Shown: piece after piece, positions 1-64,000 of the stretch
Numbering within the stretch: the first letter of the stretch is position 1
How the letters are laid out: every line of letters begins with the position of its first letter
Source of the DNA: Arthrobacter sp. PGP41
Lineage (GTDB): Bacteria; Actinomycetota; Actinomycetes; Actinomycetales; Micrococcaceae
NCBI RefSeq assembly: GCF_002953935.1
Contig: NZ_CP026514.1
Span: forward strand, 2,418,001-2,482,000
DNA: 64,000 nucleotides
Direction of reading: 5' to 3'
Translations under genes and position numbers: made by a program
Notes under the pieces: model-generated
The model's database searches: none
Told to the model about the DNA's origin: nothing
What the model saw: the letters and a program-made list of their open reading frames with translations, nothing else

Positions 1-1330
1 GCGAGCTGCAGACGCCGGACGTCAGAGACATCGCCCGGATGATCAGCAGGAAGTTCTCCGGGAACTGGAACGGCAAAGAGCGGATAACGTCACCGAACTC
101 CACGGCGAAATCGCGGAATTCCTTGGGATCCACTTCACGGAGCTCGGCAAACCCCATCCCCCCGAAGCGGGCGAAAAGGTGCGTCATGGCCCTTTCCAGC
201 TCCACGATGTCCGCCGACGGCGCCAGCACGCCGACGTCGTTGATCGCCGCCACCAGCCCCTTGCCGTCACGCGCCGCGGCCGCAATCAGCAGCTTCCTTA
301 GACCGCTGCGCGTGGAGTCGGTGACCTCGCCCATCATGCCGAAGTCGATGAACGTCAGTTTCCACGGATGTCCCCCTGGGCCGGCGGAATCAGGAGTGAC
401 GAAAATGTTCCCCGGGTGCGGATCCGCGTGGAAAAAGCCGGTGGTGAACAACTGGTCGAACATAACGGACGCGAACACCGGGGCCACTTCGGCCGGATCG
501 ATGCCGGCGGCGCGAAGGGCTGCGGCCTCCGTGATCTTGACGGCCGTGACATCTTCAAGGGCAAGGAGGCGCCGGGTGGTCCGCTCCCACGCGACGCGGG
601 GCACGCTGACCCTGTCATCATGTGCAAACCCGGCCTCGAAGCGCTCGGCATTTGCCGCCTCGTGCAGGTAGTCGATCTCCTCGAAACTCGTCTGCGCGAA
701 CTCCTCGACCAGGGCCGGGACGTCCGCACGGCTGGAAACCAGGCGGATGCGGCTGAGCCATCCTCCCACCTTGCGCAGGGCCGCCAGGTCGACGTCGACA
801 ATCCTGTCAATGCCCGGGCGCTGCACCTTCAGCACAACATTGGCGAGCCCGGTGTCGGCCGCGTCGGCGGGCAGAAGGCGGGCACGGTGCGCCTGCCCCA
901 GCGAGGCGGCGGCGACCGGTACCTCCTCGACGAAGGCGAACACCTGCTCAAGCCGGGCGCCCAGTTCCTCCTCCGCAAGGGCGCGGATCGCGGGAAACGG
1001 AACCGGGGGGACTTCGTCCTGCAGCCCCTCCAGCTCCCTGGTGATCTCGGGCGGAAGGACGTCGAGCCTGGAGGACAGGAACTGCCCCACCTTGATCATC
1101 AGGCCGCCCAGTTCCACTGCCATCAGGTGGAAGTTCCGGGCGAAGCCCTGCATCCTCTTCGAACGTGTCCGCCTGGCGATGCGGGCAAGTCCGATCCGCG
1201 GGAGGAACAGCTCAAACCACCACGTCACGGCCAGGTTCCACGCGGCAAAGCGAAGGATGCGGCGGTAGCGGGCACGGGTGTCTCCGGCGCCGGGTACCGG
1301 GGCGGGGCGGTCCCGGCGGACGAACGCCAC
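1..1330 (-). CDS. ABC1/UbiB (AarF) family atypical kinase, C-terminus cut by window edge
   Basis: About 443 residues are visible and the 3' end lies outside the window. The frame carries ABC1-family marks in order: a KxGQ-type motif (LMIKVGQFLSSR), the Ala-rich loop (AAASLGQAHRA), the catalytic-loop motif FFHADPHPGNIFV and the metal-binding IDFGMMG. Family members are protein-kinase-like ATPases tied to quinone or lipid metabolism at the membrane; the substrate here is unknown. I chose the GTG at 1330, five bases after the stop of the PadR gene, because the frame above it has no better start and coupling is plausible. The gene probably forms a unit with padR. Confidence 0.88.
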   Translation of the reverse strand, partial: MAFVRRDRPAPVPGAGDTRARYRRILRFAAWNLAVTWWFELFLPRIGLARIARRTRSKRMQGFARNFHLMAVELGGLMIKVGQFLSSRLDVLPPEITRELEGLQDEVPPVPFPAIRALAEEELGARLEQVFAFVEEVPVAAASLGQAHRARLLPADAADTGLANVVLKVQRPGIDRIVDVDLAALRKVGGWLSRIRLVSSRADVPALVEEFAQTSFEEIDYLHEAANAERFEAGFAHDDRVSVPRVAWERTTRRLLALEDVTAVKITEAAALRAAGIDPAEVAPVFASVMFDQLFTTGFFHADPHPGNIFVTPDSAGPGGHPWKLTFIDFGMMGEVTDSTRSGLRKLLIAAAARDGKGLVAAINDVGVLAPSADIVELERAMTHLFARFGGMGFAELREVDPKEFRDFAVEFGDVIRSLPFQFPENFLLIIRAMSLTSGVCSS

Positions 1331-1335
1331 CCGCG

Positions 1336-1878
1336 TCAGTCCTGGGCGAGGATCGAGTAGATCCGGCGCCGCGCCTCGTCGAGCACTGCCACGGCCTGCC
1401 GCACCTGCTCCGGTGAACCCGTGCGGCCAACCTGGGCCGCAGCCTGCGCTAGTTCCACACCGGCCTTGGGCAGGGCCGTAAACCCGCCGGCCTGGGAACC
1501 TGCTGATTCCCAGGGGGCCGCCGCGGCATGGTCGTTCGCCACTTCCTCACGGCCTGCCTCTGTCAGCGAATAGATCTTGCGGCTGTTGGACTCCTCCGCA
1601 CGGATGGTGCCCTCGTCCGCGAGCAGCTGCAGTGTGGGGTAGACGGAGCCGGCGCTTGGCTTCCAGCTGCCGTTGCTGCGCTCCTCGATCTCGCGGATGA
1701 TCTGGTAGCCGTGCATTGGCCGCTCCGCCAAGAGGGCCAGCACGGCTGCACGGACCTCGCCCTTGCCGGCGCGGGTTCCTGCGCGCTTTTCAAACCGGGA
1801 CCGCAGCTCCTCGACGGCCTGCCACATGCCATCGATGTTGGTCCCGCCGAATCCGCCGGACGGATATGAACCACGCAT
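1336..1878 (-). CDS. PadR family transcriptional regulator
   Basis: 180 residues. An N-terminal Gly-rich tail (about 1-15) is followed by the PadR winged helix: VRAAVLALLAERPMHGYQII, EERSNGSWKPSAGSVYPTLQ and the wing RKIYSLTEAGREE. A C-terminal helical dimerisation region follows. PadR proteins usually repress neighbouring genes or themselves in response to small molecules. The ATG at 1878 follows GGGAGAA; the open frame continues to 2040 but that part runs through the promoter repeats and does not look like PadR. It lies directly upstream of the ABC1 kinase gene, with a five-base gap. Confidence 0.9.
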   Translation of the reverse strand: MRGSYPSGGFGGTNIDGMWQAVEELRSRFEKRAGTRAGKGEVRAAVLALLAERPMHGYQIIREIEERSNGSWKPSAGSVYPTLQLLADEGTIRAEESNSRKIYSLTEAGREEVANDHAAAAPWESAGSQAGGFTALPKAGVELAQAAAQVGRTGSPEQVRQAVAVLDEARRRIYSILAQD

Positions 1879-1901
1879 GATGTTCTCCCTTGTGAATCTT
1901 G

Positions 1902-1927
1902 AACGATATACAACGATACTCAACGAC
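1902..1927. promoter_or_regulatory. Triple AACGA repeat with exact 10-bp period, candidate PadR operator
   Basis: AACGA occurs at 1902, 1912 and 1922, once per helical turn, inside an AT-rich patch 24-50 bases upstream of the padR start. The first two copies extend to AACGAT. On the minus strand the block contains TATCGTT twice and could overlap the -10 region. The period puts all copies on one DNA face, which suits a dimeric winged-helix repressor. PadR autoregulation is common in the family; the assignment here is inferred. Confidence 0.5.
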
Positions 1928-2005
1928 ACAGGGCGGGATCTAGGGGCAGGGCAGATTTCAACCACGCGAGGCTTCGCTTCCCGCGGCCGAAATCTGAGGG
2001 CAATG

Positions 2006-2809
2006 TCAGGTTCTGCGGATAGTGAGGATCTGCTCGGCACGCCCGAACGGACCCTGGAGGTCGTGCAGCACGGTGGATGTCAGGCCAATCCCGTCTCCGC
2101 CGAACGACACAGCATTGTCCAGGCCCAGCCACTCCCCCTCGGGGCTGCGGTACATGTGGACCTGCAGGTCCAGGTTGGGAAAGGCATAACTGTCCTTGCC
2201 CGGGGGGACCCTGGCCGCAATACCGTTGGCGGTGTCCACCAGCCCCATGAGCCGGGCAAGGTCGCCGCTGTCGCCACGGTCCGTCAAGGGGTGGCCTGTC
2301 CGGAGCCAGACCTTTCCGGCGCCCGGCCGGTGCCCTTCCGCCACCCTCATTTCAAGGGAGCGGATGTAGCCGCCCGGCCAGACGGATGCGCCATCGTACG
2401 GCTTGCAGTCCTCCGGTCCGGGAATCGGGCTGTCCTCGATGGCGGCCACTTCGGTGGTATCGCTGGTGACCAGCCGCCAGGCAGTGGCGCGAATGGCAGT
2501 CCGCCCGCCGGCCACCAGTTCCGCCTGCAGGAGTTCGATGGTCTTCCCGGGCCGGAGGGTAGTGGTTTCGATATGGAAGGCGCCGCCCGGAATAAGGCCC
2601 AGGATCTCGTAGCTGATCCGCGCCATCCGCATGTCCGCCCGCGGCTCATGCCGTTCCAGGCTGTCCGCCATCAGGCCCGACGCGGGCGCCATGTGTTGCT
2701 CGTGCACGTTCCAGGCGCCCTGGGCATGGATGGTGGAACGGAAACGTCCCCCGCCCAGGTTCAGGTAGTAGAAGCTTCCCTCGGCCAGTTCAGGCAAATC
2801 TGCGGTCAA
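2006..2809 (-). CDS. Thioesterase family protein (double hot-dog, TesB-like)
   Basis: 267 residues, the usual size of the two-hot-dog acyl-CoA thioesterase-like family. The N-terminal half includes FRSTIHAQGAWN and ISYEILGLIPGG; the C-terminal half includes WLRTGHPLTDRG, the FPNLDLQVHMYR strand and a GEWLGLDNAVSFGGDGIG ending typical of the second fold. It probably hydrolyses acyl-CoA in the cytosol; chain length cannot be told. The start is a TTG at 2809 preceded by GGAGGGG at a normal distance; no better ATG exists near it. Monocistronic by appearance, 127 bases upstream of padR. Confidence 0.8.
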   Translation of the reverse strand: MTADLPELAEGSFYYLNLGGGRFRSTIHAQGAWNVHEQHMAPASGLMADSLERHEPRADMRMARISYEILGLIPGGAFHIETTTLRPGKTIELLQAELVAGGRTAIRATAWRLVTSDTTEVAAIEDSPIPGPEDCKPYDGASVWPGGYIRSLEMRVAEGHRPGAGKVWLRTGHPLTDRGDSGDLARLMGLVDTANGIAARVPPGKDSYAFPNLDLQVHMYRSPEGEWLGLDNAVSFGGDGIGLTSTVLHDLQGPFGRAEQILTIRRT

Positions 2810-2928
2810 AGCGGGCCCCTCCGGTGATACTCAGTGAATTGGCCTTAACCCTATCTGCCATCCGCCAGGTGGCTGGCAGAGGCGGTCAGCCGAGGGGGAC
2901 TTGGCCGGACGCGGCGAAATGTTGGAGC

Positions 2929-2972
2929 CTGACAGGAGTCATCCGACTAGACTCAGGAACTGGTCCTGTCAG
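2929..2972 (+). promoter_or_regulatory. 9-bp inverted repeat in the leader of the EEP gene
   Basis: CTGACAGGA at 2929-2937 is repeated inverted as TCCTGTCAG at 2964-2972, enclosing 26 bases that include a -10-like TAGACT (2947-2952). It sits 22 bases upstream of the EEP start. It could be an operator or an RNA hairpin; neither can be shown from sequence. Confidence 0.3.
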
Positions 2973-2994
2973 CAACCCTCGGAAGAGGTGTTCC

Positions 2995-3672
2995 ATGCGT
3001 GTCATCAGCTACAACCTCCGCAAGCACAAGGCTAGCGGTGAACTCCTCGCCCTGGCGCGGAACCATGATATTGATGCGCTCTGCCTCCAGGAGGTGGATT
3101 CCAGCGACCTCCCCGAAACGCTTGGGCCGCTGCACCTCGCGGATGCCACCAAGGGCAACCGGCTGGGGCTGGCCATCTATTACCGGATGAGCCGCTTCAC
3201 CGCTTTGGACACCCAGTCCTTCGCACTCAAGAAATCAATGCATGACCGGGTCCTGGCCCCGGCCCATGAGCGGCTGATCGGCACCCGGGTGATGGACAAT
3301 GAGACCCAGCATGAGCTGGTCATCGGCTCCTTCCACGCCGCGCCCCTCACGGCGTCGAACTCGCTGCGGCGGAAGCAGATCCATGCCGCCCACGCCGAGC
3401 TGCTCAGCATGGGCAAAGGCCTGATGACCTTGATGGTGGGCGACTTCAACTATCCGTTCTTCACCAAGAACCTGGACATGCACATGAAGAATTCCGGCTA
3501 TGCCCTGTCGCTCAGCAACAGGCGCACCTACACCCGGTACAAGGTGTTTAAGGGCCATTTCGATTTTGCAACGTCACTGGGCCTGGACATCGAAAGCGTC
3601 GAAACGCTTCCACGCGGGAACTCGGACCACCTCCCGATCCTGGTCACCGCCGAGTACGGTCCGGACTACTAG
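2995..3672 (+). CDS. Endonuclease/exonuclease/phosphatase (EEP) superfamily protein
   Basis: 225 residues, a compact EEP fold. Visible motifs: N-terminal MRVISYNLRKH, the metal-binding Glu in LCLQEVDS, the GSFHAAPL strand, the VGDFNYP motif (Asp and Asn of the catalytic site) and the C-terminal SDHLPI (Asp-His pair). These are the full catalytic set of Mg-dependent phosphodiesterases of the DNase I/inositol phosphatase superfamily. The substrate is not evident. The ATG at 2995 follows GGAAGAGG; the longer open frame from 2824 lacks family similarity. Its 3' end overlaps the Nudix gene tail to tail by 29 bases. Confidence 0.85.
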   Translation: MRVISYNLRKHKASGELLALARNHDIDALCLQEVDSSDLPETLGPLHLADATKGNRLGLAIYYRMSRFTALDTQSFALKKSMHDRVLAPAHERLIGTRVMDNETQHELVIGSFHAAPLTASNSLRRKQIHAAHAELLSMGKGLMTLMVGDFNYPFFTKNLDMHMKNSGYALSLSNRRTYTRYKVFKGHFDFATSLGLDIESVETLPRGNSDHLPILVTAEYGPDY

Positions 3673-4171
3673 GCCCAAGCCGTTCACGCAGGGCGGGCCA
3701 CGATGCCGCGAATCCCGGGTGCAGTTCCAGGCAGGCCACATCGGCCATCGGCACCCACCGCAGTTCGAGGCTTTCGGGATCACTGATCACCGGATCAAAG
3801 GGCTCCCTGACCAGGACCACCACCGTGGTGTAGGACCAGTAGCCCACGTCAAACAGGGACGTGAAGAGCAGCTCCACGTTGCCGGCGGGGACGGCCGCTT
3901 CCTCGAAGGCTTCCCGGAGCGCGCCCGTGATGGGCTCCTCGCCATGATGGAGGGCCCCGCCGGGCAGGCCCCATGTCCCCCCGTTATGGCTCCAGACAGC
4001 CCGGTGCTGCAGCAGCACGCCTTTTTCCGGATCGTAGGCCAGCACTCCGGCTGCACCGAACCGCCCCCAGTAGCGGCCCCGGTCCCCTTCGACCCAGGCG
4101 TCGCCGGGGTCCCGGGGACCGGTGCGGACGGGTGGGGCTGTGGACGCGGTGGAAGCCGACAAGTGATCCAT
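3644..4171 (-). CDS. NUDIX hydrolase
   Basis: 175 residues with a complete Nudix box beginning GGALHHGEEPITGALREAF and continuing EEAAV, preceded by the usual WGLPGG strand. Nudix enzymes hydrolyse nucleoside diphosphates linked to another moiety, often for clean-up of oxidised or misplaced nucleotides. The specific substrate cannot be read from the sequence. The gene converges on the EEP gene and overlaps it by 29 bases, so no terminator separates them. Confidence 0.9.
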   Translation of the reverse strand: MDHLSASTASTAPPVRTGPRDPGDAWVEGDRGRYWGRFGAAGVLAYDPEKGVLLQHRAVWSHNGGTWGLPGGALHHGEEPITGALREAFEEAAVPAGNVELLFTSLFDVGYWSYTTVVVLVREPFDPVISDPESLELRWVPMADVACLELHPGFAASWPALRERLGPSSPDRTRR

Positions 4172-4226
4172 CGCTCCAGTCTGGCAGGTGCCATGGATCG
4201 GTGCACCTGCCTGGCCGTTCCGTCAG

Positions 4227-4424
4227 TCAGGCCTGGTTCGCGTGGCCGCGTTCGACGGCGAAATCACCGCCGGGATACATGATGGTTTCGTGTCCGTCAT
4301 CAAAGCGGACCAGGTAGGGCGGCGTCCCGCCCTGGCCCCGCACCTCCAGGATCACTCCATGCCGGTCTGTGGCCCCAACGGTCCTTCCATGGACGATGAT
4401 GCGGTCGCCTTGCGTTGCCTCCAT
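4227..4424 (-). CDS. DUF1918 family small protein
   Basis: 65 residues from the ATG at 4424, which follows a strong GGAGGTGA ribosome site. MEATQGDRIIVHGRTVG, GVILEVRG and PPYLVRFDDGHE are typical of DUF1918, a small SH3-like actinobacterial family of unknown function. The open frame extends upstream to 4556, but that stretch is low in family similarity and the ribosome site fixes the shorter start. Divergent from the metallophosphoesterase gene. Confidence 0.85.
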   Translation of the reverse strand: MEATQGDRIIVHGRTVGATDRHGVILEVRGQGGTPPYLVRFDDGHETIMYPGGDFAVERGHANQA

Positions 4425-4554
4425 GGCAATCACCTCCAAGCCCAAGAGTACGACTGCCTCCGCAGCGGGGAAAGGGCGAAGGAGAAAGTGCGGAGGGAAA
4501 TGGGGGCATGGAAGCGAGGTGGGGAAAAGGCCGTGCCATGGCAGGATTTTGGCC

Positions 4555-5061
4555 ATGCCTTTGAATCTGGTGCTGGTCGCCGATACCCATGTCCCGAAGC
4601 GCGCCAGGGCGCTCCCCGCACAGGTGTGGTCCGCCGTCGAAAACGCCGACCTGGTCTTTCACGCCGGGGACTGGGTGGAGGCGTCCCTCTTGGCGGAATT
4701 CGAAGAGCGGAGCCGCTCGCTGCTGGGCGTCTACGGAAACAACGACGGGCCGGAGCTGCGCCGGCGGTTGCCGGAAATTGCCACGGCCACCCTTGAGGGC
4801 GTCCGCTTTGCGATGGTCCACGAAACCGGCCAGGCAAAGGGACGCGAGGCACGCTGCGAAGCGCTGTATCCGGAGGCGGACGTCCTGGTCTTCGGCCATA
4901 GCCACATTCCGTGGGACACCACCACCCCGCGCGGGCTGCGGCTGCTCAACCCGGGTTCACCCACCGACCGCCGCCGCCAGCCTGTGTGCACCTACATGAC
5001 CGCCGTCGTGGACGCCGGCCGGCTGGCCGACGTCCGCCTGGTGGAGGTTCCCCGCGGCTGA
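4555..5061 (+). CDS. YfcE-type metallophosphoesterase
   Basis: 168 residues. The calcineurin-like metal ligands are in order: VLVADTH near the N-terminus, VFHAGDWVE, GVYGNND, AMVHE and FGHSHIPW, then the LNPGSPTDRR tail characteristic of the YfcE/MJ0936 subgroup. These are small cytosolic Mn-dependent phosphodiesterases active on model substrates; the native substrate is open. I chose the ATG at 4555 because the family starts immediately before the first metal motif; the open frame before it is non-homologous. Confidence 0.88.
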   Translation: MPLNLVLVADTHVPKRARALPAQVWSAVENADLVFHAGDWVEASLLAEFEERSRSLLGVYGNNDGPELRRRLPEIATATLEGVRFAMVHETGQAKGREARCEALYPEADVLVFGHSHIPWDTTTPRGLRLLNPGSPTDRRRQPVCTYMTAVVDAGRLADVRLVEVPRG

Positions 5062-5136
5062 CGGGAGGCTGGAAGGGACGGGGTTGACGGCGCCCGCATA
5101 ACTGCCTGTGTTGGAACAGCAAAGATGCTTAGCTTT

Positions 5137-5592
5137 TCAGTCCTGGTCCTGCTCCGCGAGCAGCGCGTCGGTGGCCTCGTCCGGCTGGCCGTCAAAGAAC
5201 TGGGCAAGGACTGTCTTGAACACCGTTTCGCCGGGCGCGGCGCGGAGGAACAGGGTCATGGACGAGTGCAGCTTCCGGGCATCGATGCCGCCCAGGATGT
5301 CCTCTGCAGTGCGCCCGGCGTGGTTGGTGAGCGCCTGGGCGCACTGCAGGAGCCGCGGGCCGAGGACCCCGTGCTCGAGGTACGCCCGGGCTTCGGCAAG
5401 CGAAGTGATGGCGTATTTCCGGGAGGTGGGGCTTTGCCCCAGGCCGGCGAGCTGCGGGAAGATGAACCACATCCAGTGGCCGGTCTTGTTGCCGAGCTGC
5501 AGCTCAGCCAAGGCCTGTCCGAAGGTCCCGCCCTCCCCTGCGCCGCTGTCCTGGGCTGACACGAAGCGGTCCAGGTCATAGGGATCGTTCAT
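5137..5592 (-). CDS. DUF1810 family protein
   Basis: 151 residues. MNDPYDLDRFVSAQD, the GNKTGHWMWFIFPQLAGLG segment, SRKYAI and the HSSMTLF region match DUF1810, a conserved single-domain family of unknown activity. The ATG at 5592 follows AAAGGAGA; upstream frame to 5700 is noise from the preceding gene. It overlaps the AlkD-like gene by 17 bases and is the last of three same-strand genes with the DksA-like gene, so it is probably co-expressed with them. Confidence 0.85.
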   Translation of the reverse strand: MNDPYDLDRFVSAQDSGAGEGGTFGQALAELQLGNKTGHWMWFIFPQLAGLGQSPTSRKYAITSLAEARAYLEHGVLGPRLLQCAQALTNHAGRTAEDILGGIDARKLHSSMTLFLRAAPGETVFKTVLAQFFDGQPDEATDALLAEQDQD

Positions 5593-6145
5593 AGCTGTCT
5601 CCTTTGTGCGGGGTCTCAGGGCCGGACTGCTGCTCGATGAAGGCCGCAGCCCTGCGCAGCCGCCCGTCCGGGTCCTGGCTCCACCTGGCAAGGACAACAC
5701 CTGCGCGCTGCCGGTCGCGTCCTGCCAGTCCAGCCAGTAGCGGCAACACTACGTCGGACAGCAGGGGCTCCACCAACTCGCGGCTTCCCGCGGAACGAAG
5801 GAAGCCCTCGATCCGGGTCAGGTCCGAGTGCAGCAGGAGACTGGCCCTTGACTGAAGCAGCACCACGGCGGCCTGTCGGCGCTCAAAAACCGGCCTGCCA
5901 CCGGGTTTCGGTTGGGCCCACAGCCCGGACGCCAGCAGGACCACGGCATCGTGGTCCAGGTCCTTGAACTTCCTCAGGGCGTCCCGGACCGTTCCACGGA
6001 CGGCACCCACCGAGGAGCCGTAGGAGGCAAGCACCCCGCCCAGCCGGGACTCGACGTCGTCCGCGCGGTACCAGGCGCCCTCATTCTGCAGGGTGCGGTC
6101 GATGAACGCAGCGGCCGCTGCCACATAGTCGGGCCCGCCGTTCAT
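5576..6145 (-). CDS. AlkD-like HEAT-repeat protein, short form
   Basis: 189 residues. The helical pattern (VRDALRKFKDLDHDAVVLLA, LWAQPKPGGRPVFERRQAAV, VLARWSQDPDGRLRRAAAF) resembles the N-terminal part of AlkD-type DNA alkylation repair glycosylases. Full-length AlkD proteins are about 220-235 residues; this one stops soon after the RRAA helix. The segment where AlkD has its Trp and catalytic Asp reads AGSRELVEPLLSDVV, so these residues are not evident. It may bind DNA without glycosylase activity. Its ATG overlaps the DksA-like stop (ATGA), and its 3' end overlaps DUF1810. Confidence 0.6.
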   Translation of the reverse strand: MNGGPDYVAAAAAFIDRTLQNEGAWYRADDVESRLGGVLASYGSSVGAVRGTVRDALRKFKDLDHDAVVLLASGLWAQPKPGGRPVFERRQAAVVLLQSRASLLLHSDLTRIEGFLRSAGSRELVEPLLSDVVLPLLAGLAGRDRQRAGVVLARWSQDPDGRLRRAAAFIEQQSGPETPHKGDSYERSL

Positions 6146-6501
6146 CGGCCACGTCCAGCGGACGCGTGCCGGATGCAGAACGGCGTCCAGGGCCTGGCCT
6201 CCAGCCTTCCCTCCGCTATGGATTCCCCGCAGACCGCGCAGATGCCGTACGTGCCGGCAGCGATCCGGGCCAGTGCGGCATCCACCTGGTCAAGGCCGGC
6301 GGTGCTTTGCTTGAGCAGGGCAGCTGCCTGGGACAGCTCGAACGCAATGGTGGAACCCTCCGGATCGTGTTCGTCGTCGACGTTCGAATCCTGGCGCGCG
6401 GAGTTTGCCGAGGCAATGTCGGCGCGGAGCGCGGGGAGCAGTGCCAGCTTCCGCTTCCGCTCCTCCTCGAGGAGGATGCGGAACCTTTCCACATCAGGCA
6501 T
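6142..6501 (-). CDS. TraR/DksA-type zinc-finger protein
   Basis: 119 residues: an N-terminal coiled coil (about 1-75, rich in E, R, L and A) and a C-terminal zinc ribbon, YGICAVCGESIAEGRLEARP then FCIRHA. The fourth ligand is His instead of the usual Cys (C-x2-C ... C-x2-H). Family members insert their coiled coil into the RNA polymerase secondary channel or act as small regulators; whether this actinobacterial form does so is unknown. First gene of an overlapping three-gene unit with the AlkD-like and DUF1810 genes. Confidence 0.85.
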   Translation of the reverse strand: MPDVERFRILLEEERKRKLALLPALRADIASANSARQDSNVDDEHDPEGSTIAFELSQAAALLKQSTAGLDQVDAALARIAAGTYGICAVCGESIAEGRLEARPWTPFCIRHASAGRGR

Positions 6502-6521
6502 GGGAAAAGCCTAACGCGGTG

Positions 6522-7886
6522 TCAGTACCAATTCCTGGCCACGGAGTGGTTCCATGCCGAGCATGGTGAGCCATACCGCTCACGGATGTAGCCAAGGCCC
6601 CACTCGATCTGCGTCCGGTAGTTGGTCAGCCAGTCGCTGCCCGCGCTGGAATACTTGCCCGGCGGAAGTGCCTGCGGAATGCCGTAGGCACCGGAATACG
6701 GGTTGGTGGCCGTGGTCAGCCAGTTCGATTCCTTGGTCCAAAGCTGGGCGAGGCAGAGGAACTGGTCCGATCCCCACCCGTAGGCCCCCAGCCTGCCCGA
6801 GGCGTAGCTCTTGGCACCGGCAGGATCGTTGACCGCACCCGCAGGAGCAGAGGGAACGACGACGGCGGGCGGGCTGGGCGGTGCGGCAGGCGCCGGGGCG
6901 GGGACAGGCGGAGCAGGATTTGCCGGCACAGGGTTGCCGGCTGGAGGATTCTCAGGTGCCGGATCGGCGGGAGCCGGACGCATGGGGGCGGGAACAGCAG
7001 GGGGCTGCACCTTTGCCGCCGCTGCCGCTGCGGCCGCACGTCGTCGGGCTTCCTCCCCGGCCGCGGCCCGTTTCGCCTCCTGCGCTGCTTCATAAGCGGC
7101 CAGTGCCGCCTGTCCACGCCGGAATTCGCCCTCAACCGCCGCCGTCGTGCCCTTCAGGGACGCCAACTGCCCGGTCAGCTCCCGGTTGCGCTGCCGTTCT
7201 TCCGTAAGCTGGCGCGCCATGGCTTCCTGGGCCGATCGGGCCGCTGCAAGCTTTTCCGCCGCCTCGCGGGACAGCCGTTCGCGCTCGGTCCGGGCGGATT
7301 TCTCCTGATCAGCCAGTGAAGCCGTGATTTTCCCCGCGGCGGCGGCTTTGTCCACAAGGCCCGCCGTTTTGCCGCCCACCAGGTGCACCACGTTGAGCCC
7401 GTGGACGTTGTTGTTCTCGATCGCGTCCAACGCCACGAAGAACCCCATGTTCGTACCGCCCGTTTTGTAGGACTGGGCGGCCAGCGCTCCGATGTCCTTC
7501 CTGTGGCGGATGAGTTCGGCCTTGGCCGTCCCGGCTCGTTCCGCCAGCGACTCTACCTTTGCAGTGGATGCTGCCAACGCGGCATCTGCCGCTGCAGACT
7601 CAGCGGCGGACGCCACCGCGGCGTTGCCCAAGGCCTCCGACTGCGATTGCAGCCCGTCCAAAAGGCCTGCGATCAACGTGATCTCTTTGGCCGTGCCGGC
7701 CTCGGTCAGCTTGGCCCGCTCCACGTCCTCCCACGAAGGGTAGCCGCCAGGCGGAACGCTTTCGGCCGCCCCGGCCGGAGGCAGCCACACACTGCCGGCG
7801 AGGGCAGCGGTCAGCAGTATCCCGGGCAGGCGGTGGCGGACATTTGCAGCGAAACGGGCCATAGCTCGGAAGCTTACCGGCTTCAA
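6522..7886 (-). CDS. Secreted coiled-coil protein with C-terminal lysozyme/transglycosylase-like domain
   Basis: 454 residues. A signal peptide is followed by a long Ala/Glu-rich coiled coil (about 60-285) as in RipA/CwlO-type peptidoglycan hydrolase regulators, then a Pro/Ala linker (about 290-345). The end is an SLT-like domain with LWTKESNW (candidate catalytic Glu), NPYSGAYGIPQALPPGKY, WGLGYI and the WNH tail. This layout fits a cell-wall hydrolase acting outside the membrane. Start could be 7886 or the internal Met at 7862. The gene stands alone between the DksA-like unit and a divergent cell-wall gene. Confidence 0.85.
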   Translation of the reverse strand: MKPVSFRAMARFAANVRHRLPGILLTAALAGSVWLPPAGAAESVPPGGYPSWEDVERAKLTEAGTAKEITLIAGLLDGLQSQSEALGNAAVASAAESAAADAALAASTAKVESLAERAGTAKAELIRHRKDIGALAAQSYKTGGTNMGFFVALDAIENNNVHGLNVVHLVGGKTAGLVDKAAAAGKITASLADQEKSARTERERLSREAAEKLAAARSAQEAMARQLTEERQRNRELTGQLASLKGTTAAVEGEFRRGQAALAAYEAAQEAKRAAAGEEARRRAAAAAAAAKVQPPAVPAPMRPAPADPAPENPPAGNPVPANPAPPVPAPAPAAPPSPPAVVVPSAPAGAVNDPAGAKSYASGRLGAYGWGSDQFLCLAQLWTKESNWLTTATNPYSGAYGIPQALPPGKYSSAGSDWLTNYRTQIEWGLGYIRERYGSPCSAWNHSVARNWY

Positions 7887-8220
7887 CCTTCACTTTAAGG
7901 ATGAGGGGCCTGCATCGTTATACAGCAGAAACAGGCCCTCGAATTTCAACACGGAAAGCCTGATTGTCGGCGGAATGGTCAAGGCCGAATCGAGGCCGTG
8001 CACACCCGCACAAACCTCGCCGTTTATGACTTCGTGACGCTTCCCACCTTCAACCGTCCCGACGGAGGTATCTTCCGAGGTCAGCACCCCGGCGAAAAAG
8101 AGTCGAATCGTTTGCGTAAAGCGAGAGGAGAACCTCGCATGTTACCCAAATGTGACAATTGGTGCCGGAGCGGGTTATGGTCTTCAGGTGTCCCTCCCAG
8201 ACGGGACATTCCCCTCAGCT
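7887..8220. other. Intergenic region upstream of the riboswitch
   Basis: About 330 bases between two divergent cell-wall genes. No convincing gene. It must hold the promoters for both; an AT-rich stretch near 8100-8160, just before the riboswitch, is the likeliest promoter area for the LysM gene, but no clean -35/-10 pair is claimed. Confidence 0.4.
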
Positions 8221-8397
8221 TGCCGAGCCCTGCCGCTGATCCGGGAACCAATCGCTTCCAGCTGGCAGGGACGGGGGAACCAAGTTTCCACGGCCTCTCA
8301 AGAGGCCTTGGGGTTAAGTCGCTAGCGCCTCCGTTCCGTTCGGAGTTGCTTCCGGCCGGGCATCTCCAGCCCGAACCCGACAGCTCACCCCGCAGGC
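8221..8397 (+). ncRNA. c-di-AMP riboswitch (ydaO-yuaA class)
   Basis: The leader carries the conserved blocks of this RNA in order: GCCGAGCCCTGCCGC (8223-8237), GGGAACCAATCGC, GGCAGGGACGGGGGAACCAA (8265-8284), a variable hairpin with CGGCCTCTCAAGAGGCC, GGGGTTAAGTCGC, CGGGCATC, and the signature CCAGCCCGAACCCGACAGCT followed by CACCCCGCAGGC. In actinobacteria this class typically precedes secreted cell-wall hydrolase genes and turns expression off when c-di-AMP is high. Here it ends about 20 bases before the GTG of a LysM/NlpC protein, overlapping the approach to its ribosome site. Confidence 0.92.
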
Positions 8398-8416
8398 ATG
8401 GGAGAGGCGATCAACC

Positions 8417-9250
8417 GTGTCAAAAAATTCCACCACCGCCCGTCACCGCGCAACTCCGGCCCGTTCCATCATCCTGGATGGGCTGGCTGTTTCGGCCAAG
8501 TCCCAGGCCAGGACCCTGGGCCGTCCGGCACTCGCCGTCGCAGCCGCATCCGGCATTGCCTTCGGCGTCGGAGCCCCGGCGCACGCCGGTGTGACAGGGC
8601 CGGACACCACCGAGACCGCTAACGTCCAGGCCTCCGCCGCCCCGGCCGCAGCAGTTGCAGCCCCCGCCGCGGCCGCGGGCACCGTCCATACGGTTGTATC
8701 CGGCGACACGCTGGGCGCCATCTCGGCCGCCCACGGCGTAGCCCTGAACGATGTCCTGGCTGCCAACGGCCTGGCGATCTCCGCGGTCATCTACCCGGGC
8801 GACCAGATTCAGATCCCGGCTGCAGGCTACGCCCCGGCAGTTCCCTCCGCCGCGCCGGCACCGGCACCTGTCCAGACCGCTGCCGCCACCGCACCGGCCA
8901 ACACCGGGATGAACCTGTCCTACGCCTCCGCCGGCACCGGCACGGGTACGGGGGCAGCCATCCTGGCTAACGCCTATGGCCAGGTGGGCCAGATCCAGGA
9001 CTGCACCGCCATGGTGGAAAAGGCCTTGCGGTCTGTTGGCATGTCCGTGGGCGACCTGGCTCCCACCCAGTTCTACCAGTACGGCTCCACCGTGAGCTCC
9101 CCTGCTCCCGGTGACCTCGTGATCACCGCCGGCCACGTGGGCGTTTACGCCGGTGACGGCCAGGTTGTCAGCGGCGGCGTGAACGGCAACCAGACTGCCG
9201 TGCACTCCATCAGCTGGCTGAGCGGCGCTTCCTTCGTCCGCGTGGCCTAG
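8417..9250 (+). CDS. Secreted LysM-NlpC/P60-like peptidoglycan hydrolase
   Basis: 277 residues. An N-terminal basic region and hydrophobic core end in APAHAG (signal cleavage near 57). One LysM repeat follows (about 89-134, HTVVSGDTLGAISAAHGVAL). After a Pro/Ala linker a short NlpC/P60-type domain has candidate catalytic Cys196 in DCTAMV and His240 in ITAGHVGVYAG. It should bind and cut peptidoglycan in the wall. The GTG at 8417 follows GGGAGAGG. Control by the upstream c-di-AMP riboswitch links wall remodelling to that second messenger. Confidence 0.9.
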   Translation: MSKNSTTARHRATPARSIILDGLAVSAKSQARTLGRPALAVAAASGIAFGVGAPAHAGVTGPDTTETANVQASAAPAAAVAAPAAAAGTVHTVVSGDTLGAISAAHGVALNDVLAANGLAISAVIYPGDQIQIPAAGYAPAVPSAAPAPAPVQTAAATAPANTGMNLSYASAGTGTGTGAAILANAYGQVGQIQDCTAMVEKALRSVGMSVGDLAPTQFYQYGSTVSSPAPGDLVITAGHVGVYAGDGQVVSGGVNGNQTAVHSISWLSGASFVRVA

Positions 9251-9297
9251 CCAGCGGCAACGGGATAGGCCGCTCTTAGCGGGCGGGCCCACCCCGC

Positions 9298-9339
9298 GGA
9301 AGGGGCGGCAGCCGGTTTTTTCCGGCTGCCGCCCCTTCC
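9298..9339. terminator. Strong bidirectional hairpin terminator
   Basis: A perfect 18-bp stem (9298-9315 with 9322-9339) closes a loop of six T. It lies between the convergent LysM gene and selO and can serve both. The T-run is in the loop rather than after the stem. Confidence 0.8.
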
Positions 9340-9394
9340 ACGTTCCCAACGGTCCTGGTCCTCCGGGCTTCCCCTGTTCCCGCTGGAATGACAG

Positions 9395-10858
9395 CTATGT
9401 GCCGCAGAAGGTCCGGTATTTGCCGAAGTCCTCCGGCGGTCCCTCCGTGTAGCGTTCCAGCCCCTGGCGCTCCTGGCACGGGGACCTGACAACCTCGAGG
9501 AGCCGGTGAAACGGGTCAAGATCACCCGCGGTAGCCGCAGCCAGTGCTTCCTCCACAAGGTGGTTCCTGGGAATGTACGCGGGGTTCACGCTGTCCATGA
9601 GTTCAGCGTCGGGCTTCAGCGCGGCCCAGCGTTCAGCCCAGGCATCGAAAGCCCGGAGGTCCAGCACCATACCGCGGGCAGGCCCGGAGTTGCCCCGGGC
9701 GGCCTGGCCAAGGCTCCGGAAGAATTGCGTGTAGTCAACGGGTCCGTCCTTCAGCAGGCCGATCACGCCATCCACGAGGTCCGACGCTTCGTCATGTTCC
9801 GGGCTGGCCGCCACACCGAGCTTGGCCTTCATGCCCCCGAACCAGGCGTCACTGTACCGGCCGCGGAATGTGCCGAGTGCCTCCACGGCGGGGCCGACAG
9901 CCTGCTCCTGGTCTTCGTTGAAGAGCGGCAGCATGGCCTCAGCGAGCCGGGCCAGGTTCCACTCGGCAACCACGGGCTGGTTCGCGTAGGCGTAGCGGCC
10001 GCCTACATCGATGGAGCTATACACGGCGGCGGGATCAAACGCGTCCATGAATGCGCAGGGCCCGTAGTCGATGGTTTCCCCGGAGATGGTCATATTGTCC
10101 GTGTTCATGACCCCGTGCACGAAGCCCACCAGCATCCATTTGGCCACGAGCTCTGCCTGGGCAGCCACGACTGCTTCAAACAACGCCAGGTAGGGGTGTT
10201 CGGACCGGGCTGCCGCCGGGTGGTGCCTGCTGATGGCGTGGTCCGCCAAGCGGCGCAGCAGGTCCATATTCTCCGTCGCCCGGGCGTACTGGAAGCTGCC
10301 CACGCGAAGGTGGCTGCTGGCCACCCGGGCCAGGACGGCACCCGGCAGCATCGCATCCCGGCGCACCGGCCGCCCGGTAGCTACGACGGCGAGGGCCCGC
10401 GTGGTGGGAATACCCAGGGCGTGCATGGCCTCACTCACCAGGTACTCCCGCAGCATGGGGCCGATGACGGCCCGGCCGTCGCCCGCACGGGCGAAAGGTG
10501 TTCGGCCGGAACCCTTCAGGTGCACATCCCGCAAGCGTCCGCCCTCGGCAACAATCTCGCCCAGCAGCAGCGCCCGGCCGTCGCCCAGCAGCGGTGAGTA
10601 GCCGCCGAACTGGTGCCCGGCGTATGCCTGGGCAACGGGGGTTGCGCCCGGCGGGATGTGGTTACCCAGTAGGACGCGCACGCCTTCCGGCGTCCGCAGG
10701 TAGTCGGGTGCCAGGCCCAGCTCGTTCGCCAGTGCGTCGTTAAGTACCAAAAGCTCAGGATCCGGCGCTTCCTCCGCCTGCCACGGAACGGCCAGCTCCG
10801 CTAGTTCACGGGCAAAGCGGCCCTCGAAGACGACAGTTGATTCTGCTGCAGCAGTCAT
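9395..10858 (-). CDS. selO: Protein adenylyltransferase SelO (YdiU)
   Basis: 487 residues, full family length. Characteristic blocks: [47 protein letters not shown] and the C-lobe HGVMNTDNM with [12 protein letters not shown]. SelO is a pseudokinase-fold enzyme that AMPylates proteins on Ser/Thr/Tyr with ATP bound in reverse orientation and takes part in redox stress responses. The C-terminus ends TFCGT, keeping a Cys near the position where animal homologues carry selenocysteine. Its ATG overlaps the stop of the RNase Z gene by four bases, so translation is likely coupled. Confidence 0.95.
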
Positions 10859-11886
10859 GGGTTAACCCTATCGCCGTCGCTTGTCCGGCCGTTGATGAGC
10901 TCATCGGTGGCCTCCATGGCGCGATGAATGGCATGGCCCGGCATCGCGGACCGTTCAGGTGCAGTGGACCGTTCAGGTGCCGTGACGCCGTGCCCCGGCC
11001 ACCGGCGCCGCTGAGGCATGGGGACGCGTTGCAGGTCCTGCGCGGCAATGACGACAGTGTCCGCCGCGCGGGCCCTGGCCTGGACCGCCAGCGGCGCGGC
11101 GTCCTCGCCGTACCGTGCGGAGAAGTGCGTCAGCACGAGGGTTCGGGCGGCTGCCCCCGCAGCCAGTTCCCCTGCCTGCCCGGCGGTGAGGTGGCGGTAC
11201 TGGCGCGCCAGCCCGCCGTCGTCATCGCTGAAGGTGGACTCCGCAACGAGGAGGTCGACGCCGTCGGCCAGCTCTTCAGCGCCCTCGCAGGGCGCCGTAT
11301 CCATCACGAAAGCGAAGCGCTGGCCCGGCCGCGGAATGCTGACATCATCGAGGCGGACGCCAGCAAAGCTGCCTTCATGTTGCAGGCGTCCGATCGCGGG
11401 GCCCGAAATTCCTGCTGCGGCAAGGCGTTCAGGCAGCAGGGTGCGGCCGTCCGGTTCCACCAGTCGGTAGCCGTAGGTCTCAATGCGGTGCTTCAGTGGC
11501 CGGACGTCCAGGCCTTCGGCCACCGTCCCGCTTCCGCCGTGAGGGCGAAGCCTGAGGTCGATTCCCGGTGAACTGACAGATACGAGGGCGCGCACCACGT
11601 CCTCCCCGGATGCCGGGTAGTGAAGGTGCACCGGGTGCGCCACGGCGTCGAGTGCCATCCGCGACAACACCCCCGGCAACCCGAAACAATGGTCTCCATG
11701 GACGTGGGTGAGGCAGATACGGGTGATCTGGCTCGCCGGGACCCCCGCGTGGATCATTTGGCGCTGCGTTCCCTCGCCCGGATCAAAGAGGAAACCTTCC
11801 CCGTCCCAGCGCAGCAGGTAGCCGTTGTGGTTCCTGGTCCGGCTGGGGACCTGGGAGGCCGTGCCGAGGATGGTGAGGTCGCGCAT
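10855..11886 (-). CDS. rnz: Ribonuclease Z (tRNA 3' endonuclease), MBL fold
   Basis: 343 residues. Starts [21 protein letters not shown] and has the metallo-beta-lactamase motif [13 protein letters not shown], the FVMDTAP aspartate segment, LLVAESTF and the C-terminal LTHFSARY histidine. RNase Z removes 3' trailers from pre-tRNAs. The ATG at 11886 gives the family N-terminus; the open frame above it runs through a terminator and is non-coding. The C-terminal tail after residue 300 is basic and Pro-rich, longer than usual. Overlaps selO by four bases. Confidence 0.93.
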
Positions 11887-11899
11887 GGCGGTGGGTGCC

Positions 11900-11936
11900 A
11901 AAAAGCAGGCTCCGGAGGAGTCCGGGACCTGCTTTT
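11900..11936 (-). terminator. Intrinsic terminator behind the small basic gene
   Basis: On the minus strand AAAAGCAGG pairs with CCTGCTTTT and an inner CCGGA/TCCGG pair encloses a small loop; a T-run closes the hairpin. It follows the 60-residue gene and stands 14 bases before the rnz start, so it insulates rnz-selO from upstream transcription. Confidence 0.75.
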
Positions 11937-11953
11937 GTGGTTGCTGGGACGGC

Positions 11954-12136
11954 CTAGCGCCGCCGGAGCATTCCCATGATTTTGCCGGCCACGCCACCGG
12001 TCCGGGCTCCTGCGGCGCCCGTCGTGCCGGGTGTCCGGCCTGTGGAATTCAGTCCGGTCCGGCGCGTTGTTCCGGCGGTCCCGGTCCTGCCGGAGACTCG
12101 TCCAGCGGCATTCCTGATCATGCTTCCCAAGTTCAT
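11954..12136 (-). CDS. Small basic hypothetical protein
   Basis: 60 residues from the ATG at 12136, behind GAAGGAG. Very rich in Gly, Thr, Arg and Ala, beginning MNLGSMIRNAAGR and ending GKIMGMLRRR. No family recognised. Its own terminator follows it and an AT-rich motif stands 36 bases upstream, so it looks like a real single-gene unit rather than a chance frame. Confidence 0.6.
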   Translation of the reverse strand: MNLGSMIRNAAGRVSGRTGTAGTTRRTGLNSTGRTPGTTGAAGARTGGVAGKIMGMLRRR

Positions 12137-12172
12137 GTGAAACTCCTTCAGTATTGATCCTGCCAACCGATA

Positions 12173-12193
12173 TTCATCAGCCTGCTTATCATT
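12173..12193 (-). promoter_or_regulatory. AT-rich 21-bp motif upstream of the small basic gene
   Basis: Minus strand AATGATAAGCAGGCTGATGA plus A. It is identical at 16 of 21 positions to the element at 14614-14634. Both lie in short AT-rich promoter islands. Function unknown; a shared regulator or sigma factor is possible. Confidence 0.4.
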
Positions 12194-12358
12194 TTAGCGT
12201 AGTTTGGCGGCATTCAGGGGAAACAGCGGAAGTTCCCCGGAATCTGGCGTGATCAGCGCAGGAGCCACAATCCATCCTGCTGGCTGGCTGCCTTCCGGTA
12301 AGGAAGGGAAGCCAGCACGGAACAGCTCGCCGGAAACGGCCAGGTCCGTTCCGGCGGC

Positions 12359-13714
12359 TCACGGCTTGAGCCGGCGGACGAAGGGCGCCTTACCCGAGGG
12401 TGTCCGCTGAAGCTGGTCCACCACGGACACGGAGACCGGGGTTCGCGCGACGCCGGCAGCTGCGAGGGCTTCGGCCACCGAGGCCTGTATTCCGGAGGTT
12501 GTGCTTCCCGGCGCCAGTCCTGCGACGAGGACCCGCAGTCCCATGGGTTCCTGGACCACCTGCCAGCCGGCGGCGGCAGCCTGGTCCAGGACGTGGTGGA
12601 ACACGATGGGGTGGACGCTCACAAGGCCTGCCTTGCCTGGCAGCTCAAGCACATCCTCCAACCTGCCTTCGATATCCTCCATGCGGATGAACGAGCGGCC
12701 ACAGGGGCAACCGCGCTGCCCCAACGTCACGCTGTCCGACAGTTCGTAGCGGATCAGCGGCAACGTCCGCGAGAACAGGACCGTGACCAAAAGCTTCGCG
12801 CCCATTGACCCGGGCGGTACCGGAACCCCCTCCTTGTCCACTGGTTCGACGATGAGCAGGTCCTCGTAGACATGCCGGTTCCGGTAGACGCACGGTGAAG
12901 CGATGCCGGCCGTCTCAGTGGCGGCGTAGACATCGAACGGCGCGCTCCCCCAGGCCCTTTCCAATTCCCGGGCAGCGGGCGGGGTGAGCACCTCCGAGGC
13001 CGACATCACTGCCTGCGGCGAGATTTTCAGGCGCCCGGCCAGCTGTTCGGCCGCCAGGGGCAAAAGCGCGGAAGCGTAACCCACCAGGACCCGGGGCTGG
13101 AACCCGTCCAGCGCCGCCACCGTTTCCTGCATGGGTGCGGTCACGTCCAGCCGGAGCGTGGGAACAAGCCCCGAACGCAGCGAAGAGCCAACCACGGCGG
13201 ACTGGTGGGTGGGGACGCGCGAGCTTACCAGCGCCATTTTAAGCGGCCGGCTGAGGCCGGCCGCTATTCCAGCCCAGTCGTTGGCGCGGGCATACGAGGC
13301 CAGCACATGTGCCCATTCCGGCCGGCTCCACACGAAGGTTCCGCGCGGACCGGCGGTCCCGGCTGTCGCCGCAGCCCACCAACGCCCCCTCCACGGCAAG
13401 CCGGGATCACCGTCCTCGGCCGCGAGGGTCCGGAGACGTTGTTCCAGGTCGGCCAGGCTCAGGTCGCGCGTAGTAAGGACCTCGTCGAAGTGGCCCATGA
13501 GATGTGCCTTGGTCACGGGCGGCAACTGGGCAAGGGGAGCATCGTGGAGCCCTGAATGGTGGCGCCGGTAGAACTCGGACCCGGTGTAGGCCGCCGTCCG
13601 GAGTCTTTGCAGGGCACGTTGCTGGTGAGCGGCAATCCGGGCAGGGCCCCACTGGTCCCGTCGCTTTAAGGCAGCCCGAAGAACGAGCACCCGGACTATG
13701 AGCCGCGCATCCAT
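12359..13714 (-). CDS. PaaK-like AMP-binding ligase (phenylacetate-CoA ligase/F390 synthetase family)
   Basis: 451 residues. The adenylating-enzyme motifs are recognisable but diverged: AATAGTAGPRGTFVWS for the phosphate loop, VYAATETAGIA for the A5 motif, LPLIRYELSDSVTLG, and a C-terminal GRLEDVLEL then TPSGKAPFVRR lysine loop. The RYELSD and CGRSF segments with CPC resemble the PaaK/CapK branch. The substrate acid is unknown. It stands alone; the 220 bases between it and the small basic gene hold no recognisable gene. Confidence 0.8.
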   Translation of the reverse strand: MDARLIVRVLVLRAALKRRDQWGPARIAAHQQRALQRLRTAAYTGSEFYRRHHSGLHDAPLAQLPPVTKAHLMGHFDEVLTTRDLSLADLEQRLRTLAAEDGDPGLPWRGRWWAAATAGTAGPRGTFVWSRPEWAHVLASYARANDWAGIAAGLSRPLKMALVSSRVPTHQSAVVGSSLRSGLVPTLRLDVTAPMQETVAALDGFQPRVLVGYASALLPLAAEQLAGRLKISPQAVMSASEVLTPPAARELERAWGSAPFDVYAATETAGIASPCVYRNRHVYEDLLIVEPVDKEGVPVPPGSMGAKLLVTVLFSRTLPLIRYELSDSVTLGQRGCPCGRSFIRMEDIEGRLEDVLELPGKAGLVSVHPIVFHHVLDQAAAAGWQVVQEPMGLRVLVAGLAPGSTTSGIQASVAEALAAAGVARTPVSVSVVDQLQRTPSGKAPFVRRLKP

Positions 13715-13750
13715 GCGATCCGGCCTTGGAAGAGCCGGCTCGGCGGCGGG

Positions 13751-14008
13751 TCAGGCCCCGCGGGCGCGGCGGAGGGCGGTGAGGCGGGCCGAGTATTCCG
13801 TCTCGTCTATTTCACCGCGGGCAAACCGCTCGGCCAGCATCTGCTCCGCACTGCCAGTACTGTGGCCTCCGCCGTCCCTGCGGTTGCTGCCTGACATCGA
13901 GCGGGCAAAAACCACGATGGCGGCGATGATGGCACCCCAGAAGAGGATGAAACTCACCACCATCAGGATGTAGCCCCAGGCTCCCATGTTCCCGTCCCAC
14001 CACATCAT
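13751..14008 (-). CDS. SHOCT-domain single-pass membrane protein
   Basis: 85 residues. MMWWDGNMGAWGYILMVVSF starts a membrane helix that continues to about residue 35; a short Gly/Ser linker leads to a C-terminal SHOCT motif, MLAERFARGEIDETEYSARL. SHOCT modules are short helical hairpins that assist oligomerisation of membrane proteins. The start is one of two adjacent ATGs (14008 or 14005) behind GGGGAGG. Function unknown. Confidence 0.85.
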   Translation of the reverse strand: MMWWDGNMGAWGYILMVVSFILFWGAIIAAIVVFARSMSGSNRRDGGGHSTGSAEQMLAERFARGEIDETEYSARLTALRRARGA

Positions 14009-14132
14009 CCCTGCATCCTCCCCTCGTGGGGCCCCGCCACTGCTCCCTTTTCGATGATCCATCCGGCCCATGTGCGGTGCCAGAGTCTTTCGTCCCCAGG
14101 ATGACTGGTCGGGTCAGGACAGCCGCAGCCCC

Positions 14133-14561
14133 TCAGCGCTCCAGATCGTCAGGCTCGAACTCGCTGAGCGGGGACCCGCCAAAGTTTTCCGTGTCGTCAC
14201 TGCCCTCGGCCTCTGGCCCGTCCGGATGCTCGCCGAAGTCGACATCGGCCACGGCTTCACCCAAAGTGGGCGCGATGGGAGCCTCCTGGGATTCATCGGC
14301 TGCGTTACGTGCCTGGGCTGATCCGTCGCGGAAAGCCTGGTCGCTGATGAAGTCCTCTTCCTCCCCGGAGACCTCTTCATCCTGGAGTAGCGGGTCCTCC
14401 TGCCAGCGATCCGGATTGTTTTCGGCTGCTCCCGGATAGCTGTCCGGTTCGCCTCTCACAGGGTCAAGTTCAAATGAGGCAGCCGCACCGGGGGTCTCAT
14501 CAAGGAGCACGTCGTCATCCTGGACAACCTCAAGGTCGTCGGGGAGGTTCTGTTCCGTCAT
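14133..14561 (-). CDS. Acidic hypothetical protein
   Basis: 142 residues, strongly acidic throughout (runs such as DDDVLLDE and GEEEDF), with few hydrophobic segments and probably disordered. It begins MTEQNLPDDLEVVQDD. Resembles acidic DUF5709-like actinobacterial proteins, but I cannot be sure of the family. The ATG at 14561 matches the conserved-looking N-terminus; frame above it is promoter DNA. It is divergent from the first universal stress gene of the island. Confidence 0.65.
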   Translation of the reverse strand: MTEQNLPDDLEVVQDDDVLLDETPGAAASFELDPVRGEPDSYPGAAENNPDRWQEDPLLQDEEVSGEEEDFISDQAFRDGSAQARNAADESQEAPIAPTLGEAVADVDFGEHPDGPEAEGSDDTENFGGSPLSEFEPDDLER

Positions 14562-14613
14562 GGTGATGCCTTTCTCTCGAACAGCCAATGTCACTTGGAC
14601 AGGTAAAGCGAAC

Positions 14614-14634
14614 AATAGTAAGCGTACTGATGAA
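14614..14634. promoter_or_regulatory. AT-rich 21-bp motif, second copy
   Basis: AATAGTAAGCGTACTGATGA plus A, with an inner near-palindrome AGTAAGCGTACT. Lies between the divergent acidic-protein and universal-stress genes. Shares 16 of 21 positions with 12193-12173. Either divergent gene could be the target. Confidence 0.4.
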
Positions 14635-14671
14635 ACAGGGGCCGCGCTAACTTCCCCCGGCACGATGTGCC

Positions 14672-14714
14672 ATGACCTTTGGCCCTATACCTCCTGCAGG
14701 CACCGGGCAAGTCT
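14672..14714 (+). promoter_or_regulatory. DevR/DosR-like box and -10, promoter of universal stress gene 1
   Basis: Box ATGACCTTTGGCCC at 14672-14685. A weak -10 (AAGTCT, 14709-14714) sits at the same spacing from the box as in the other promoters, predicting a start near 14722 and a leader of about 34 bases. See the regulon finding. Confidence 0.65.
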
Positions 14715-14755
14715 TGAACTGGACCCCGCCCCAGAAGAAAACAGGAAGCCCGGCC

Positions 14756-15622
14756 ATGACAACCCGTAAACCCATCGCAGTGGCCACCAACGACTCCCCG
14801 CAGAGCCAGGCGGCTGTGCTCTGGGCTGCCCGGCGGGCTGAACGCTCGGGCCTGCCGCTGGTGATCCTCCACGTCGTGGACGACCGGTGGATGGCTGAAC
14901 CGTATCCGTGGATCGGCGTTCTCGAGGAGGCGGGCGACAAGCTCCTGCAGACTGCCGCCGGACGTATCCGGGGAACCTTCCCCATCAGCGTTACCACCCG
15001 GCTCCTCACCGGAAGCGTGGGCGGCTCGCTGGCGAAGTACTCCGGCAAAGCATCCATGGTGGTTGTAGGCTCGGGCACCGGGCTCGACGGCGGATCCCTT
15101 GCAGACCGGGCGCTGCAGGTTGCGGCTTCTTCAAAGGTTCCCGTTGCCGTGGTGGGTACCCGGGAGCTCGGGGGCCGGTCCGGCGTGGTGGTGGGCGTCG
15201 ACGGCTCCAAGGAAGCCACCCAGGCTGTGGCCTTCGCCGCCGCCGAGGCTGACCGGGAGGGGGACGACCTCACTGTGGTCTATGCCATCAATGCGCCGGA
15301 CCGTGTTACCGATGCGGGCCTGCTGACCACCAGCCTGGCCGACCTTTTCACCGAGGAAGAACGCATCGTCCTGTCCGAAACAGTGGCAGGGCTCAATGAG
15401 GACTATCCAAGCCTGCGCGTGAACCGGGTGCTGGAGACCGAGAGGGGACCGGTGGAATCGTTGGTTGATGCTGCTTCCGGGGCCAGAATGCTCGTAGTGG
15501 GCAGCCGTGGGAGGAGCGGAATCAAACGGCTTCTTCTCGGTTCCACAGCCCATGGCGTCCTCAAGCACCTGCCGTGTCCCACCGTGATTACCCGGATCCA
15601 GGCACTCAAGAACAAAACCTAG
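14756..15622 (+). CDS. Universal stress protein, tandem UspA domains
   Basis: 288 residues, two Usp domains. Domain 1 (about 6-145) has a degenerate nucleotide loop (VVGSGTGLDGGS). Domain 2 (about 150-285) begins GVVVGVDGS and carries the ATP-binding pattern G-x2-G-x9-GS in VVGSRGRSGIKRLLLGSTAH. Tandem Usp proteins of mycobacteria bind ATP and belong to the DosR dormancy regulon. The ATG at 14756 follows AGGAAG. It is the first gene of the island, preceded by a DevR-like box, and is 63 bases from a membrane-protein gene likely in the same transcript. Confidence 0.93.
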   Translation: MTTRKPIAVATNDSPQSQAAVLWAARRAERSGLPLVILHVVDDRWMAEPYPWIGVLEEAGDKLLQTAAGRIRGTFPISVTTRLLTGSVGGSLAKYSGKASMVVVGSGTGLDGGSLADRALQVAASSKVPVAVVGTRELGGRSGVVVGVDGSKEATQAVAFAAAEADREGDDLTVVYAINAPDRVTDAGLLTTSLADLFTEEERIVLSETVAGLNEDYPSLRVNRVLETERGPVESLVDAASGARMLVVGSRGRSGIKRLLLGSTAHGVLKHLPCPTVITRIQALKNKT

Positions 15623-15685
15623 GCGGTGCCGGCTTCCCGCGCCCCCGCACAATCTGTCCCATTCCCTACGTTCCGGGTTGGCATC

Positions 15686-17269
15686 ATGAAAAAGACCGCT
15701 GCAGTAGCCATGCTCATCCTCGGGATCCTCATCTCCATCGTTGGGGCCGCCGTCCTGGCCGCAGGAGCCGTGGCATCAGTGGTTGGATCCGCCCAGGGCG
15801 ACGGATACCTCACCACACGCACGGAACGCCTTTCCGTTGGATCCCATGCACTGACCTCGCCCAGGCTCGATGCGGTAGGAGAGGGCGTTCCGCCACGTCT
15901 TCCTTTCGACGTCGGTACGCTCAGGCTGCGTGCCTCTTCCCTGGACCCCGCCAAGGAAATCTTCATAGGCGTCGCCCCGCAGGCCGACGTCGAGCAATAC
16001 CTCTCGGGCGTCCATCGCTCGGAGCTGCTCAAAGTCGACAGCCGACCCTTCCGGGCCGAATTCCGCGACATTCCCGGCACCAGCACCCCCGCACCCCCGG
16101 GAGAACAAACATTCTGGAGCGCCTCCGCCTCCGGGCCCGGCCAACAGGATCTCACGTGGGAACTTGCCGCCGGCAATTGGGCCATCGTCATCATGAACGC
16201 CGATGCCAGCCCCGGGATCAATGCCGAAGTGCAGGCCGGCTTTCGCTCCGACCTGATCCGGCCGGCGGCAACCGGGCTGCTGGTGGGAGGTGCCGTTGCG
16301 CTGGCAATCGGGATTCCCTTGCTAATCCTGGGAGCCGTCGGGCTTGGCCGGCACACAGGACCGCATTCCGGCGGTTCTCCCGCGCCGCCATCCGGGCCAT
16401 CCCCCGGATATGCGCCGCCCCCCGGATATGCGCCACCACCCGGATATGCGGGCGGAGCGCCCGGCACGGCGGGAGACCCCGGAAATCCCGGCTCACCGGT
16501 AACCCCGCCCCTGCAACAGCCCGGTCAAGGCGACCGGGCCGACCGTGCACCCTACCCGGCCCGGCTCTTCGGCGACCTTGACCCGGCCTTGTCGCGGGCA
16601 ATGTGGCTGGTCAAGTGGTTCCTTGCCATCCCGCATTTCGTCGTGCTGTTTTTCCTGTGGTTTGCGTTGGTCGTGACCACGATCGTGGCCTGGTTCGCGA
16701 TCCTGTTTACCGGCCGCTATCCCCGGTCCCTGTTTGACTTCAACGTGGGCGTCCTGCGCTGGAACTGGAGGGTGGCTTTTTATGCTTATGCCGCTGCAGG
16801 AACGGACCTCTACCCGCCGTTCACCCTGGCACGCACCAATTATCCGGCCGACTTCGAGGTGGACTACCCGGAACGCCTCTCCCGCGGGCTGGTCCTGGTC
16901 AAGTCGTGGCTCCTCGCCATCCCGCATCTGCTCATCGTTGCAGCCTTCTCCGGCCCCACCTGGACCTGGCAGGCGGAGACCGATGATGTGGGAACCACCT
17001 ATCAACGGAGCGTAGGCCTGTCGCTGCTGGGCCTGCTGGTCCTGGTTGCAGTAGTGGCCCTGCTCTTTACCGGCCGCTACCAGCCTCCGCTGTTCGACCT
17101 GATACTCGGCATCAACCGATGGATCTACCGCGTCGTGGCCTACGCGGCCCTGATGCGGGACGAATACCCTCCGTTCCGGTTGGACCAGGGAGCCCGTGAA
17201 GTACCGCCGCCCTTGGCGGGACCGCCGTACCACGCAGCAGCCCGCCCCTCGGGTGATGGCCTGCATTGA
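15686..17269 (+). CDS. DUF4389-domain membrane protein with Pro-Gly-Tyr repeat linker
   Basis: 527 residues. An N-terminal membrane helix (about 1-30), an extracytoplasmic beta-rich region (about 35-190), a second helix (about 195-220), a linker with three tandem PPGYA units, then a DUF4389 region with two similar halves. Each half contains a W-F/L-AIPH motif, helices and an LFTGRYP/Q-LFDxxxG signature. Function unknown. Start chosen at the ATG MKKTAAV because it begins the helix; the frame above is non-hydrophobic. Probably co-transcribed with the Usp gene upstream. Confidence 0.82.
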   Translation: MKKTAAVAMLILGILISIVGAAVLAAGAVASVVGSAQGDGYLTTRTERLSVGSHALTSPRLDAVGEGVPPRLPFDVGTLRLRASSLDPAKEIFIGVAPQADVEQYLSGVHRSELLKVDSRPFRAEFRDIPGTSTPAPPGEQTFWSASASGPGQQDLTWELAAGNWAIVIMNADASPGINAEVQAGFRSDLIRPAATGLLVGGAVALAIGIPLLILGAVGLGRHTGPHSGGSPAPPSGPSPGYAPPPGYAPPPGYAGGAPGTAGDPGNPGSPVTPPLQQPGQGDRADRAPYPARLFGDLDPALSRAMWLVKWFLAIPHFVVLFFLWFALVVTTIVAWFAILFTGRYPRSLFDFNVGVLRWNWRVAFYAYAAAGTDLYPPFTLARTNYPADFEVDYPERLSRGLVLVKSWLLAIPHLLIVAAFSGPTWTWQAETDDVGTTYQRSVGLSLLGLLVLVAVVALLFTGRYQPPLFDLILGINRWIYRVVAYAALMRDEYPPFRLDQGAREVPPPLAGPPYHAAARPSGDGLH

Positions 17270-17380
17270 TTTGATGCTGCGGGAGCGTCGTACCGCCTAC
17301 AAGTTCGCCTCTATGACTGGCTACAGGCCCGTCCTAAACTGGTTCTGCAATCAGCGGTTGCGGACAAGAGGGAGAAGGCC

Positions 17381-17719
17381 ATGGCGGTCATCGAGCAGGT
17401 ACGCGAAGGAATGCACGTCGTAGCGTCGGACGGGAAGAAGGTCGGCAAGGTCAAGGACCTGAAAATGGGTGATCCGGAGGCTGTGACCTCTGACGGCCAG
17501 ACCGACCCTGAAACGGGGGGCCTCGTCAATACGTCGGTGGATGGGTTTGCCGCGGAGTCAAGGCTGCCCCACCACGCCGCAGAGAGGCTGCTGCGGATCG
17601 GCTATGTGAAAGTAGACAGGTCCGGCTTGTTGGCGGGTCACGCCTACTTCGCATCGGATGAGCTGGACCGGGTCGAGGGCGATACGTTGTGGCTGAAAGA
17701 GGGCCGGCACACTGATTAG
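17381..17719 (+). CDS. PRC-barrel/DUF2171-like small protein
   Basis: 112 residues. The N-terminus, VREGMHVVASDGKKVGKVKD, is the strand-turn pattern of PRC-barrel or DUF2171 domains; the middle is a polar insert and the end has YFASDELDRVEGDTLWLK. PRC-barrels bind proteins or RNA and are common in stress-induced small proteins. GAGGGAGAAGG precedes the ATG. Located between the Usp-DUF4389 pair and the second Usp gene. Confidence 0.7.
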   Translation: MAVIEQVREGMHVVASDGKKVGKVKDLKMGDPEAVTSDGQTDPETGGLVNTSVDGFAAESRLPHHAAERLLRIGYVKVDRSGLLAGHAYFASDELDRVEGDTLWLKEGRHTD

Positions 17720-17755
17720 CATGGGCCTTCCCACTCCTCGGCGCCGCCGCCTGCA

Positions 17756-17799
17756 GTGACTTTCGGCCCTACCTTTGCGGGAACCCGCCGGGACACGAT
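17756..17799 (+). promoter_or_regulatory. DevR/DosR-like box and -10, promoter of universal stress gene 2
   Basis: Box GTGACTTTCGGCCC at 17756-17769, a near-consensus copy. CACGAT at 17794-17799 fits the shared -10 pattern at the shared spacing; predicted start about 17806, leader 31 bases with its own ribosome site. Drives Usp, deacetylase and ATPase genes downstream. Confidence 0.75.
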
Positions 17800-17836
17800 T
17801 GCCAGTGTGGCAGCACTGGCCGCGTGAGGAGCTGAG

Positions 17837-18295
17837 ATGAACACTTCCGGAGCACCGTTCGCACGGATACTTGTTGGGGTCGACGGATCGGAGGCTTCCA
17901 TTGAAGCCCTGCGGCAGGCCCAGCGGCTGGCGGTACCCCTCGGGGCGAAGGTCCTGGCCAACGCCTACTGGGATTATCCGCAGGTCTACACGGGCTACGT
18001 GATGATGGGCATTGAGGGCTTCGAAGAACGCGCCGGGGAAATCCTGGCTGAGGCCGTCAAAACCGCCTTCGGTGACGAAACGCCGTCGAACGTCATTTCC
18101 ACCCTGGTCCGCGGCCATCCGCGGGAATCACTGATCGACGCCAGCCGCGACGCGGACATGGTCGTGGTGGGGAGGCGCGGCCACGGCGGTTTTGGCGGGC
18201 TGCTGCTGGGCTCAGTCAGTTCCGCCCTGGTGGCCCATGCCCATTGTCCCGTGCTGGTGGTCCACACACCGGAAAACCGCACGGCGTCGTCCTAG
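17837..18295 (+). CDS. Universal stress protein, single domain
   Basis: 152 residues. RILVGVDGSEASIEALRQA opens the fold and VVGRRGHGGFGGLLLGSVSS supplies the complete ATP-binding pattern (G-x2-G-x9-GS). The segment VMMGIEGFEERAGE is shared with the minus-strand Usp at 22935. Cytosolic, probably an ATP-binding regulator in stress. Start ATG 17837 behind GAGGAGCTGAG. It heads a likely three-gene transcript with the deacetylase (39-base gap) and the calcium-type ATPase. Confidence 0.93.
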   Translation: MNTSGAPFARILVGVDGSEASIEALRQAQRLAVPLGAKVLANAYWDYPQVYTGYVMMGIEGFEERAGEILAEAVKTAFGDETPSNVISTLVRGHPRESLIDASRDADMVVVGRRGHGGFGGLLLGSVSSALVAHAHCPVLVVHTPENRTASS

Positions 18296-18334
18296 GCAGG
18301 GCGGCTTGGGCTGGCGCGCAGCAGGTACGGACCG

Positions 18335-19333
18335 TTGACAACAGTGCTGCAGGGCGGACGACGGCGGGTGGCGGCCGTGGCAGCCGCCCTCGCCCTGCTG
18401 GCCCTCGCCATAGTCCTGGCCCTCTTGCTGACGGCGCCGGCGGGTGGCCCGCCGGCGGCAGGGCCCTCAGGCTCTGCGGGCCCCTCCGCAAGCCCGGAAG
18501 CGTCAAGCCCCACCCCCAGCCCCGACGCATCGAGCGGGTCTCCCCCGGCGGCACAGCCTGCGGACGCCTCGACGGAGACACCCGAGGCCGGCCAAAATCC
18601 CGTCCAGCCGCCGGTAACCGTACCGCCCGTCCCTGCTGCCCCGCCGTCCGAACCAGTTGCCAGCCCTGGTCCGGTTCCGCCCGCAGCGCCGTTCCCGGCC
18701 TCGCTCCGCAAACAGGACCTCACGGTCATCCCTGGCGCCGGGCAGGTCGTGGCGCTGACTTTCGACGCGGGAGCCAACGCTGCGGGGCTGCCGAAAATCC
18801 TCTCCACCCTGTCCGCAAAAGGGGTTGCCGCCACGTTCTTCCTGACCGGGAACTGGGCGGATGCCAACCCCGGCGGGGCGGGGCAGATCGTTTCCGCCGG
18901 GCACCGGGTAGCCAACCACTCCATGACCCATCCCGGTTTCATCGGCCTCTCCGGCACTGAGATTACCCAGCAGGTGCGCGGGGCGGAACAGGCCATCCTG
19001 GCCGCCGGCGCCGACCCGACGCCGCTGTTCCGCTTTCCCTTCGGGGAACGCGATGCCCGGACCATTGCGGCTGTCAACGACCTGGGCTATGTTGCAGTCC
19101 GGTGGACTGTGGACACCCTCGGCTGGAAAGGCACCAGCGGCGGGATTAATACGCAGATTGTTGCCGACCGCACACTGGCGGGGCTGCAGCCGGGCGAAAT
19201 CGTCCTGATGCACATCGGCTCCAACCCCAACGACGGCACTACCCTGGACGCCGATGCCCTGCCGCAGATCATCGACCGGATCAGAGCCGCGGGGTATGGC
19301 TTCGTCACCCTCGACGCGCTGCTGGCCCCGTAG
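18335..19333 (+). CDS. Membrane-anchored or secreted polysaccharide deacetylase (CE4/NodB)
   Basis: 332 residues. A membrane helix (about 11-34) is followed by a long Pro/Ser/Ala linker (about 36-125) and a NodB domain: motif 1 TFDAGAN, motif 2 NHSMTHPG, motif 3 RFPFGERD, motif 4 VRWTVDTLGWKG, motif 5 VLMHIG. Motif 1 keeps the first Asp, but the second, a metal ligand in TFDDG, is Ala. It should act on peptidoglycan or another N-acetylated glycan outside the cell. The start is TTG 18335 or GTG 18344. Between Usp and ATPase in one run. Confidence 0.85.
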   Translation: MTTVLQGGRRRVAAVAAALALLALAIVLALLLTAPAGGPPAAGPSGSAGPSASPEASSPTPSPDASSGSPPAAQPADASTETPEAGQNPVQPPVTVPPVPAAPPSEPVASPGPVPPAAPFPASLRKQDLTVIPGAGQVVALTFDAGANAAGLPKILSTLSAKGVAATFFLTGNWADANPGGAGQIVSAGHRVANHSMTHPGFIGLSGTEITQQVRGAEQAILAAGADPTPLFRFPFGERDARTIAAVNDLGYVAVRWTVDTLGWKGTSGGINTQIVADRTLAGLQPGEIVLMHIGSNPNDGTTLDADALPQIIDRIRAAGYGFVTLDALLAP

Positions 19334-19351
19334 GCAAGGAAGGCCAGACCC

Positions 19352-22144
19352 ATGGCTAAGGCCCGGCAGCCAGGATCCGGCGGCAGAAAGTCCGGTCCGG
19401 CCGCGAACGGTACGCTTGACCGGGCCCACCACGGCCTTCCCTTGCACGAGGTGGTCCTCCTGCTTGAAACAGACCACGTGCGGGGGCTCGCTTCCGCGGA
19501 GGTGGCCCGCCGGCAGGAACAGTTCGGAGCCAATGTCCTGCCGCGCTCACGGGGAGCGGGAATTCTCCGGAAACTGGCGCGGCAGTTCAACAACCCGCTG
19601 GTTTACGTCCTGCTGGCTGCGGCCGCCGTCACTCTCGCCCTGGGCGAGTACCTGGACTCGGGCGTCATCCTCGCCGTCGTCCTGGTGAACACGGCGATCG
19701 GCTTCGTCCAGGAAGTGCGGGCCGAGGCAGCCTTGGACGCGCTCCACTCCCTCGTCCGTACGCGCGCGGTGGTGACCAGGGGCGGGCAGAGGCAGGAGGT
19801 GCCCTCAGAGGACCTCGTCCCCGGCGACCTCGTCCTGCTCGAAGCCGGCGACAAAGTGCCGGCGGACCTCCGGCTGGTCAGGTTGTCCGGCCTGCGCGCG
19901 GATGAGTCAGCACTGACGGGAGAATCCGACGCCGTCGCCAAGGACGAGGTAGTACTGCCCCCGACCACCCCCGTCGCGGACCGCCGGAACATGGTCTACA
20001 GCGGCACCCTGGTGACCGCGGGCAGCGGGGCAGGCGTCGTCGTCGCAATCGGCGGCGAAACAGAACTCGGCGAGATCCATCGGCTCATGGGTGCGGTGCA
20101 GCCGGTGGCCACACCGCTGACCCAAAAACTGGCACGCTTCAGCATGACCCTGACGGTGGCCATCCTTGCCCTGGCCGCCGTGGCTTTCCTCGCCGGCGTG
20201 GCACGCGGCCAGGAGCCCGCGCAGATGTTCACCGCCGCCGTCGCACTGGCTGTGGGGGCGATTCCCGAAGGCCTGCCGGCAGCGGTCACTGTAACCCTTG
20301 CCATCGGTGTCCGCCGCATGGCCCGGCGCCGCGCCGTGGTACGGCGTTTGCCGGTGGTTGAGACATTAGGCAGCACCACCGTCATCTGCTCGGACAAGAC
20401 CGGCACCTTCACGGAAAACCAGATGACGGTGCGTGCGCTTTGGACACCGTCCGCGCGGTACGAGGTGACAGGCTCCGGTTACGGCCCGGAGGGGCATGTC
20501 CTTCGCACCGGGGCCGCCATCCGGGAGGCCGGAGCCGCCGGCCGGACGACGGCCGCGGCGCAGGACGAGGGCCTGTACTGGTCCCTCCTGGCGGGAGGCG
20601 CCTGCAATGACGCCAGGATCATCCGGGAGGGACAGCACTGGCAGGCCCGGGGGGACCCCACGGAGGCGGCCATGGTGGTGGCGGCGGTGAAGGGCGGCGT
20701 GGACGCCGGCGAGTTCCTTTCCTCGCATCCGCGGACCGGCACGCTGCCCTTCGCCTCCGAGCACCAATACATGGCAACCCTCCACACCTCCGCCGTGCCG
20801 GACGGCAGCGGCAAGGACTCGGGCATCGTGCTGGTCAAGGGCGCGGTGGAACGCGTGCTGGAGCTGTGCGCGGCGCAGATGGACCACCAGGGCCGCGCCA
20901 TTCCGCTGGCCCGGCAGCCGGTGCTCGATGAGGCCCACCGGTTCGCCGCCACCGGCCTGAGGGTTCTTGCCACGGCGATGATGCGCCTTCCTGCCGGGGA
21001 CGCCCTGGCCGAGTCAAGCCTGCACGGGCAGCTGACACTGACCGGGCTGCAGGCCATGTTCGATCCGCCGCGGGAGGGCGCGGCGGCATCGGTGCGGGCC
21101 TGCCGCCAGGCGGGCGTGGCAGTGAAAATGATCACCGGAGACCATGTGGGAACAGCCTCCACCATTGCCAGGGCAGTGGGCCTGACCGCGGACGGGGCGG
21201 ACGGAAAGGCATTGACCGGGACTGAACTTGACGCGATACCCGCGGACGGACTGCCCGAGGCCGTCGAGCGGGCTACGGTCTTCGCGCGGGTGTCCCCCGA
21301 ACAGAAGCTTCGCCTGGTCGGCGCCCTGCAGTCCCGGGGAAACGTCGTCGCCATGACAGGTGACGGGGTCAACGACGCACCGGCCCTGAGGCAGGCGAAC
21401 GTGGGCATAGCCATGGGCCGCTCCGGGACGGAAGTGGCCAAGGAGGCCTCGGACATCGTCCTCACCGACGACGACTTTGCCACCATTGAGGCTGCCGTCG
21501 AGGAGGGCCGGAACGTCTTCGACAACCTGACCAAGTTCATCGTCTGGACCCTGCCCACGAACATGGGGGAAGGCCTGGTGATCCTGGTGGCAATTTTGAT
21601 CGGGGCAACGCTCCCCGTCCTGCCCACCCAGATCCTGTGGATCAACATGACCACCGCTGTGGCCCTGGGGCTGATGCTTGCCTTCGAGCCGAAGGAACCC
21701 GGCCTTATGTCCCGCCCGCCCCGGGCCCCCGGCCGTCCGCTCCTGACCTGGACACTCATCCTTCGGATCCTGCTGGTCTCCACCCTCCTCGTGGCGGGCA
21801 CCTGGTGGATCTTCGAACTCGAGCTCGCAGGCGGCGCGTCCCTCGCAGAGGCCCGAACGGCGGCCGTCAACCTTTTTGTTGCCGTGGAACTGTTCTACCT
21901 GTTCAGCTGCCGTTCCCTCACCCGGTCAGTCTGGCGGATCGGCTTCTTCAGCAACCGCTGGGTCATCCTTGGTGTCCTGGTCCAAGCGGCCGGCCAACTG
22001 GCCATCACGTACCTGCCGCTGATGAACGAGCTTTTCCATACGGCCCCGATCACGGCAGAAGCCTGGCTGCGCATCCTGGGCATCGCACTGCTCGCGTCCC
22101 TGGTTGTGGCAGTGGAAAAGCGCTTCCGGCGCAGTGAGTTCTAG
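19352..22144 (+). CDS. P2A-type cation-transporting ATPase (calcium-type, CtpF-like)
   Basis: 930 residues. TGES at 189-192, the M4 motif PEGL at 305-308, phosphorylation motif DKTGTFTENQM with Asp348, TGDGVNDAPALR hinge and a C-terminal cation-ATPase membrane bundle ending in a VEKRFRR tail. This is the SERCA/PMCA-like branch that moves Ca or other divalent cations. Mycobacterial CtpF of this type is a DosR regulon member, which fits the location. The ATG at 19352 follows AAGGAAGG, 18 bases after the deacetylase stop. Confidence 0.92.
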   Translation: MAKARQPGSGGRKSGPAANGTLDRAHHGLPLHEVVLLLETDHVRGLASAEVARRQEQFGANVLPRSRGAGILRKLARQFNNPLVYVLLAAAAVTLALGEYLDSGVILAVVLVNTAIGFVQEVRAEAALDALHSLVRTRAVVTRGGQRQEVPSEDLVPGDLVLLEAGDKVPADLRLVRLSGLRADESALTGESDAVAKDEVVLPPTTPVADRRNMVYSGTLVTAGSGAGVVVAIGGETELGEIHRLMGAVQPVATPLTQKLARFSMTLTVAILALAAVAFLAGVARGQEPAQMFTAAVALAVGAIPEGLPAAVTVTLAIGVRRMARRRAVVRRLPVVETLGSTTVICSDKTGTFTENQMTVRALWTPSARYEVTGSGYGPEGHVLRTGAAIREAGAAGRTTAAAQDEGLYWSLLAGGACNDARIIREGQHWQARGDPTEAAMVVAAVKGGVDAGEFLSSHPRTGTLPFASEHQYMATLHTSAVPDGSGKDSGIVLVKGAVERVLELCAAQMDHQGRAIPLARQPVLDEAHRFAATGLRVLATAMMRLPAGDALAESSLHGQLTLTGLQAMFDPPREGAAASVRACRQAGVAVKMITGDHVGTASTIARAVGLTADGADGKALTGTELDAIPADGLPEAVERATVFARVSPEQKLRLVGALQSRGNVVAMTGDGVNDAPALRQANVGIAMGRSGTEVAKEASDIVLTDDDFATIEAAVEEGRNVFDNLTKFIVWTLPTNMGEGLVILVAILIGATLPVLPTQILWINMTTAVALGLMLAFEPKEPGLMSRPPRAPGRPLLTWTLILRILLVSTLLVAGTWWIFELELAGGASLAEARTAAVNLFVAVELFYLFSCRSLTRSVWRIGFFSNRWVILGVLVQAAGQLAITYLPLMNELFHTAPITAEAWLRILGIALLASLVVAVEKRFRRSEF

Positions 22145-22406
22145 GTGCCGTTTCGACGATGCGGACAACGCCGGGCCCGCTGTGCCTGGCGGCAACCAGC
22201 CACACAACCTGGCCGGGCTGCCACAGGGGCGTGGCCACCGCCATGAAGACGTCCAGTCCTACCGTCCACAACAGGTCCCTCAGCCACCGGTCACAGTCCT
22301 CCTTCTGGTGTCTTCCCCAGAGTGGGCCCGGCAGCGGCGGAACACCAGTTCCAATGGCCCTGCGGTGGCACTGGAGCTGGCCGGTCCGCCTTGGTAGCTT
22401 CAACGC
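22145..22406. other. Intergenic region, no convincing gene
   Basis: 262 bases between the ATPase and the VOC gene. Open frames on both strands cross it but none has a ribosome site or family signature. A -10-like TAGCTT (22395-22400) ends six bases before the VOC start and suggests a leaderless promoter there without a DevR-like box. Confidence 0.4.
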
Positions 22407-22844
22407 ATGGCCATCAAACTTGAGAACGTCGGTATTGCGGTCCGCGACCTCGAAGCGACAATCGCCTTTTTCACCGACCTTGGGCTAATGCTCGTCGGCC
22501 GTGACACTGTCAGCGGCGAGTGGGCGGACACTGCCGTGGGGCTTGATGGCAACCATGCCAGGATTGCGCTCCTCCAGACCCCGGACGGCCAGGGTCAACT
22601 TGAGCTCTTCGAATACATCCACCCCGAAGCGATCGAATCGAACCCGACCCGTCCCAACGATATCGGGATGCACCGTGTGGCCTTCTCGGTGGACGACATC
22701 GACAAAACCCTCGAAATAGCCGCGAGGCACGGATGCCATCCGCTCCGCGGCGTGGCGACCTACCGCGAAGCCTACAAACTCACTTACCTCCGCGGTCCCA
22801 GCGGAATCCTCGTGATGCTCGCCGAGAAACTGAAGAAAGGCTGA
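22407..22844 (+). CDS. VOC (glyoxalase/epimerase fold) family protein
   Basis: 145 residues with the paired beta-alpha-beta-beta-beta modules of vicinal oxygen chelate proteins: KLENVGIAVRDLEATIAFFTD opens module 1, the LELFEYIHP strand carries a candidate Glu ligand, MHRVAFSVDDID opens module 2 with a candidate His ligand, and the LRGPSGILVMLAEKL end supplies the last Glu-like position. Reaction unknown: lyase, dioxygenase and epimerase activities all occur in this fold. No good ribosome site, consistent with a leaderless start. Confidence 0.85.
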   Translation: MAIKLENVGIAVRDLEATIAFFTDLGLMLVGRDTVSGEWADTAVGLDGNHARIALLQTPDGQGQLELFEYIHPEAIESNPTRPNDIGMHRVAFSVDDIDKTLEIAARHGCHPLRGVATYREAYKLTYLRGPSGILVMLAEKLKKG

Positions 22845-22934
22845 CGCCCTTACCGGGTCCAATCACCGGGGAAGGCAGGGCACCACCGGAAACGCACGAC
22901 GGCGGCGCGCACCAGCGGTGACCTGCCCGCGTAG

Positions 22935-23417
22935 CTACTTACCGCCGTCGCCGACTTTCCCGCCGCGGTCTTTCGCGCGGGCACGTTCTTCGTCCGGGGC
23001 ATGGACCACCAGGACGGGGCAGTGAGCGTGACTGATGCACGCAGAACTGACCGAGCCCAGTACAAAACCGCTATGCCCGCGGCGTCCAACAATGAGGAGC
23101 GAGGCGTTGCGGCTCCCCTCAACCAGGAGCTCGCCGGGTTTTCCACGCATCAGGCGGGTATGGACATCTGGCGGCCGCTCCGGGCCGAACGCGGCTGTGA
23201 GCGCCCGCTCCAGCGACTGCTCCGCAGCGGACTTGAAACCTTCAATTCCCACTACCAGGTAAAGCCCGAAGCCGGCCGGGACATCCCAGCATGCCCACGC
23301 CTCCACCGTTGCTTCGAGCGGCCCGGCCAGGGTTGCGGCCGTCCGGAGGGCCGCAACAGAGGCGTCGGAACCGTCTACGCCCACAATTATTTTGGGGTGC
23401 CGATTGAGGGCATCCAT
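22935..23417 (-). CDS. Universal stress protein, single domain, shortened ATP loop
   Basis: 160 residues. KIIVGVDGSDASVAALRTA opens the fold; the loop reads IVGRRGHSGFVLGSVSSA, which lacks three residues of the usual G-x2-G-x9-GS spacing and may change nucleotide binding. The C-terminal tail is charged (ERARAKDRGGK). I chose ATG 23417, nine bases behind GGAG, over the TTG at 23450. It reads away from devR across a 280-base control region that holds boxes for both genes. Confidence 0.88.
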   Translation of the reverse strand: MDALNRHPKIIVGVDGSDASVAALRTAATLAGPLEATVEAWACWDVPAGFGLYLVVGIEGFKSAAEQSLERALTAAFGPERPPDVHTRLMRGKPGELLVEGSRNASLLIVGRRGHSGFVLGSVSSACISHAHCPVLVVHAPDEERARAKDRGGKVGDGGK

Positions 23418-23449
23418 GATGCGGGCTCCATTCTCTTTGGCATGCTCCA

Positions 23450-23493
23450 AGACTGGACAAGGTGCGGGCCTGCGGGATAGGGCCCAAAGTCAC
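23450..23493 (-). promoter_or_regulatory. DevR/DosR-like box and -10, promoter of minus-strand universal stress gene
   Basis: Minus-strand box GTGACTTTGGGCCC (23493-23480) with CAGTCT (23455-23450) at the shared spacing. Predicted start near 23443 and leader of about 26 bases. Confidence 0.72.
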
Positions 23494-23577
23494 CCTCCGG
23501 GCAGCGGGTCCGACTGCGGGACCGGCCGGAGGAAGTACTGCCGGAGGACAACAGGGTGTACGGAATGACCATGACTC

Positions 23578-23632
23578 CAGACTTTGGTCCCTTCCGGATG
23601 ATCTGCGCGGAAGGAAGAATGGGCCTAGGCCC
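23578..23632 (+). promoter_or_regulatory. DevR/DosR-like box, -10 and adjacent palindrome upstream of devR
   Basis: Box CAGACTTTGGTCCC at 23578-23591; AAGAAT at 23615-23620 is at the shared spacing and predicts a start near 23628. A 12-bp perfect palindrome GGGCCTAGGCCC (23621-23632) covers that start and might bind a second dimer. The arrangement suggests devR autoregulation, as known for mycobacterial devR. Confidence 0.65.
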
Positions 23633-23699
23633 TTCGCAGGGGCTGCCTCACACGGTGGTGAAGGTCTGGTCCTTATGAAAACGGGAGCATTTGGTGCAG

Positions 23700-24374
23700 A
23701 TGAGTGAATCAGGCTCGGGGGAAGCTACAGATCCGCGGGAGCCGCTGCGCGTCTTCATCCTCGATGACCATGAACTTGTAAGGCAGGGACTGAAGGACCT
23801 GCTTGAGGGCGAGGGGTTTGCTGTGGTCGGGGAAAGCGGGTCCGCGGCGGAAGCCACCCGGCGTATTCCGGCACTGCGGCCGGACATTTCCATCTTGGAC
23901 GGACGGCTCCCGGACGGCACCGGAATCGAGGTCTGCCGCGACGTGCGTTCGTTCGACCCCCGCCTGCACTGCCTGATCCTGACCAGCTACGACGACGAGC
24001 AGGCGATCCGCGGGGCAGTCCTGGCCGGAGCGTCGGGGTACATCCTGAAGCAGATCAGGAGTGACGACCTGCTTCAGGGCATCCGCAAGGCTGCCAAGGG
24101 CGAATCGCTGTTCGAGCCCGGAGTCAAGGAGCGGATTATCGCCGGCCTTTCCAAAGCCCCGACAGACCCGCGGATGGAGGCGCTCAGTGCGCAGGAGAAG
24201 AAGGTCCTGGCGCTTATCGGGCAGGGACTGACGAACCGCCAAATCGGAGAGGAGCTCTTCCTTGCCGAGAAAACTGTGAAGAACTATGTCTCTTCCATCC
24301 TGGCGAAGCTGGGATTCGAAAGACGGACACAGGCTGCCGTGTATGTCACCCGCAACGCCCAGGACGCGCACTAG
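23700..24374 (+). CDS. devR: NarL/LuxR-type response regulator, DevR/DosR-like
   Basis: 224 residues from ATG 23700 (GTG 23694 is also possible; GGGAG lies just upstream). Receiver domain: acidic pocket Asp22/Asp23, phospho-acceptor Asp67 in SILDGRLPDGTGIE, Thr95 in CLILTSYDDEQA, Lys117 in GASGYILK. C-terminal LuxR helix-turn-helix: LTNRQIGEELFLAEKTVKNY then VSSILAKLGFERRTQAAV. That last block is nearly identical to mycobacterial DosR, including the DNA-contacting K-x2-KN pattern (Lys191, Lys194, Asn195). Expected to activate the island from the recurring boxes. It converges on the sensor gene with 17 bases between stops. Confidence 0.9.
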   Translation: MSESGSGEATDPREPLRVFILDDHELVRQGLKDLLEGEGFAVVGESGSAAEATRRIPALRPDISILDGRLPDGTGIEVCRDVRSFDPRLHCLILTSYDDEQAIRGAVLAGASGYILKQIRSDDLLQGIRKAAKGESLFEPGVKERIIAGLSKAPTDPRMEALSAQEKKVLALIGQGLTNRQIGEELFLAEKTVKNYVSSILAKLGFERRTQAAVYVTRNAQDAH

Positions 24375-24391
24375 CTTGCGTCCCGTCGCCA

Positions 24392-26074
24392 TCACTTACG
24401 ATGAACGGACCACGTAATCCGGGTCCCTTGCCCCGGCGGGCTCTGGATGGTGCACGTGCCGTCCAGCAGCTCTGCCCGATGCCGCATGTTTGCCAGGCCG
24501 CTCACCTTCGCCGGTTCGTCAAAACCGCAGCCGTTGTCCTCGATGACCAGCTCGACCCGGCTTTGGGTAACTGAGACGGTAACCCGGATCTCCTCCGCCC
24601 CGGAATGCCGTGCCGCATTGCTCAGCCCTTCGGAGAGGACGGAGAGCAGGTGGCCGGCAATGTTCTCCCTGACTGAATCGTCCACCGGCCCGGCAAAAGC
24701 GACTTTTGGCGCCACGGCATAGCTGCGCGACGTTTCCTGGACCACCCTCAGGATGCGGCCTGTGAGTGGCTCATGCTCCTGCTCGCCCGTCCGCAGGGAG
24801 TAGATCGTGTCCCTCAACTTCCGGATGGTGTCGTCAAGTTCGGACGTGACGGCGGCAATTCGGTCGTGCGCCACGGGGTCCAGGGTGTAACGGCGCAGGC
24901 TCTGGATACTCAGCCCCGAAGCGAAGAGCCTCTGGATGACGAGGTCGTGCAGGTCACGGGCGATCCGTTCCCGGTCCGTGAACAGAAGATTCTGTTCACG
25001 CAAGGCATGGACGCGGGCCAGGTCCAGTGCCAGGCCAATCCTGCTGCCGAAAAGGGAGCTGGACTCCACTTCGGCCTGGCTGTAGGCAGCCGAGCCGTGC
25101 GGACGGGCCAGCATCAGTACACCGTTTTCACTGTTGCCGTGGCCAAGGGCACATACGAGCACCGGACCCAGTTTCTCCGCTATCCCGTCCTCGAACACCT
25201 GGCGGGGATCCCGCGCCACCAGGGACTCGCCTGTTTCGATGACCCGGAAAACCACGTCCGACGCGTTGATTTCCTGCCCCGCCTGCAGGCCCTGCACCCC
25301 AAGGCAGGCCCTGCACCTCAGGACGCCGTCCCCGGCGGGAACAGCAATCACGGCCAGCGCTGAATCTGACACCCTCAATGCCGTTTCGGCAACGAGGTCG
25401 AGGTTCTCCACATTCCCCGGGTGGGGCGTCATGATCAGCCGGCTGCTCAGCTCCATGCCTGCCTCCAGCCATTTCTGGCGCCGCTTGCTGTCTTCGAAGA
25501 GGCGGGCATTCTGGATGGCCACGCCGGCAGCAGCGGCCAAAGCGACGGCGAGGTCCTCATCCTCCGGTGTGAAGTCCTGCCCGCCGTCCTTTTCCGTCAG
25601 ATAGAGATTCCCGAACACCTCGTCCCGGACGCGGACCGGTACGCCCAGGAAAGTTTTCATGGGGGGATGGTTCCGTGGAAAACCTGAAGCAATGGGATGC
25701 TGGCCGAGGTCGTGCAGCCGCAACGGCCGCGGCTCGCGGATCAGAAGTCCCAGGACGCCGTGTCCTGTCGGCAGGTTCCCGATTGACCGGATTCCGTCGC
25801 CGTCTATTCCTACGGTGATGAAGTGGCTGAGGCTGCGGTCCTCGGCGATAACCCCGAGTGCACCATATTTCGCACCGACGAGTCCACAGGCTGACCGCAC
25901 CAGGCGGTCCAGAACGGCTTCAAGGCTAAGATCCTCGGCGAGGGCGACGACTGCGGCGAGCAGTCCGTTCATCCGCTCCTGGGTTTGCAGCAATTCATCC
26001 GCACGGGCAACAAAATCCTGCAGGAGGTCTTCTGCCCTTTCCTCCATGGGAGGGCGCCAAGGTTCAGTGCTCAC
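24392..26074 (-). CDS. devS: Double-GAF redox/heme sensor histidine kinase, DevS/DosT-like
   Basis: 560 residues: N-terminal coiled segment (1-45), GAF-A (about 50-192), GAF-B (about 210-355), HisKA_3 with phospho-acceptor His376 in RIARDLHDLVIQRLF, and an HATPase with NAARHSGAEEI, DNGCGFD and GLANMRHRAELL. GAF-A matches mycobacterial DevS/DosT over GFPRNHPPMKTFLGVPVRV; His136 there aligns with the proximal heme ligand (His149 of DosS), and Tyr158 in GNLYLTEK aligns with distal Tyr171, which tunes O2/NO/CO discrimination. The GTG at 26074 follows AGGAGGT. Partner should be the adjacent DevR-like regulator. Confidence 0.92.
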   Translation of the reverse strand: MSTEPWRPPMEERAEDLLQDFVARADELLQTQERMNGLLAAVVALAEDLSLEAVLDRLVRSACGLVGAKYGALGVIAEDRSLSHFITVGIDGDGIRSIGNLPTGHGVLGLLIREPRPLRLHDLGQHPIASGFPRNHPPMKTFLGVPVRVRDEVFGNLYLTEKDGGQDFTPEDEDLAVALAAAAGVAIQNARLFEDSKRRQKWLEAGMELSSRLIMTPHPGNVENLDLVAETALRVSDSALAVIAVPAGDGVLRCRACLGVQGLQAGQEINASDVVFRVIETGESLVARDPRQVFEDGIAEKLGPVLVCALGHGNSENGVLMLARPHGSAAYSQAEVESSSLFGSRIGLALDLARVHALREQNLLFTDRERIARDLHDLVIQRLFASGLSIQSLRRYTLDPVAHDRIAAVTSELDDTIRKLRDTIYSLRTGEQEHEPLTGRILRVVQETSRSYAVAPKVAFAGPVDDSVRENIAGHLLSVLSEGLSNAARHSGAEEIRVTVSVTQSRVELVIEDNGCGFDEPAKVSGLANMRHRAELLDGTCTIQSPPGQGTRITWSVHRK

Positions 26075-26275
26075 GTCCGACCTCCTGTGGCAGTGGCCCG
26101 CGACTCTGCGGGCCTACCGGCATTCCGTTCCTCCGGGCCGGTTTGTTCCCCCGGAAACATCGCCTTTGCCTGGCACGAAGACATGCCTTGGGACCAGTCT
26201 AGAAGACAAAGTCAAGGCCTGAAATGCCCGATTTGCAGCACTTATTAATGCCCGCGGCATTCCGGAAAATGCCGC

Positions 26276-26318
26276 GGGACCTTCTTCCCTAGCCCGATGG
26301 AATTCTCGGCCTTAGGCT
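26276..26318 (+). promoter_or_regulatory. DevR/DosR-like box and -10 of a leaderless promoter (PPOX gene 1)
   Basis: Box GGGACCTTCTTCCC at 26276-26289, centred 42.5 bases before the ATG. TAGGCT at 26313-26318 ends six bases before the ATG, so transcription should begin at or next to the start codon. No ribosome site is visible. A hairpin with an 11-bp stem (26250-26279) abuts the box. Confidence 0.65.
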
Positions 26319-26324
26319 ACGGCC

Positions 26325-26786
26325 ATGGACACAGCTGCTGCAGAACCGGAAGCCCAACGCCTCGGTGTACACGAGTGCTGGAGATACCTGCGGTCGACGT
26401 CCGTGTGCAGGATGGCCTTTACCCGGGGGAACACAGTGGAGATTTTCCCGCTTAATTACGTGCCCAGCAACGGCACCCTGCTGGTGCGTACGGGCGAGGG
26501 AACGAAGACCGATGCGCTGGCCGAAGGGAAGGTGGTGGCGCTGGAGGCCGACGGATTGAACCAGTACGGCACCATCGCCTGGAGCGTGGTGGTGAAAGGC
26601 CGCGCTGCCGTCGTTACCGACGCCGAGGAATTCGAGGACGCCGCCGACGCGGGGCTCTCCCCCTGGCAGGCGGGACCAAAGAACAGCCTAATCCGCGTAA
26701 CACCGGAGGAGATCACCGGGCGGCGGTTCGTGATTGCTCCGCCTACCCGGTGGTGGGCCCCGCAGGAACCGGCGGACACAGCCTGA
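26325..26786 (+). CDS. PPOX-like (pyridoxamine 5'-phosphate oxidase fold) protein 1
   Basis: 153 residues. ECWRYLRSTSVCRMAFTRGN, VEIFPLNYVPSNGTLLVRTG, AWSVVVKGRAAVV and LIRVTPEEITGRRF follow the split-barrel flavin-binding pattern. Such proteins use FMN, F420 or heme, or act as binding proteins; the cofactor cannot be told. It is one of three paralogues in the island (with 41196 and 42346). Related small PPOX proteins belong to mycobacterial dormancy regulons. Read from a likely leaderless promoter; a Usp gene follows after 45 bases. Confidence 0.85.
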   Translation: MDTAAAEPEAQRLGVHECWRYLRSTSVCRMAFTRGNTVEIFPLNYVPSNGTLLVRTGEGTKTDALAEGKVVALEADGLNQYGTIAWSVVVKGRAAVVTDAEEFEDAADAGLSPWQAGPKNSLIRVTPEEITGRRFVIAPPTRWWAPQEPADTA

Positions 26787-26831
26787 GGCGCATCTGCACC
26801 GCCGGACTGACAAAACCAAGGAAGGTACCCC

Positions 26832-27704
26832 ATGGATGCAAACAAGCCCATCGCCGTCGGCATCGTCGACTCCTCCCCCTCGAACGCCGCCATGCTATGG
26901 GCGGCCTCCCGTGCCCGCCGGCTCAGGCTGCCGCTGGCCATCCTTCATGTCCTGGATGACCGCTGGATGGGAGGCGAGGCGCTGGATGCGCTCCCCTATA
27001 TCGACGCATTGCGGAATTCCGCGCTGGGCATGCTGAAGGAGGCCGGAGAACGCGTCCGCGCAGCAGAACCGGACCTTCAGGTAACAACCGAACTGTTGGA
27101 AGGAAGCGTCGGGGGATCTCTTGGCGACTATTCAACGAAGGCGTCCATGCTGGTCCTCGGCAGCAGCGGCCACTCACGTGCTGCACTGACGGACCGGGCG
27201 CTCCAGGCGGCTGCCCACGCAGAATGCCCGGTGGCGGTCGTCGGCGCAGGCCAGGGCGGCGGGCAAGGCGTCGTGGTGGGCGTGGACGGATCCAGGGAGT
27301 CCACCCAAGCCGTGGCCTTCGCGGCATCCGAGGCGGACGCTCTGGGCGAAGAACTTACCGTCATCTACGCCTTCGCTGGCCCCAACCGCTGGATCAAGGC
27401 TGGACTGCCGTCCAGCAGTTTCGCGGAGCACGTGGTGCAGGAGGAACAGATCGTCCTGTCGGAGACAGTAGCGGGGCTCCGCCAGGACTACCCCGGCCTT
27501 GTGGTGCACGGAGTCCTCGAAACAGTGCTGGAACCTGCCGATGCCCTGGTCCAGGCAGCCGCCAACGCACGGATGCTGGTTCTGGGCAGCCGGGGCAGGG
27601 GCGGCTTTGGAAGGCTGCTCCTCGGATCGACGGCGCATGGCGTCCTGACCCAGCCGCCCTGCCCCACTGTGATCACACGCCTGAAGAAGGCCCGGCGCGA
27701 GTAA
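26832..27704 (+). CDS. Universal stress protein, tandem UspA domains
   Basis: 290 residues, a close paralogue of the tandem Usp at 14756: both begin with an M-x(3-4)-KPIAV strand, share HVLDDRWM/HVVDDRWM and the LLEGSVGGSL/LLTGSVGGSL segment. Domain 1 has a degenerate loop (VLGSSGHSRAALTDRA); domain 2 has the full ATP loop VLGSRGRGGFGRLLLGSTAH. Ribosome site AAGGAAGG precedes the ATG. It sits 45 bases after PPOX gene 1 and 76 before the dehydrogenase gene, likely the same transcript. Confidence 0.93.
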   Translation: MDANKPIAVGIVDSSPSNAAMLWAASRARRLRLPLAILHVLDDRWMGGEALDALPYIDALRNSALGMLKEAGERVRAAEPDLQVTTELLEGSVGGSLGDYSTKASMLVLGSSGHSRAALTDRALQAAAHAECPVAVVGAGQGGGQGVVVGVDGSRESTQAVAFAASEADALGEELTVIYAFAGPNRWIKAGLPSSSFAEHVVQEEQIVLSETVAGLRQDYPGLVVHGVLETVLEPADALVQAAANARMLVLGSRGRGGFGRLLLGSTAHGVLTQPPCPTVITRLKKARRE

Positions 27705-27780
27705 TGACGGGCGGAACCTGCTGACGGCGTGAAGTATGAAGCCATGCATGTCTTAGGCCGGACGGCAAGAGGAGGAACCG

Positions 27781-28836
27781 GTGCTCGCTTGGTGGGTGGG
27801 CCGGCCCGGCCCCGTCTCTACCCGTCCCCTGGTCAAGGGCACCCGCGAAAACCCGAAGCCCGGGACCAATGAACTCCTGGTGGATGTGAGTGTGTGCGGC
27901 ATCTGCCGCACTGACCTGCATCTCGCCGAAGGGGACCTCCAGCCGCGCCGTCCCGGAATTGTCCCGGGGCATGAGGCAGTGGGCGTTGTGGTGGGGAGCG
28001 GGCCGGGCAATTCCCTGTTCGCGCGGGGTGACAGGGTTGGCATCGCCTGGCTTGGCGGGGTCTGCGGTACCTGTGCCTACTGCCTCCGCGGGGACGAAAA
28101 CCTGTGCACGGCTCCCGTCTTCACCGGCTGGGACAAGGACGGCGGCTACGCCCAGCAGCTCACGGTCTCCCAGGACTTCGCCTACACCATTCCGGACGTG
28201 TTTAAGGATGAAGAGGCCGCACCCCTGCTGTGCTCGGGCATCATCGGCTACCGCGCGCTGAAGCGGGCCCGTGTGCCGGCTGGCGGGCGCCTTGGCATCT
28301 ACGGGTTCGGCAGTTCCGCCCACCTGACGGCGCAGCTGGCCATGCACCAAGGCGCCTCCGTCTTCGTCATGACCCGCTCCGCGAAGGCGCGCGCACTTGC
28401 CCGGGACCTCGGCGCCGAGTATGTCGGCGATGCCTACGACGACCCGCCGGTGCCGCTTGATTCCGCCATCCTCTTTGCTCCCGTGGGCGACCTCGTGCCC
28501 GTGGCCCTCCGGGCCCTTGACCGCGGAGGAACACTTGCGATTGCGGGCATCTACGTCAGTGAAATACCGGCCCTGAATTACCACGACCATCTGTTCTTCG
28601 AGCGCCAAGTGTGCAGCGTGACCGCCAATACCCGCGCAGACGGGCTGGAATTCCTGGCGCTCGCAGCCGAAATTCCGCTCGTGCCGGCCACCACCGTCTA
28701 CCCGTTTGATGCAGCCGGCACCGCGCTGGATGATCTCGCTGCGGACAGGATCACCGGTTCCGCCGTTCTCCGGGTCCGCCCGCAAACCCCAGCACGCCAG
28801 GGTGGGACCTTGGACTCTGGAACCTTCCCGGCATAA
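27781..28836 (+). CDS. Zinc-dependent alcohol dehydrogenase family protein
   Basis: 351 residues of the MDR superfamily. Catalytic zinc site: Cys in CGICRTDLHL and HE in VPGHEAVG. Structural zinc Cys cluster in GVCGTCAYCLRGDENLC. Rossmann motif GRLGIYGFGSSAH is modified in its third Gly (GFGSSAH). It should oxidise or reduce an alcohol/aldehyde with NAD(P). GTG start at 27781 behind GAGGAGG. It lies between Usp and Hsp20, consistent with redox balancing under respiration arrest. Confidence 0.9.
   Translation: MLAWWVGRPGPVSTRPLVKGTRENPKPGTNELLVDVSVCGICRTDLHLAEGDLQPRRPGIVPGHEAVGVVVGSGPGNSLFARGDRVGIAWLGGVCGTCAYCLRGDENLCTAPVFTGWDKDGGYAQQLTVSQDFAYTIPDVFKDEEAAPLLCSGIIGYRALKRARVPAGGRLGIYGFGSSAHLTAQLAMHQGASVFVMTRSAKARALARDLGAEYVGDAYDDPPVPLDSAILFAPVGDLVPVALRALDRGGTLAIAGIYVSEIPALNYHDHLFFERQVCSVTANTRADGLEFLALAAEIPLVPATTVYPFDAAGTALDDLAADRITGSAVLRVRPQTPARQGGTLDSGTFPA
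28804..28817 (+). promoter_or_regulatory. Possible DevR/DosR-like box upstream of hsp20 (weak)
   Basis: GGGACCTTGGACTC matches 10 of 14 positions of GGGACTTTAGTCCC, but it overlaps the 3' coding end of the dehydrogenase and no clean -10 follows. Listed as a weaker candidate because hsp20 genes are classic DosR targets. Confidence 0.3.
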
Positions 28837-28897
28837 AGCGGATGGTGGTAGTGCCGGGTAACCAGATGCCCCGGACCAGTATGAGCAGGAGACAAGC

Positions 28898-29320
28898 ATG
28901 AGCGAGCTAATGAAGTGGTTTGAGTCGCGCCGCTCCCCCATTGACGTGATCGAGAGACTGTTCGAAGGGGATGCGGGCGCTTCCGCCATCCGGGTGGAAG
29001 AGATGGTGGACGGCAACACCTTGGTGGTGCGGGCGGAGTTGCCCGGGATCGACCCGGAGAAGGACGTGGATGTAACGGTTGCCGACGGCGTGCTGTCCAT
29101 CAAGGCGGAGCGGCAGGAAAAGAAGGAGCAGAAGGACAAGGACAGCTACAGGTCCGAATTCCGCTACGGTTCCTTCGTCCGGCGGCTCCCGTTGCCCCGG
29201 GATGTGCACCAGGGCGACGTCACTGCTTCCTACAAGGACGGCGTCCTGGAAGTCCGCGCCCCCATCCCTGACCAGGGGCAGGTGTCCTCTGCCAAGAAGA
29301 TTCCGATCACCAGGGCCTGA
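28898..29320 (+). CDS. Hsp20/alpha-crystallin small heat shock protein
   Basis: 140 residues, normal length. The alpha-crystallin domain (about 30-130) shows VRAELPGIDPEKDVDVTVAD, GVLSIKAER, RSEFRYGSFVRRLPLP and the A-x-x-x-GVL signature ASYKDGVLEV; the C-terminal KKIPI carries the I/V-x-I-like anchoring motif. It is an ATP-independent chaperone forming oligomers. Mycobacterial HspX (Acr), the hallmark DosR-induced protein, belongs to this family. Ribosome site CAGGAGA. A hairpin terminator follows. Confidence 0.93.
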   Translation: MSELMKWFESRRSPIDVIERLFEGDAGASAIRVEEMVDGNTLVVRAELPGIDPEKDVDVTVADGVLSIKAERQEKKEQKDKDSYRSEFRYGSFVRRLPLPRDVHQGDVTASYKDGVLEVRAPIPDQGQVSSAKKIPITRA

Positions 29321-29328
29321 CTGCTTGG

Positions 29329-29354
29329 TGCCTGGCCCCGGGCAGGGCCAGGCA
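29329..29354. terminator. Hairpin terminator between hsp20 and pfkA
   Basis: TGCCTGGCCC (29329-29338) pairs with GGGCCAGGCA (29345-29354) around a six-base loop. No T tail; it lies between convergent genes and may end both. Confidence 0.65.
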
Positions 29355-29390
29355 CAGGCTCTCGAGCCGGCGGCCGAAGCTTCGAGCCGG

Positions 29391-30416
29391 TCAGCCGAAA
29401 AGGACTGCCGCCTCCCGGTACCGTTGTTCGGGAACCACCTTCAGGGTTCCAAGCGCGAGCTCGAGGCCCACGGTGACAATGTCAGTGCCGCGCAGGGACA
29501 CCATGGTCCCCCAGCTACCGTTCGCTGTTGCTTCGACGGCGGCCATCCCCAGCCGCGTGGCCAGTACCCGGTCATAGGCGGTCGGTTCGCCGCCGCGCTG
29601 GATGTGGCCCAGAACGGTAGCCCTTGTTTCTATGCCGGTTGCTTGCTGCAACTGTTCTTCCAGCAGGCGGCCGATGCCGCCAAGCCGGGGCCGCCCGAAA
29701 GTATCAAGTCCGCGGGGTGCGTAAGGCGCTTCATGGCCTTCCGGTGTGAACGCTTCAGCCACTACCACCAGCGGCGCCCTACCCCGGTCCCGTGCCGACA
29801 GGACCCAGGCGGCGATTTGCTCCAGGGAGACCTGATGCTCGGGAATCAGGATCGCGTGGGCACCTGATGCCATCCCTGCATGCAGCGCGATCCATCCCGC
29901 GTTCCTGCCCATGACCTCCGCGATCATGCAGCGGTGGTGGGACTCCCCCGTGGTCCGCAGCCTGTCGATGGCCTGTGTTGCTGTTTGGACGGCTGAATCA
30001 AACCCGAAGGTATAGTCCGTTGCGCCGAGATCGTTGTCGATCGTTTTGGGTACACCCACCACGTTGATGCCCTGATCGGACAGTGCCCTTGCCGCCGCCA
30101 GGGTTCCCTCGCCCCCGATGGCGATCAGGCCCTGCAGATTGTTGCGCCGCAAGCTCTCACGCACTGCATCGCTTCCCTCGCCATTCAGCGGATTTGTGCG
30201 TGAAGTTCCCAGGATGGTCCCGCCCAGCCGCGAAATCCCCCGGACGCTGCGCCGCGGCAAAGGAACCACGTCCTGTTCCAGGACACCCCGCCAGCCGTCC
30301 CGGAAACCCAGGAACCCATAACCGTGGACAATCTCCCCTGCCAGTACGGCGCCGCGGATCACGGCGTTCACCCCAGGGCAGTCGCCGCCACTTGTCAGGA
30401 TCCCGATCCGCTTCAT
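29391..30416 (-). CDS. pfkA: 6-phosphofructokinase (actinobacterial group III PFK)
   Basis: 341 residues. MKRIGILTSGGDCPGVNAVI opens with the GGDCPG nucleotide loop; GGEGTL, PKTIDND, the EVMGRNAGWIA block and LGHIQRGGEPTAYDR complete the family. Gly at the GGEG position with Lys in PKTIDND is the combination seen in the actinobacterial group, so the phosphate donor (ATP or PPi) cannot be decided by sequence. The ATG overlaps the stop of the HAD-GH65 gene by four bases. Its place in the island suggests glycolytic flux from phosphorolysed disaccharide. Confidence 0.93.
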   Translation of the reverse strand: MKRIGILTSGGDCPGVNAVIRGAVLAGEIVHGYGFLGFRDGWRGVLEQDVVPLPRRSVRGISRLGGTILGTSRTNPLNGEGSDAVRESLRRNNLQGLIAIGGEGTLAAARALSDQGINVVGVPKTIDNDLGATDYTFGFDSAVQTATQAIDRLRTTGESHHRCMIAEVMGRNAGWIALHAGMASGAHAILIPEHQVSLEQIAAWVLSARDRGRAPLVVVAEAFTPEGHEAPYAPRGLDTFGRPRLGGIGRLLEEQLQQATGIETRATVLGHIQRGGEPTAYDRVLATRLGMAAVEATANGSWGTMVSLRGTDIVTVGLELALGTLKVVPEQRYREAAVLFG

Positions 30417-33400
30417 GATGCGGCTGAACCGTGCACCGGAAGGGGAAGCCGAAAGGTCCTGGCCTGGCCTGGCATGAGTGCCGCTTTCCTGCCGTTCACC
30501 CGCACGCTGATGGGCTCGGCGTCTCCGGCCGCCGACGCAATGCGCATGCGCCCGTCCTTGAGTTCGATGTTCAACTGATGACCCCTGTAGTGGACCCTGA
30601 AGGCGACGGACCGCAGGCCAGTGGGCAGGTTGGGGGCGAAAACGATGGTGTCGCCACTCAGCCGCAGGCCGGCGAAACTGCGCTGGATGACATCGATGCT
30701 GCCGGCCATGGCGCCCAAGTGGATGCCCGCCCGCGTGGTGCCATGCTGGGTGTCGTCGAGGTCGGCGTCGAGCGCTTCGCGGAAGCTGTCCCATGCACGG
30801 TCGGCGTCCAGCGCTGCAAGGACGGAAGCGTGGGCAACCCGGCTCAGCGTGGATCCATGGGCAGTGCGGGCGAGGTAGTACTCGATGGTCCGGTTCAGCT
30901 GGTCCGCGGTGAAGGCGTATCCAAGTTCGGAAAGAAGGCTGATGAGTCCTTCCTGGCCCAGCAGGTAGGGCAGCATCAGGACATCAGCCTGCTTGGCAAG
31001 CTTGTACCGATTGATATTGTCCGCTTCTGCTTCCAGGATCAGGTCGAGCCGCTCGATGCTTTCATAGGTTTCGCGGTATCTTTCCCAATCGAGTTCTTCG
31101 AGCTTTTCATATCCGGCAAACTGGCTGATGACGCCGTCAGAGTGGAAAGGGATGAACATGGCCCGGCCCACCTGTTCCCATCCAGCCGCTTCCCCGCCGG
31201 TGATGCCCAGTCTTTCCGTAAGGTCGGCGAGTTCGTTTGGGTGGAAGGTGCCGATAATCTCCGCAGCCCGAAGGCAGACCCAGGCAGCCATTGCGTTGGT
31301 GTAGGCATTGTCGTCTACCCCGGGTTCATCGTTGCCCGGATACCCCGTGTGGTACTCATCCGGTCCGACGACGCCACGGACGTGGTACCGGCCGGTGTCC
31401 TGGCTGTACTCTGCCCGCGAGGTGAAGAACCGGGCTATGTCGATCACGAGTTCGGCGCCCTTCCGCAGAAGCCAGGCTTTGTCGCTGGTGGCCTGGAAGT
31501 ACTGCCAGACGTTGAAGGCCACGGCGAGTCCTGCATGCAGCTGCATATGTGAATGGTCCTTAACCCATCTGCCGGATCTGTCGTTGTACAGCCACTTAGG
31601 CGTTTCTTCCGTACCGTCACTCCCGCTTTGCCAAGGGAACTTCGCGCCGGCCAGGCCCAGGACGGCAGCTGAGTGGCGGGCGGCAGGAAGTCTCCTCCAA
31701 CGGTATTCGATGAGGGCGCGGGCAACATCCGGGGTCCTGGTTGTCAGGAGGGGCAGCACAAACAACTCGTCCCAAAAGACATGGCCCCGGTATCCCTCGC
31801 CATGGAGCCCCCGGGCGGTGACACCCGCATCGAGTTCTGCTGTATGGCGGGTGAGGGTCTGCAGCAGATGGAAAATGTGCAGGTTGAGGACCAGCCGCAC
31901 CTGCACCGGAGCCTCTATGTCCACCAGGAACGGACGGAGTTCGTGCCTCCATGCTTGCTCGTGGGCGGTTAGAAGGGAGTCAAGGTTTCCGCCGCTGCGG
32001 ACCAGCACCGCCTCTGCTGCGGAGGCCGTGGAGGAAATCGCGCGGTCCCGCGAGGTCACCACGGCCACGGTCTTGCTGATCCTTGTTGGAACTCCGTCCG
32101 AAAGGTTTACCGGGAACATGTGGAAGTGAAAGGCGCCCATGCTGCCCCGTTGTCCGGCGACCGGTTCCCCGGACACGCTGGTGCGGTAGGCCGCTGCGAT
32201 CCGGATCAGGCTCTGGGTTGTTTCAGCCTCGACAACGGATATATCGTCCGGCCGATGCTGCAGGCCTCTGCCGGCCGGGGTCCGGTCAACAAGGTGGATG
32301 CCGGGGCTGGACGCCGGTTCCGGGATATTTGCGTTCCTGACACCGGCATCAACCCCGCTGCGCACTTCCATGGCGCCGCTCCAGCCCAAAGGCGTGATCT
32401 TCGTTTCGAGGGCCAGCAGGTGGGGCTCGGCCATGGACACGAACCTGGTCTGGACGACTTCCATGCGCCGCTTGTCCCCCGTTTCCAGCAGGAGCCGCCG
32501 CTCCAAAACCGCCCGTTGAAGATCCAGGCTGCGGCGTTCGCGGAGAACAACCATGCCTCCCGCCGACCACCATTGTCCGTCCGCCGGCCGCAGGTCCAGG
32601 GGAAGGCAATCGGGGGCGTTAACCATGTGTTCTTCCACGAGGACTTCGTCGGCGACTTTGGCCGCAACACGGTTGAAGACGCCCGCCAGGTACATACCGG
32701 CATACCGGGCGCTGCCGCCGCCCTCCGGAGCGGCACCCCTGACGGCCAGGTAGCCGTTGCCCAGGGTGGTCAGCGCTTCGCGATGCCCCTCGTGCCCGGC
32801 ATCGAAGCCCTCGTAGACGAGTTGCCAGGGATCGCCCAGGACGAGGCCCAGGTCCAGTTCGCCGACGTCGTTGAGGACCGTGCCTGCACCGGCAGCTTCG
32901 AGTTCCCGCCTGGTGCCGCTCCGGTCAATGCCCACCACAAGGCCGAACCCGCCCCGTCGTGCGGCGAGGACCCCTGCCACCGAGTCCTCTATGACCACGG
33001 CGTGCGACGGCGAGACACCGAGGCGGAACGCAGCGGCCAGGAAGACGTCAGGAGCGGGCTTTCCCCGCAATCCAAGGCTAGCTGCAGCAGACCCGTCCAG
33101 GATGACGCCGAAGGAACCCGGGATGCCCGCTGCCTCCAGCACGGAACTGGCATTGCGGCTGGATGTGACCACGCCCATGAGGATGCCGGCGTCGGACAAT
33201 GTCCGGAGTAATTGCATGGTTCCGGGGTAAGCCTGGACCCCGTCGTGCCTCAGGTGCTCCAGGAAAAGGCGGTTCTTCAGGGCCCCCAGGCCGAAGGCTG
33301 TCCAGGCCCCTGGTTCGTCCCGCTCGGAGCCGCGTTCAACCCGCACGCCCCTGGACGCAAGGAATTTCAGCACGCCTTCCTCCCGGGGAAGGCCGTCAAT

Positions 33401-33598
33401 GTAGGTGCGGTAGTCGGCTTTGGTGAGGGGGGACCGGTCCGCAGCAGCGGGCACCCGGGGATCCAGCAGGATCTGGTCGAAGGCCTCTTTCCAGGCGGAC
33501 TGATGGACCAGCGCCGTGTTGGTGACCACGCCGTCCAGGTCGAAGATGACGGCGTCAAAGGGCGGCTTGGCGGCAGCTGCGGTGGGCGACGCGGTCAT
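30413..33598 (-). CDS. Fusion of HAD beta-phosphoglucomutase-like domain and GH65 disaccharide phosphorylase
   Basis: 1061 residues. Residues about 1-245 are a HAD-IA phosphomutase-like unit: nucleophile DLDGVVTNT (Asp20, Asp22), VVTSSRNAS, KPAPDVFL and VVIEDSVAGV. Residues about 260-1055 are GH65, including HVFWDELFVLPLL, WRRLPAAR and GVVGPDEYHTGYPGND with the candidate catalytic acid near Glu748. GH65 phosphorylases split maltose, trehalose or kojibiose into beta-glucose 1-phosphate and glucose; the HAD domain would convert that to glucose 6-phosphate. In M. tuberculosis these are neighbouring genes (Rv3400-Rv3401). Next gene is pfkA. Confidence 0.92.
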   Translation of the reverse strand: MTASPTAAAAKPPFDAVIFDLDGVVTNTALVHQSAWKEAFDQILLDPRVPAAADRSPLTKADYRTYIDGLPREEGVLKFLASRGVRVERGSERDEPGAWTAFGLGALKNRLFLEHLRHDGVQAYPGTMQLLRTLSDAGILMGVVTSSRNASSVLEAAGIPGSFGVILDGSAAASLGLRGKPAPDVFLAAAFRLGVSPSHAVVIEDSVAGVLAARRGGFGLVVGIDRSGTRRELEAAGAGTVLNDVGELDLGLVLGDPWQLVYEGFDAGHEGHREALTTLGNGYLAVRGAAPEGGGSARYAGMYLAGVFNRVAAKVADEVLVEEHMVNAPDCLPLDLRPADGQWWSAGGMVVLRERRSLDLQRAVLERRLLLETGDKRRMEVVQTRFVSMAEPHLLALETKITPLGWSGAMEVRSGVDAGVRNANIPEPASSPGIHLVDRTPAGRGLQHRPDDISVVEAETTQSLIRIAAAYRTSVSGEPVAGQRGSMGAFHFHMFPVNLSDGVPTRISKTVAVVTSRDRAISSTASAAEAVLVRSGGNLDSLLTAHEQAWRHELRPFLVDIEAPVQVRLVLNLHIFHLLQTLTRHTAELDAGVTARGLHGEGYRGHVFWDELFVLPLLTTRTPDVARALIEYRWRRLPAARHSAAVLGLAGAKFPWQSGSDGTEETPKWLYNDRSGRWVKDHSHMQLHAGLAVAFNVWQYFQATSDKAWLLRKGAELVIDIARFFTSRAEYSQDTGRYHVRGVVGPDEYHTGYPGNDEPGVDDNAYTNAMAAWVCLRAAEIIGTFHPNELADLTERLGITGGEAAGWEQVGRAMFIPFHSDGVISQFAGYEKLEELDWERYRETYESIERLDLILEAEADNINRYKLAKQADVLMLPYLLGQEGLISLLSELGYAFTADQLNRTIEYYLARTAHGSTLSRVAHASVLAALDADRAWDSFREALDADLDDTQHGTTRAGIHLGAMAGSIDVIQRSFAGLRLSGDTIVFAPNLPTGLRSVAFRVHYRGHQLNIELKDGRMRIASAAGDAEPISVRVNGRKAALMPGQARTFRLPLPVHGSAAS

Positions 33599-33640
33599 AT
33601 GACAGTGCTATCAGCCGGCCGTCCCCCCGGGACAGTGCCG

Positions 33641-36055
33641 TTAGGCCTGTCTGCCCAGCCGCTGCTCGGCTGCGGCGATGACGGGCAGGGCCTTCAGGAA
33701 CGTGTCCGGGTTCAGCGAGATGGAATCAATGCCGCGGCCTATCAGGAACTCGGCCAGGTCCGGGTGGTTGCTGGGGCCCTGGCCGCAGATACCTATCTTG
33801 ATGCCGGCGGCATGTGCCTTCTCGATGGCCTGGGCAATCATGGAGCTGACGGCGGGGTCCCTTTCGTCGAACAGTCCGGCCAGCTGTTCCGAGTCGCGGT
33901 CTACGCCCAGGACCAGCTGGGTGAGGTCGTTGGAGCCGATGGAGAAGCCGTCGAACCGCTGGGCGAACTGATCCGCGAGGACCACATTTGAAGGGATCTC
34001 GCACATCATGTAAAGCTGCAGGCCGGCACTGCCCCGCACCAGGCCGTGCTCCGCCATCGCAGCGATGACCAGGTCCGCTTCCCCCACGGTGCGGCAGAAG
34101 GGGACCATGACGATGACATTGGAGAAGCCCACCTCTTCCCGCACGCGCTTGAGTGCCTTGCATTCCAGGGCAAAGCCTTCGCGATAGTGCTCGCTGTAGT
34201 AGCGCGAAGCACCCCGGAAACCCAGCATCGGGTTTTCTTCCGGAAGCTCAAAGGAGCTGCCGCCAATCAGGTGGCTGTATTCGTTGCTCTTGAAATCACT
34301 GAGCCGGACTATCACCGGTTTGGGGTGGAAGGGCGCTGCTATCTTGGCGATGCCGGTGGCCAGCACGTCAATGAAGTAATCCTTGGGGTCAGCGTAGCCG
34401 CTGGTCAGTTTCCGGATGAGCCCAGCTTCCTCCGGGTCTGCCACCCGCTCAGGATGCACCAGCGCCATGGGATGGATGCGGATGAGGTTGTTGATGATGA
34501 ATTCCATCCTGGCCAGCCCCACTCCCGCGGCCGGCAGGCGCCACCATTTGAAGGCTGCGGCAGGACTGCCGATATTGACCATGACGTCCGTGCCGGTGGC
34601 GGGAAGCGCTTCCATGTCCACGTCCTCCACGGCATACGCCAGGAGTCCTTCGTACACGCGGCCTTCTTCGCCTTCCGCGCAGGACAGGGTGATCGGGTCA
34701 CCGTCAGGCAGGGTTTCGGTTGCGTTGCGTGTTCCGACGACGGCGGGCACGCCCAGTTCCCGGCTCACGATCGCCGCGTGGCTGGTGGGTCCGCCGTGGT
34801 CCGTGACGATGCCCGCTGCGCGCTGCATCACCGGAACCCAGTCCGGATCCGTCATCCGGGTCACCAGCACCGAGCCGTCAACGAACGATTCGATGTCCTT
34901 CGCGTCCTGGATGACGCAGGCCTGCCCGTTGGCGATGGCATCACCGATGGCTGCCCCTGACGCCAGCACGCGCCCCGGCTGCCGAAGGTGGTACATGCGG
35001 AACGTCGAGCTGCTGCGCTGGGCCTGGACTGTCTCCGGCCTGGCCTGCACCATGAACAGTTCGCCCGTTACCCCGTCTTTGGCCCATTCCATGTCCATGG
35101 GCCGCCCGTAGTGTTCCTCCACGGCAACGGCCCAACGCGCCAGCAGGACAACGTCCTGGTCGTTCAGTACCAGGGTCTCCTGCTCCCGTTGGCTCGTTTC
35201 CACCATCCGGGTCCTGGCGTTTCCCCCGAGGCTGTAGACCATCTTGCGTTCCTTTGCGCCACGTTCCCTGTCAATCACGGGGCTGAAGCGGGCATCGGCA
35301 AGCAGCGGTTTGAACACCTGGTATTTGTCCGGGTTGATAGTGCCCTGCACTACCGTCTCACCGAGCCCCCAGGCGGCGCTGATAAGCACGGCCTGCGGAA
35401 AGCCGGACTCCGTGTCGATCGAGAACATGACCCCCGAAGCGCCGACATCCGAGCGGACCATGCGCTGGACACCCACGGACAATGCCACCTCGAGGTGATC
35501 GTAGCCCTTCATTTCCCGGTAGCTGATGGCGCGATCGGTGAACAGCGAGGCGTAGCAGTTCCGGCAGGCTTCGAGGACGGCGCGCTCCCCCGCCACATTG
35601 AGGAACGTCTCCTGCTGGCCCGCGAAACTGGCGTCCGGCAGGTCCTCCGCCGTGGCACTGCTGCGGACCGCAACCGCAACCTTGGGCTGGCCGGCGCGGC
35701 GGCAAAGGAGGCGGTAGTGTTCGTCGATTGCCTGCCCGGTGTTCTCCGGAAAAGTAGCTGACAGGAAAAGTTCCCTGATGGCCGCCCCGGCCTGGCGCAG
35801 GGTGGCCCGCCCCGCGCGGTACTCCCCGATGTAGGCCCGGATGCGCGGCCCCAGGGCGTTGGCTTCCAGGAAAGCGCGGTAGGCAGCAGCGGTGGTGGCG
35901 AACCCTTCCGGGACCCTCACGCCGGCCGAGCGAAGGGCCCGGCTCAACTCGCCGAGGGAGGCGTTCTTTCCCCCCACGGACGCTATGTCCCCCATCCCGG
36001 TGTCTTCGATCCATATGACGTGGACATCGGCAAGGGGGTTTGCGGGAGGAGCCAT
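33641..36055 (-). CDS. ppsA: Phosphoenolpyruvate synthase
   Basis: 804 residues, full length. The N-terminal ATP-grasp part has GGKNASLGELSRAL and VAVRSSATAEDLPDASFAGQ; the swivelling domain has the phospho-His motif GGPTSHAAIVSRELG near residue 429; the C-terminal barrel has GFRGASRYY, CEIPSNV and SIGSNDLTQLVLGVDRDS. It interconverts pyruvate plus ATP with PEP, AMP and phosphate. ATG 36055 is chosen because the protein begins there and because a -10-like CAGAAT ends six bases before it, with a DevR-like box further up; the frame above is promoter DNA. Confidence 0.94.
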   Translation of the reverse strand: MAPPANPLADVHVIWIEDTGMGDIASVGGKNASLGELSRALRSAGVRVPEGFATTAAAYRAFLEANALGPRIRAYIGEYRAGRATLRQAGAAIRELFLSATFPENTGQAIDEHYRLLCRRAGQPKVAVAVRSSATAEDLPDASFAGQQETFLNVAGERAVLEACRNCYASLFTDRAISYREMKGYDHLEVALSVGVQRMVRSDVGASGVMFSIDTESGFPQAVLISAAWGLGETVVQGTINPDKYQVFKPLLADARFSPVIDRERGAKERKMVYSLGGNARTRMVETSQREQETLVLNDQDVVLLARWAVAVEEHYGRPMDMEWAKDGVTGELFMVQARPETVQAQRSSSTFRMYHLRQPGRVLASGAAIGDAIANGQACVIQDAKDIESFVDGSVLVTRMTDPDWVPVMQRAAGIVTDHGGPTSHAAIVSRELGVPAVVGTRNATETLPDGDPITLSCAEGEEGRVYEGLLAYAVEDVDMEALPATGTDVMVNIGSPAAAFKWWRLPAAGVGLARMEFIINNLIRIHPMALVHPERVADPEEAGLIRKLTSGYADPKDYFIDVLATGIAKIAAPFHPKPVIVRLSDFKSNEYSHLIGGSSFELPEENPMLGFRGASRYYSEHYREGFALECKALKRVREEVGFSNVIVMVPFCRTVGEADLVIAAMAEHGLVRGSAGLQLYMMCEIPSNVVLADQFAQRFDGFSIGSNDLTQLVLGVDRDSEQLAGLFDERDPAVSSMIAQAIEKAHAAGIKIGICGQGPSNHPDLAEFLIGRGIDSISLNPDTFLKALPVIAAAEQRLGRQA

Positions 36056-36061
36056 GCCTTG

Positions 36062-36105
36062 ATTCTGGGCCGTGGCGGAAGATACCGGGCAGAGTCTTTG
36101 GTCCC
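36062..36105 (-). promoter_or_regulatory. DevR/DosR-like box and -10 of a leaderless promoter (ppsA)
   Basis: Minus-strand box GGGACCAAAGACTC (36105-36092), centred 43.5 bases before the ATG; CAGAAT (36067-36062) ends six bases before the ATG. It lies between the preceding ATPase stop (36164) and ppsA, so ppsA and the genes after it can be switched on separately from the upstream operon. Confidence 0.68.
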
Positions 36106-36163
36106 GAGCCCCTCCCCTGCCCCTGGAAAAGCCCATGCCGGCCAGCACCAGGGCATGTCCCTG

Positions 36164-38719
36164 TCACCTGTGGCTTGAGCGGCCCCTGATGCGCTTGTAG
36201 GCCCAGTCCGCGGCCAGGACGGCAGGCACTGCCAGCACGGCAACGAGCAGCCCATCAGGCGTCGGCGGGGCCTGCCCCAGCACGGCGGCGAGCTGTGGAA
36301 TGAACAGGCAGGCCGCAAGCACAGCCAGTTCAGCCAGGACTGCCCATGCCAGGAGCCTGTTTGTGCCCCAGCCCAGCCGCCAGGGCGGCAGGGTTGCACT
36401 TCGGCACGCAAAGGCGTTAGCCAGCTGGCCCAGCACCACAGCTGTGAAAGCGGCACCTGATGCAGCCATGAGCAGCCCGGGCTCCGGAGTTTCGCCACGC
36501 GCCCAGCCGCCGCCGAAGAGCACTGCGGAGAACGCGGCCATTTCGAAGGCCGCCTCCACCGGTCCCAGTACACAGAAGACCCGCACCATCAGTTTCCGGT
36601 CCATGAGGTGCCTGCGTTCCGGCGGCCCGGCCAGCACGCGTTTGCCCGGCTGTTCAGCGCCCAGGGCGAGGGCCGGCAGCAGGTCGGTTCCGATGTCCAG
36701 GGCAAGGATCTGCAGCACGCCGAGGGCCAGGGGAAACTGGCCGCCGGAGAGCGCCCAGACAACAAACGGGGTCAGCTCCGCCACGTTGTCCGTGAGGTGG
36801 TAGGTAAGGAATCTGTGGATGTTGGCGTAGGTGGCCCTGCCCTGTTCGATGGCGGCCACGATGGTTCCGAAGTGGTCATCGAGGAGGACCAGGTCGGCCG
36901 CTTCGCGTGCAACATCGGTGCCGCTTAGGCCCATGGCCACCCCGATGTCCGCTTCGCGCAGGGCCGGGCCGTCGTTCACACCGTCTCCGGTCATGGCCAC
37001 CACGTGTCCCCGGGACTGCAGCGCCCTGGCAACTCGCAGCTTCTGCTCCGGGGAAACCCTGCTCACCACCACCCCGTCGCGGTCCAGGAGCGCGCCCAGC
37101 AACTGCTCATCGTCCGGGAGCTCCGAGCCTTCCAGCACGCGCTCCGGGACCCCCATCAACCCGATCTCACGCGCGATCGCCGCAGCCGTACCCGGATGGT
37201 CACCGGTGATCATGGCGAGTTTGAGCCCTGCATTGCGGGCGGTACGGATGACCTCGCCCACGTCCGGCCTGGGCGGATCATGAAGGCCGATCAGTCCGAG
37301 CAGTTCCAGGCCGTCTTCGATCTCCTCCGCCGGGAGGGATTCCCAGCGGGCCGGGGCGCCTTCCAGCCTGCGCCGCGCCACTGCGATGACACGCAGCCCC
37401 CGGGAGGCCATCAGCTGGACCTGTTCCCCTACCGGTTCGGGCACGGCGCCGCAGAGCGGAAGAACCGCCTCCGGGGCGCCCTTGCAGAACAGGTCCTGTC
37501 CGACGATCGCCGATTCCCGCCGTCGTACGGGATCGAAGGGGAGCCTGCGTGAAGGCACCCTTCCGTCACCTGCTGCCCCTGTCAGCCGCCGTGCCAGCAC
37601 GTCGATGGCCGCTTCCATCGGGTCGCCGGAGGCCCGCCACTGTCCTTCGTGCAGTTCGGCGCGGCCTTGTGAGGCGGCCAGGGCCGCGAGCGCAGTTTCG
37701 GCGGCTTTGTCCTTTCCCTCCCCCTGGACTGTGCCCTCGGGGCTGTAGCCGTCGCCCGCTATGTGGACGTGTCCGTGGGAGGTGAAGACCTCGACGGCGT
37801 TCATCCTGTTCTGTGTGAGGGTCCCGGTCTTGTCGGTGCAGATGAACGTGGTGGACCCGAGGGTCTCAACGGCTTCGAGGTTGCGGACCAGCGCATTGCG
37901 GGCGGCCATGCGCTGGGCGCCCATTGCGAGGGACAGCGTCACCGTGGGCAGCAGGCCCTCCGGAACAAGGGCGACGGCAACGCCGATGGCGAAGAGGAAG
38001 GAATCACGCCATTGGATGCCCACCAGCAGCGATACCAGGAAGAAGAGGGCGGCGATAGCCAGGGCAACGGACGCCACCACCCGGACAATCCGGCGCAGTT
38101 CCAGGGACAGCGGAGTGGGTGGGGAGACGGCTCCGCTGGTCAGGAGCGCGATCCCTGCCAGGCGGGTTCCGAGGCCCGTGGCGGCAACGGCGGCCTCCGC
38201 ATTGCCGTTGACCAGGAACGTTCCTCCCCAGGCAGGATCGCCGCCGGCTTTCGGCACCGGCTCGCTTTCCCCCGTCAGCATCGATTCGTCCACGGTGCAG
38301 GACGCTGCTGTGACCAGCACGACGTCGGCGGGAACGCGGTCTCCGGCGGCCAGCAGCACGACGTCGTTGACCACCAGTTCACTGGCATGGACTTTCCGGA
38401 CACGTCCGTCCCGCCGCACCAGTACGTCGGCCGGGAGCAGCGCCCGCAGTTTTGCCGCCGCGTGCTGGGCGCGTTCCTGCTGGATGTGGGCGAAAACGCC
38501 GTTGACAATCACGACGACGATAATCGCCACGCCCAGTTGCGGCATGTCCGCGAAGAAGGCCAGGGCCGCCGCGCACCACAGCATGATGGCGAAGAAGTGG
38601 GTCAGCTCCCCCCAGAGTTTCCGCCACTGCGGTACGGGTTTTTCGGTCGGAAGGAGGTTGGGTCCTGCCTGCTTCAGGAGGTCCGCGGCCTGGACCGAGG
38701 TCAGGCCAGCCGCGGTCAT
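36164..38719 (-). CDS. P2-type cation-transporting ATPase
   Basis: 851 residues. TGES at 149-152, PEGL in M4 at 253-256, DKTGTLTQNRM with Asp296, TGDGVNDGPALREADIG and a six-helix C-terminal part. Different from the ATPase at 19352 (about 80 residues shorter, distinct N-terminus and an NDG instead of NDA hinge). The transported ion is unknown. The ATG at 38719 shares one base with the stop of the upstream Usp gene (TGATG), so the two are translationally coupled. Confidence 0.9.
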   Translation of the reverse strand: MTAAGLTSVQAADLLKQAGPNLLPTEKPVPQWRKLWGELTHFFAIMLWCAAALAFFADMPQLGVAIIVVVIVNGVFAHIQQERAQHAAAKLRALLPADVLVRRDGRVRKVHASELVVNDVVLLAAGDRVPADVVLVTAASCTVDESMLTGESEPVPKAGGDPAWGGTFLVNGNAEAAVAATGLGTRLAGIALLTSGAVSPPTPLSLELRRIVRVVASVALAIAALFFLVSLLVGIQWRDSFLFAIGVAVALVPEGLLPTVTLSLAMGAQRMAARNALVRNLEAVETLGSTTFICTDKTGTLTQNRMNAVEVFTSHGHVHIAGDGYSPEGTVQGEGKDKAAETALAALAASQGRAELHEGQWRASGDPMEAAIDVLARRLTGAAGDGRVPSRRLPFDPVRRRESAIVGQDLFCKGAPEAVLPLCGAVPEPVGEQVQLMASRGLRVIAVARRRLEGAPARWESLPAEEIEDGLELLGLIGLHDPPRPDVGEVIRTARNAGLKLAMITGDHPGTAAAIAREIGLMGVPERVLEGSELPDDEQLLGALLDRDGVVVSRVSPEQKLRVARALQSRGHVVAMTGDGVNDGPALREADIGVAMGLSGTDVAREAADLVLLDDHFGTIVAAIEQGRATYANIHRFLTYHLTDNVAELTPFVVWALSGGQFPLALGVLQILALDIGTDLLPALALGAEQPGKRVLAGPPERRHLMDRKLMVRVFCVLGPVEAAFEMAAFSAVLFGGGWARGETPEPGLLMAASGAAFTAVVLGQLANAFACRSATLPPWRLGWGTNRLLAWAVLAELAVLAACLFIPQLAAVLGQAPPTPDGLLVAVLAVPAVLAADWAYKRIRGRSSHR

Positions 38720-39180
38720 CACACGACGTCCGCCTCCTGGCCCACCAGGACCACCGGGCACACGGAGCGCGCGGCGCACGCCTTACTGACCGAGCCCATG
38801 GCGGTTCCGAGGAATCCTCCCTCCCCGTGCCGGCCGATCACCAGCAGTTGTGCCCGCCGGCTCTCCTCCACGAGGACCTTGCCCGGCGGCCCAAACTTCA
38901 CTGTTACCTCGATATCTTCGGGCCGGTCGCCGGAGAATGCCCGTCCAAGGGCTTCCTCCACCAGGCGGCGGGCAGCATCCTCCAGCCTCGCCGTAAACTG
39001 GCGGTCGGCGCCTTCAAGATGGGGCAGCACCAGGTAGTCCGGCATGCCGATGCAGGTGATGACCTCCAGCCGGGCGCCCAGGCGTGCCGCGAGGGTACCC
39101 GCGTATCTCAGGGCAGCCGAAGAGAATTCCGATCCGTCGACACCCACAATCACGGGCTTGGACACTGTTTCTGCTTTCAT
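38719..39180 (-). CDS. Universal stress protein, single domain
   Basis: 153 residues from ATG 39180. PVIVGVDGSEFSSAALRYA and the full ATP loop VIGRHGEGGFLGTAMGSVSK. GTG codons at 39189 and 39186 are in frame, but the ATG matches the family start and sits at the fixed distance from the DevR-like box. Coupled by a one-base overlap to the P2-type ATPase, which hints at a functional Usp-transporter pair. Confidence 0.92.
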   Translation of the reverse strand: MKAETVSKPVIVGVDGSEFSSAALRYAGTLAARLGARLEVITCIGMPDYLVLPHLEGADRQFTARLEDAARRLVEEALGRAFSGDRPEDIEVTVKFGPPGKVLVEESRRAQLLVIGRHGEGGFLGTAMGSVSKACAARSVCPVVLVGQEADVV

Positions 39181-39187
39181 ATCCACC

Positions 39188-39230
39188 ACGTTCCCTACTG
39201 GTGCAGGCCGTGGGAAGGGCCGAAGGTCAC
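39188..39230 (-). promoter_or_regulatory. DevR/DosR-like box upstream of Usp-ATPase operon
   Basis: Minus-strand box GTGACCTTCGGCCC (39230-39217), centred 43.5 bases before the ATG at 39180. The -10 at the expected place is weak (GAACGT, 39193-39188). The TGA inside the box is the stop codon of the upstream P1B ATPase, so the element is embedded at the end of a coding region. Confidence 0.65.
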
Positions 39231-41224
39231 GCCGCCCTTTGCGCTATCAGCCTCGGCCATGGGCTTTTCGGTTTAGGTCCGTGCAGCGCCCTTAGCCCGT
39301 TCAAGATCGTGGCCAGGTCCACGAGTTCCTGCAGCAGGGCTCCGGTGACGGCCGGGATGTACCCGGTCATGGCAACAGCCATGAGCCCGATGCTGAGGCC
39401 GATTCCTGTCCAGATACTCACCAAGGCAACAGCTACGGTGCGCTTCCCGATGTCGACTGCCGCTGCAACTTTGGACAGGTCGTCCAGCATGATCACGACA
39501 TCCGCCGACTCACTCGCGGCTGTAGCGCCTTTGGCTCCCATGGCTATCCCGACGTCCGCCGCCGCGAGCACAGGGGCGTCATTGACGCCGTCGCCCACCA
39601 TCAGCACCGGACGCTCGCGCACGCGGGCCACCGCGTTGACCTTGTCCTCGGGGAGGCAGTCGGCCTGCACGTGCCGGATGCCTGCCTCCTCGGCAATGTG
39701 CGCCGCGGTCCCCCGGGCATCACCGGTCAGCAGCATGGTGTGCCGGATTCCCAGGCGGTGCAGCCGGGCAAGCGTCTCACCCGCGTCGGCGCGCAGCGGG
39801 TCCTTCATGATGAGGGCGCCTGCGTAGGTGCCATTGACACCCACGTAGACCGCCAGTTGGCCGCTGCGCAGGACGGCTTCCCGGAAGCCCGTGGATGAAC
39901 TCCTGACCAATCCCGCTTTTCCCACCACCACCTTGTCCCCGCCGCAGAGGGCTTCCACGCCCTGGGTGGCATGTTCCGTGGCCTGGGAAACCGGCAGAAG
40001 GTCAAGGCCGCGCAGGGCGGCAGCCTCTATGACGGAGGCCGCCAGGACATGGGAAGAGTATTGCTCAGCCGAAGCGGCGAGCTGCAGGATCCGGGCAGGA
40101 TTCATCGGCCCGCCCTCCTCCCCTCCCGGTGCAGCCTGGACCGTGTCCAGGACGGGGCGTCCGGATGTCAGCGTCCCTGTCTTGTCGAACACCGCGGTCC
40201 TGGCCTTGGCCAGCTGCTCGAGGGTCCCGCTGTTCTTGATGATGATGCCCTTGTGGGCGGCCTGGCTGGTACCGGCCAGGAAGGCCACCGGCGCGGCGAT
40301 CAGGAGCGGGCACGGAGTTGCCACCACCAGGACCTGGGCGATCCGCACGGGATCCCCTGAAAGGAGCCACGCGGTTGCGGCCATGAGGACCGCGAGCGCG
40401 GTAAACGGTACGGCGTAGCGGTCCGCCAGGCGGACCACCGGGGCACGGCTGGACGCCGCCTCCTCCACCAGGGCGATGATGCGGCTGTACTGTGAATCGC
40501 CTGCGGTGGCGGAGGCCCGCATCCTGATGGCCGACTCGCCGTTGACGGAGCCGCTGAGCAGGAGGTCGCCCCGGACCCGCTCCACCGGCAGGCTCTCGCC
40601 CGTCAGTGAGGACTCATCCATGCTGGCAGCAGTGGACAGGAGCTCCCCGTCCACGGGGACCAGCTCGGAGGGGCGCACCACCAGCACGTCCCCCGGTACC
40701 ACCTCGCCAACCGGAATGTCCTCGAGAACCGATCCGGTGGCCTCCCGGTGCGCGGATTGGGGAGCCCTGTCCAGCAGGGACCTCAGTTCGCGCACAGCGC
40801 GCCCCTGGGCGAAGCTTTCCAGTGCTTCCCCGCCCGAAAGCATGAGGATAACAACCAGCGCGGCGAGATACTCGCCAACCCACACGGTGCTGGCGATGGC
40901 CATCAGCGCAAGAACGTCGATTCCCCAGCGGCCCTCCCGCAGGGACCGGAACATTGACACTGCACGGCCTGCGGCGACGACGGCGGCATAGGCTGACGCA
41001 CCGAGCCGGGCCGGCTGCTCCAGGCCGGACTGCAGCAGCACCGCCGTCACAGCGAGCATCAAGCACGTCAGTGCCACAAGCGGGTACAGCCGGATAAACC
41101 CGATGCCCCTGCCCGCCGGGGACGTGCGGGGCTCCTCGGGGTCCGTCGCCTGCCGAAACCGCAGCGACATGCCGGGCGCGGCGGCCGGCGTTCCCTCAGG
41201 CAAGACCCGCCCGCGCCGGGTCAT
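39227..41224 (-). CDS. P1B-type heavy-metal-translocating ATPase
   Basis: 665 residues. No N-terminal metal-binding (HMA) domain. TGES at 208-211, membrane metal motif TPC (303-305, in VVATPCPLLIAAP) where CPC is usual, DKTGTLTSGRP with Asp347 and GDGVNDAPVLAAADVGIAMG. The TPC form leaves ion specificity open. ATG 41224 follows GGTGGAG inside the 3' end of PPOX gene 2 (29-base overlap); Met at 41170 is an alternative. Likely co-transcribed with that PPOX gene. Confidence 0.9.
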   Translation of the reverse strand: MTRRGRVLPEGTPAAAPGMSLRFRQATDPEEPRTSPAGRGIGFIRLYPLVALTCLMLAVTAVLLQSGLEQPARLGASAYAAVVAAGRAVSMFRSLREGRWGIDVLALMAIASTVWVGEYLAALVVILMLSGGEALESFAQGRAVRELRSLLDRAPQSAHREATGSVLEDIPVGEVVPGDVLVVRPSELVPVDGELLSTAASMDESSLTGESLPVERVRGDLLLSGSVNGESAIRMRASATAGDSQYSRIIALVEEAASSRAPVVRLADRYAVPFTALAVLMAATAWLLSGDPVRIAQVLVVATPCPLLIAAPVAFLAGTSQAAHKGIIIKNSGTLEQLAKARTAVFDKTGTLTSGRPVLDTVQAAPGGEEGGPMNPARILQLAASAEQYSSHVLAASVIEAAALRGLDLLPVSQATEHATQGVEALCGGDKVVVGKAGLVRSSSTGFREAVLRSGQLAVYVGVNGTYAGALIMKDPLRADAGETLARLHRLGIRHTMLLTGDARGTAAHIAEEAGIRHVQADCLPEDKVNAVARVRERPVLMVGDGVNDAPVLAAADVGIAMGAKGATAASESADVVIMLDDLSKVAAAVDIGKRTVAVALVSIWTGIGLSIGLMAVAMTGYIPAVTGALLQELVDLATILNGLRALHGPKPKSPWPRLIAQRAA

Positions 41225-41672
41225 CCAGGTGGCTCCACCACGTCAGCGGTGAGGTGATCTTGAAGCGCCGGCCGGTCACCGCCGTCGGAGTAATCCGCAC
41301 GAAGTAGTCCTTGTGCCCGGCCTGCCAGGGAAAAAGGGTGAGGCCAACGCCAGTCATCAGGTCCGGGGACGGTTCAAGGACCTCCGCGTGACCCTTCACC
41401 TCGACGCTCCACGCGGTCCGCGTTCCCTGGCCGGTGCCGTCGGCTTCCAGGGCGACGGCGGCGGGCCCGGCGGCCGCGTGAAGTTTCGTTCCTTCTCCGG
41501 TGCGGAAGACCACCGATTCATGGTCCACCTTATAGTTCACGGGGAAGATTTCCGGATGGCCGTCCACCAGCACGGCGAGGTGGCCAACCGAAACCGTACG
41601 CAGGAGGTCCCAGCAGGCACTGGCACCAAGGTCCTCGACTGATGCGGCATCCCGTTCCGAGTTGTTGCGCAT
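41196..41672 (-). CDS. PPOX-like flavin-fold protein 2
   Basis: 158 residues. SACWDLLRTVSVGHLAVLVD, PEIFPVNYKVDHESVVFRTG, EGTKLHAA, AWSVEVKGHAEVL and VRITPTAVTGRRFKI are shared almost block for block with the paralogues at 26325 and 42346. Cofactor unknown. It heads a minus-strand pair with the P1B ATPase and diverges from the flavodoxin gene across a 141-base region that carries two DevR-like boxes, one for each direction. Confidence 0.87.
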   Translation of the reverse strand: MRNNSERDAASVEDLGASACWDLLRTVSVGHLAVLVDGHPEIFPVNYKVDHESVVFRTGEGTKLHAAAGPAAVALEADGTGQGTRTAWSVEVKGHAEVLEPSPDLMTGVGLTLFPWQAGHKDYFVRITPTAVTGRRFKITSPLTWWSHLDDPARAGLA

Positions 41673-41679
41673 ACTGCTG

Positions 41680-41722
41680 AAAGTAATGCCTCCGGGCCGG
41701 CTGCACTAGGGCATTTAGGCTC
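41680..41722 (-). promoter_or_regulatory. DevR/DosR-like box and -10 of a leaderless promoter (PPOX gene 2)
   Basis: Box GGGCATTTAGGCTC (plus-strand reading, 41709-41722) is diverged but is centred exactly 43.5 bases before the ATG at 41672. TACTTT (41685-41680, minus strand) ends seven bases before the ATG. A second partial copy, GGGACCCACAGGCCCT, lies at 41740-41725 on the minus strand. Confidence 0.55.
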
Positions 41723-41763
41723 TAAGGGCCTGTGGGTCCCCGGCAGGTGCCTCCAGCCCGGTC

Positions 41764-41806
41764 ATGACTTTCGGCCCTGTCCGGCGGGCTCTGCTTCCCC
41801 CACGCT
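41764..41806 (+). promoter_or_regulatory. DevR/DosR-like box and -10 of a leaderless promoter (flavodoxin gene 1)
   Basis: Box ATGACTTTCGGCCC at 41764-41777, centred 43.5 bases before the ATG at 41814; CACGCT at 41801-41806 ends seven bases before it. Confidence 0.72.
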
Positions 41807-41813
41807 GGAAGGC

Positions 41814-42278
41814 ATGAAAACTCTTGTCGTCTATGACTCCGCCTACGGCAACACCAAGACAATCGCCGAAGCCCTGGCATCGGGCCTGGGCCGCAAGGCT
41901 GCTGCTGTTCCCGTGGACCGTTTCGACGCCGGCTCGCTCAAGTCCGGAGATCTCCTGGTGGTTGGCAGTCCCATCAATGGCTGGCGCCCGACGCCCAAAA
42001 TCACCCAGGCGCTCGCCGACCTTGCGGCCCGCGGACTTGCAGGGGTAAGGGCGGCAGCTTTCGACACCCGGCTCAAGCTGTTCATCCACGGGGACGCGGC
42101 CAAGAAGATGAGCCGGGCGCTGAAGGACGCCGGCGCCAGCATTGTCGCCAGCCCCATGGCCTTTTACGTCAAAGGCAGTGAGGGGCCCCTCCTTAAAGGG
42201 GAGGTTGACCGGGCAGTTGCATGGGCCGAAAAGCTTCGCGCCGGCCTGAAGGACAGGGGCAGCCTGGGGGACGCCTGA
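41814..42278 (+). CDS. Flavodoxin-domain protein 1
   Basis: 154 residues. VVYDSAYGNTKTIAEALASG is the FMN phosphate loop (normally T/S-x-T-G-N-T), VVGSPINGWRPTPKI the 50s/60s loop, and AAAFDTRLK follows. Single-domain flavodoxins shuttle electrons or form quinone reductases; FMN binding is likely, partner unknown. No cysteine cluster. The next gene, a PPOX protein, also has its own box, so both are induced together but from separate promoters. Confidence 0.88.
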   Translation: MKTLVVYDSAYGNTKTIAEALASGLGRKAAAVPVDRFDAGSLKSGDLLVVGSPINGWRPTPKITQALADLAARGLAGVRAAAFDTRLKLFIHGDAAKKMSRALKDAGASIVASPMAFYVKGSEGPLLKGEVDRAVAWAEKLRAGLKDRGSLGDA

Positions 42279-42295
42279 ACTCCCGGACAGGTCAA

Positions 42296-42339
42296 AGGTC
42301 TTTGGGCCCTGTCAGGGGCTTTGGCCAGCGCCGTAGGAT
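42296..42339 (+). promoter_or_regulatory. DevR/DosR-like box and -10 of a leaderless promoter (PPOX gene 3)
   Basis: Box AGGTCTTTGGGCCC at 42296-42309, centred 43.5 bases before the ATG; TAGGAT at 42334-42339 ends six bases before the ATG. No ribosome site. Confidence 0.72.
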
Positions 42340-42345
42340 CTGGGC

Positions 42346-42816
42346 ATGACCGAAAAGAACATGGTGCCTGAGGCAGAAATCCTCGACTCCGGCGAATGCT
42401 GGAAATTGCTGGGACACACGAGTGTGGGAAGGCTTGGCGTCATCGTTGACGGCCAGCCCGACGTCTTCCCGGTGAGCTTCAAAGTTGACGGCGAGGGCCT
42501 TGTTTTCCGGACGGGCAGCGGAACAAAGCTGCAGGCCATTGAAGCCAACTCTATGGTTGCCCTGGAAGCGGACAGCGTGAGCGCCGAGTTTGGCCTGGCC
42601 TGGAGCGTTGTGGTCAAGGGCAGGGCGGTCGAGGACGATGCTGCAGGGCCGGCCCTGAACGAGACGCGACGGGGGCTTTTTCCCTGGCAGGGTGTAGGCC
42701 AGGACCACCTGATCCGTATTGTTCCCCAGTCGGTGACGGGCAGGAGGTTCACCCTGTCCGCCTCGGGTACCTGGCGCACCCCGCTGGACGAAGCCACCCG
42801 CGCGGGCTTTGAGTAG
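42346..42816 (+). CDS. PPOX-like flavin-fold protein 3
   Basis: 156 residues. GECWKLLGHTSVGRLGVIVD, PDVFPVSFKVDGEGLVFRTG, SGTKLQAI, LAWSVVVKGRAVE and LIRIVPQSVTGRRFTL align with the two other PPOX-like paralogues of the island. Cofactor unknown. Its stop sits at the very beginning of a DUF5655-like reading frame (see 42915), so it may share a transcript with it. Confidence 0.87.
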   Translation: MTEKNMVPEAEILDSGECWKLLGHTSVGRLGVIVDGQPDVFPVSFKVDGEGLVFRTGSGTKLQAIEANSMVALEADSVSAEFGLAWSVVVKGRAVEDDAAGPALNETRRGLFPWQGVGQDHLIRIVPQSVTGRRFTLSASGTWRTPLDEATRAGFE

Positions 42817-42914
42817 CCACGGTCTCTTCCCCCGGCGACGGCGAACCATGGACCCTCGACCGCTTCTTTGAAGGTTCCGCCACGGCGTACGACATCTACC
42901 GTGCGGCAGAGCAC

Positions 42915-43202
42915 ATGGCGTCCGGCCTGGGACCCCTGGAGGTCCGGGTTTCCAAGAGCCAGGTTTCGTTCCGCCGCCGGCGCAGCTTCGCGTTTGTTTG
43001 GCGTCCCGGCTCCTACGTCAAGTCCTCCGTTCCCGCCGTCTTGTCGCTGGCGCTCCCGTACCAGTCGGCGTCGCCGCGGTTCAAGCAAATCGCCCATCCC
43101 TCCGCGGGAATCTGGATGCACCACCTCGAGCTTCCGGACAGCACCCAACTGGACGCCGAGGTGCAGGAATGGATGCGTGAAGCCTATGAAGCTGCCGGGT
43201 AG
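42915..43202 (+). CDS. DUF5655-like protein, true start unclear
   Basis: 95 residues from ATG 42915, ending EVQEWMREAYEAAG. The middle (VRVSKSQVSFRRRRSFAFVW) fits DUF5655-type proteins. The same frame is open back to 42813 and reads EPWTLDRFFEGSATAYDIYR, which looks like the missing N-terminus of this family, yet that stretch contains no ATG, GTG or TTG and starts right at the PPOX stop. Translation may begin at a non-standard codon, by reinitiation, or the copy may be damaged. Confidence 0.55.
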   Translation: MASGLGPLEVRVSKSQVSFRRRRSFAFVWRPGSYVKSSVPAVLSLALPYQSASPRFKQIAHPSAGIWMHHLELPDSTQLDAEVQEWMREAYEAAG

Positions 43203-43226
43203 GGCCGGCACGGCCTGCACCTTTTA

Positions 43227-43269
43227 GAGTCCTTGGGCCCTGTGAGGCCGGCAGCCCCCGGCGCAGGCT
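43227..43269 (+). promoter_or_regulatory. DevR/DosR-like box and -10 of a leaderless promoter (GyrI-like gene)
   Basis: Box GAGTCCTTGGGCCC at 43227-43240, centred 43.5 bases before the ATG; CAGGCT at 43264-43269 ends seven bases before it. Confidence 0.7.
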
Positions 43270-43276
43270 GAATGCC

Positions 43277-43747
43277 ATGAACAACTCTGCCCAGCACCCC
43301 GGGAAAGTTCACCTCACCGAGCAGGCTGTCGCTGTCGTCCGCGAACGGGTCCCCATGGCCTCGCTCACTGAATTCTTCGGCCGTGCCTTCGGTACGGTCA
43401 TGGCCGCGGTCCGGAATCAGGGTGCCAGCCCTGCAGGACCGCCTTTTGCGCTCTACCGGGGAATGCCAGCCGAGACGGTTGACGTGGAAGCCGGCTTCCC
43501 CATCGCAGGCAACTTCACGGAGGCCGACGGGGTGGCGACCGGGACGTTGCCTGAGACGGATGCCCTTGAAGCCCTCCACATCGGTCCGTACGACACCCTG
43601 GAAAACACCTACGGCGCGATCCTGGGGCGAATGGAAGCTGAAGGCTTCACCCCGTCGGACACCATGTGGGAGTACTACCTGAGCGACCCGGAAGCGGAAC
43701 CCGACCCCGCGAAGTGGCAGACAAGGGTTGTCTGGCCCATCGCGTAA
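43277..43747 (+). CDS. GyrI-like small-molecule-binding domain protein
   Basis: 156 residues. The double strand-helix pattern of GyrI/AraC-effector domains: LTEQAVAVVRERVPMASLTE, FFGRAFGTVMAAVRNQG, PPFALYRGMP, VDVEAGFPIAG, the LEALHIGPYDTLENTYGAI block and TMWEYYLSDPE. Family members bind hydrophobic or cationic compounds or inhibit gyrase; here it is a stand-alone domain without DNA-binding part. A flavodoxin gene follows after 33 bases. Confidence 0.82.
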   Translation: MNNSAQHPGKVHLTEQAVAVVRERVPMASLTEFFGRAFGTVMAAVRNQGASPAGPPFALYRGMPAETVDVEAGFPIAGNFTEADGVATGTLPETDALEALHIGPYDTLENTYGAILGRMEAEGFTPSDTMWEYYLSDPEAEPDPAKWQTRVVWPIA

Positions 43748-43780
43748 GTAGTGCACAGCAACCATCACAGGAGGTTCGCC

Positions 43781-44345
43781 ATGAAGGTTCTGGTTGCGTA
43801 CGCCAGCAGGCACGGCTCCACCGCCGGAATAGCCGAACGTATCGCTGCCCGCATCACTGAAGACGGGATCGAGGCCGAGGCCCGGCCCGTGGCAGAAGTG
43901 GATGACGTGGGCCAGTATGAAGCCGTGGTGCTGGGCAGCGCCGCCTACTTGGTCCACTGGCTTAAGGAGGCCACAACTTTCGCCAAGCGGCACCGGCGGG
44001 AGCTCCAGGACAAAAAAAGTATGGCTTTTCAGCAGCGGCCCCCTTGGAAACGAGACCGTTGACAAGGACGGTGAGGACATCTTGAACAGCGCCAGGCCCA
44101 AGCAGTTCACCGAACTGCAGGAACTGCTCCGGCCCAGCGGAGAACAGGTCTTCTTCGGCGCGTGGGACCCGGATTCCCCGCCCATCGGCATCGGTGAGCG
44201 CCTCATCCGGCTCGCGCCGGCAGCGAAGGAAGCCCTGCCGGCAGGCGATTTCCGGGATTGGGACGCCATCGACGCCTGGGCAGACGGGATCGCCGCCGAC
44301 CTGAAATCCTGTGGCGGCCCGAACCCGGACGGCCGGTCAGGGTAA
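43781..44345 (+). pseudogene. Flavodoxin-domain protein 2, frame interrupted at an A7 run
   Basis: Frame 1 from ATG 43781 (behind CACAGGAGG) reads KVLVAYASRHGSTAGIAERI and continues to RHRRELQDKK; the coding sense then moves to the next frame as VWLFSSGPLGNE through LPAGDFRDWDAIDAWADGIA. The switch falls on seven A at 44012-44018; six A would keep one frame. The joined product is a normal flavodoxin/protoporphyrinogen oxidase HemG-like protein of about 180 residues. The cause could be a real mutation, an assembly error, or +1 frameshifting/transcript slippage on the A run. Without correction the product stops at 44062. Confidence 0.8.
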
Positions 44346-44394
44346 GCGGCCACGCCTGATGTACAGTCCGCGGTTCCGCCCGGGCGACCCCTGC

Positions 44395-44904
44395 CTATCC
44401 GCCGGCCGGGCGGCCGGCCGTGCTCCCGCCGTCGTCCGTGCCTGCATCTTCCCCCAGCAGGGGCGCGCCGGGCGGCAATAGACCGGGTTGAAGCACGCCG
44501 GGCCTGGAGAGCATGGCCCGGAGTTCCTCCAGCAACTCAAGCTGCCGGCTGTTGATTGCCATCAGCCGGTCGATCTCTGACTTCGACTGCACGTCCGTCT
44601 CGTAGTCATGGCGGGCCATGGCCGCCGCAATTGCGTCCTGGCGCTTGGCGGCAATCAACAGGATGGCGCCCTGGAGCCCGGCCAGCATGGAAAGGAAGAG
44701 GTTGAGGAGGATGTAGGGATAGGGGTCCCACGCGTCCGATGCCAGGACATAGGAATTGTACGCGGCCCATGCCGCCATGAAGGCGACGAACAGCCCCACG
44801 AAAGTCCAGCTGCCCATGCCGTTGCGGAGGACGTCGGCCGCCCGCTCGCCCCGGCTTAGGCCCTCCTTGTGCCGCGCGTGCCACGTACTTCTTCGCTCGC
44901 TCAT
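44395..44904 (-). CDS. DUF1003 membrane protein
   Basis: 169 residues. Basic N-terminus, then two membrane helices (about 31-50 and 63-85) with the DUF1003 pattern GMGSWTFVGLFVAFMAAWAA and DPYPYILLNLFLSMLAGLQG, followed by a QDAIAAAMARHDYETDVQSK helix and a Pro/Gly tail. Function unknown, common in stress-related clusters. Tail to tail with the broken flavodoxin gene; no terminator stem was seen in the 49-base gap. Confidence 0.9.
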   Translation of the reverse strand: MSERRSTWHARHKEGLSRGERAADVLRNGMGSWTFVGLFVAFMAAWAAYNSYVLASDAWDPYPYILLNLFLSMLAGLQGAILLIAAKRQDAIAAAMARHDYETDVQSKSEIDRLMAINSRQLELLEELRAMLSRPGVLQPGLLPPGAPLLGEDAGTDDGGSTAGRPAGG

Positions 44905-44934
44905 GTGCCTGGGGTCTGTGCCGGCCGGCGTGGC

Positions 44935-45705
44935 TCAGATGGCGTTCCAGCCGTTGTCAGAGGCAAGCACCACGCCGTTGATGTTCGATCCGTCCCGGCT
45001 GAGCAGGAAAGTGATTCCGGCGGCGACCTCCCCCGCTTCAGCGATGGGCGGTACGTTCACCTGCATGAACGGACCGAGGACTCCAGCTGCGAGGTCGGAC
45101 TTGAATTCGGCATGGATGTTGGTCCTGGTGCCGCCGGGGGCGACCGCATTGACGCGGATGCCCCGGCGCCCGTACATGACGGCAGAGCTGCGGGTCAGGC
45201 CAATGACGGCGTGCTTTGAAACGGTGTACGCAGCACCGGCTGCGGACCCCCGCAGGCCCGCCTCGGATGAAACATTCACGATCGAGCCGGACCCCGCAGC
45301 CAGCATGACGGGCACTGCCGCCCTCATAAGGCGCATCATTGACGTCAGATTGACATTGAGGACGCGGTCCCAGGTAGCGTCGTCGACCTCATGCACAGGC
45401 TGGAAGCTGTCCATGATCCCGGCCACGTTGGCCAGTGCGTCGATGCGCCCGCCGGCAGCAGCCACCACGCCCTGCACCACGTCCTCTTTGCTGACGTCGC
45501 CGGCCACGGGTACGAAGCCCAGTTCCGCGTAGTCCGCTACGAGCTTGTCCAGGCCCTCCGCGCTGAGGTCGCTGGCAATGACCCGCCCGCCTTCCCGGGC
45601 AACACGCAGCGCGGTGGCAAGCCCAATGCCGGAAGCGGCGCCTGTGACGATGACGGTCTGGCCCTCGAACCGGTTTGGACTGATGATTTCCTGCCAGACG
45701 GCCAT
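44935..45705 (-). CDS. Short-chain dehydrogenase/reductase
   Basis: 256 residues, classical SDR. TGAASGIGLATAL is the cofactor loop, ASDLSAEG places an Asp after strand 2 (NAD preference), NVAGIM, the catalytic Ser in IVNVSSEAG, and YTVSK supplies Tyr and Lys. Substrate unknown. ATG 45705 follows GAGGAG. The box at 45842-45829, with a -10 at the shared spacing on this strand, suggests that this gene rather than the divergent Usp gene is its DevR-type target, with a leader of about 87 bases. Confidence 0.9.
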   Translation of the reverse strand: MAVWQEIISPNRFEGQTVIVTGAASGIGLATALRVAREGGRVIASDLSAEGLDKLVADYAELGFVPVAGDVSKEDVVQGVVAAAGGRIDALANVAGIMDSFQPVHEVDDATWDRVLNVNLTSMMRLMRAAVPVMLAAGSGSIVNVSSEAGLRGSAAGAAYTVSKHAVIGLTRSSAVMYGRRGIRVNAVAPGGTRTNIHAEFKSDLAAGVLGPFMQVNVPPIAEAGEVAAGITFLLSRDGSNINGVVLASDNGWNAI

Positions 45706-45799
45706 GCCATGCTCCTCATCTCAGATAACATTCTTGCTTCCGCCAACTGGGGGTGCTCTGCTGGAATAGGCAGATATACATACAGCGGCCCACCCCCTC

Positions 45800-45842
45800 A
45801 GCATGGAGTCTCACAAGGAGCCACCACAGGGCCGAAAGTCCC
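45800..45842 (-). promoter_or_regulatory. DevR/DosR-like box between SDR and universal stress genes
   Basis: Minus-strand box GGGACTTTCGGCCC (45842-45829), the copy closest to the mycobacterial consensus. CATGCT (45805-45800) gives the shared spacing toward the SDR gene. Toward the Usp gene (ATG 45864) the box is too near to act from -43. Confidence 0.6.
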
Positions 45843-45863
45843 CTGGGCAGGAGCTAAGGAGCA

Positions 45864-46727
45864 ATGGAGGAACCGCGGTCCATCGTCGCCGGTTACGACG
45901 GCTCGGCAGAAGCCGCAGCCGCCATCCATTGGGCAGCGCAGCAGGCGGACCTGCGCGATCGTCCCCTCCACGTTGTCCATGTCTCGATTTGGCCGCTGCT
46001 GACACACAAGCTGGGCCCCGTACCAGGTGTAGCGGACAGCGGCCTGGAGCGGTCAGCCCAGGCGATCCTTGAGGAGGGCGTCAGTCGCGCTCAAGCCGCG
46101 GCACCGGGGCTGGACGTCCAGGCCACCCTGTTGCATGGGCTGCCCGCCTCGTACCTGGCTGAGATCTCCGCCGGCCAGGAGATGGTTGTTGTAGGCAGCC
46201 GGGGGCTGGGCGGATTCCTGGGGCTGCTGGTGGGTTCGGTGAGCCTTGAGCTCGCCGCCACTGCCTCCTGCCCCGTAGCAGTGATCCGGCCGGACCTCCA
46301 TCCTGGCGGACCGGTCGTCGTCGCCGTTGACGCCTCCGGTTCTCCCACGGCCCTGGCGGACGCTTGCGCCCTGGCCTCGGCATGGCAGGTGAAGCTCACT
46401 ATTGTCCACGTCCACCATGTGCCTGCAGGGTACGCGCAGCAGAACGGGCTCGACGCCGAGGCTGCCGCCGGCGAAGTGCTCCATGCAGCCCTTCACCGCG
46501 CCCGCACTCTCGCACCCTACGTTCAGATGGAGGGCAGGGTCCTCACCGATGCGTCGGTCCCGCACGCCATCCTCAAAGCCTCGGACGACGCGCGGATGCT
46601 GGTCGTGGGGACCCAAGGACACGGCTTTTTGCGGCAGACCATCGGTTCCACCGCCCATGCGGTTCTTCACCACGCGCGAGGCCCGGTCCTGATCTCCCGG
46701 CGCGGCTCCGGCGCCCACGCCCCCTGA
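45864..46727 (+). CDS. Universal stress protein, tandem UspA domains, both loops intact
   Basis: 287 residues. Domain 1 (about 5-140) has VVGSRGLGGFLGLLVGSVSL; domain 2 (about 145-280) has VVGTQGHGFLRQTIGSTAH, one residue shorter than usual between Gly residues. Domain 1 opens IVAGYDGSAEA and domain 2 VVVAVDASGS. It differs from the tandem Usp proteins at 14756 and 26832 and represents another Usp subgroup. AAGGAG precedes the ATG. Last gene of the stress island. Confidence 0.92.
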   Translation: MEEPRSIVAGYDGSAEAAAAIHWAAQQADLRDRPLHVVHVSIWPLLTHKLGPVPGVADSGLERSAQAILEEGVSRAQAAAPGLDVQATLLHGLPASYLAEISAGQEMVVVGSRGLGGFLGLLVGSVSLELAATASCPVAVIRPDLHPGGPVVVAVDASGSPTALADACALASAWQVKLTIVHVHHVPAGYAQQNGLDAEAAAGEVLHAALHRARTLAPYVQMEGRVLTDASVPHAILKASDDARMLVVGTQGHGFLRQTIGSTAHAVLHHARGPVLISRRGSGAHAP

Positions 46728-46728
46728 C

Positions 46729-46780
46729 CGCCTGACTGCCGGTTGCGGGGTGTCCGCCTGACTGCCGGTTGCGGGGTGTC
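46729..46780. repeat. Perfect 26-bp tandem duplication
   Basis: Two identical 26-bp units starting CGCCTGACTGCCGG (46729-46754 and 46755-46780), plus four bases of a third, right after the Usp stop codon. Probably a recent replication slippage product. Confidence 0.85.
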
Positions 46781-46818
46781 CGCCGGCTGGAACCACCTCC
46801 CCGGCCTATGCTGGCAAG

Positions 46819-47349
46819 GTGACCCCTGCCCCGTCCCCCGCGCCGCTGGATGTCGTCGTCCACTCGGGACCGGCCGACTGGTGGGTGATCCTCGCCGGGC
46901 TCGGCCCCCTGGCCGTCCTCATTGCCGCCCTGCTGGCCTTCTACATCAACTGGCGCACCCTCAAGCAGCGCACCGCCGCGGACAAGACTGCCCTGGAGCA
47001 GAAGCGGGAAGCGGACGCCCGGGCCCTGATGCAGAAAACCGAGGCGGACAGCCGCGCCGAATGGTGGCGGCGGACCCAGTGGGCCCTGGACCGGGCGCTG
47101 GACCAGGACGAGGGAACCAAGGCCCTGGGGCTGGCTACCCTGGAAGTGCTGGCCCGCAGCGAACTCGCGCGCACAGAAGAACTCGAGCTGTTCGACATCG
47201 CGTGGAAAAGCGTCTCCGGTGACGAGAACGGGGACGACCTTGGGGAGGAAGGCAACACCGGCCCGGAGGTGCCGTTCGTGGACGCCGGCCTCAACATGGG
47301 CGAGAATGGAACCACGGATGAAGACACAACCAAGGAGGCTGGACCATGA
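46819..47349 (+). CDS. Hypothetical single-pass membrane protein with coiled coil
   Basis: 176 residues. One membrane helix (about 21-42, WWVILAGLGPLAVLIAALLA), then a charged coiled coil (about 46-85, KQRTAADKTALEQKREADAR) and an acidic Gly-rich tail. GTG start at 46819. No family recognised. The TGA overlaps the ATG of the next small gene (ATGA), so the two are a coupled pair. Confidence 0.7.
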   Translation: MTPAPSPAPLDVVVHSGPADWWVILAGLGPLAVLIAALLAFYINWRTLKQRTAADKTALEQKREADARALMQKTEADSRAEWWRRTQWALDRALDQDEGTKALGLATLEVLARSELARTEELELFDIAWKSVSGDENGDDLGEEGNTGPEVPFVDAGLNMGENGTTDEDTTKEAGP

Positions 47350-47540
47350 GCGCAGCGTCGCCTGAACGCCGGTTTGTCCATACTCCGCGGAACACTTCCG
47401 CCAAGCCCGTCCCGAAGAAGGCCACCCCGGCTGAGCACCGTGTCCAGGTGGCGGCCGCCAGGCTGCGCGTCACCCTCGACGAACGTTTGGGCCGCGAGAC
47501 ACCGGCCAAGACCAAGGCGCTGGCCAAGGAACCCATCTAG
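47346..47540 (+). CDS. Small basic hypothetical protein
   Basis: 64 residues, rich in Ala, Lys, Arg and Pro (ERRFVHTPRNTSAKPVPKKA, VQVAAARLRVTLDERLGRET). No family recognised. The four-base overlap with the upstream membrane-protein gene and its codon usage support it as real. Confidence 0.6.
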   Translation: MSAASPERRFVHTPRNTSAKPVPKKATPAEHRVQVAAARLRVTLDERLGRETPAKTKALAKEPI

Positions 47541-47602
47541 CCCGAGTGCCGGCCGTGAAGGCGGGCACCCGGTGAGCGCTGGATAACTGGACAAGGTGGG
47601 CA

Positions 47603-48475
47603 GTGGCTGCAGTAATTCTTGGCTGGAACCCCGGTGAACGGAACCGCTGGGACTACCGCGCCGCCGTCGAGCACGTGGCCCGGTCAGGCTGGTTCCTGCA
47701 GCGCTGGAGCGTAGGCCGCGCATGGGATATCGGGCCGGGCACTGAAACCTGGCTCCTGGTACAGGGCAGGACTGACGCGGGAACCGGGCTCATCGGACAC
47801 GGGGTTGTGATGTCCGAACCATACGCGGCCGTGCCGCCGGGGGAACGTGAAGACGCCGCCTGGCACGTCAGCGTTGCTTTCGACGCCCTGCTCCCCCTCG
47901 GCGAGCAGATACGGCCCGGGGCCATCAGCCACGCCCTCCCCGGGATGGATTGGCGAGACCTCACCCTTCGTTCAGGCATGGGCCTGCCGCCTGGGGCGGA
48001 GCCGGGCCTTCGTCGGCTGTGGCGGGAGCAGGGACCGACGGCGGTTGTCCCCGCGCAGGTGGTTTCCGGAACCTACCCGCCGGACGCAGTCACCAGCATC
48101 GACGTGAACCGCTATGAGCGGGACTCCGAGGCACGCCGGATCTGCCTGGCTTTCCACGGAACGTCCTGCGCGGCCTGCGGCTTTTCATTCGAGGCCTCGT
48201 ACGGCGACGCCGGCACAGGCTACATCGACGTCCACCACGTAGTGCCGCCGGCACTGCTCGGTGACGGGTACCAGCTGGATCCCATTGTCGACCTTGTTCC
48301 GTTGTGCCCAAACTGCCACGCCCTGGCGCACCACGGCGTCAAAGAGCCACGCACAGTTTCGGAGCTCCGGAACATCATCGCTGCTGCCGGCCATCTCCGC
48401 GGCGACATTGTCAGCAATAAGGCCCTCGACGCTGAGCTCGACGCCCGGCGCATCCTCGAAGGGCCGCCAGGCTAA
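47603..48475 (+). CDS. HNH endonuclease with N-terminal PUA/EVE-like domain
   Basis: 290 residues. Residues about 1-75 begin VILGWNPGERNRWDYRAAVE and include WSVGRAWDIGPGTETWLLVQ then GLIGHGVV, a pattern like the PUA-superfamily modules that read modified bases or sense small molecules. The C-terminal HNH nuclease (about 175-265) has SCAACGFSF, the YIDVHHVVPP core and VPLCPNCHALAHH with two zinc Cys pairs. The layout resembles modification-dependent (type IV-like) restriction enzymes such as McrA relatives; I infer this. GTG start. No methylase nearby. Confidence 0.75.
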   Translation: MAAVILGWNPGERNRWDYRAAVEHVARSGWFLQRWSVGRAWDIGPGTETWLLVQGRTDAGTGLIGHGVVMSEPYAAVPPGEREDAAWHVSVAFDALLPLGEQIRPGAISHALPGMDWRDLTLRSGMGLPPGAEPGLRRLWREQGPTAVVPAQVVSGTYPPDAVTSIDVNRYERDSEARRICLAFHGTSCAACGFSFEASYGDAGTGYIDVHHVVPPALLGDGYQLDPIVDLVPLCPNCHALAHHGVKEPRTVSELRNIIAAAGHLRGDIVSNKALDAELDARRILEGPPG

Positions 48476-48898
48476 CGGAGCGGTCTGCCTGGCTGGCATC
48501 GGGACATTTTCGCCTTCGCGGGTGCAGCGGTCCGAGCAGGCATATCCACTTCCTCCTCCTCCGGCGCTTCTCCCAACCCCAGCTCCGCGAGAACCCAGGG
48601 GTTGCCGAAAGTATTCGCGACGCAGCTGATCAGCGCTTCTCAGCCTCCGGGGCCTGATCAGCCGCGGCGAGGACACGTTCCAGCGACGGTGGCTCCCGGG
48701 TGCAGGCCGCCAACAGGATTGAGGACTCCAGCGCGGCGACTTCGTGCGCGCACTGTGTGCCGGAGAGATGCGGGCCCTCACCTTGCCCGAACGACGACGC
48801 TACGCATCCTGCTGGCGGAACGCCACTGCGCCCCAAGCCCGCCCCACGCCAATTCCCGGCCTGAAGAAAGAAAATGGCGGAAAGCCACGCTGCCGCCC
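48476..48898. other. Gene-free stretch, possible coding remnants on the minus strand
   Basis: About 420 bases with no complete gene. On the minus strand a frame beginning after a stop at 48642 reads LISCVANTFGNPWVLAELGL and ends near 48475, while another frame ending at 48630 reads SILLAACTREPPSLERVLAA. Neither has a start codon or ribosome site. They could be pieces of a decayed gene; this is weak. Confidence 0.3.
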
Positions 48899-48957
48899 TT
48901 GACGGCTGCAAAACGTTTTGCATATAGTGATGCAAGCAACATACAAAACGTTTTGCA
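48899..48957 (+). promoter_or_regulatory. lacI-family promoter with two operator palindromes
   Basis: -35 TTGACG (48899-48904) and -10 TATAGT (48923-48928) with an 18-bp spacer. The perfect 16-bp palindrome TGCAAAACGTTTTGCA (48907-48922) fills the spacer; a second copy with 12-bp core CAAAACGTTTTG (48944-48955) lies over the expected start of transcription. Centres are 35 bp apart. This is the typical LacI/GalR operator form and should give tight autorepression. Confidence 0.85.
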
Positions 48958-48969
48958 AAGGAACGGTCG

Positions 48970-49992
48970 ATGGCGACGAAGGTAAACATCCGGGACGTAG
49001 CGAAAGCTGCAGGCGTGTCCGTGACCACTGTGTCCCACGCCCTGAGCGAAGCGCACAGCTCCCGGGTGAATGCCCAAACTGTCGAGCACATCAAAGCCGT
49101 CGCCGGCGACCTCGGCTACGCACCGAACCGTTTGGCGAGCGGACTGCGGAACCAGCGCTCCCAGATCCTGGGCCTTGTCAGCGACGAGATCACCACCACC
49201 CCCTTCGCCGGCGCCATGATCCAGGGCGCACAGGACGCCGCCTCAGAGCACGGACACCTGCTGATGGTGGTCAACTCCGGCCTGGACAATGAACTGGAGC
49301 GCCAGGAGATCCGGGCACTGCAGCAGCACCAGGTTGACGGAATCATCTTCGCCCGGATGTTCAACCAGCTGGTGTCCGTACCCGATGAACTCAGCGCGGT
49401 TCCCACCATCGTGCTGGACGCCACCACGGACAACCCCGGGCTGTCCTCGGTAGTGCCGGACGAATTCGGGGCCGGCGAGTCCGCTGCCGAACTCCTGGTG
49501 GCGGCAGGCCACCGCAGGATTGCCATGATCAACAATGAGGACGACATTCCTGCCGCCCACGAACGGCTCGCGGGTTTTCGTTCAGCCCTGGCCCGCCATG
49601 GACTGAAGCTGCCGGCGGACCGCCTGGTGGCTGGGCATCCGAGCACTGCCGGCGGGCGTGCGGCTGCACTGGATCTGCTGTCCGGAACGGAACGGCCCAC
49701 CGCGTTGTTCTGTTTCAACGACCAGATGGCCATGGGCGCCTACCAGGCAGCCGGCTATCTTGGCCTGGACATCCCGGCGGACCTCTCGATTGTGGGGGTG
49801 GACAACCTGGAACTGATTGCCGACGCCCTCTGGCCGGGGCTATCCACCATGGCCCTCCCCCACTATGAAATGGGCCGGTGGGTGGTCCATAAGCTGCTCA
49901 ACGAACTTGAGAACCCCGGCGCACCCCGGGTGCATGAAAAGATCGCCTGCCCGCTGGTCGAGCGGGACTCCGTGGCCCCGCCCAGGAACTGA
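48970..49992 (+). CDS. LacI-family transcriptional regulator of fructan/sucrose operon
   Basis: 340 residues. N-terminal helix-turn-helix VNIRDVAKAAGVSVTTVSHA, hinge with YAPNRLASGLRNQR, and a periplasmic-binding-protein-like core (GLVSDEI, VVNSGLDNE, VDGIIFARMF, TALFCFNDQMAMGAY, DLSIVGVDNLEL). The effector is probably fructose, sucrose or a derivative, judged from the downstream GH32 gene. ATG 48970 follows AAAGGAACGG. The two operators in its promoter point to autorepression; no matching palindrome was seen before the transporter genes, so these may be read through from this promoter. Confidence 0.92.
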   Translation: MATKVNIRDVAKAAGVSVTTVSHALSEAHSSRVNAQTVEHIKAVAGDLGYAPNRLASGLRNQRSQILGLVSDEITTTPFAGAMIQGAQDAASEHGHLLMVVNSGLDNELERQEIRALQQHQVDGIIFARMFNQLVSVPDELSAVPTIVLDATTDNPGLSSVVPDEFGAGESAAELLVAAGHRRIAMINNEDDIPAAHERLAGFRSALARHGLKLPADRLVAGHPSTAGGRAAALDLLSGTERPTALFCFNDQMAMGAYQAAGYLGLDIPADLSIVGVDNLELIADALWPGLSTMALPHYEMGRWVVHKLLNELENPGAPRVHEKIACPLVERDSVAPPRN

Positions 49993-50053
49993 CCTGCAGA
50001 GCCCCCGGGCCAGGTGCTGTTATCCGCTTTCCCTAATTCCCCCAAAAAAGATC

Positions 50054-50085
50054 GGGAACGCAGCCGTTGCAGCGGCCGCGTTCCC
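50054..50085 (+). terminator. Hairpin between lacI and the transporter operon
   Basis: GGGAACGC (50054-50061) pairs with GCGTTCCC (50078-50085), with an inner GCCG/CGGC pairing. No T tail. It could be a weak terminator or a processing hairpin that adjusts expression of the transporter relative to the regulator. Confidence 0.45.
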
Positions 50086-50135
50086 AGCAGGACCCCGTCA
50101 CACCCCTCCACCCTGTCTAAGCAGAAAGACTGATC

Positions 50136-51428
50136 ATGAACAAGAAGCTCACCAAGGTCCTGGCGACCAGCATAGCCGCCGTCGCCCTCACCGCCACCCT
50201 CGCCGGCTGCGGCAAGGGCAGCGCGTCCTCCTCCAGCGAAGGTTCCGGGGAGATTGCCCTTTGGACCCACAACGCCGGTAACCCGGACGAGCTGGCTGCG
50301 GTCCAGAAGATCGTGGACTCCTACAACGGCAGCCAGGACAAAGTGAAGATCAAGGTCCAGGCCTTCCCGCAGGACTCCTACAACGACTCTGTCGTTTCCG
50401 CCGCCGCCGCGGGGAACCTCCCCTGCATCGTGGACATCGACGGCCCCAACGTGCCGAACTGGGCGTGGGCCGGATACCTGAAGCCCCTGGAACTGGATGC
50501 CGACCTTTCCAAGCAGCTCCCCAGCACAGTGGCTGAATGGGACGGAAAGCCCTACGCGGTGGGCTACTACGACGTCGCGCTGGCCATGATGGCACGCACC
50601 TCAGACCTGGAGGCCGCCGGGGTGCGGGCTGCCACCATCGAGCAGCCCTGGACCAAAGAGGAGTTCCAGGACGCCCTGACAAAGCTCAAGGCCCTCGGCA
50701 AGTGGGAGCACCCGCTGGACCTGGGCACCGCCGGCACCGGCGAATGGCTTCCGTACGCCTACTCCCCCTTCCTGCAGTCCTTCGGCGGAGACCTGGTCAA
50801 CCGCGACGGCTTCCAGAGCGCCGAGGGCGAGCTCAACGGGGACAAGGCTGTGGCGTGGGCCGAGTGGTTCCGCGGCCTGGCCGACCAGGGATTCATGGCC
50901 AAGAAGAGCGGCAAGGATTCCACCCAGGACTTCCTAAACAACAAGAGCGCCATCGTCTACACCGGTTCATGGGCTGCGGACAAGGCCAAGGCCGCGCTCG
51001 GTGACGACCTGGTGGTTATGCCCCCTGTTGACCTGGGTGAAGGCCCCAAGATCGGCGGCGCCTCCTGGCAGTGGGGCGTCACCAGCGGCTGCAGCAATTC
51101 CGAGGCCGCTATGGACTACCTCTCCTACTCCCTGAAGCCGGAGAACATCGCCGCCGTCGCCAAAGCCACCGGAGCCATCCCCGCCAGCAATGAGGCGGCA
51201 GCCCTGATCCCGGCCTTCGCCGAGGGCGGCGCCAACCGGATCTTCATGGACTTCTCGCGTGAATACGCCGTCATGCGCCCCGAGACACCCGCCTACCCGT
51301 TCATCGCCACTGAATACGGCAAGGCCGTCCAGGACATCCTGAACGGTGCAGACCCGAAGTCCACCCTGGACAGCGCCGTGAAGGCGATAGACGCCAACAT
51401 CAAGTCCAACGGCGGCTACAAGAAATAG
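50136..51428 (+). CDS. ABC transporter sugar-binding lipoprotein
   Basis: 430 residues. Lipoprotein signal with lipobox LAGC (Cys25). The mature part is a type-1 extracellular binding protein: IALWTHNAGNPDELAAVQKI, CIVDIDGPNVPNWAWAGYLK, YYDVALAMMARTS, YTGSWAADKAKAAL and GGASWQWGVTSG. It would deliver a fructo-oligosaccharide or sucrose to the two permeases downstream. No ATPase gene is in the cluster; a shared MsiK-type ATPase elsewhere in the genome is the likely partner, as is usual in actinobacteria. Confidence 0.93.
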   Translation: MNKKLTKVLATSIAAVALTATLAGCGKGSASSSSEGSGEIALWTHNAGNPDELAAVQKIVDSYNGSQDKVKIKVQAFPQDSYNDSVVSAAAAGNLPCIVDIDGPNVPNWAWAGYLKPLELDADLSKQLPSTVAEWDGKPYAVGYYDVALAMMARTSDLEAAGVRAATIEQPWTKEEFQDALTKLKALGKWEHPLDLGTAGTGEWLPYAYSPFLQSFGGDLVNRDGFQSAEGELNGDKAVAWAEWFRGLADQGFMAKKSGKDSTQDFLNNKSAIVYTGSWAADKAKAALGDDLVVMPPVDLGEGPKIGGASWQWGVTSGCSNSEAAMDYLSYSLKPENIAAVAKATGAIPASNEAAALIPAFAEGGANRIFMDFSREYAVMRPETPAYPFIATEYGKAVQDILNGADPKSTLDSAVKAIDANIKSNGGYKK

Positions 51429-51499
51429 CCGGAGCACGCCGGAGGGATGCGCCGCAGCGCGCCGCATCCCTCCGGCCGCCCGACCTACGGAGACCCCTC

Positions 51500-52468
51500 A
51501 TGGCAACTTCACACCTTCCCACCCGCCCACGTCCGGCCACCCTCGCAACTGCCGTGCCGCCGTCGAACGCTAAACCCGCCGCGCACCGCCGGCCCGGCTT
51601 CCGCCGGGACCAGCTCAGCGGCTGGGGCATGATCGCCCCCGCGGCGGTGCTCCTGCTGGCCTTCATCTTCATTCCGGCCATCCTGGGCTTCGGCCTGGCC
51701 TTCACCAACGCCCGGCTCATCTCGCCGCGGCCGGTGGAATTCGTGGGCGTGGACAACTTCGCCCGGCTCTTCACCGACCCCACGTTCTACCGCGCCCTGC
51801 TCAACGTCGCCTACTTCACCGTGGTCATCGTTCCGGTGCAGTCCGGCCTTGCCCTGGTCATGGCGCTGCTGATCAACAAGAAATTCCGCGGAGTGAACTT
51901 CTTCCGCACCGTGTACTTCCTGCCTGTGGTCACCTCCATGGTGGTGGTCTCGCTGCTGTGGCTGTTTATGTACCGCAAGGACGGCCTGATCAACGAGATC
52001 CTCGCCGCCGTCAGCTTCGGCCTGATCGACGGGCCGGACTGGCTGGGCGATCCCAACACCGCAATGCCGGCCATCATCATCCTGTCCATCTGGCAGGCCG
52101 CCGGCTTCCACATGATCATCTGGCTGGCCGGACTGCAGGGCATCTCCGGCGAGCTCTACGAGGCGGCGCAGCTGGACGGCACCAGCCGGTGGCAGCAGTT
52201 CCGCTACGTCACCTGGCCCGGCCTCTTCCACACCCGGAGCCTGGTGCTCGTGACCATCACCATCCAGGCCCTTGGCCTCTTCGACCAGATCAGCGTAATG
52301 ACCCAGGGCGGGCCCATGGATTCCACCACAACCATCATTTACGAGGCTGTCCAGTCCGGCTACCGGCAGCAGGAAACCTCCTACGCCTCCGCCATCTCGC
52401 TGGTGTTCTTCGTCCTCGTCCTGATCGTCTCCGTGGTGCAGCGCCACCTCACGCGGGAGAAAGACTGA
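51500..52468 (+). CDS. ABC sugar transporter permease, MalF/UgpA type
   Basis: 322 residues. A polar N-terminal extension (1-38) precedes six membrane helices beginning WGMIAPAAVLLLAFIFIPAI. The cytoplasmic EAA loop reads GELYEAAQLDGTSRWQQFRY and contacts the ATPase. First of two permeases in the operon; 71 bases after the binding-protein gene and one base before the second permease. Confidence 0.94.
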   Translation: MATSHLPTRPRPATLATAVPPSNAKPAAHRRPGFRRDQLSGWGMIAPAAVLLLAFIFIPAILGFGLAFTNARLISPRPVEFVGVDNFARLFTDPTFYRALLNVAYFTVVIVPVQSGLALVMALLINKKFRGVNFFRTVYFLPVVTSMVVVSLLWLFMYRKDGLINEILAAVSFGLIDGPDWLGDPNTAMPAIIILSIWQAAGFHMIIWLAGLQGISGELYEAAQLDGTSRWQQFRYVTWPGLFHTRSLVLVTITIQALGLFDQISVMTQGGPMDSTTTIIYEAVQSGYRQQETSYASAISLVFFVLVLIVSVVQRHLTREKD

Positions 52469-52469
52469 C

Positions 52470-53348
52470 ATGAAAAACCAACTGCTCCTCAGAAGCGCCG
52501 GCACCATGCTGGTGCGCATCCTCTTCGCGGTCGTCGCTGCGTTCCCCATCGTCTTCATGCTGGTGTCCTCGCTGAAGCCGGACCAGCAGATCTTCGGCGA
52601 CATGTCCTCGCTGGCCGCGTTCCTGCCCATCGGCAACATCTCCTTCGACAACTACGCAGCCGTGTTCGACCGCGTCCCGGCAGCCCGCTTCCTGCTCAAC
52701 TCGGTGGGCGTCTCCGCCGTCACCGTTGTCCTGGGCATCTTCGTCAACAGCCTCTGCGCCTTCGCACTGTCCCGGATGCAGGTCCGCGGCAAGAAGATCG
52801 TGTTCACCGCCATCCTGGCCACGCTGATCGTGCCCTTCCAGACCCTCGCCCTGCCGCTGGTGTGGTGGGTCAACCAGCTCCCCTACTTTGAACTGAACGG
52901 CTTCAGCCTTGAATTCTCCAAGGGCTGGCTGGACACCTACCAGGTGCAGATCATCCCGTTCATCGCCAACGCCTTCTCCATCTACCTGTTCCACCAGTAC
53001 TTCGAGTCCATCCCCAAGGAACTGGACGAGGCCGCCCGCATTGACGGTGCCGGCTGGTTCAAGATCTACCGCCAGGTGGTCATGCCGCTGTCCGGCCCGG
53101 CGACCGCAACGGTGGCGATCCTGACCTTCCTGCCGGCCTGGAACTCCTACCTCTGGCCGTTGATGGTGGTCCAGTCGGAGGAGCTGCGCCCTGTGATGAT
53201 CGGCATCCAGTACTTCTTCCAGCTGAACGTTTCGTGGGGCGAGGTGATGGCATACGCTTCCCTGATCACCGTTCCGGTGGTGGTGCTTTTCATCGCCTTC
53301 CAGCGTTCGTTCGTCAACAGCATCGCCTCCAGCGGCGTAAAGGGCTAA
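52470..53348 (+). CDS. ABC sugar transporter permease, MalG/UgpE type
   Basis: 292 residues, six membrane helices starting LVRILFAVVAAFPIVFMLVS. EAA loop KELDEAARIDGAGWFKIYRQ. The ATG at 52470 follows the TGA of the first permease by one base, behind GGGAGAAAG. Pairs with the first permease to form the channel. Confidence 0.94.
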   Translation: MKNQLLLRSAGTMLVRILFAVVAAFPIVFMLVSSLKPDQQIFGDMSSLAAFLPIGNISFDNYAAVFDRVPAARFLLNSVGVSAVTVVLGIFVNSLCAFALSRMQVRGKKIVFTAILATLIVPFQTLALPLVWWVNQLPYFELNGFSLEFSKGWLDTYQVQIIPFIANAFSIYLFHQYFESIPKELDEAARIDGAGWFKIYRQVVMPLSGPATATVAILTFLPAWNSYLWPLMVVQSEELRPVMIGIQYFFQLNVSWGEVMAYASLITVPVVVLFIAFQRSFVNSIASSGVKG

Positions 53349-53350
53349 CC

Positions 53351-54868
53351 ATGAATTCATTGACGACGGCGGCGGGCGCCACGTTGGCTGCCACCGACCA
53401 GTACCGGCCCGCGTTCCACTACACCGCCGAACGGAACTGGTTGAACGATCCGAACGGGCTGGTGTACCTCAACGGCACCTACCACCTCTTCTACCAGCAC
53501 AACCCGTTCGGCCCGGACTGGGGCAACATGTCCTGGGGGCACGCCACCTCCCGGGACCTGCTGCACTGGGACGAGCAGCCGGTGGCCATTCCGTGCGACG
53601 AGCGCGAGGCCATCTTCTCCGGCTCGGCGGTGTTCGATCAGTACAACACCAGTGGCCTGGGCACACAGGCCAATCCCCCGCTGGTCGCCATCTACACCAG
53701 TGCCTACAGCGAGGCCTCCCCACTGGCGGGCCGGCAGGCGCAGTCCCTCGCCTACAGCCTCGACGAAGGCCGGACCTGGACCAAGTACCACGGCAATCCC
53801 GTGCTGGACCGCGCGTCCGCTGACTTCCGCGATCCAAAGGTTTTTTGGTACGACGGCGGCGCCGGCAGTTACTGGGTGATGGTCGCCGTTGAGGCGGTGG
53901 AGCGCCAGGTGGTGCTGTACAAGTCCGCCGACCTCAAGGCGTGGGAACACCTGAGCACCTTTGGACCTGCCAACGCAACCGGCGGCGTATGGGAGTGCCC
54001 GGACCTGTTCGAGTTGCCCGTGGACGGGAATCCGGAGGACAGCCGATGGGTCCTCATTGTGAACATCAACCCGGGCGGGATTGCCGGCGGCTCCGCGGGA
54101 CAGTACTTCCTGGGAGAGTTCGACGGCGTGGCGTTCCATTCCGGGACGACCGTTACCGAGGGCCTCCAGCCGGACAGCAGCCGGATGCGCGAGTACGGCT
54201 GGCTGGACTGGGGGCGGGACTACTACGCCGCCGTCTCGTTCAGCAACGTCCCGGGCGGGCGCCGGATCATGATGGGCTGGATGAACAACTGGGACTATGC
54301 CGCGTCCACCCCCACCGGCGGCTGGCGCAGCGCCATGTCCCTGCCGCGGGAGGTGTCGCTGACCCGGGTGGACGGGAAGGTGGTACTTCGGCAGGAGGCC
54401 ATTGATCCTTTTCCGGAGCTGGAAACAGGGCACGTCCGGCTGGGGCCGCAGCCCTTGGCTTCCGGCGTTCTGGACGTCCCGGCCGCCGATTCCGTGGCGC
54501 GGATCGACGTTGAGTTGGAACCGGGCGCCGCGGCGGGCGTGGGACTGGCGCTGCGGGCCGGGTCCGGTGAGCGGACGGTCATCCGCTACGACACGGCGGA
54601 CGGAACGCTGCGGCTGGACCGGCGCGAATCGGGGCAGGTTGCCTTCCACGAAACGTTCCCTTCGATTGAAGCCGTGGCCGTGCGCCTGCAGGAAGGCCGG
54701 CTCCGACTGCGGATCTACCTGGACCGCTGCTCCGTGGAGGTCTTCGCCCAGGACGGGCTCGCCACCGTCACGGACCTGGTGTTCCCCGCGGAGGCGGCCA
54801 CGGCTCTGTCTGTATTCGCGGAAGGTGAGGGCGCGCGCCTCGTGGCGCTGGCCGTCGTCGGCCGTTGA
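53351..54868 (+). CDS. GH32 fructan/sucrose hydrolase (cytosolic)
   Basis: 505 residues. GH32 triad in place: nucleophile Asp33 in NWLNDPNG, transition-state Asp161 in FRDPKVFW, acid/base Glu215 in VWECPDLF. A C-terminal beta-sandwich follows (about 355-500, ending in VTDLVFPAEAATALSVFAEG). No signal peptide, so it acts on imported sugar: sucrose, levan- or inulin-oligosaccharides; exo-beta-fructosidase is most likely. The ATG at 53351 lies two bases after the permease stop. Last gene of the operon. Confidence 0.94.
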   Translation: MNSLTTAAGATLAATDQYRPAFHYTAERNWLNDPNGLVYLNGTYHLFYQHNPFGPDWGNMSWGHATSRDLLHWDEQPVAIPCDEREAIFSGSAVFDQYNTSGLGTQANPPLVAIYTSAYSEASPLAGRQAQSLAYSLDEGRTWTKYHGNPVLDRASADFRDPKVFWYDGGAGSYWVMVAVEAVERQVVLYKSADLKAWEHLSTFGPANATGGVWECPDLFELPVDGNPEDSRWVLIVNINPGGIAGGSAGQYFLGEFDGVAFHSGTTVTEGLQPDSSRMREYGWLDWGRDYYAAVSFSNVPGGRRIMMGWMNNWDYAASTPTGGWRSAMSLPREVSLTRVDGKVVLRQEAIDPFPELETGHVRLGPQPLASGVLDVPAADSVARIDVELEPGAAAGVGLALRAGSGERTVIRYDTADGTLRLDRRESGQVAFHETFPSIEAVAVRLQEGRLRLRIYLDRCSVEVFAQDGLATVTDLVFPAEAATALSVFAEGEGARLVALAVVGR

Positions 54869-54957
54869 ACCTTCCGGGAGTACGGTCTTAGTTCATGTCT
54901 GCGTAACGTCCCCGCCACCTGCTCGCTGTTGTTGGTTTCCCCTGGATCCCGAGACTT

Positions 54958-54981
54958 GGTGTGCCCTTTTACGGGCACACC
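54958..54981 (+). terminator. Hairpin before the GDPD gene
   Basis: GGTGTGCCC (54958-54966) pairs with GGGCACACC (54973-54981) around TTTTAC. It can end the GH32 operon; it also lies in the leader of the next gene (23 bases before its ATG), so an effect on that gene is possible. Confidence 0.55.
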
Positions 54982-55003
54982 ACCCCAACTTGGAGATTGA
55001 CAG

Positions 55004-56083
55004 ATGAACTATGCAAAGCTGCTGACCGCGGCGGCCATATGCACAGGCCTGGCGCTGGGAACATCCCTGCCGGCGCAGGCCGCCGACACCAATCCGAACG
55101 GCGCCGACAACCACTTCGACCTCCAGGCGCACCGCGGCGGCCTGGGACTGACGGTGGAGTCCACCCTCCCCGCATTCGCCAAGGCGCTCGAGACGGGCGT
55201 GACCACCCTTGAACTTGACCTCCAGATCACCAAGGACGGCCGCGAAGTCGTCACGCATGACCGGAAGATCAGCAACAAGAAGTGCGCCGACACGGCTCCC
55301 GTCACGCCGGGGGATCCCCAGTTCCCGTACGTTGGCAAATACATCAAAGACCTCACCTTCGAGCAGGTCCGGAGCCTCGATTGCGGCAGCCTGACCCTGT
55401 CCCAGTACCCGGGCCAGCAGTCCGCCCCCGGCGAGAAGATGCCTACCCTTGCCGAAGTTTTTGCTCTGGTGGATTCCTACCGGGCAAGCCAGGTCAAGTT
55501 CAACATCGAGACCAAGGTGGAAGCCGGCGCGCCGGAACAGACTGCTCCCCGGGAACAGTTCGTGAACGTGGCACTCAAGGAAATCAAGGCCGCCAACATG
55601 CAGCCCCGCGTGTCCATCCAAAGCTTCGACTGGGGTGCACTCCGGCTCGTCCAGGAACTGGACCCGCAGATCCGCACCGTTGCCCTGACCAACAAGGACT
55701 TCCTGCAGGCCGGCAAGCCCGGCAGCTCACCCTGGCTGGGCGGCATCGACGCCGACGACTTCGGCGGCGACCTGGTGGCGGCAGCATCCCACCTGGGCTT
55801 CGACGCTATTTCCCCGGTGCACGGAGCTCCCCAGAACGGGACGGTGGAGGACGCCGGGTACACCCCCTATGTCACCACTGACATGGTCGACCGTGCCCAC
55901 GAAGCAGGCATGCAGGTGATCCCCTGGACCGTCAATGACAAGCCCACCATGCGCGCGCTCATCGCCAACGGGGTGGACGGCATCATCACCGACTATCCGG
56001 ACCGCCTTCGCGACGTCATGGCCGAAAACTCCATGAAGCTTCCGAAGAAATTTTCGCTGGAACCCGGAGCTGCCCAGCTGTAA
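55004..56083 (+). CDS. Secreted glycerophosphodiester phosphodiesterase
   Basis: 359 residues. Signal peptide 1-27 ending LPAQAAD. GDPD catalytic set: HRGG in LQAHRGGLGLTVESTLP, the metal ligands ELDLQITKDG and VVTHDRKI, and the C-terminal VIPWTVNDKPTMRALIANGV with GIITDYPDRL. It would release glycerol 3-phosphate from deacylated lipids or teichoic-acid debris outside the cell. Ribosome site TTGGAGA. A strong terminator follows. Confidence 0.93.
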   Translation: MNYAKLLTAAAICTGLALGTSLPAQAADTNPNGADNHFDLQAHRGGLGLTVESTLPAFAKALETGVTTLELDLQITKDGREVVTHDRKISNKKCADTAPVTPGDPQFPYVGKYIKDLTFEQVRSLDCGSLTLSQYPGQQSAPGEKMPTLAEVFALVDSYRASQVKFNIETKVEAGAPEQTAPREQFVNVALKEIKAANMQPRVSIQSFDWGALRLVQELDPQIRTVALTNKDFLQAGKPGSSPWLGGIDADDFGGDLVAAASHLGFDAISPVHGAPQNGTVEDAGYTPYVTTDMVDRAHEAGMQVIPWTVNDKPTMRALIANGVDGIITDYPDRLRDVMAENSMKLPKKFSLEPGAAQL

Positions 56084-56101
56084 GGCCGGTACCGGCACCA
56101 T

Positions 56102-56139
56102 GCGGGCCCTGCACGGTTTTCCGTGCAGGGCCCGCTTCT
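56102..56139 (+). terminator. Strong intrinsic terminator after GDPD
   Basis: Perfect 15-bp stem (GCGGGCCCTGCACGG at 56102-56116 with its complement at 56121-56135), loop TTTT, tail TTCTT. Confidence 0.9.
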
Positions 56140-56318
56140 TGGCAAAAATATGAATCACAACGCTCACTTCGCGCCTGCCGGGGTTATCCTCAAAGTGCGT
56201 CTCCGGTTGCGGGGGCATTCGGGCGGGGGCGAGGCGCAATCGCGGTTTAACTACCGCGGGTCGGTTTCATATTTGTATTCACACCGGGGAAACCCGGCGG
56301 AAGCCAAAGGAAACATGC

Positions 56319-58187
56319 ATGGGCCGCCGACGCGCAGCAACTGACCCGATTTATCCACGCTGGATCTGGACTGCCGCAGCGGCAGCCGTGGCACTCCTGA
56401 TCGTGGGCGCCGCATTCGTGCTGCGGGCGGTGATTTTTCCCGCCGATTCAGGGGAGGACGGCGCTTCAGCGGGGAACGGCGGCACGCCTCCAGTAAGTGC
56501 ATCCCTGGCGCAGGACAGTCCTGCCGCTGCCGCCGGGAGCGCTCCCTGCATTCCCGTCAATATCCTCACTTCGCTGGAAAACGCGGACATGATCCGTGCC
56601 CTGGCCGGCGAGTACACGGCGAAACACCGGAGCGTGGACGGCAAATGCGTGGCTCCTGCAGTGATGCAGGAAAAATCGGGCGTCGCGGCCGGCAAGGTTA
56701 CTGCACAATTCCCCGGCGTGCCGGCAGGTGACAGGCCCGCCATCTGGCTGCCGGACTCCTCCGCGTGGTTAAGAATCGCACGGCAAGGTGCCGGTGGAAG
56801 CCTTGTTCCTCAGGAAGGAACCAGCCTTGCCCGGAGCGCCATTGTGGTGGCTATGCCGGAGACCATGACCACCGTGCTCGGCTGGGACAGCAAACCGCCG
56901 TCGTGGTCTGAGGTCCTTCGGCTGGCCGGGGAGCAGGACGTCTGGGAGCGCCTGGGCCATGGGGACTGGGGGAAGTTCAAGTTCGGCAAGGCCAGCCCGC
57001 TCGTGTCGACGTCGGGCTTGATGGCCCTGGCAGCTTCATACGGTGCCGCCGGCGGCAGCGTGGGAGGTTTGGAGGGCATGGATCTAAAGGCACCGTCTCT
57101 GGTGGAGAAGGTGCGCGACGTGGAACTCGGCACCAGCCACTACATGGCCACTCCCGAGCATTTCCTGTGGCACGCCAGGCAGGCTGATGACGCGGGGAAG
57201 GTCTCGGAGTTCCTTTCCGCCGTGATCGTGGATGAAAAGTCAGTCTGGGACTACAACCGGGGAGTCGTCAGCGAGGACGGCAAAACAAAGCAATCCGGTC
57301 CCGCGCCCAAGGAACCCCTCCGCGCCATCTATCCGGACGACGGCGTGCACGTAGCGGACAACCCCGCGGTGATCCTTAACGGTGATTGGGTGGGGAGCCA
57401 GCAGCGCATGGCGGCCGAGGACTTCCTCGCGTTCGCAGTAACGGAACAGGGCCAACAGGTTGTGAAGGCGTCCGGGTACCGCAGCATCCAGGGGAAGCTG
57501 GACCCCGGGGTGGCCGCGACCGGACGGTACGCCGAGACGCTCCAGCCGCTGCCGCTTCCCAAGGGCGAGGTGCTTACCGGCATTAAGGACAGCTTCGCCG
57601 ATGTCCGGAAGCGGGCCAGGGCCCTGTTCCTGCTGGACGTCTCGGAGTCCATGGTGCAGGAAACCGGAGTGACCAAGCTGCAACGGGCCAAGGACGCCGT
57701 GCTCAAGGCGCTGGACCATTTCGTGGGGGAAGATGAGATTGGGCTGGCTGCCTTCTCCCAAGTGGGTGACGGTCCCCTGACACCGGGCATCGTAAGCCCT
57801 GTAGCTCCGTATGAGACCAACAAGGATGACATCAGGGCCAAGCTCGCTGAACTTAAGGCCGTAGACGCTACGCCTCTTTTTGAAGCAGTGAGCCGCTTCG
57901 CGGGCGAACAGGCGAAGGAATACAAGGACAGCTTCATCAACACCATCGTGCTTTTGAGCGACGGAAAAAACGACACCACGCATCCGGGAGACCTGACGAG
58001 TCTCTCCGAACAGTTGAGCCATCAGAACCACTCCACGCCGGTACTGGTTTTTACCCTCGCTTACGGTCCCGACGCCGACGTCCCCACCCTCCGGGAAATC
58101 GCCAAGGCCAGCGGGGCCCACTACTATGACGCCACCGATCCAAACAGGCTCGAAGAGGTGCTCAGCGAACTGGTGACCAGTTTCTAG
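56319..58187 (+). CDS. Membrane-anchored VWA protein with solute-binding-like domain
   Basis: 622 residues. One membrane helix (about 15-38), a substrate-binding-protein-like region (about 75-400: CIPVNILTSLENADMIRALA, SAIVVAMPETMTTVLGW, AVILNGDWV) and a C-terminal von Willebrand A domain (about 425-620) whose MIDAS reads FLLDVSESM with TPLFEAV and LLSDGKND. Such proteins are surface-exposed metal-dependent adhesion or sensor modules in actinobacteria; the ligand is unknown. Alone between a terminator and a convergent gene. Confidence 0.85.
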   Translation: MGRRRAATDPIYPRWIWTAAAAAVALLIVGAAFVLRAVIFPADSGEDGASAGNGGTPPVSASLAQDSPAAAAGSAPCIPVNILTSLENADMIRALAGEYTAKHRSVDGKCVAPAVMQEKSGVAAGKVTAQFPGVPAGDRPAIWLPDSSAWLRIARQGAGGSLVPQEGTSLARSAIVVAMPETMTTVLGWDSKPPSWSEVLRLAGEQDVWERLGHGDWGKFKFGKASPLVSTSGLMALAASYGAAGGSVGGLEGMDLKAPSLVEKVRDVELGTSHYMATPEHFLWHARQADDAGKVSEFLSAVIVDEKSVWDYNRGVVSEDGKTKQSGPAPKEPLRAIYPDDGVHVADNPAVILNGDWVGSQQRMAAEDFLAFAVTEQGQQVVKASGYRSIQGKLDPGVAATGRYAETLQPLPLPKGEVLTGIKDSFADVRKRARALFLLDVSESMVQETGVTKLQRAKDAVLKALDHFVGEDEIGLAAFSQVGDGPLTPGIVSPVAPYETNKDDIRAKLAELKAVDATPLFEAVSRFAGEQAKEYKDSFINTIVLLSDGKNDTTHPGDLTSLSEQLSHQNHSTPVLVFTLAYGPDADVPTLREIAKASGAHYYDATDPNRLEEVLSELVTSF

Positions 58188-58277
58188 GCACCACGTCGCC
58201 GACGGCGAAGTGACGGCCCGGGACGGAGCGCCCACACGGTAACCGCGGATGCTGGGCTAACCGCACCACCTGTTTCG

Positions 58278-59240
58278 TCAGACCTCGTATGCAGGCGCGC
58301 CAATGGGGACGATCCGGTTGGGCTCGCGGCCGAATCCCTCAACCACGAGGCGGTCATCGAACGCCTGGACAGTGGCGTAGGAATTCACCATCGTGTCGAG
58401 CATGCCCTTGAAAGTGATGAAGTGGGTTCCGCCGGCGAAGCCGTAGTTGCCTGCGTGGTTGTGGCCATTGAACCAGGCGACAACATTGTCGTAGGAGGTC
58501 ACCAGGTCCACCAGTGTGGTGTCGTTGTAGGCATTGTGCTGGTCAAGGGGGAAGACAGGGTGGTGCGCGTTGAGCACAACCTTTTCGCCGTTGCGGCGCG
58601 CCAACTCAAGGGTCTGCTCGATCCAGGCGAGCTGCTCCGGACCAACACCGCCGTTCCAGGCCTGGCCGTTCGGCTTGCCCGCTGCCTGCAGTTCGGCCCG
58701 CATCTTTTCGGCCAGTACGTAGTTGACGGAACCTTCGGGGTTGCCGTAGGTGCTGACGTCGTTTGTGTCCACGATGATGAATCGCCAGCCGTTGCGGCGG
58801 AACTGGTGGTACGACGCCGGCATGTTCATGGTGCGCAGCACGTCCTCGCGGGGCATCTGGAAGTCATGGTTGCCAAGAACGTGGTATTTCGACATTCTCA
58901 GCTGCTCCCAGATCGGCATCACGGCATCAAAGCTCTCCGGGAACTCATCAATGAAGTCGCCGAGGTGCAGCGCGAACCGGAGGTCCTCCCCGTTGAGGGT
59001 GGCCACCGCCTCCTGCAGCTTGCTTATGGACTGCCGGTAGAGCCGGACGCCGCGGTCAGGCTTGTCAGCGTACTGGCAGTCGGCGATGACACCGAATCGC
59101 AGCAGCGGCTCGGCGCCGCGGGTAGTCGCGGCTGCTGCTGGTGCCCCGGCGACCGCGAAAGCGGCGGCCGCACTCATGCCCAGGAAGCTGCGGCGGCTCT
59201 GGCCATGGCTGGTGTGGGATGCGGGGAACTGGATCGGCAT
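58278..59240 (-). CDS. Tat-exported metallophosphoesterase
   Basis: 320 residues. Twin-arginine signal QSRRSFLGMSAAAAFAVAGA, then calcineurin-like ligands: GVIADCQYAD, LHLGDFIDEF, VLGNHDFQM, NAHHPVFP and FNGHNHAGNY. It resembles ADP-ribose/CDP-alcohol type and alkaline-phosphatase-like metallophosphoesterases that work outside the cell. ATG 59240 behind CCAGGAGC; Met further upstream at 59282 would hide the Tat motif less well. A possible distant DevR-like box lies 93-106 bases upstream. Confidence 0.9.
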   Translation of the reverse strand: MPIQFPASHTSHGQSRRSFLGMSAAAAFAVAGAPAAAATTRGAEPLLRFGVIADCQYADKPDRGVRLYRQSISKLQEAVATLNGEDLRFALHLGDFIDEFPESFDAVMPIWEQLRMSKYHVLGNHDFQMPREDVLRTMNMPASYHQFRRNGWRFIIVDTNDVSTYGNPEGSVNYVLAEKMRAELQAAGKPNGQAWNGGVGPEQLAWIEQTLELARRNGEKVVLNAHHPVFPLDQHNAYNDTTLVDLVTSYDNVVAWFNGHNHAGNYGFAGGTHFITFKGMLDTMVNSYATVQAFDDRLVVEGFGREPNRIVPIGAPAYEV

Positions 59241-59602
59241 CGTGAGCTCCTGGGTGATAGGGAAAGGAACAGCACGAGCCAAACAGCGCCAGGTGACACC
59301 GCGGCAACGCAGCAGGGGCTACACCGTAAACTTCGGCCAAAGTCCCGAGGGACAACAAAAGTGGTGCCGCGGCAGTTCGGTGGGCCGCGATGCTGTGTCT
59401 TGACCAATTGAAAGGTGCCCGACGGCGGCAGCGAGTGCCCATCCACCCAGCGACTCCACCCGCACCGTCATGGTGCGGGCTATTGCCTGCCTTGACCCCG
59501 ACGGGCACACCTACAACCTTCCGGAGAGCCGATGCCAGCACCGGACCAAATCTTCATGGATCTGGTGGACACTGCCATCGAGCGGGTAGATAGGCTGGGT
59601 GG
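59241..59602. other. Intergenic region between metallophosphoesterase and histidine phosphatase genes
   Basis: 362 bases. Minus-strand GGGACTTTGGCCGA (59346-59333) matches the first half of a DosR box but has no -10 at the shared spacing. A palindromic hairpin, CCCGCACC/GGTGCGGG (59459-59479), lies nearer the plus-strand gene. No open frame here has a ribosome site or a recognisable family. Confidence 0.4.
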
Positions 59603-60295
59603 ATGGCGACAGTTATTCTCGTGCGGCACGGCCGCACCACAGCCAATGCCACCGGACTGCTGGCCGGGCGGGCCGCCGGGGTCAGCCTGGACCATATTGG
59701 GCGCGAGCGAGCGGCCTTGACCGGAGAACGGCTCGCGGCAGTCCCCTTAGTTGGGGTTGTATCGAGCCCTCTCGAGCGTTGCCAGCAAACTGCCCAGTTC
59801 ATCCTCGACCGCCAGGCCGGCAATCCGTACGCGCCGGTGGAACCCGATCTCACCGAGTGCGATTATGGCCAGTGGCAGGGCCGCTCGCTCAGTGATCTCG
59901 CAACCGAAGACCTGTGGTCCGCGGTGCAATCGCAGCCGTCCGCCGTCGTCTTTCCCGGCGGTGAATCCATGGCCGGGATGCAGGCTCGGGCGGTAGCAGC
60001 AATTCGGCGCCACGATGCAGCCTTCGAAGCCGAGTACGGACCGGGAGCCGTATGGGTGGCGGTGAGCCACGGTGACATCATCAAATCGATTGTTGCCGAC
60101 GCGCTTGGCATGCACCTCGACCTGTTCCAGCGCATTAACGTGGCGCCTGCCTCGGTATCGATCGTGCGCTACAGCGCCATACGGCCAAGCGTCTACGCGA
60201 CCAACACGGATGCCGGGGATCTGTCCTGGTTGTCGAACGGCATCCAGTCCGTTGACGCGACGGTGGGCGGCGGTGCAGGGCAAGGGGCGCCATGA
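59603..60295 (+). CDS. Histidine phosphatase family protein (MSMEG_4193-like subfamily)
   Basis: 230 residues. The RHG motif VILVRHGRTTANATGLLAGR with catalytic His, SSPLERCQQTAQF, ECDYGQWQG and the second-His motif VAVSHGDIIKSIVADALG. Cytosolic phosphatase or phosphomutase of unknown substrate. In actinobacteria this subfamily is found beside DUF3090 and SCO1664-type genes, exactly as here, and often near the mycothiol ligase gene mshC, which is not in the window. Confidence 0.92.
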   Translation: MATVILVRHGRTTANATGLLAGRAAGVSLDHIGRERAALTGERLAAVPLVGVVSSPLERCQQTAQFILDRQAGNPYAPVEPDLTECDYGQWQGRSLSDLATEDLWSAVQSQPSAVVFPGGESMAGMQARAVAAIRRHDAAFEAEYGPGAVWVAVSHGDIIKSIVADALGMHLDLFQRINVAPASVSIVRYSAIRPSVYATNTDAGDLSWLSNGIQSVDATVGGGAGQGAP

Positions 60296-60319
60296 AGCGC
60301 CTGTGCCTAGAATGTTCAT

Positions 60320-60874
60320 ATGCCAACACGTGTTCATGAGTTCGACTGGCCTGATCGGGTCGTCGTTGGCACCATTGGCCTTCCGGGGGCACGGACGTTC
60401 TACCTGCAGGTGCGGGCAGGGACTCAGCTCGTAAGTATCGCCATGGAAAAGCAGCAGTCGGCCCTGCTCGCGGAGAAGATCGACGAAATCCTCGACCAGC
60501 TTCTCAACGTCGAGGGCAACCCCCACAGCGTTCCCACCAGTACTCCCATTGAGCTGGTTGACAATGACCAGCTCGAGGCCGTTCAGGAGCAGTTCCGGAC
60601 GGGCGCCATGAGTTTGGGGTGGGACCCGACGACGGCGCAGGTCGTGATAGAGGCCTACCCGCGCACCGATGTCAGCGCTGATGACGACGACGAATCGCTT
60701 GATGAGGATGACGCCGATGTGCCCGAAATGCTACTGGTGCGCATGCCCGTTGGCGCCGCCCGCGCATTCGCTAAGCGCACCCGGGAGGTTGTGGGCGCCG
60801 GGCGTCCCGTGTGCCCGCTCTGCGGTTACCCCGTAGACGCCGACGGGCACGTCTGCACCCTGCCCGAGGCCTGA
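60320..60874 (+). CDS. DUF3090 family protein
   Basis: 184 residues. FDWPDRVVVGTIGLPGARTF, YLQVRAG, SIAMEKQQSALLAEKIDEIL and the LLVRMPVGAARAFAKRTREV block are typical; the C-terminal GRPVCPLCGYPVDADGHVC is a zinc-ribbon-like motif (C-x2-C ... C). Function unknown. It follows the histidine phosphatase by 24 bases and its TGA shares one base with the next ATG (TGATG). Confidence 0.93.
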   Translation: MPTRVHEFDWPDRVVVGTIGLPGARTFYLQVRAGTQLVSIAMEKQQSALLAEKIDEILDQLLNVEGNPHSVPTSTPIELVDNDQLEAVQEQFRTGAMSLGWDPTTAQVVIEAYPRTDVSADDDDESLDEDDADVPEMLLVRMPVGAARAFAKRTREVVGAGRPVCPLCGYPVDADGHVCTLPEA

Positions 60875-61641
60875 TGCCGGCGCCTGACCTGGTGACGGCC
60901 GAGCTGACGCTCACCGGGCGCATTACGACGGCGTCGAATGCCACCTTCGTGGGCAGCATCGGCGACACGACGGTTGTCTACAAGCCGATAGCCGGAGAGA
61001 AACCGCTGTGGGATTTTCCCGACGGCGTCCTTGCCCACCGGGAGGTTGCCGCCTACCTGGTCTCGGAGGTCCTCGGCTGGAACGTGGTGCCTCGCACCTG
61101 GCTGCGCGATGGTCCGCTCGGCGAAGGGATGGTGCAGCTGTGGCAGGAGACAGACCCTGGCCAGAACGCCGTGGACCTCATTGCGTCGGACGACGTACCG
61201 GAGGTCGGTTGGAAACACGTCCTCGAGGGTCAGGATGAGAACGGACGGATGGTCGCCCTCATACATGAGGACACTCCGGCGCTCAGACGCATGGCGGTGT
61301 TCGACGTCGTCGTAAACAATGCCGACCGCAAAGGCGACCACATCCTGGCCATGCCGAACGGACACCGGCACGGCGTGGACCACGGGCTCACCTTTCACCG
61401 TGACCACAAGCTGCGCACGGTGCTGTGGGGTTGGCTGGGGGACGCACTGACTGTCGAGGAACTTGAGGGCATCGACCGTGTCAGCGAAAGACTGGACGGT
61501 GAGCTGGGCCGGAACCTGGCGGACCTGCTCAGCGCAGAAGAAGTCGCCTCGCTCGCCGTGCGCTGCGCCCGGTTGCGCTCGGCGGGTCGGTTCCCGGCTC
61601 CGAGCGGTGAGATGTCGGCGGTGCCCTGGCCGCTGTTCTGA
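60874..61641 (+). CDS. SCO1664 family protein (PI3K-like fold)
   Basis: 255 residues. VVYKPIAGEKPLWDFPDGVL, HREVAAYLVSEVLGWNVVP, MAVFDVVVNNADRKGDHILA and GVDHGLTFH trace the ATP site of the HipA/PI3K-like kinase fold: Lys in VVYKP, N-x-D-R, and the HG-x-FH metal segment. An uncharacterised actinobacterial family, always near DUF3090. Start ATG 60874 by one-base overlap. Confidence 0.92.
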   Translation: MPAPDLVTAELTLTGRITTASNATFVGSIGDTTVVYKPIAGEKPLWDFPDGVLAHREVAAYLVSEVLGWNVVPRTWLRDGPLGEGMVQLWQETDPGQNAVDLIASDDVPEVGWKHVLEGQDENGRMVALIHEDTPALRRMAVFDVVVNNADRKGDHILAMPNGHRHGVDHGLTFHRDHKLRTVLWGWLGDALTVEELEGIDRVSERLDGELGRNLADLLSAEEVASLAVRCARLRSAGRFPAPSGEMSAVPWPLF

Positions 61642-61712
61642 GGGAAGCATGGTTACGGGCTTCGCAAAACTGGTGCACAAAAAATGTCACACCCCCCTTC
61701 AATAATGGGCAC

Positions 61713-63251
61713 ATGGCAAACCAAGCGGTGGAAGAGGCTTTTGGGGCGATCGACGCCGCAATCGCCATGCTTCGCGCCGAGGTGGCTGGGTCCGGATGCG
61801 GGTTAACCTCGGACACCGACCCGCTGGCCGCCGTCGCTGATGAGTGTTTGGACATCCTTGCGGGGATAGCACGCGCTGAGGCTCGGATCGCTGCATTGAA
61901 GGCGGAGGCAGCCGCTACGTATGCGGATTCGGCCCGGTCGGCGGCGCCTCCTTATGTGCCGGCCATTGCCCAGGAAATGGCAATAACGGCCGAGGTGGGC
62001 TGCGTACTGGCTATCGGAGATAGGGCCGCAGGCATGCTACTGGAGCAATCCCATGCCTTGTCTACGTCTCTCCCACTCACCCTGTCAGCCCTCCAGGCGG
62101 GAACCGTTTCGTGGCAACACGCCAAGGTAATGGTGGACGAAACCGCCACCCTCGACCGCGAAGCAGCGCGGGCACTTGAAGCTCACTTCCTCGACGCTGA
62201 CGCGGCCAATCCTGCCCGCGGTTGTCCGGCCGGCGAGATGCCCGCCTTTAGGTTCCGGCGGAAGGCCAGGACCTGGCGGGAACGCCATCACCCGGACAGC
62301 ATTGAAAGACGCCATGCTAAAGGAGTGCAAGACAGGTACCTGGAATACACCCCGGAGCAGGACGGCATGGCACGGGTGTCCGCCTACCTGCCCGCGGACC
62401 AGGCGGCTGCGATCTGGAACCGCATCACGGCCATCGCCCGCGGCCTGCAGGGTCCTCACGAGGCCCGGACGCTCACCCAGTTACGGGCAGACGTGTTCGC
62501 GGCCGCAGCCCTGCGCAGCAACAACGGCTGCGCCCGCTGCAGCAACGGCATCAGCGGCGAGACCGGGGCCGGGCTGGATGCAGGGGCCAGCGGTCTTGCC
62601 GATGTGCCTACGCCCCGGGCCGAAATCCTGGTTACCGTTCCTGTCTTCTCCCTGCTCGGTATGACTGAAGAGTCGGCGATGCTCGACGGGTTCGGACCTA
62701 TCCCTGCCTCCATGGCACGGGAGCTGGTGGCCAACGGGGCGGACTCGTTCCACCGGGTGCTCGTGGACCCACGGGACGGGGCACCCCTGGAAATCGGCCG
62801 CACCAGTTACCGGCTCACGAAGGCCATGCGGAACTGGCTACGGATGCGTGACGGCAAATGCCCGTTCCCAGGGTGCAGCAACCATTCCCTGGACAACGAG
62901 GCAGACCACCTCCTGGCCTGGCACCACGGCGGCACCACCGGAATCAGCAACCTGGGCCAGCCGTGCCCCAAGCATCACCGGCTCAAACACACCAGCGGCT
63001 GGAAACCGGCGCCGGCAACAAAGAACGAGCCGCCCGGCTGGATCTCACCATCAGGACGGAAATACAAAAGCGAACACCAGGACTGGGAACCACCCCACTG
63101 GCCGCGTTCCCTCGCGCCGGAAGCCGGAGAATTGCAACGACAACTGCCGTACCCGCCAATGCCCACCGCCCTGGGCGGGACCGTGGACTACCTAAAGGTA
63201 CCGCCATCTGCCGCAGAACAGTTCCTGCGCGCCTACCTCGATGCCAGATAA
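61713..63251 (+). CDS. DUF222-HNH endonuclease-like protein (13E12-type)
   Basis: 512 residues. DUF222 region (about 50-330) with DRAAGMLLEQSHALSTSLPL, YTPEQDGMARVSAYLPADQA and an HNH domain (about 380-440): CPFPGCSNHSLDNEADHLLA, WHHGGTT, LCPKHH-like PCPKHHRLKH. Very common, multicopy in Arthrobacter and mycobacteria; probably a selfish or nuclease element. It takes the place downstream of the phosphatase cluster where mshC is often found. The middle (about 265-295) is Ala/Gly rich. Confidence 0.9.
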   Translation: MANQAVEEAFGAIDAAIAMLRAEVAGSGCGLTSDTDPLAAVADECLDILAGIARAEARIAALKAEAAATYADSARSAAPPYVPAIAQEMAITAEVGCVLAIGDRAAGMLLEQSHALSTSLPLTLSALQAGTVSWQHAKVMVDETATLDREAARALEAHFLDADAANPARGCPAGEMPAFRFRRKARTWRERHHPDSIERRHAKGVQDRYLEYTPEQDGMARVSAYLPADQAAAIWNRITAIARGLQGPHEARTLTQLRADVFAAAALRSNNGCARCSNGISGETGAGLDAGASGLADVPTPRAEILVTVPVFSLLGMTEESAMLDGFGPIPASMARELVANGADSFHRVLVDPRDGAPLEIGRTSYRLTKAMRNWLRMRDGKCPFPGCSNHSLDNEADHLLAWHHGGTTGISNLGQPCPKHHRLKHTSGWKPAPATKNEPPGWISPSGRKYKSEHQDWEPPHWPRSLAPEAGELQRQLPYPPMPTALGGTVDYLKVPPSAAEQFLRAYLDAR

Positions 63252-63275
63252 CTCCCGGACAAAGCCCAAGGGACC

Positions 63276-63292
63276 CCGCACAAAGCGTGCGG
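63276..63292 (+). terminator. Small hairpin after the DUF222 gene
   Basis: CCGCAC pairs with GTGCGG around AAAGC; short stem and no T tail, so only a weak terminator candidate between convergent genes. Confidence 0.35.
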
Positions 63293-63310
63293 AGCCCCTC
63301 GGTGTGTTGC

Positions 63311-63622
63311 TCAAAGGAACGCGTGCTGGCCCACATCTCCGCGCCTCTGGGCTACCTTCATGGCCACCCGAACCGCTTTAACCCGGATGTAGTTAAACGT
63401 CCTCACGACTTCTCCCGGCGACACGTCTCTCTTCTCCAGGGACCACGTGACCAGGCGGTCGTACTCCTCGCGCTCCTCTACGTCCTCAGGTAGGGAACTC
63501 TCGGCCAGAGAAGCCATATACGCATCGGCAAGGCTGTGGCAGTGCTCGCCCGTATTGCGGTTTCTTATAAAGCCAGCCTCCATGGCAGCGGCCAGTTCTG
63601 CGCTGTAGGCGTCTGATTTCAT
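63311..63622 (-). CDS. Hypothetical protein
   Basis: 103 residues, helical and charged (SAELAAAMEAGFIRNRNTGE, EDVEEREEYDRLVTWSLEKR, YIRVKAVRVAMKVAQRRGDV). No family recognised. Its ATG overlaps the stop of the gene upstream (ATGA), so it is the second gene of a coupled pair. Confidence 0.65.
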   Translation of the reverse strand: MKSDAYSAELAAAMEAGFIRNRNTGEHCHSLADAYMASLAESSLPEDVEEREEYDRLVTWSLEKRDVSPGEVVRTFNYIRVKAVRVAMKVAQRRGDVGQHAFL

Positions 63623-64000
63623 TCCTCAGGCGCCTTCTCCGGCGCATCAGCCGTGTCTCGCTTCCGGGACTTGAACAAACCAGCAACCCTTCCGCTCGCT
63701 GCGCCGGTGGCACCGGCCAGGGCACCGCCGAGGCCCTTTACCGCGGTGAGGGCCTGCGGCTGATCTGGGATACCGTCGCCGTCAACGTCCACAGCGCGGA
63801 ACGGGCGGGACACCGCAGCGGCGGCGCTTGCTACCCCTGAGCCCACGGCGGTGGCACCGGTTGCAACTCCTTCTCCAACCGTGCTTGCCGTCCCGGAAAT
63901 CCACGTCCCCGTGGACTTCGCAGCATCCTCCAGAGCGGCGAGTGCACGGTTCTGCTCCACCTCCCCGTCATCGGCATCAGCCTTCGACTTCTCCTGAAGA
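63619..64000 (-). CDS. Ala/Gly-rich protein with calcium-binding-like DxDxDG motif, 5' end beyond window
   Basis: At least 113 residues from GTG 63960, but the frame stays open to the window edge and the extra part (LQEKSKADADDGEVEQN) looks coding, so the true start is probably outside. VDVDGDGIPDQPQ is an EF-hand or thrombospondin-type calcium loop; flanking segments are small-residue rich (TGTWISGTASTVGEGVATGA) and the end is charged (KSRKRDTADAPEKAPEE). Function unknown; coupled with the gene at 63311. Confidence 0.6.
   Translation of the reverse strand, partial: LQEKSKADADDGEVEQNRALAALEDAAKSTGTWISGTASTVGEGVATGATAVGSGVASAAAAVSRPFRAVDVDGDGIPDQPQALTAVKGLGGALAGATGAASGRVAGLFKSRKRDTADAPEKAPEE

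Follow-up and report, generated by a model that had tools for sequence, protein, structure and literature searches.

In the parts of published accounts drawn on here, hypoxia-induced genes of Mycobacterium avium lie in seven places and dosRS is an operon (PMC11876180), whereas eight predicted OsdR sites of Streptomyces coelicolor control 20 of the 22 genes in SCO0198–0219, a region with 8 of the 11 usp genes (PMC5069765). The same source predicts 43 OsdR sites, spread over several places, ahead of 27 units, and reports OsdR bound to ssgB and the whiE genes, where no clear consensus was present (PMC5069765). The openly licensed literature, judged by titles, held nothing on an Arthrobacter DosR/DevR/DosT system among the matches listed, and no paper in it matched on DevR promoter architecture; three were listed on Micrococcus luteus. 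Mycobacterial DosR targets include Usp, Hsp20 and P-type ATPase genes, and the phosphofructokinase of the M. tuberculosis regulon is PfkB.

Here we describe a locus of Arthrobacter sp. PGP41 within a stretch of 64,000 nucleotides (the window) that had been interpreted, from its letters alone, as a complete DevRS/DosRS dormancy regulon. Homology, key residues, boxes, promoter spacing, conservation and co-occurrence were computed, and genes were identified from Pfam and NCBIfam profiles and PDB sequence matches.

Results

Within 31 kb, positions 14671–45843 of the window combine a DevR-type regulator and a heme-type sensor with some two dozen genes of stress response and metabolism, most of these genes behind predicted DevR boxes (Table 1). 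Around devR and devS stand six usp genes (9 of the 17 Usp-domain matches of the genome), three P-type ATPases, Hsp20, three PPOX proteins, two flavodoxins, an alcohol dehydrogenase (ADH), a PEP synthase, a 6-phosphofructokinase (PFK) and a HAD-GH65 fusion. A clustered DevRS-type island was confirmed, with the regulator, the sensor and the named target classes where the sequence-only reading had placed them.

Table 1. Genes and predicted DevR boxes of the island (ANNNT, distance in bases from box to −10 core)
Feature	Position	Strand	Evidence
Predicted DevR box before usp1-DUF4389	14671..14686	+	22.0 bits, ANNNT +23
usp1, tandem Usp	14756..15622	+	PF00582, two stretches; in-frame ATG 14756
DUF4389 membrane protein	15626..17269	+	PF14333
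DUF2171-like protein	17381..17719	+	PF09939, 23.4 bits, below cut-off 25
Predicted DevR box before usp2-deacetylase-P-type ATPase	17755..17770	+	22.0 bits, ANNNT +24
usp2	17837..18295	+	PF00582
Polysaccharide deacetylase	18335..19333	+	PF01522
CtpF/PacL-like P2-type ATPase	19352..22144	+	E1-E2, Cation_ATPase N and C; TIGR01522 below its cut-off
Glyoxalase-like protein, without strong box	22407..22844	+	PF00903
usp3	22935..23450	-	PF00582
Predicted DevR box before usp3	23479..23494	-	21.0 bits, ANNNT +24
Predicted DevR box before devR	23577..23592	+	17.4 bits, ANNNT +23
devR, response regulator	23691..24374	+	213 bits to M. tuberculosis DevR (3c3w)
devS, DosT-like sensor kinase	24392..26074	-	GAF, HisKA_3, HATPase_c; 179 bits to DosT (2vzw)
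Predicted DevR box before PPOX1-usp4(-ADH)	26275..26290	+	17.4 bits, ANNNT +23
PPOX1, FMN-binding split-barrel type	26325..26786	+	PF12900; PDB 6eci
usp4, tandem	26832..27704	+	PF00582, two stretches
Zinc alcohol dehydrogenase (ADH)	27781..28836	+	TIGR02822 above cut-off
Predicted DevR box before hsp20	28803..28818	+	17.0 bits, ANNNT +23
Hsp20/alpha-crystallin protein	28898..29320	+	PF00011
6-Phosphofructokinase, PfkA mixed type	29391..30416	-	TIGR02483 above cut-off, from residue 129 of long ORF
HAD (beta-phosphoglucomutase-like)-GH65 fusion	30413..33598	-	PDB 9lb6, 421 bits
PEP synthase	33641..36055	-	NF005057 and TIGR01418 above cut-off
Weak DevR-like box before PEP synthase	36091..36106	-	10.1 bits in this orientation; ANNNT +24 by eye
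P2-type cation ATPase	36164..38779	-	Profile matches
usp5, first of usp5-ATPase-PEP synthase-GH65-PFK run	38719..39189	-	PF00582
Predicted DevR box before usp5 run	39216..39231	-	21.7 bits, ANNNT +23
P1B heavy-metal (cadmium-type) ATPase	39227..41224	-	TIGR01525 and TIGR01512 above cut-off
PPOX2	41196..41672	-	PF12900
Predicted DevR box before flavodoxin 1	41763..41778	+	22.3 bits, ANNNT +23
Flavodoxin 1	41814..42278	+	PF00258
Predicted DevR box before PPOX3-DUF5655	42295..42310	+	19.5 bits, ANNNT +24
PPOX3	42346..42816	+	PF12900
DUF5655 protein	42813..43205	+	PF18899
Predicted DevR box before GyrI-like and flavodoxin 2	43226..43241	+	17.6 bits, ANNNT +23
GyrI-like protein	43277..43747	+	PF06445
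Flavodoxin 2, HemG-like, split over two reading frames here	43751..44345	+	PF12724
DUF1003 protein	44395..44904	-	PF06210
Short-chain dehydrogenase (SDR)	44935..45705	-	PF00106
Predicted DevR box before SDR-DUF1003, not usp6	45828..45843	-	20.6 bits, ANNNT +23 leftwards
usp6, tandem	45864..46727	+	PF00582, two stretches

Several gene models were settled as follows. An usp1 start at 14672 was rejected, since that ATG falls within the first box. An extra N-terminal domain on PFK was also rejected: family matches start at residues 127–130 of the long ORF, and the start was corrected to near 30416. That of PEP synthase was corrected to near 36055, as read from the sequence letters. The long minus-strand ORFs at 41715–44353 were not accepted as genes, because plus-strand flavodoxin, PPOX, DUF5655, GyrI-like and HemG-like genes with Pfam matches occupy the same stretch. 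Flavodoxin 2 scored 39.7 bits against NF008316, below the cut-off of 142. The best PDB match of the HAD-GH65 fusion was a trehalose-6-phosphate hydrolase (421 bits); kojibiose phosphorylase scored 290 bits. A Mycobacteriaceae record (L139) carries, close to devS, a 66% homologue of the CtpF/PacL-like ATPase.

The devR product has a receiver and a LuxR-type DNA-binding domain. Its nearest solved protein is M. tuberculosis DevR, to which 106 of 203 aligned residues (52%) are identical. In this alignment it keeps D8, D9, D54, T82 and K104, which in DevR numbering we take to be phosphorylation residues, and K179, K182 and N183, presumably DNA-contact residues; phosphotransfer to the product and its binding to DNA are probable. 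LuxR-type regulators share domains, and the structures of VraR and NarL also match the product; if the DevRS likeness were family-level only, the boxes could serve another LuxR-type regulator (NarL/VraR-like) and the sensor could read another cue. We regard this as very improbable. The PDB scores argue against it (213 bits for DevR vs 134 for VraR and 104 for NarL), as do the next two regulators of the genome, which match at 38% and 32% only, and the GAF domain of devS, which scored 172–179 bits to DosT/DevS and no more than 27 bits to GAF domains of other proteins, among the matches listed.

The DosT-like GAF domain of devS, which precedes both kinase domains, retains the heme-pocket residues: His136 and Tyr158 correspond to DevS His149 and Tyr171, which we take to be the proximal heme ligand and a pocket residue. 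Gly74 stands at the position of DevS Glu87 (E87), as in DosT. From these conserved residues only, we infer heme binding and a response to O2, NO, CO or redox. Pfam calls one GAF domain only; the approximately 170 residues that remain before HisKA_3 are covered by full-length matches to actinobacterial devS genes. The devR and devS genes are convergent, with 17 bp between their stop codons, and convergence was seen in 20 of 20 genus regions fetched; they do not form an operon like that of Mycobacterium and Streptomyces. An oriented box of its own precedes devR and suggests that devR may be autoregulated. The devS gene lacks an oriented strong box, box 26275 facing away from it.

A first matrix was trained solely on the 25 different OsdR sites predicted for S. 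coelicolor (PMC5069765, Table 1). Boxes 45828, 17755, 39216, 26275 and 23479 were among its 21 best window matches; the remaining 16 were not upstream boxes, and ranks two and three (8517 and 7228) lay outside the island. A genus matrix, seeded with these five boxes and then refined with sequence from upstream regions in 12 relatives, gave 11 strong boxes (at least 17 bits), all within 14671–45843; the next best score in the 64 kb was 12.9 bits. Besides these 11, a weak box stands at 36091; the sequence-only reading had counted twelve candidate binding sites. A site at 14082 (11.1 bits, 10 bp from the start) was rejected as a promoter box of the SHOCT gene.

A 14-mer drawn from the boxes had 10 window matches vs 0.10 expected, an in-sample count (largest shuffle, 2). 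With 2 mismatches allowed, the plain mycobacterial consensus was barely enriched (14 vs 9.1 expected; 6 of 100 shuffles reached 14) and was rejected as a sufficient box definition. In the window GGGACTWWWGTCCC was not enriched (3 vs 1.7 expected), and the palindromic GGGAC-N4-GTCCC (GGGACNNNNGTCCC) was rejected with 67 matches vs 82 expected, below chance. In their core the window boxes match GGGACTTNNGNCCCT, the sequence applied to M. smegmatis in the part of that work cited here (PMC6448022).

A −10 core, ANNNT, stood 23–24 bases past 11 of 11 strong boxes; the core played no part in defining them, and the distance was picked after the listing had been viewed. In 13 syntenic genomes, the window among them, 147 of the 151 distinct boxes had the same spacing, as did 36 of 43 boxes of 8 genomes left out of matrix building; other offset pairs gave at most 2 in the window and at most 22 and 7 in these two sets, respectively. 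Because ANNNT occurs at one distance in all 11 boxes, their reality is independently supported, and the predicted boxes look like functional promoters.

A strong box in the right orientation is lacking before devS, the glyoxalase gene, the heavy-metal ATPase-PPOX2 pair and usp6 (the centre of box 45828 lies 28 bp before the usp6 start, in reverse orientation to it), and the ADH box of four relatives (G069, G064, G021 and G040) is absent in the window. DevRS may thus control this stress cluster in part, the rest being constitutive or otherwise regulated. Such partial control, although compatible with a DevR-type regulon, seems to us rather unlikely, given the promoter spacing at all 11 strong boxes and the retention of boxes together with their genes in syntenic relatives.

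In the whole genome one strict 14-mer, which misses the hsp20 box and site 36091, had 16 matches; the island, which makes up 0.73% of the genome, contains 10 of them. The six outside were fewer than the matches of a reversed-pattern control (11), and none of the six had a −10. The strict regulon looks confined to the island. Beyond it, DevR might also act at sites that are weak or depart from the consensus, much as OsdR bound ssgB and whiE in the cited part of that study (PMC5069765); this, too, is compatible with an island regulon, and we hold it to be a real possibility, somewhat short of probable.

Gene order was compared across relatives, a check proposed with the sequence-only reading: usp1-DUF4389-usp2-usp3-devR-devS-PPOX1-usp4-PEP synthase-ATPase-usp5-ATPase was kept in 12 of 12 syntenic relatives (12 called syntenic out of 20 regions fetched), and the boxes were conserved along with their genes. 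Beyond these relatives, an oriented box of 14 bits preceded devR in only 2 of 8 genomes.

The devS gene was missing from 31 of 121 genus genomes (E 1e-60), and 16 of 17 devS-less genomes tested had no devR match (E 1e-40). These related genomes are not independent of one another. Counts of the 14-mer ranged from 1 to 13 in ten devRS-less genomes (median 4), with at most two matches in any 40 kb, and from 12 to 19 in six devRS genomes. G079 has devRS, yet only 8 matches vs 12 for the control, 4 of the 8 in the devRS region. G022, without devRS at the thresholds used, has 13 scattered matches, as might be expected if another LuxR-type regulator used the boxes; against this, 14-mer clusters were absent from the ten devRS-less genomes. 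Usp domains had a median of 18.5 in 18 devS genomes, chosen as those fetched already, vs 10 in 17 devS-less genomes.

A family survey at E 1e-60 detected devR in 14 of 32 genera (23 of 80 genomes), a patchy distribution. The devS tree, used for its shallow order only owing to long branches, groups the window copy with Pseudarthrobacter. At E 1e-80 the left flank gene, SelO, was found in 9 of 13 genomes and the right-hand ABC binding-protein gene in 8 of 13; none of four devRS-less genomes tested for an empty site carried both.

Discussion

Very probably the island brings together, at a single locus, the hypoxia regulon of DevR/OsdR type in a Pseudarthrobacter-like bacterium, and the system is related to the dormancy systems of the tuberculosis bacterium and Streptomyces. 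With mycobacterial DosR it shares the regulator, the DosT-type sensor residues, Usp, Hsp20 and P-type ATPase. Its PFK is PfkA-type (TIGR02483), unlike the PfkB of M. tuberculosis, and a further difference is that no nitroreductase matched among the island proteins scanned. Compared with M. avium, as described in the cited part of that study, its targets lie in one island and devR and devS are convergent (PMC11876180).

With S. coelicolor OsdRK, in the part of the account used here, it shares a DevR/DosT-type pair amid usp, PEP-utilising dikinase, ADH and PPOX genes, a 16-bp box, a predicted site before the regulator gene, and core targets clustered round the regulator (here six usp genes and 11 boxes in 31 kb) (PMC5069765). 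Sensor, regulator and regulon are indeed clustered here; such an arrangement is not new, having a precedent in the OsdRK core regulon. According to the same source, osdR-osdK is an operon, unlike the convergent genes here; S. coelicolor sites lie in several places, whereas here strict matches beyond the island resemble background; OsdR affects developmental genes; and its predicted targets include nitrate reductase and nitroreductase (PMC5069765), families with no Pfam match among the island proteins scanned.

The reading of the island as a DevRS/DosRS dormancy regulon is therefore partly supported. The regulon cannot be called complete, given the unmatched reductases and the PfkA-type PFK. 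The "classical" target classes are present but mix two regulons, OsdR's and DosR's; with their dikinase, ADH and PPOX, which match OsdR targets in the cited part of that work, they resemble OsdR's more than those of mycobacterial DosR.

We propose that the DosT-like sensor would bind heme, and that loss of O2 from the heme (or binding of NO or CO) would switch on the devS kinase, which would phosphorylate DevR. DevR~P would bind 16-bp boxes (NGTGACYTTNGGCCCT-like), whose position puts the start of a sigma-70-type −10 core, ANNNT, 23–24 bases downstream, and would activate about 11 predicted transcription units from the −35 position, devR among them; devS, convergent and without an oriented box, would be left out. 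Usp and Hsp20 may protect and slow the cell, the P-type ATPases may move cations, and flavodoxins, PPOX and ADH may handle redox; HAD-GH65, PFK and PEP synthase could use stored sugar at little ATP cost.

More tentatively, the entire direct DevR regulon of Pseudarthrobacter might be one self-contained 31-kb island with one grammar (box, 22–23 bp, NANNNT) and some units apparently leaderless. In this one-locus dormancy module devR would be under positive feedback and the convergent devS would not, and therefore the kinase-to-regulator ratio would fall as the response builds; we lean slightly against so strong a form. If it is true, a natural dormancy module could be deleted or moved whole. A whole hypoxia-dormancy circuit at a single soil-bacterium locus would allow one-step deletion, mutation or transplant, by which the role of Usp, ATPase and PPOX proteins in survival could be asked, and the convergent, uncoupled sensor would offer a test of how feedback wiring shapes the response.

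Predicted DevR boxes in the island

The starting matrix was built from the 25 distinct 16-mers in Table 1 of a S. coelicolor OsdR/OsdK paper (PMC5069765), which are predictions, some of them tested by EMSA in that study. The best 21 window hits of this matrix included sites before usp6, usp2, usp5, PPOX1, and usp3; its second and third best hits lay outside the island. A genus matrix was seeded with those five sites and then refined on the upstream regions of 12 syntenic relatives. The refined matrix scored 11 sites at 17 to 22 bits, each of them within 14671–45843; the next best hit reached 12.9. At a threshold of at least 14 bits, a reversed-matrix control gave 0 hits in 40 kb of the window vs. 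11 with the true matrix, and 0–3 vs. 1–17 in the 20 other regions. The box core agrees with the M. smegmatis consensus GGGACTTNNGNCCCT reported in PMC6448022; when mismatches were permitted, that consensus was weakly enriched in the window. The 11 strong boxes, together with a weak site before the PEP synthase gene whose −10 spacing, read by eye, equals that of the strong boxes, make twelve, as many as the candidate sites of the sequence-only reading; the clustered DevRS island that it described was confirmed and is extended here.

Promoter spacing

ANNNT is given as the −10 core of 79% of M. smegmatis promoters (PMC6448022). Sequence 3′ of the boxes played no part in box definition, and ANNNT started 23 or 24 bases past all 11 window boxes. 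The same was true of 147 of 151 distinct boxes in 13 syntenic genomes, window included, and of 36/43 boxes in eight genomes outside the matrix training; other offset pairs reached at most 2, 22, and 7, respectively. The stricter [TC]ANNNT occurred at 21–23 in 7/11, 90/151, and 23/43 boxes. Because the offset was picked after the listing was viewed, the check is its recurrence in the untrained genomes. Start codons of four genes (PPOX1, PPOX3, flavodoxin 1, and GyrI-like) lie 34–35 bases past the box and 6–7 past the −10, which suggests that their messages are leaderless.

Predicted transcription units

Units were assigned by box orientation, and their extents were taken from gene spacing. With the genus matrix, no oriented strong box was found in the window for devS, glyoxalase, the heavy-metal ATPase with PPOX2, or usp6.

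Features of the island and predicted box-driven units
Feature	Position	Strand	Remarks
devR	23691–24374	+	receiver and LuxR-type domain
devS	24392–26074	−	Pfam: GAF, HisKA_3, HATPase_c
Weak site before PEP synthase	36091		
usp1-DUF4389			predicted unit
usp2-deacetylase-ATPase			predicted unit
usp3			predicted unit
devR			predicted unit
PPOX1-usp4(-ADH)			predicted unit
hsp20			predicted unit
usp5-ATPase-PEP synthase-GH65-PFK			predicted unit
flavodoxin 1			predicted unit
PPOX3-DUF5655			predicted unit
GyrI-like-flavodoxin 2			predicted unit
SDR-DUF1003			predicted unit

Four relatives (G069, G064, G021, and G040) carry a DevR box 70–73 bp upstream of ADH and one more P-type ATPase gene; both are missing from window positions 27705–27780, which may leave ADH dependent on the PPOX1 box. 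HemG-like flavodoxin 2 (43751–44345) occupies two reading frames in the window and a single frame in G064, G069, and G040, with frames derived from coordinates; either the gene has decayed or the sequence contains an error. At 12359–13714, next to a SHOCT protein, lies a distant member of the adenylate-forming enzymes, F390 synthetase/PaaK-like with scores below the cut-offs.

From the usp5 run the cell would obtain PFK, PEP synthase, and a HAD (beta-phosphoglucomutase-like)-GH65 fusion. Among structures, the closest to the GH65 part is that of a trehalose-6-phosphate hydrolase (421 bits), followed by kojibiose phosphorylase (290 bits). As a phosphorylase or a trehalose-phosphate enzyme, it could hypothetically let a reserve sugar feed glycolysis with ATP spared.

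Regulator and sensor

The best solved match of DevR by PDB sequence comparison was M. tuberculosis DevR (3c3w, 213 bits); VraR and NarL scored lower, at 134 and 104. The alignment with 3c3w has 106/203 identical residues. The phosphorylation and DNA-contact residues Asp8, Asp9, Asp54, Thr82, Lys104, Lys179, Lys182, and Asn183 (M. tuberculosis DevR numbering) are kept. Two more matches (E 1e-20), 38% and 32% identical, occur in the same genome.

Pfam called one GAF domain in the window DevS and no second; judged from protein length, the sensor is likely to have a second GAF like that of DevS. Bit scores of the GAF domain were 179 against DosT and 172–176 against chains of DevS; no other GAF protein listed exceeded 27. 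At query positions 136 and 158 the heme His and the Tyr, respectively, are retained, and Gly replaces Glu87 of DevS, as in DosT. Our best guess from these residues is a DosT-like O2 sensor, a putative heme binder. The DosT-like part is matched at 39–52% identity by ten metagenome records (L149–L158), nine of them Chloroflexota-type and one from Armatimonadota.

Conservation of the island

The window covers positions 2418001–2482000 of a genome that is a single contig of 4.27 Mb. Its DevS shares 91% identity with the Pseudarthrobacter sp. GA104 protein and 83–86% with those of P. polychromogenes, P. siccitolerans, and P. chlorophenolicus Mor30.16; these matches to named relatives and the devS tree place the window with Pseudarthrobacter. 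Of the 20 relatives fetched, 12 share the gene order usp1-DUF4389-usp2-usp3-devR-devS-PPOX1-usp4-PEP synthase-ATPase-usp5-heavy-metal ATPase, some of them without ADH, PFK, GH65, deacetylase, Ca-type ATPase, or Hsp20. Three others have a rearranged gene set (G042, G076, and G079), and five retain devRS with a few island genes (G047, G067, G109, G018, and G020).

devS was present in 90/121 genus genomes (E 1e-60). Among 17 tested of the 31 without it, 16 lacked a devR match (E 1e-40); the sole match, in G086, was 42% identical. devR was found in 23/80 family genomes. The median Usp-domain count was 18.5 with devS (18 genomes) vs. 10 without (17 genomes), in sets that were not a blind choice and with kinship effects still in the figures.

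Three genomes have an additional devS copy with 63% identity to the window gene (G001:C1:1182053-1183717, G029:C1:2283356-2285014, and G069:C1:1005785-1007446), each with two matches to the strict 14-mer motif no more than about 8 kb away; named records that carry a copy of this kind (L116, L117, L120, and L121) have a devR-like gene next to it in convergent orientation. Besides full DevS, L123:9983-11311 (Arthrobacter sp. NtRootA1), G079, G066, G039, and G072 encode a short DevS-like protein in which a GAF bearing the NHPPM heme motif is followed by HisKA_3, including its phospho-acceptor His; the reading frame then stops, and a HATPase domain is lacking. For L123 and G079 this was read from the sequence itself, and L123 was also scanned with Pfam; the other three were assigned by match extent alone, and the G072 copy contains an internal TGA. 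This protein is possibly a kinase-dead partner or decoy.

Wiring of devR and devS

In S. coelicolor, osdR-osdK is described as an operon (PMC5069765), whereas devR and devS are convergent in the window, with stop codons 17 bp apart. They are convergent in all 20 fetched genus regions, in three Sinomonas records, and in Gordonia effusa. Seven Rhodococcus/Rhodococcoides records show the two genes in the same direction, devR first. In a Streptomyces record (L129) they also share a strand, separated by a PPOX gene. A record with a more distant devS copy (L119, Arthrobacter sp. PsM3) showed weak, co-directional regulator matches.

An oriented box of at least 14 bits precedes devR in the window and 11 of the 12 syntenic relatives (13.8 bits in the twelfth, G052), and in only 2/8 non-syntenic genomes. 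Upstream of devS, no box pointing at the gene was found in the window or the 20 regions; 17 of these regions have a box there that is oriented away from it. With a box before devR and none toward devS, feedback should raise the regulator but not the sensor in this lineage.

Apparent confinement of the regulon

The strict 14-mer DGWCYTTNKKCCCT, which misses weak sites, had 16 matches in the window's genome, 10 of them in the island (0.73% of the genome); the binomial probability of 3e-18 is an in-sample value because the motif was derived from island sites. Outside the island there were six, fewer than the reversed control gave (11), and all six lack the −10 core. Ten devRS-less genomes had 1–13 matches (median 4), with at most 2 within any 40 kb; six devRS genomes in the same search had 12–19. 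In a six-genome count, five had 16–18 and G079, with devRS and a rearranged island, had 8, under its control of 12. Binding of OsdR to some sites without the consensus has been reported (PMC5069765). As far as the strict motif tells, the regulon appears confined to the island.

The system belongs to a known kind (OsdR/DosR), of which the Micrococcaceae version is a new member, with wiring of its own and, by the strict motif, an apparently confined regulon.
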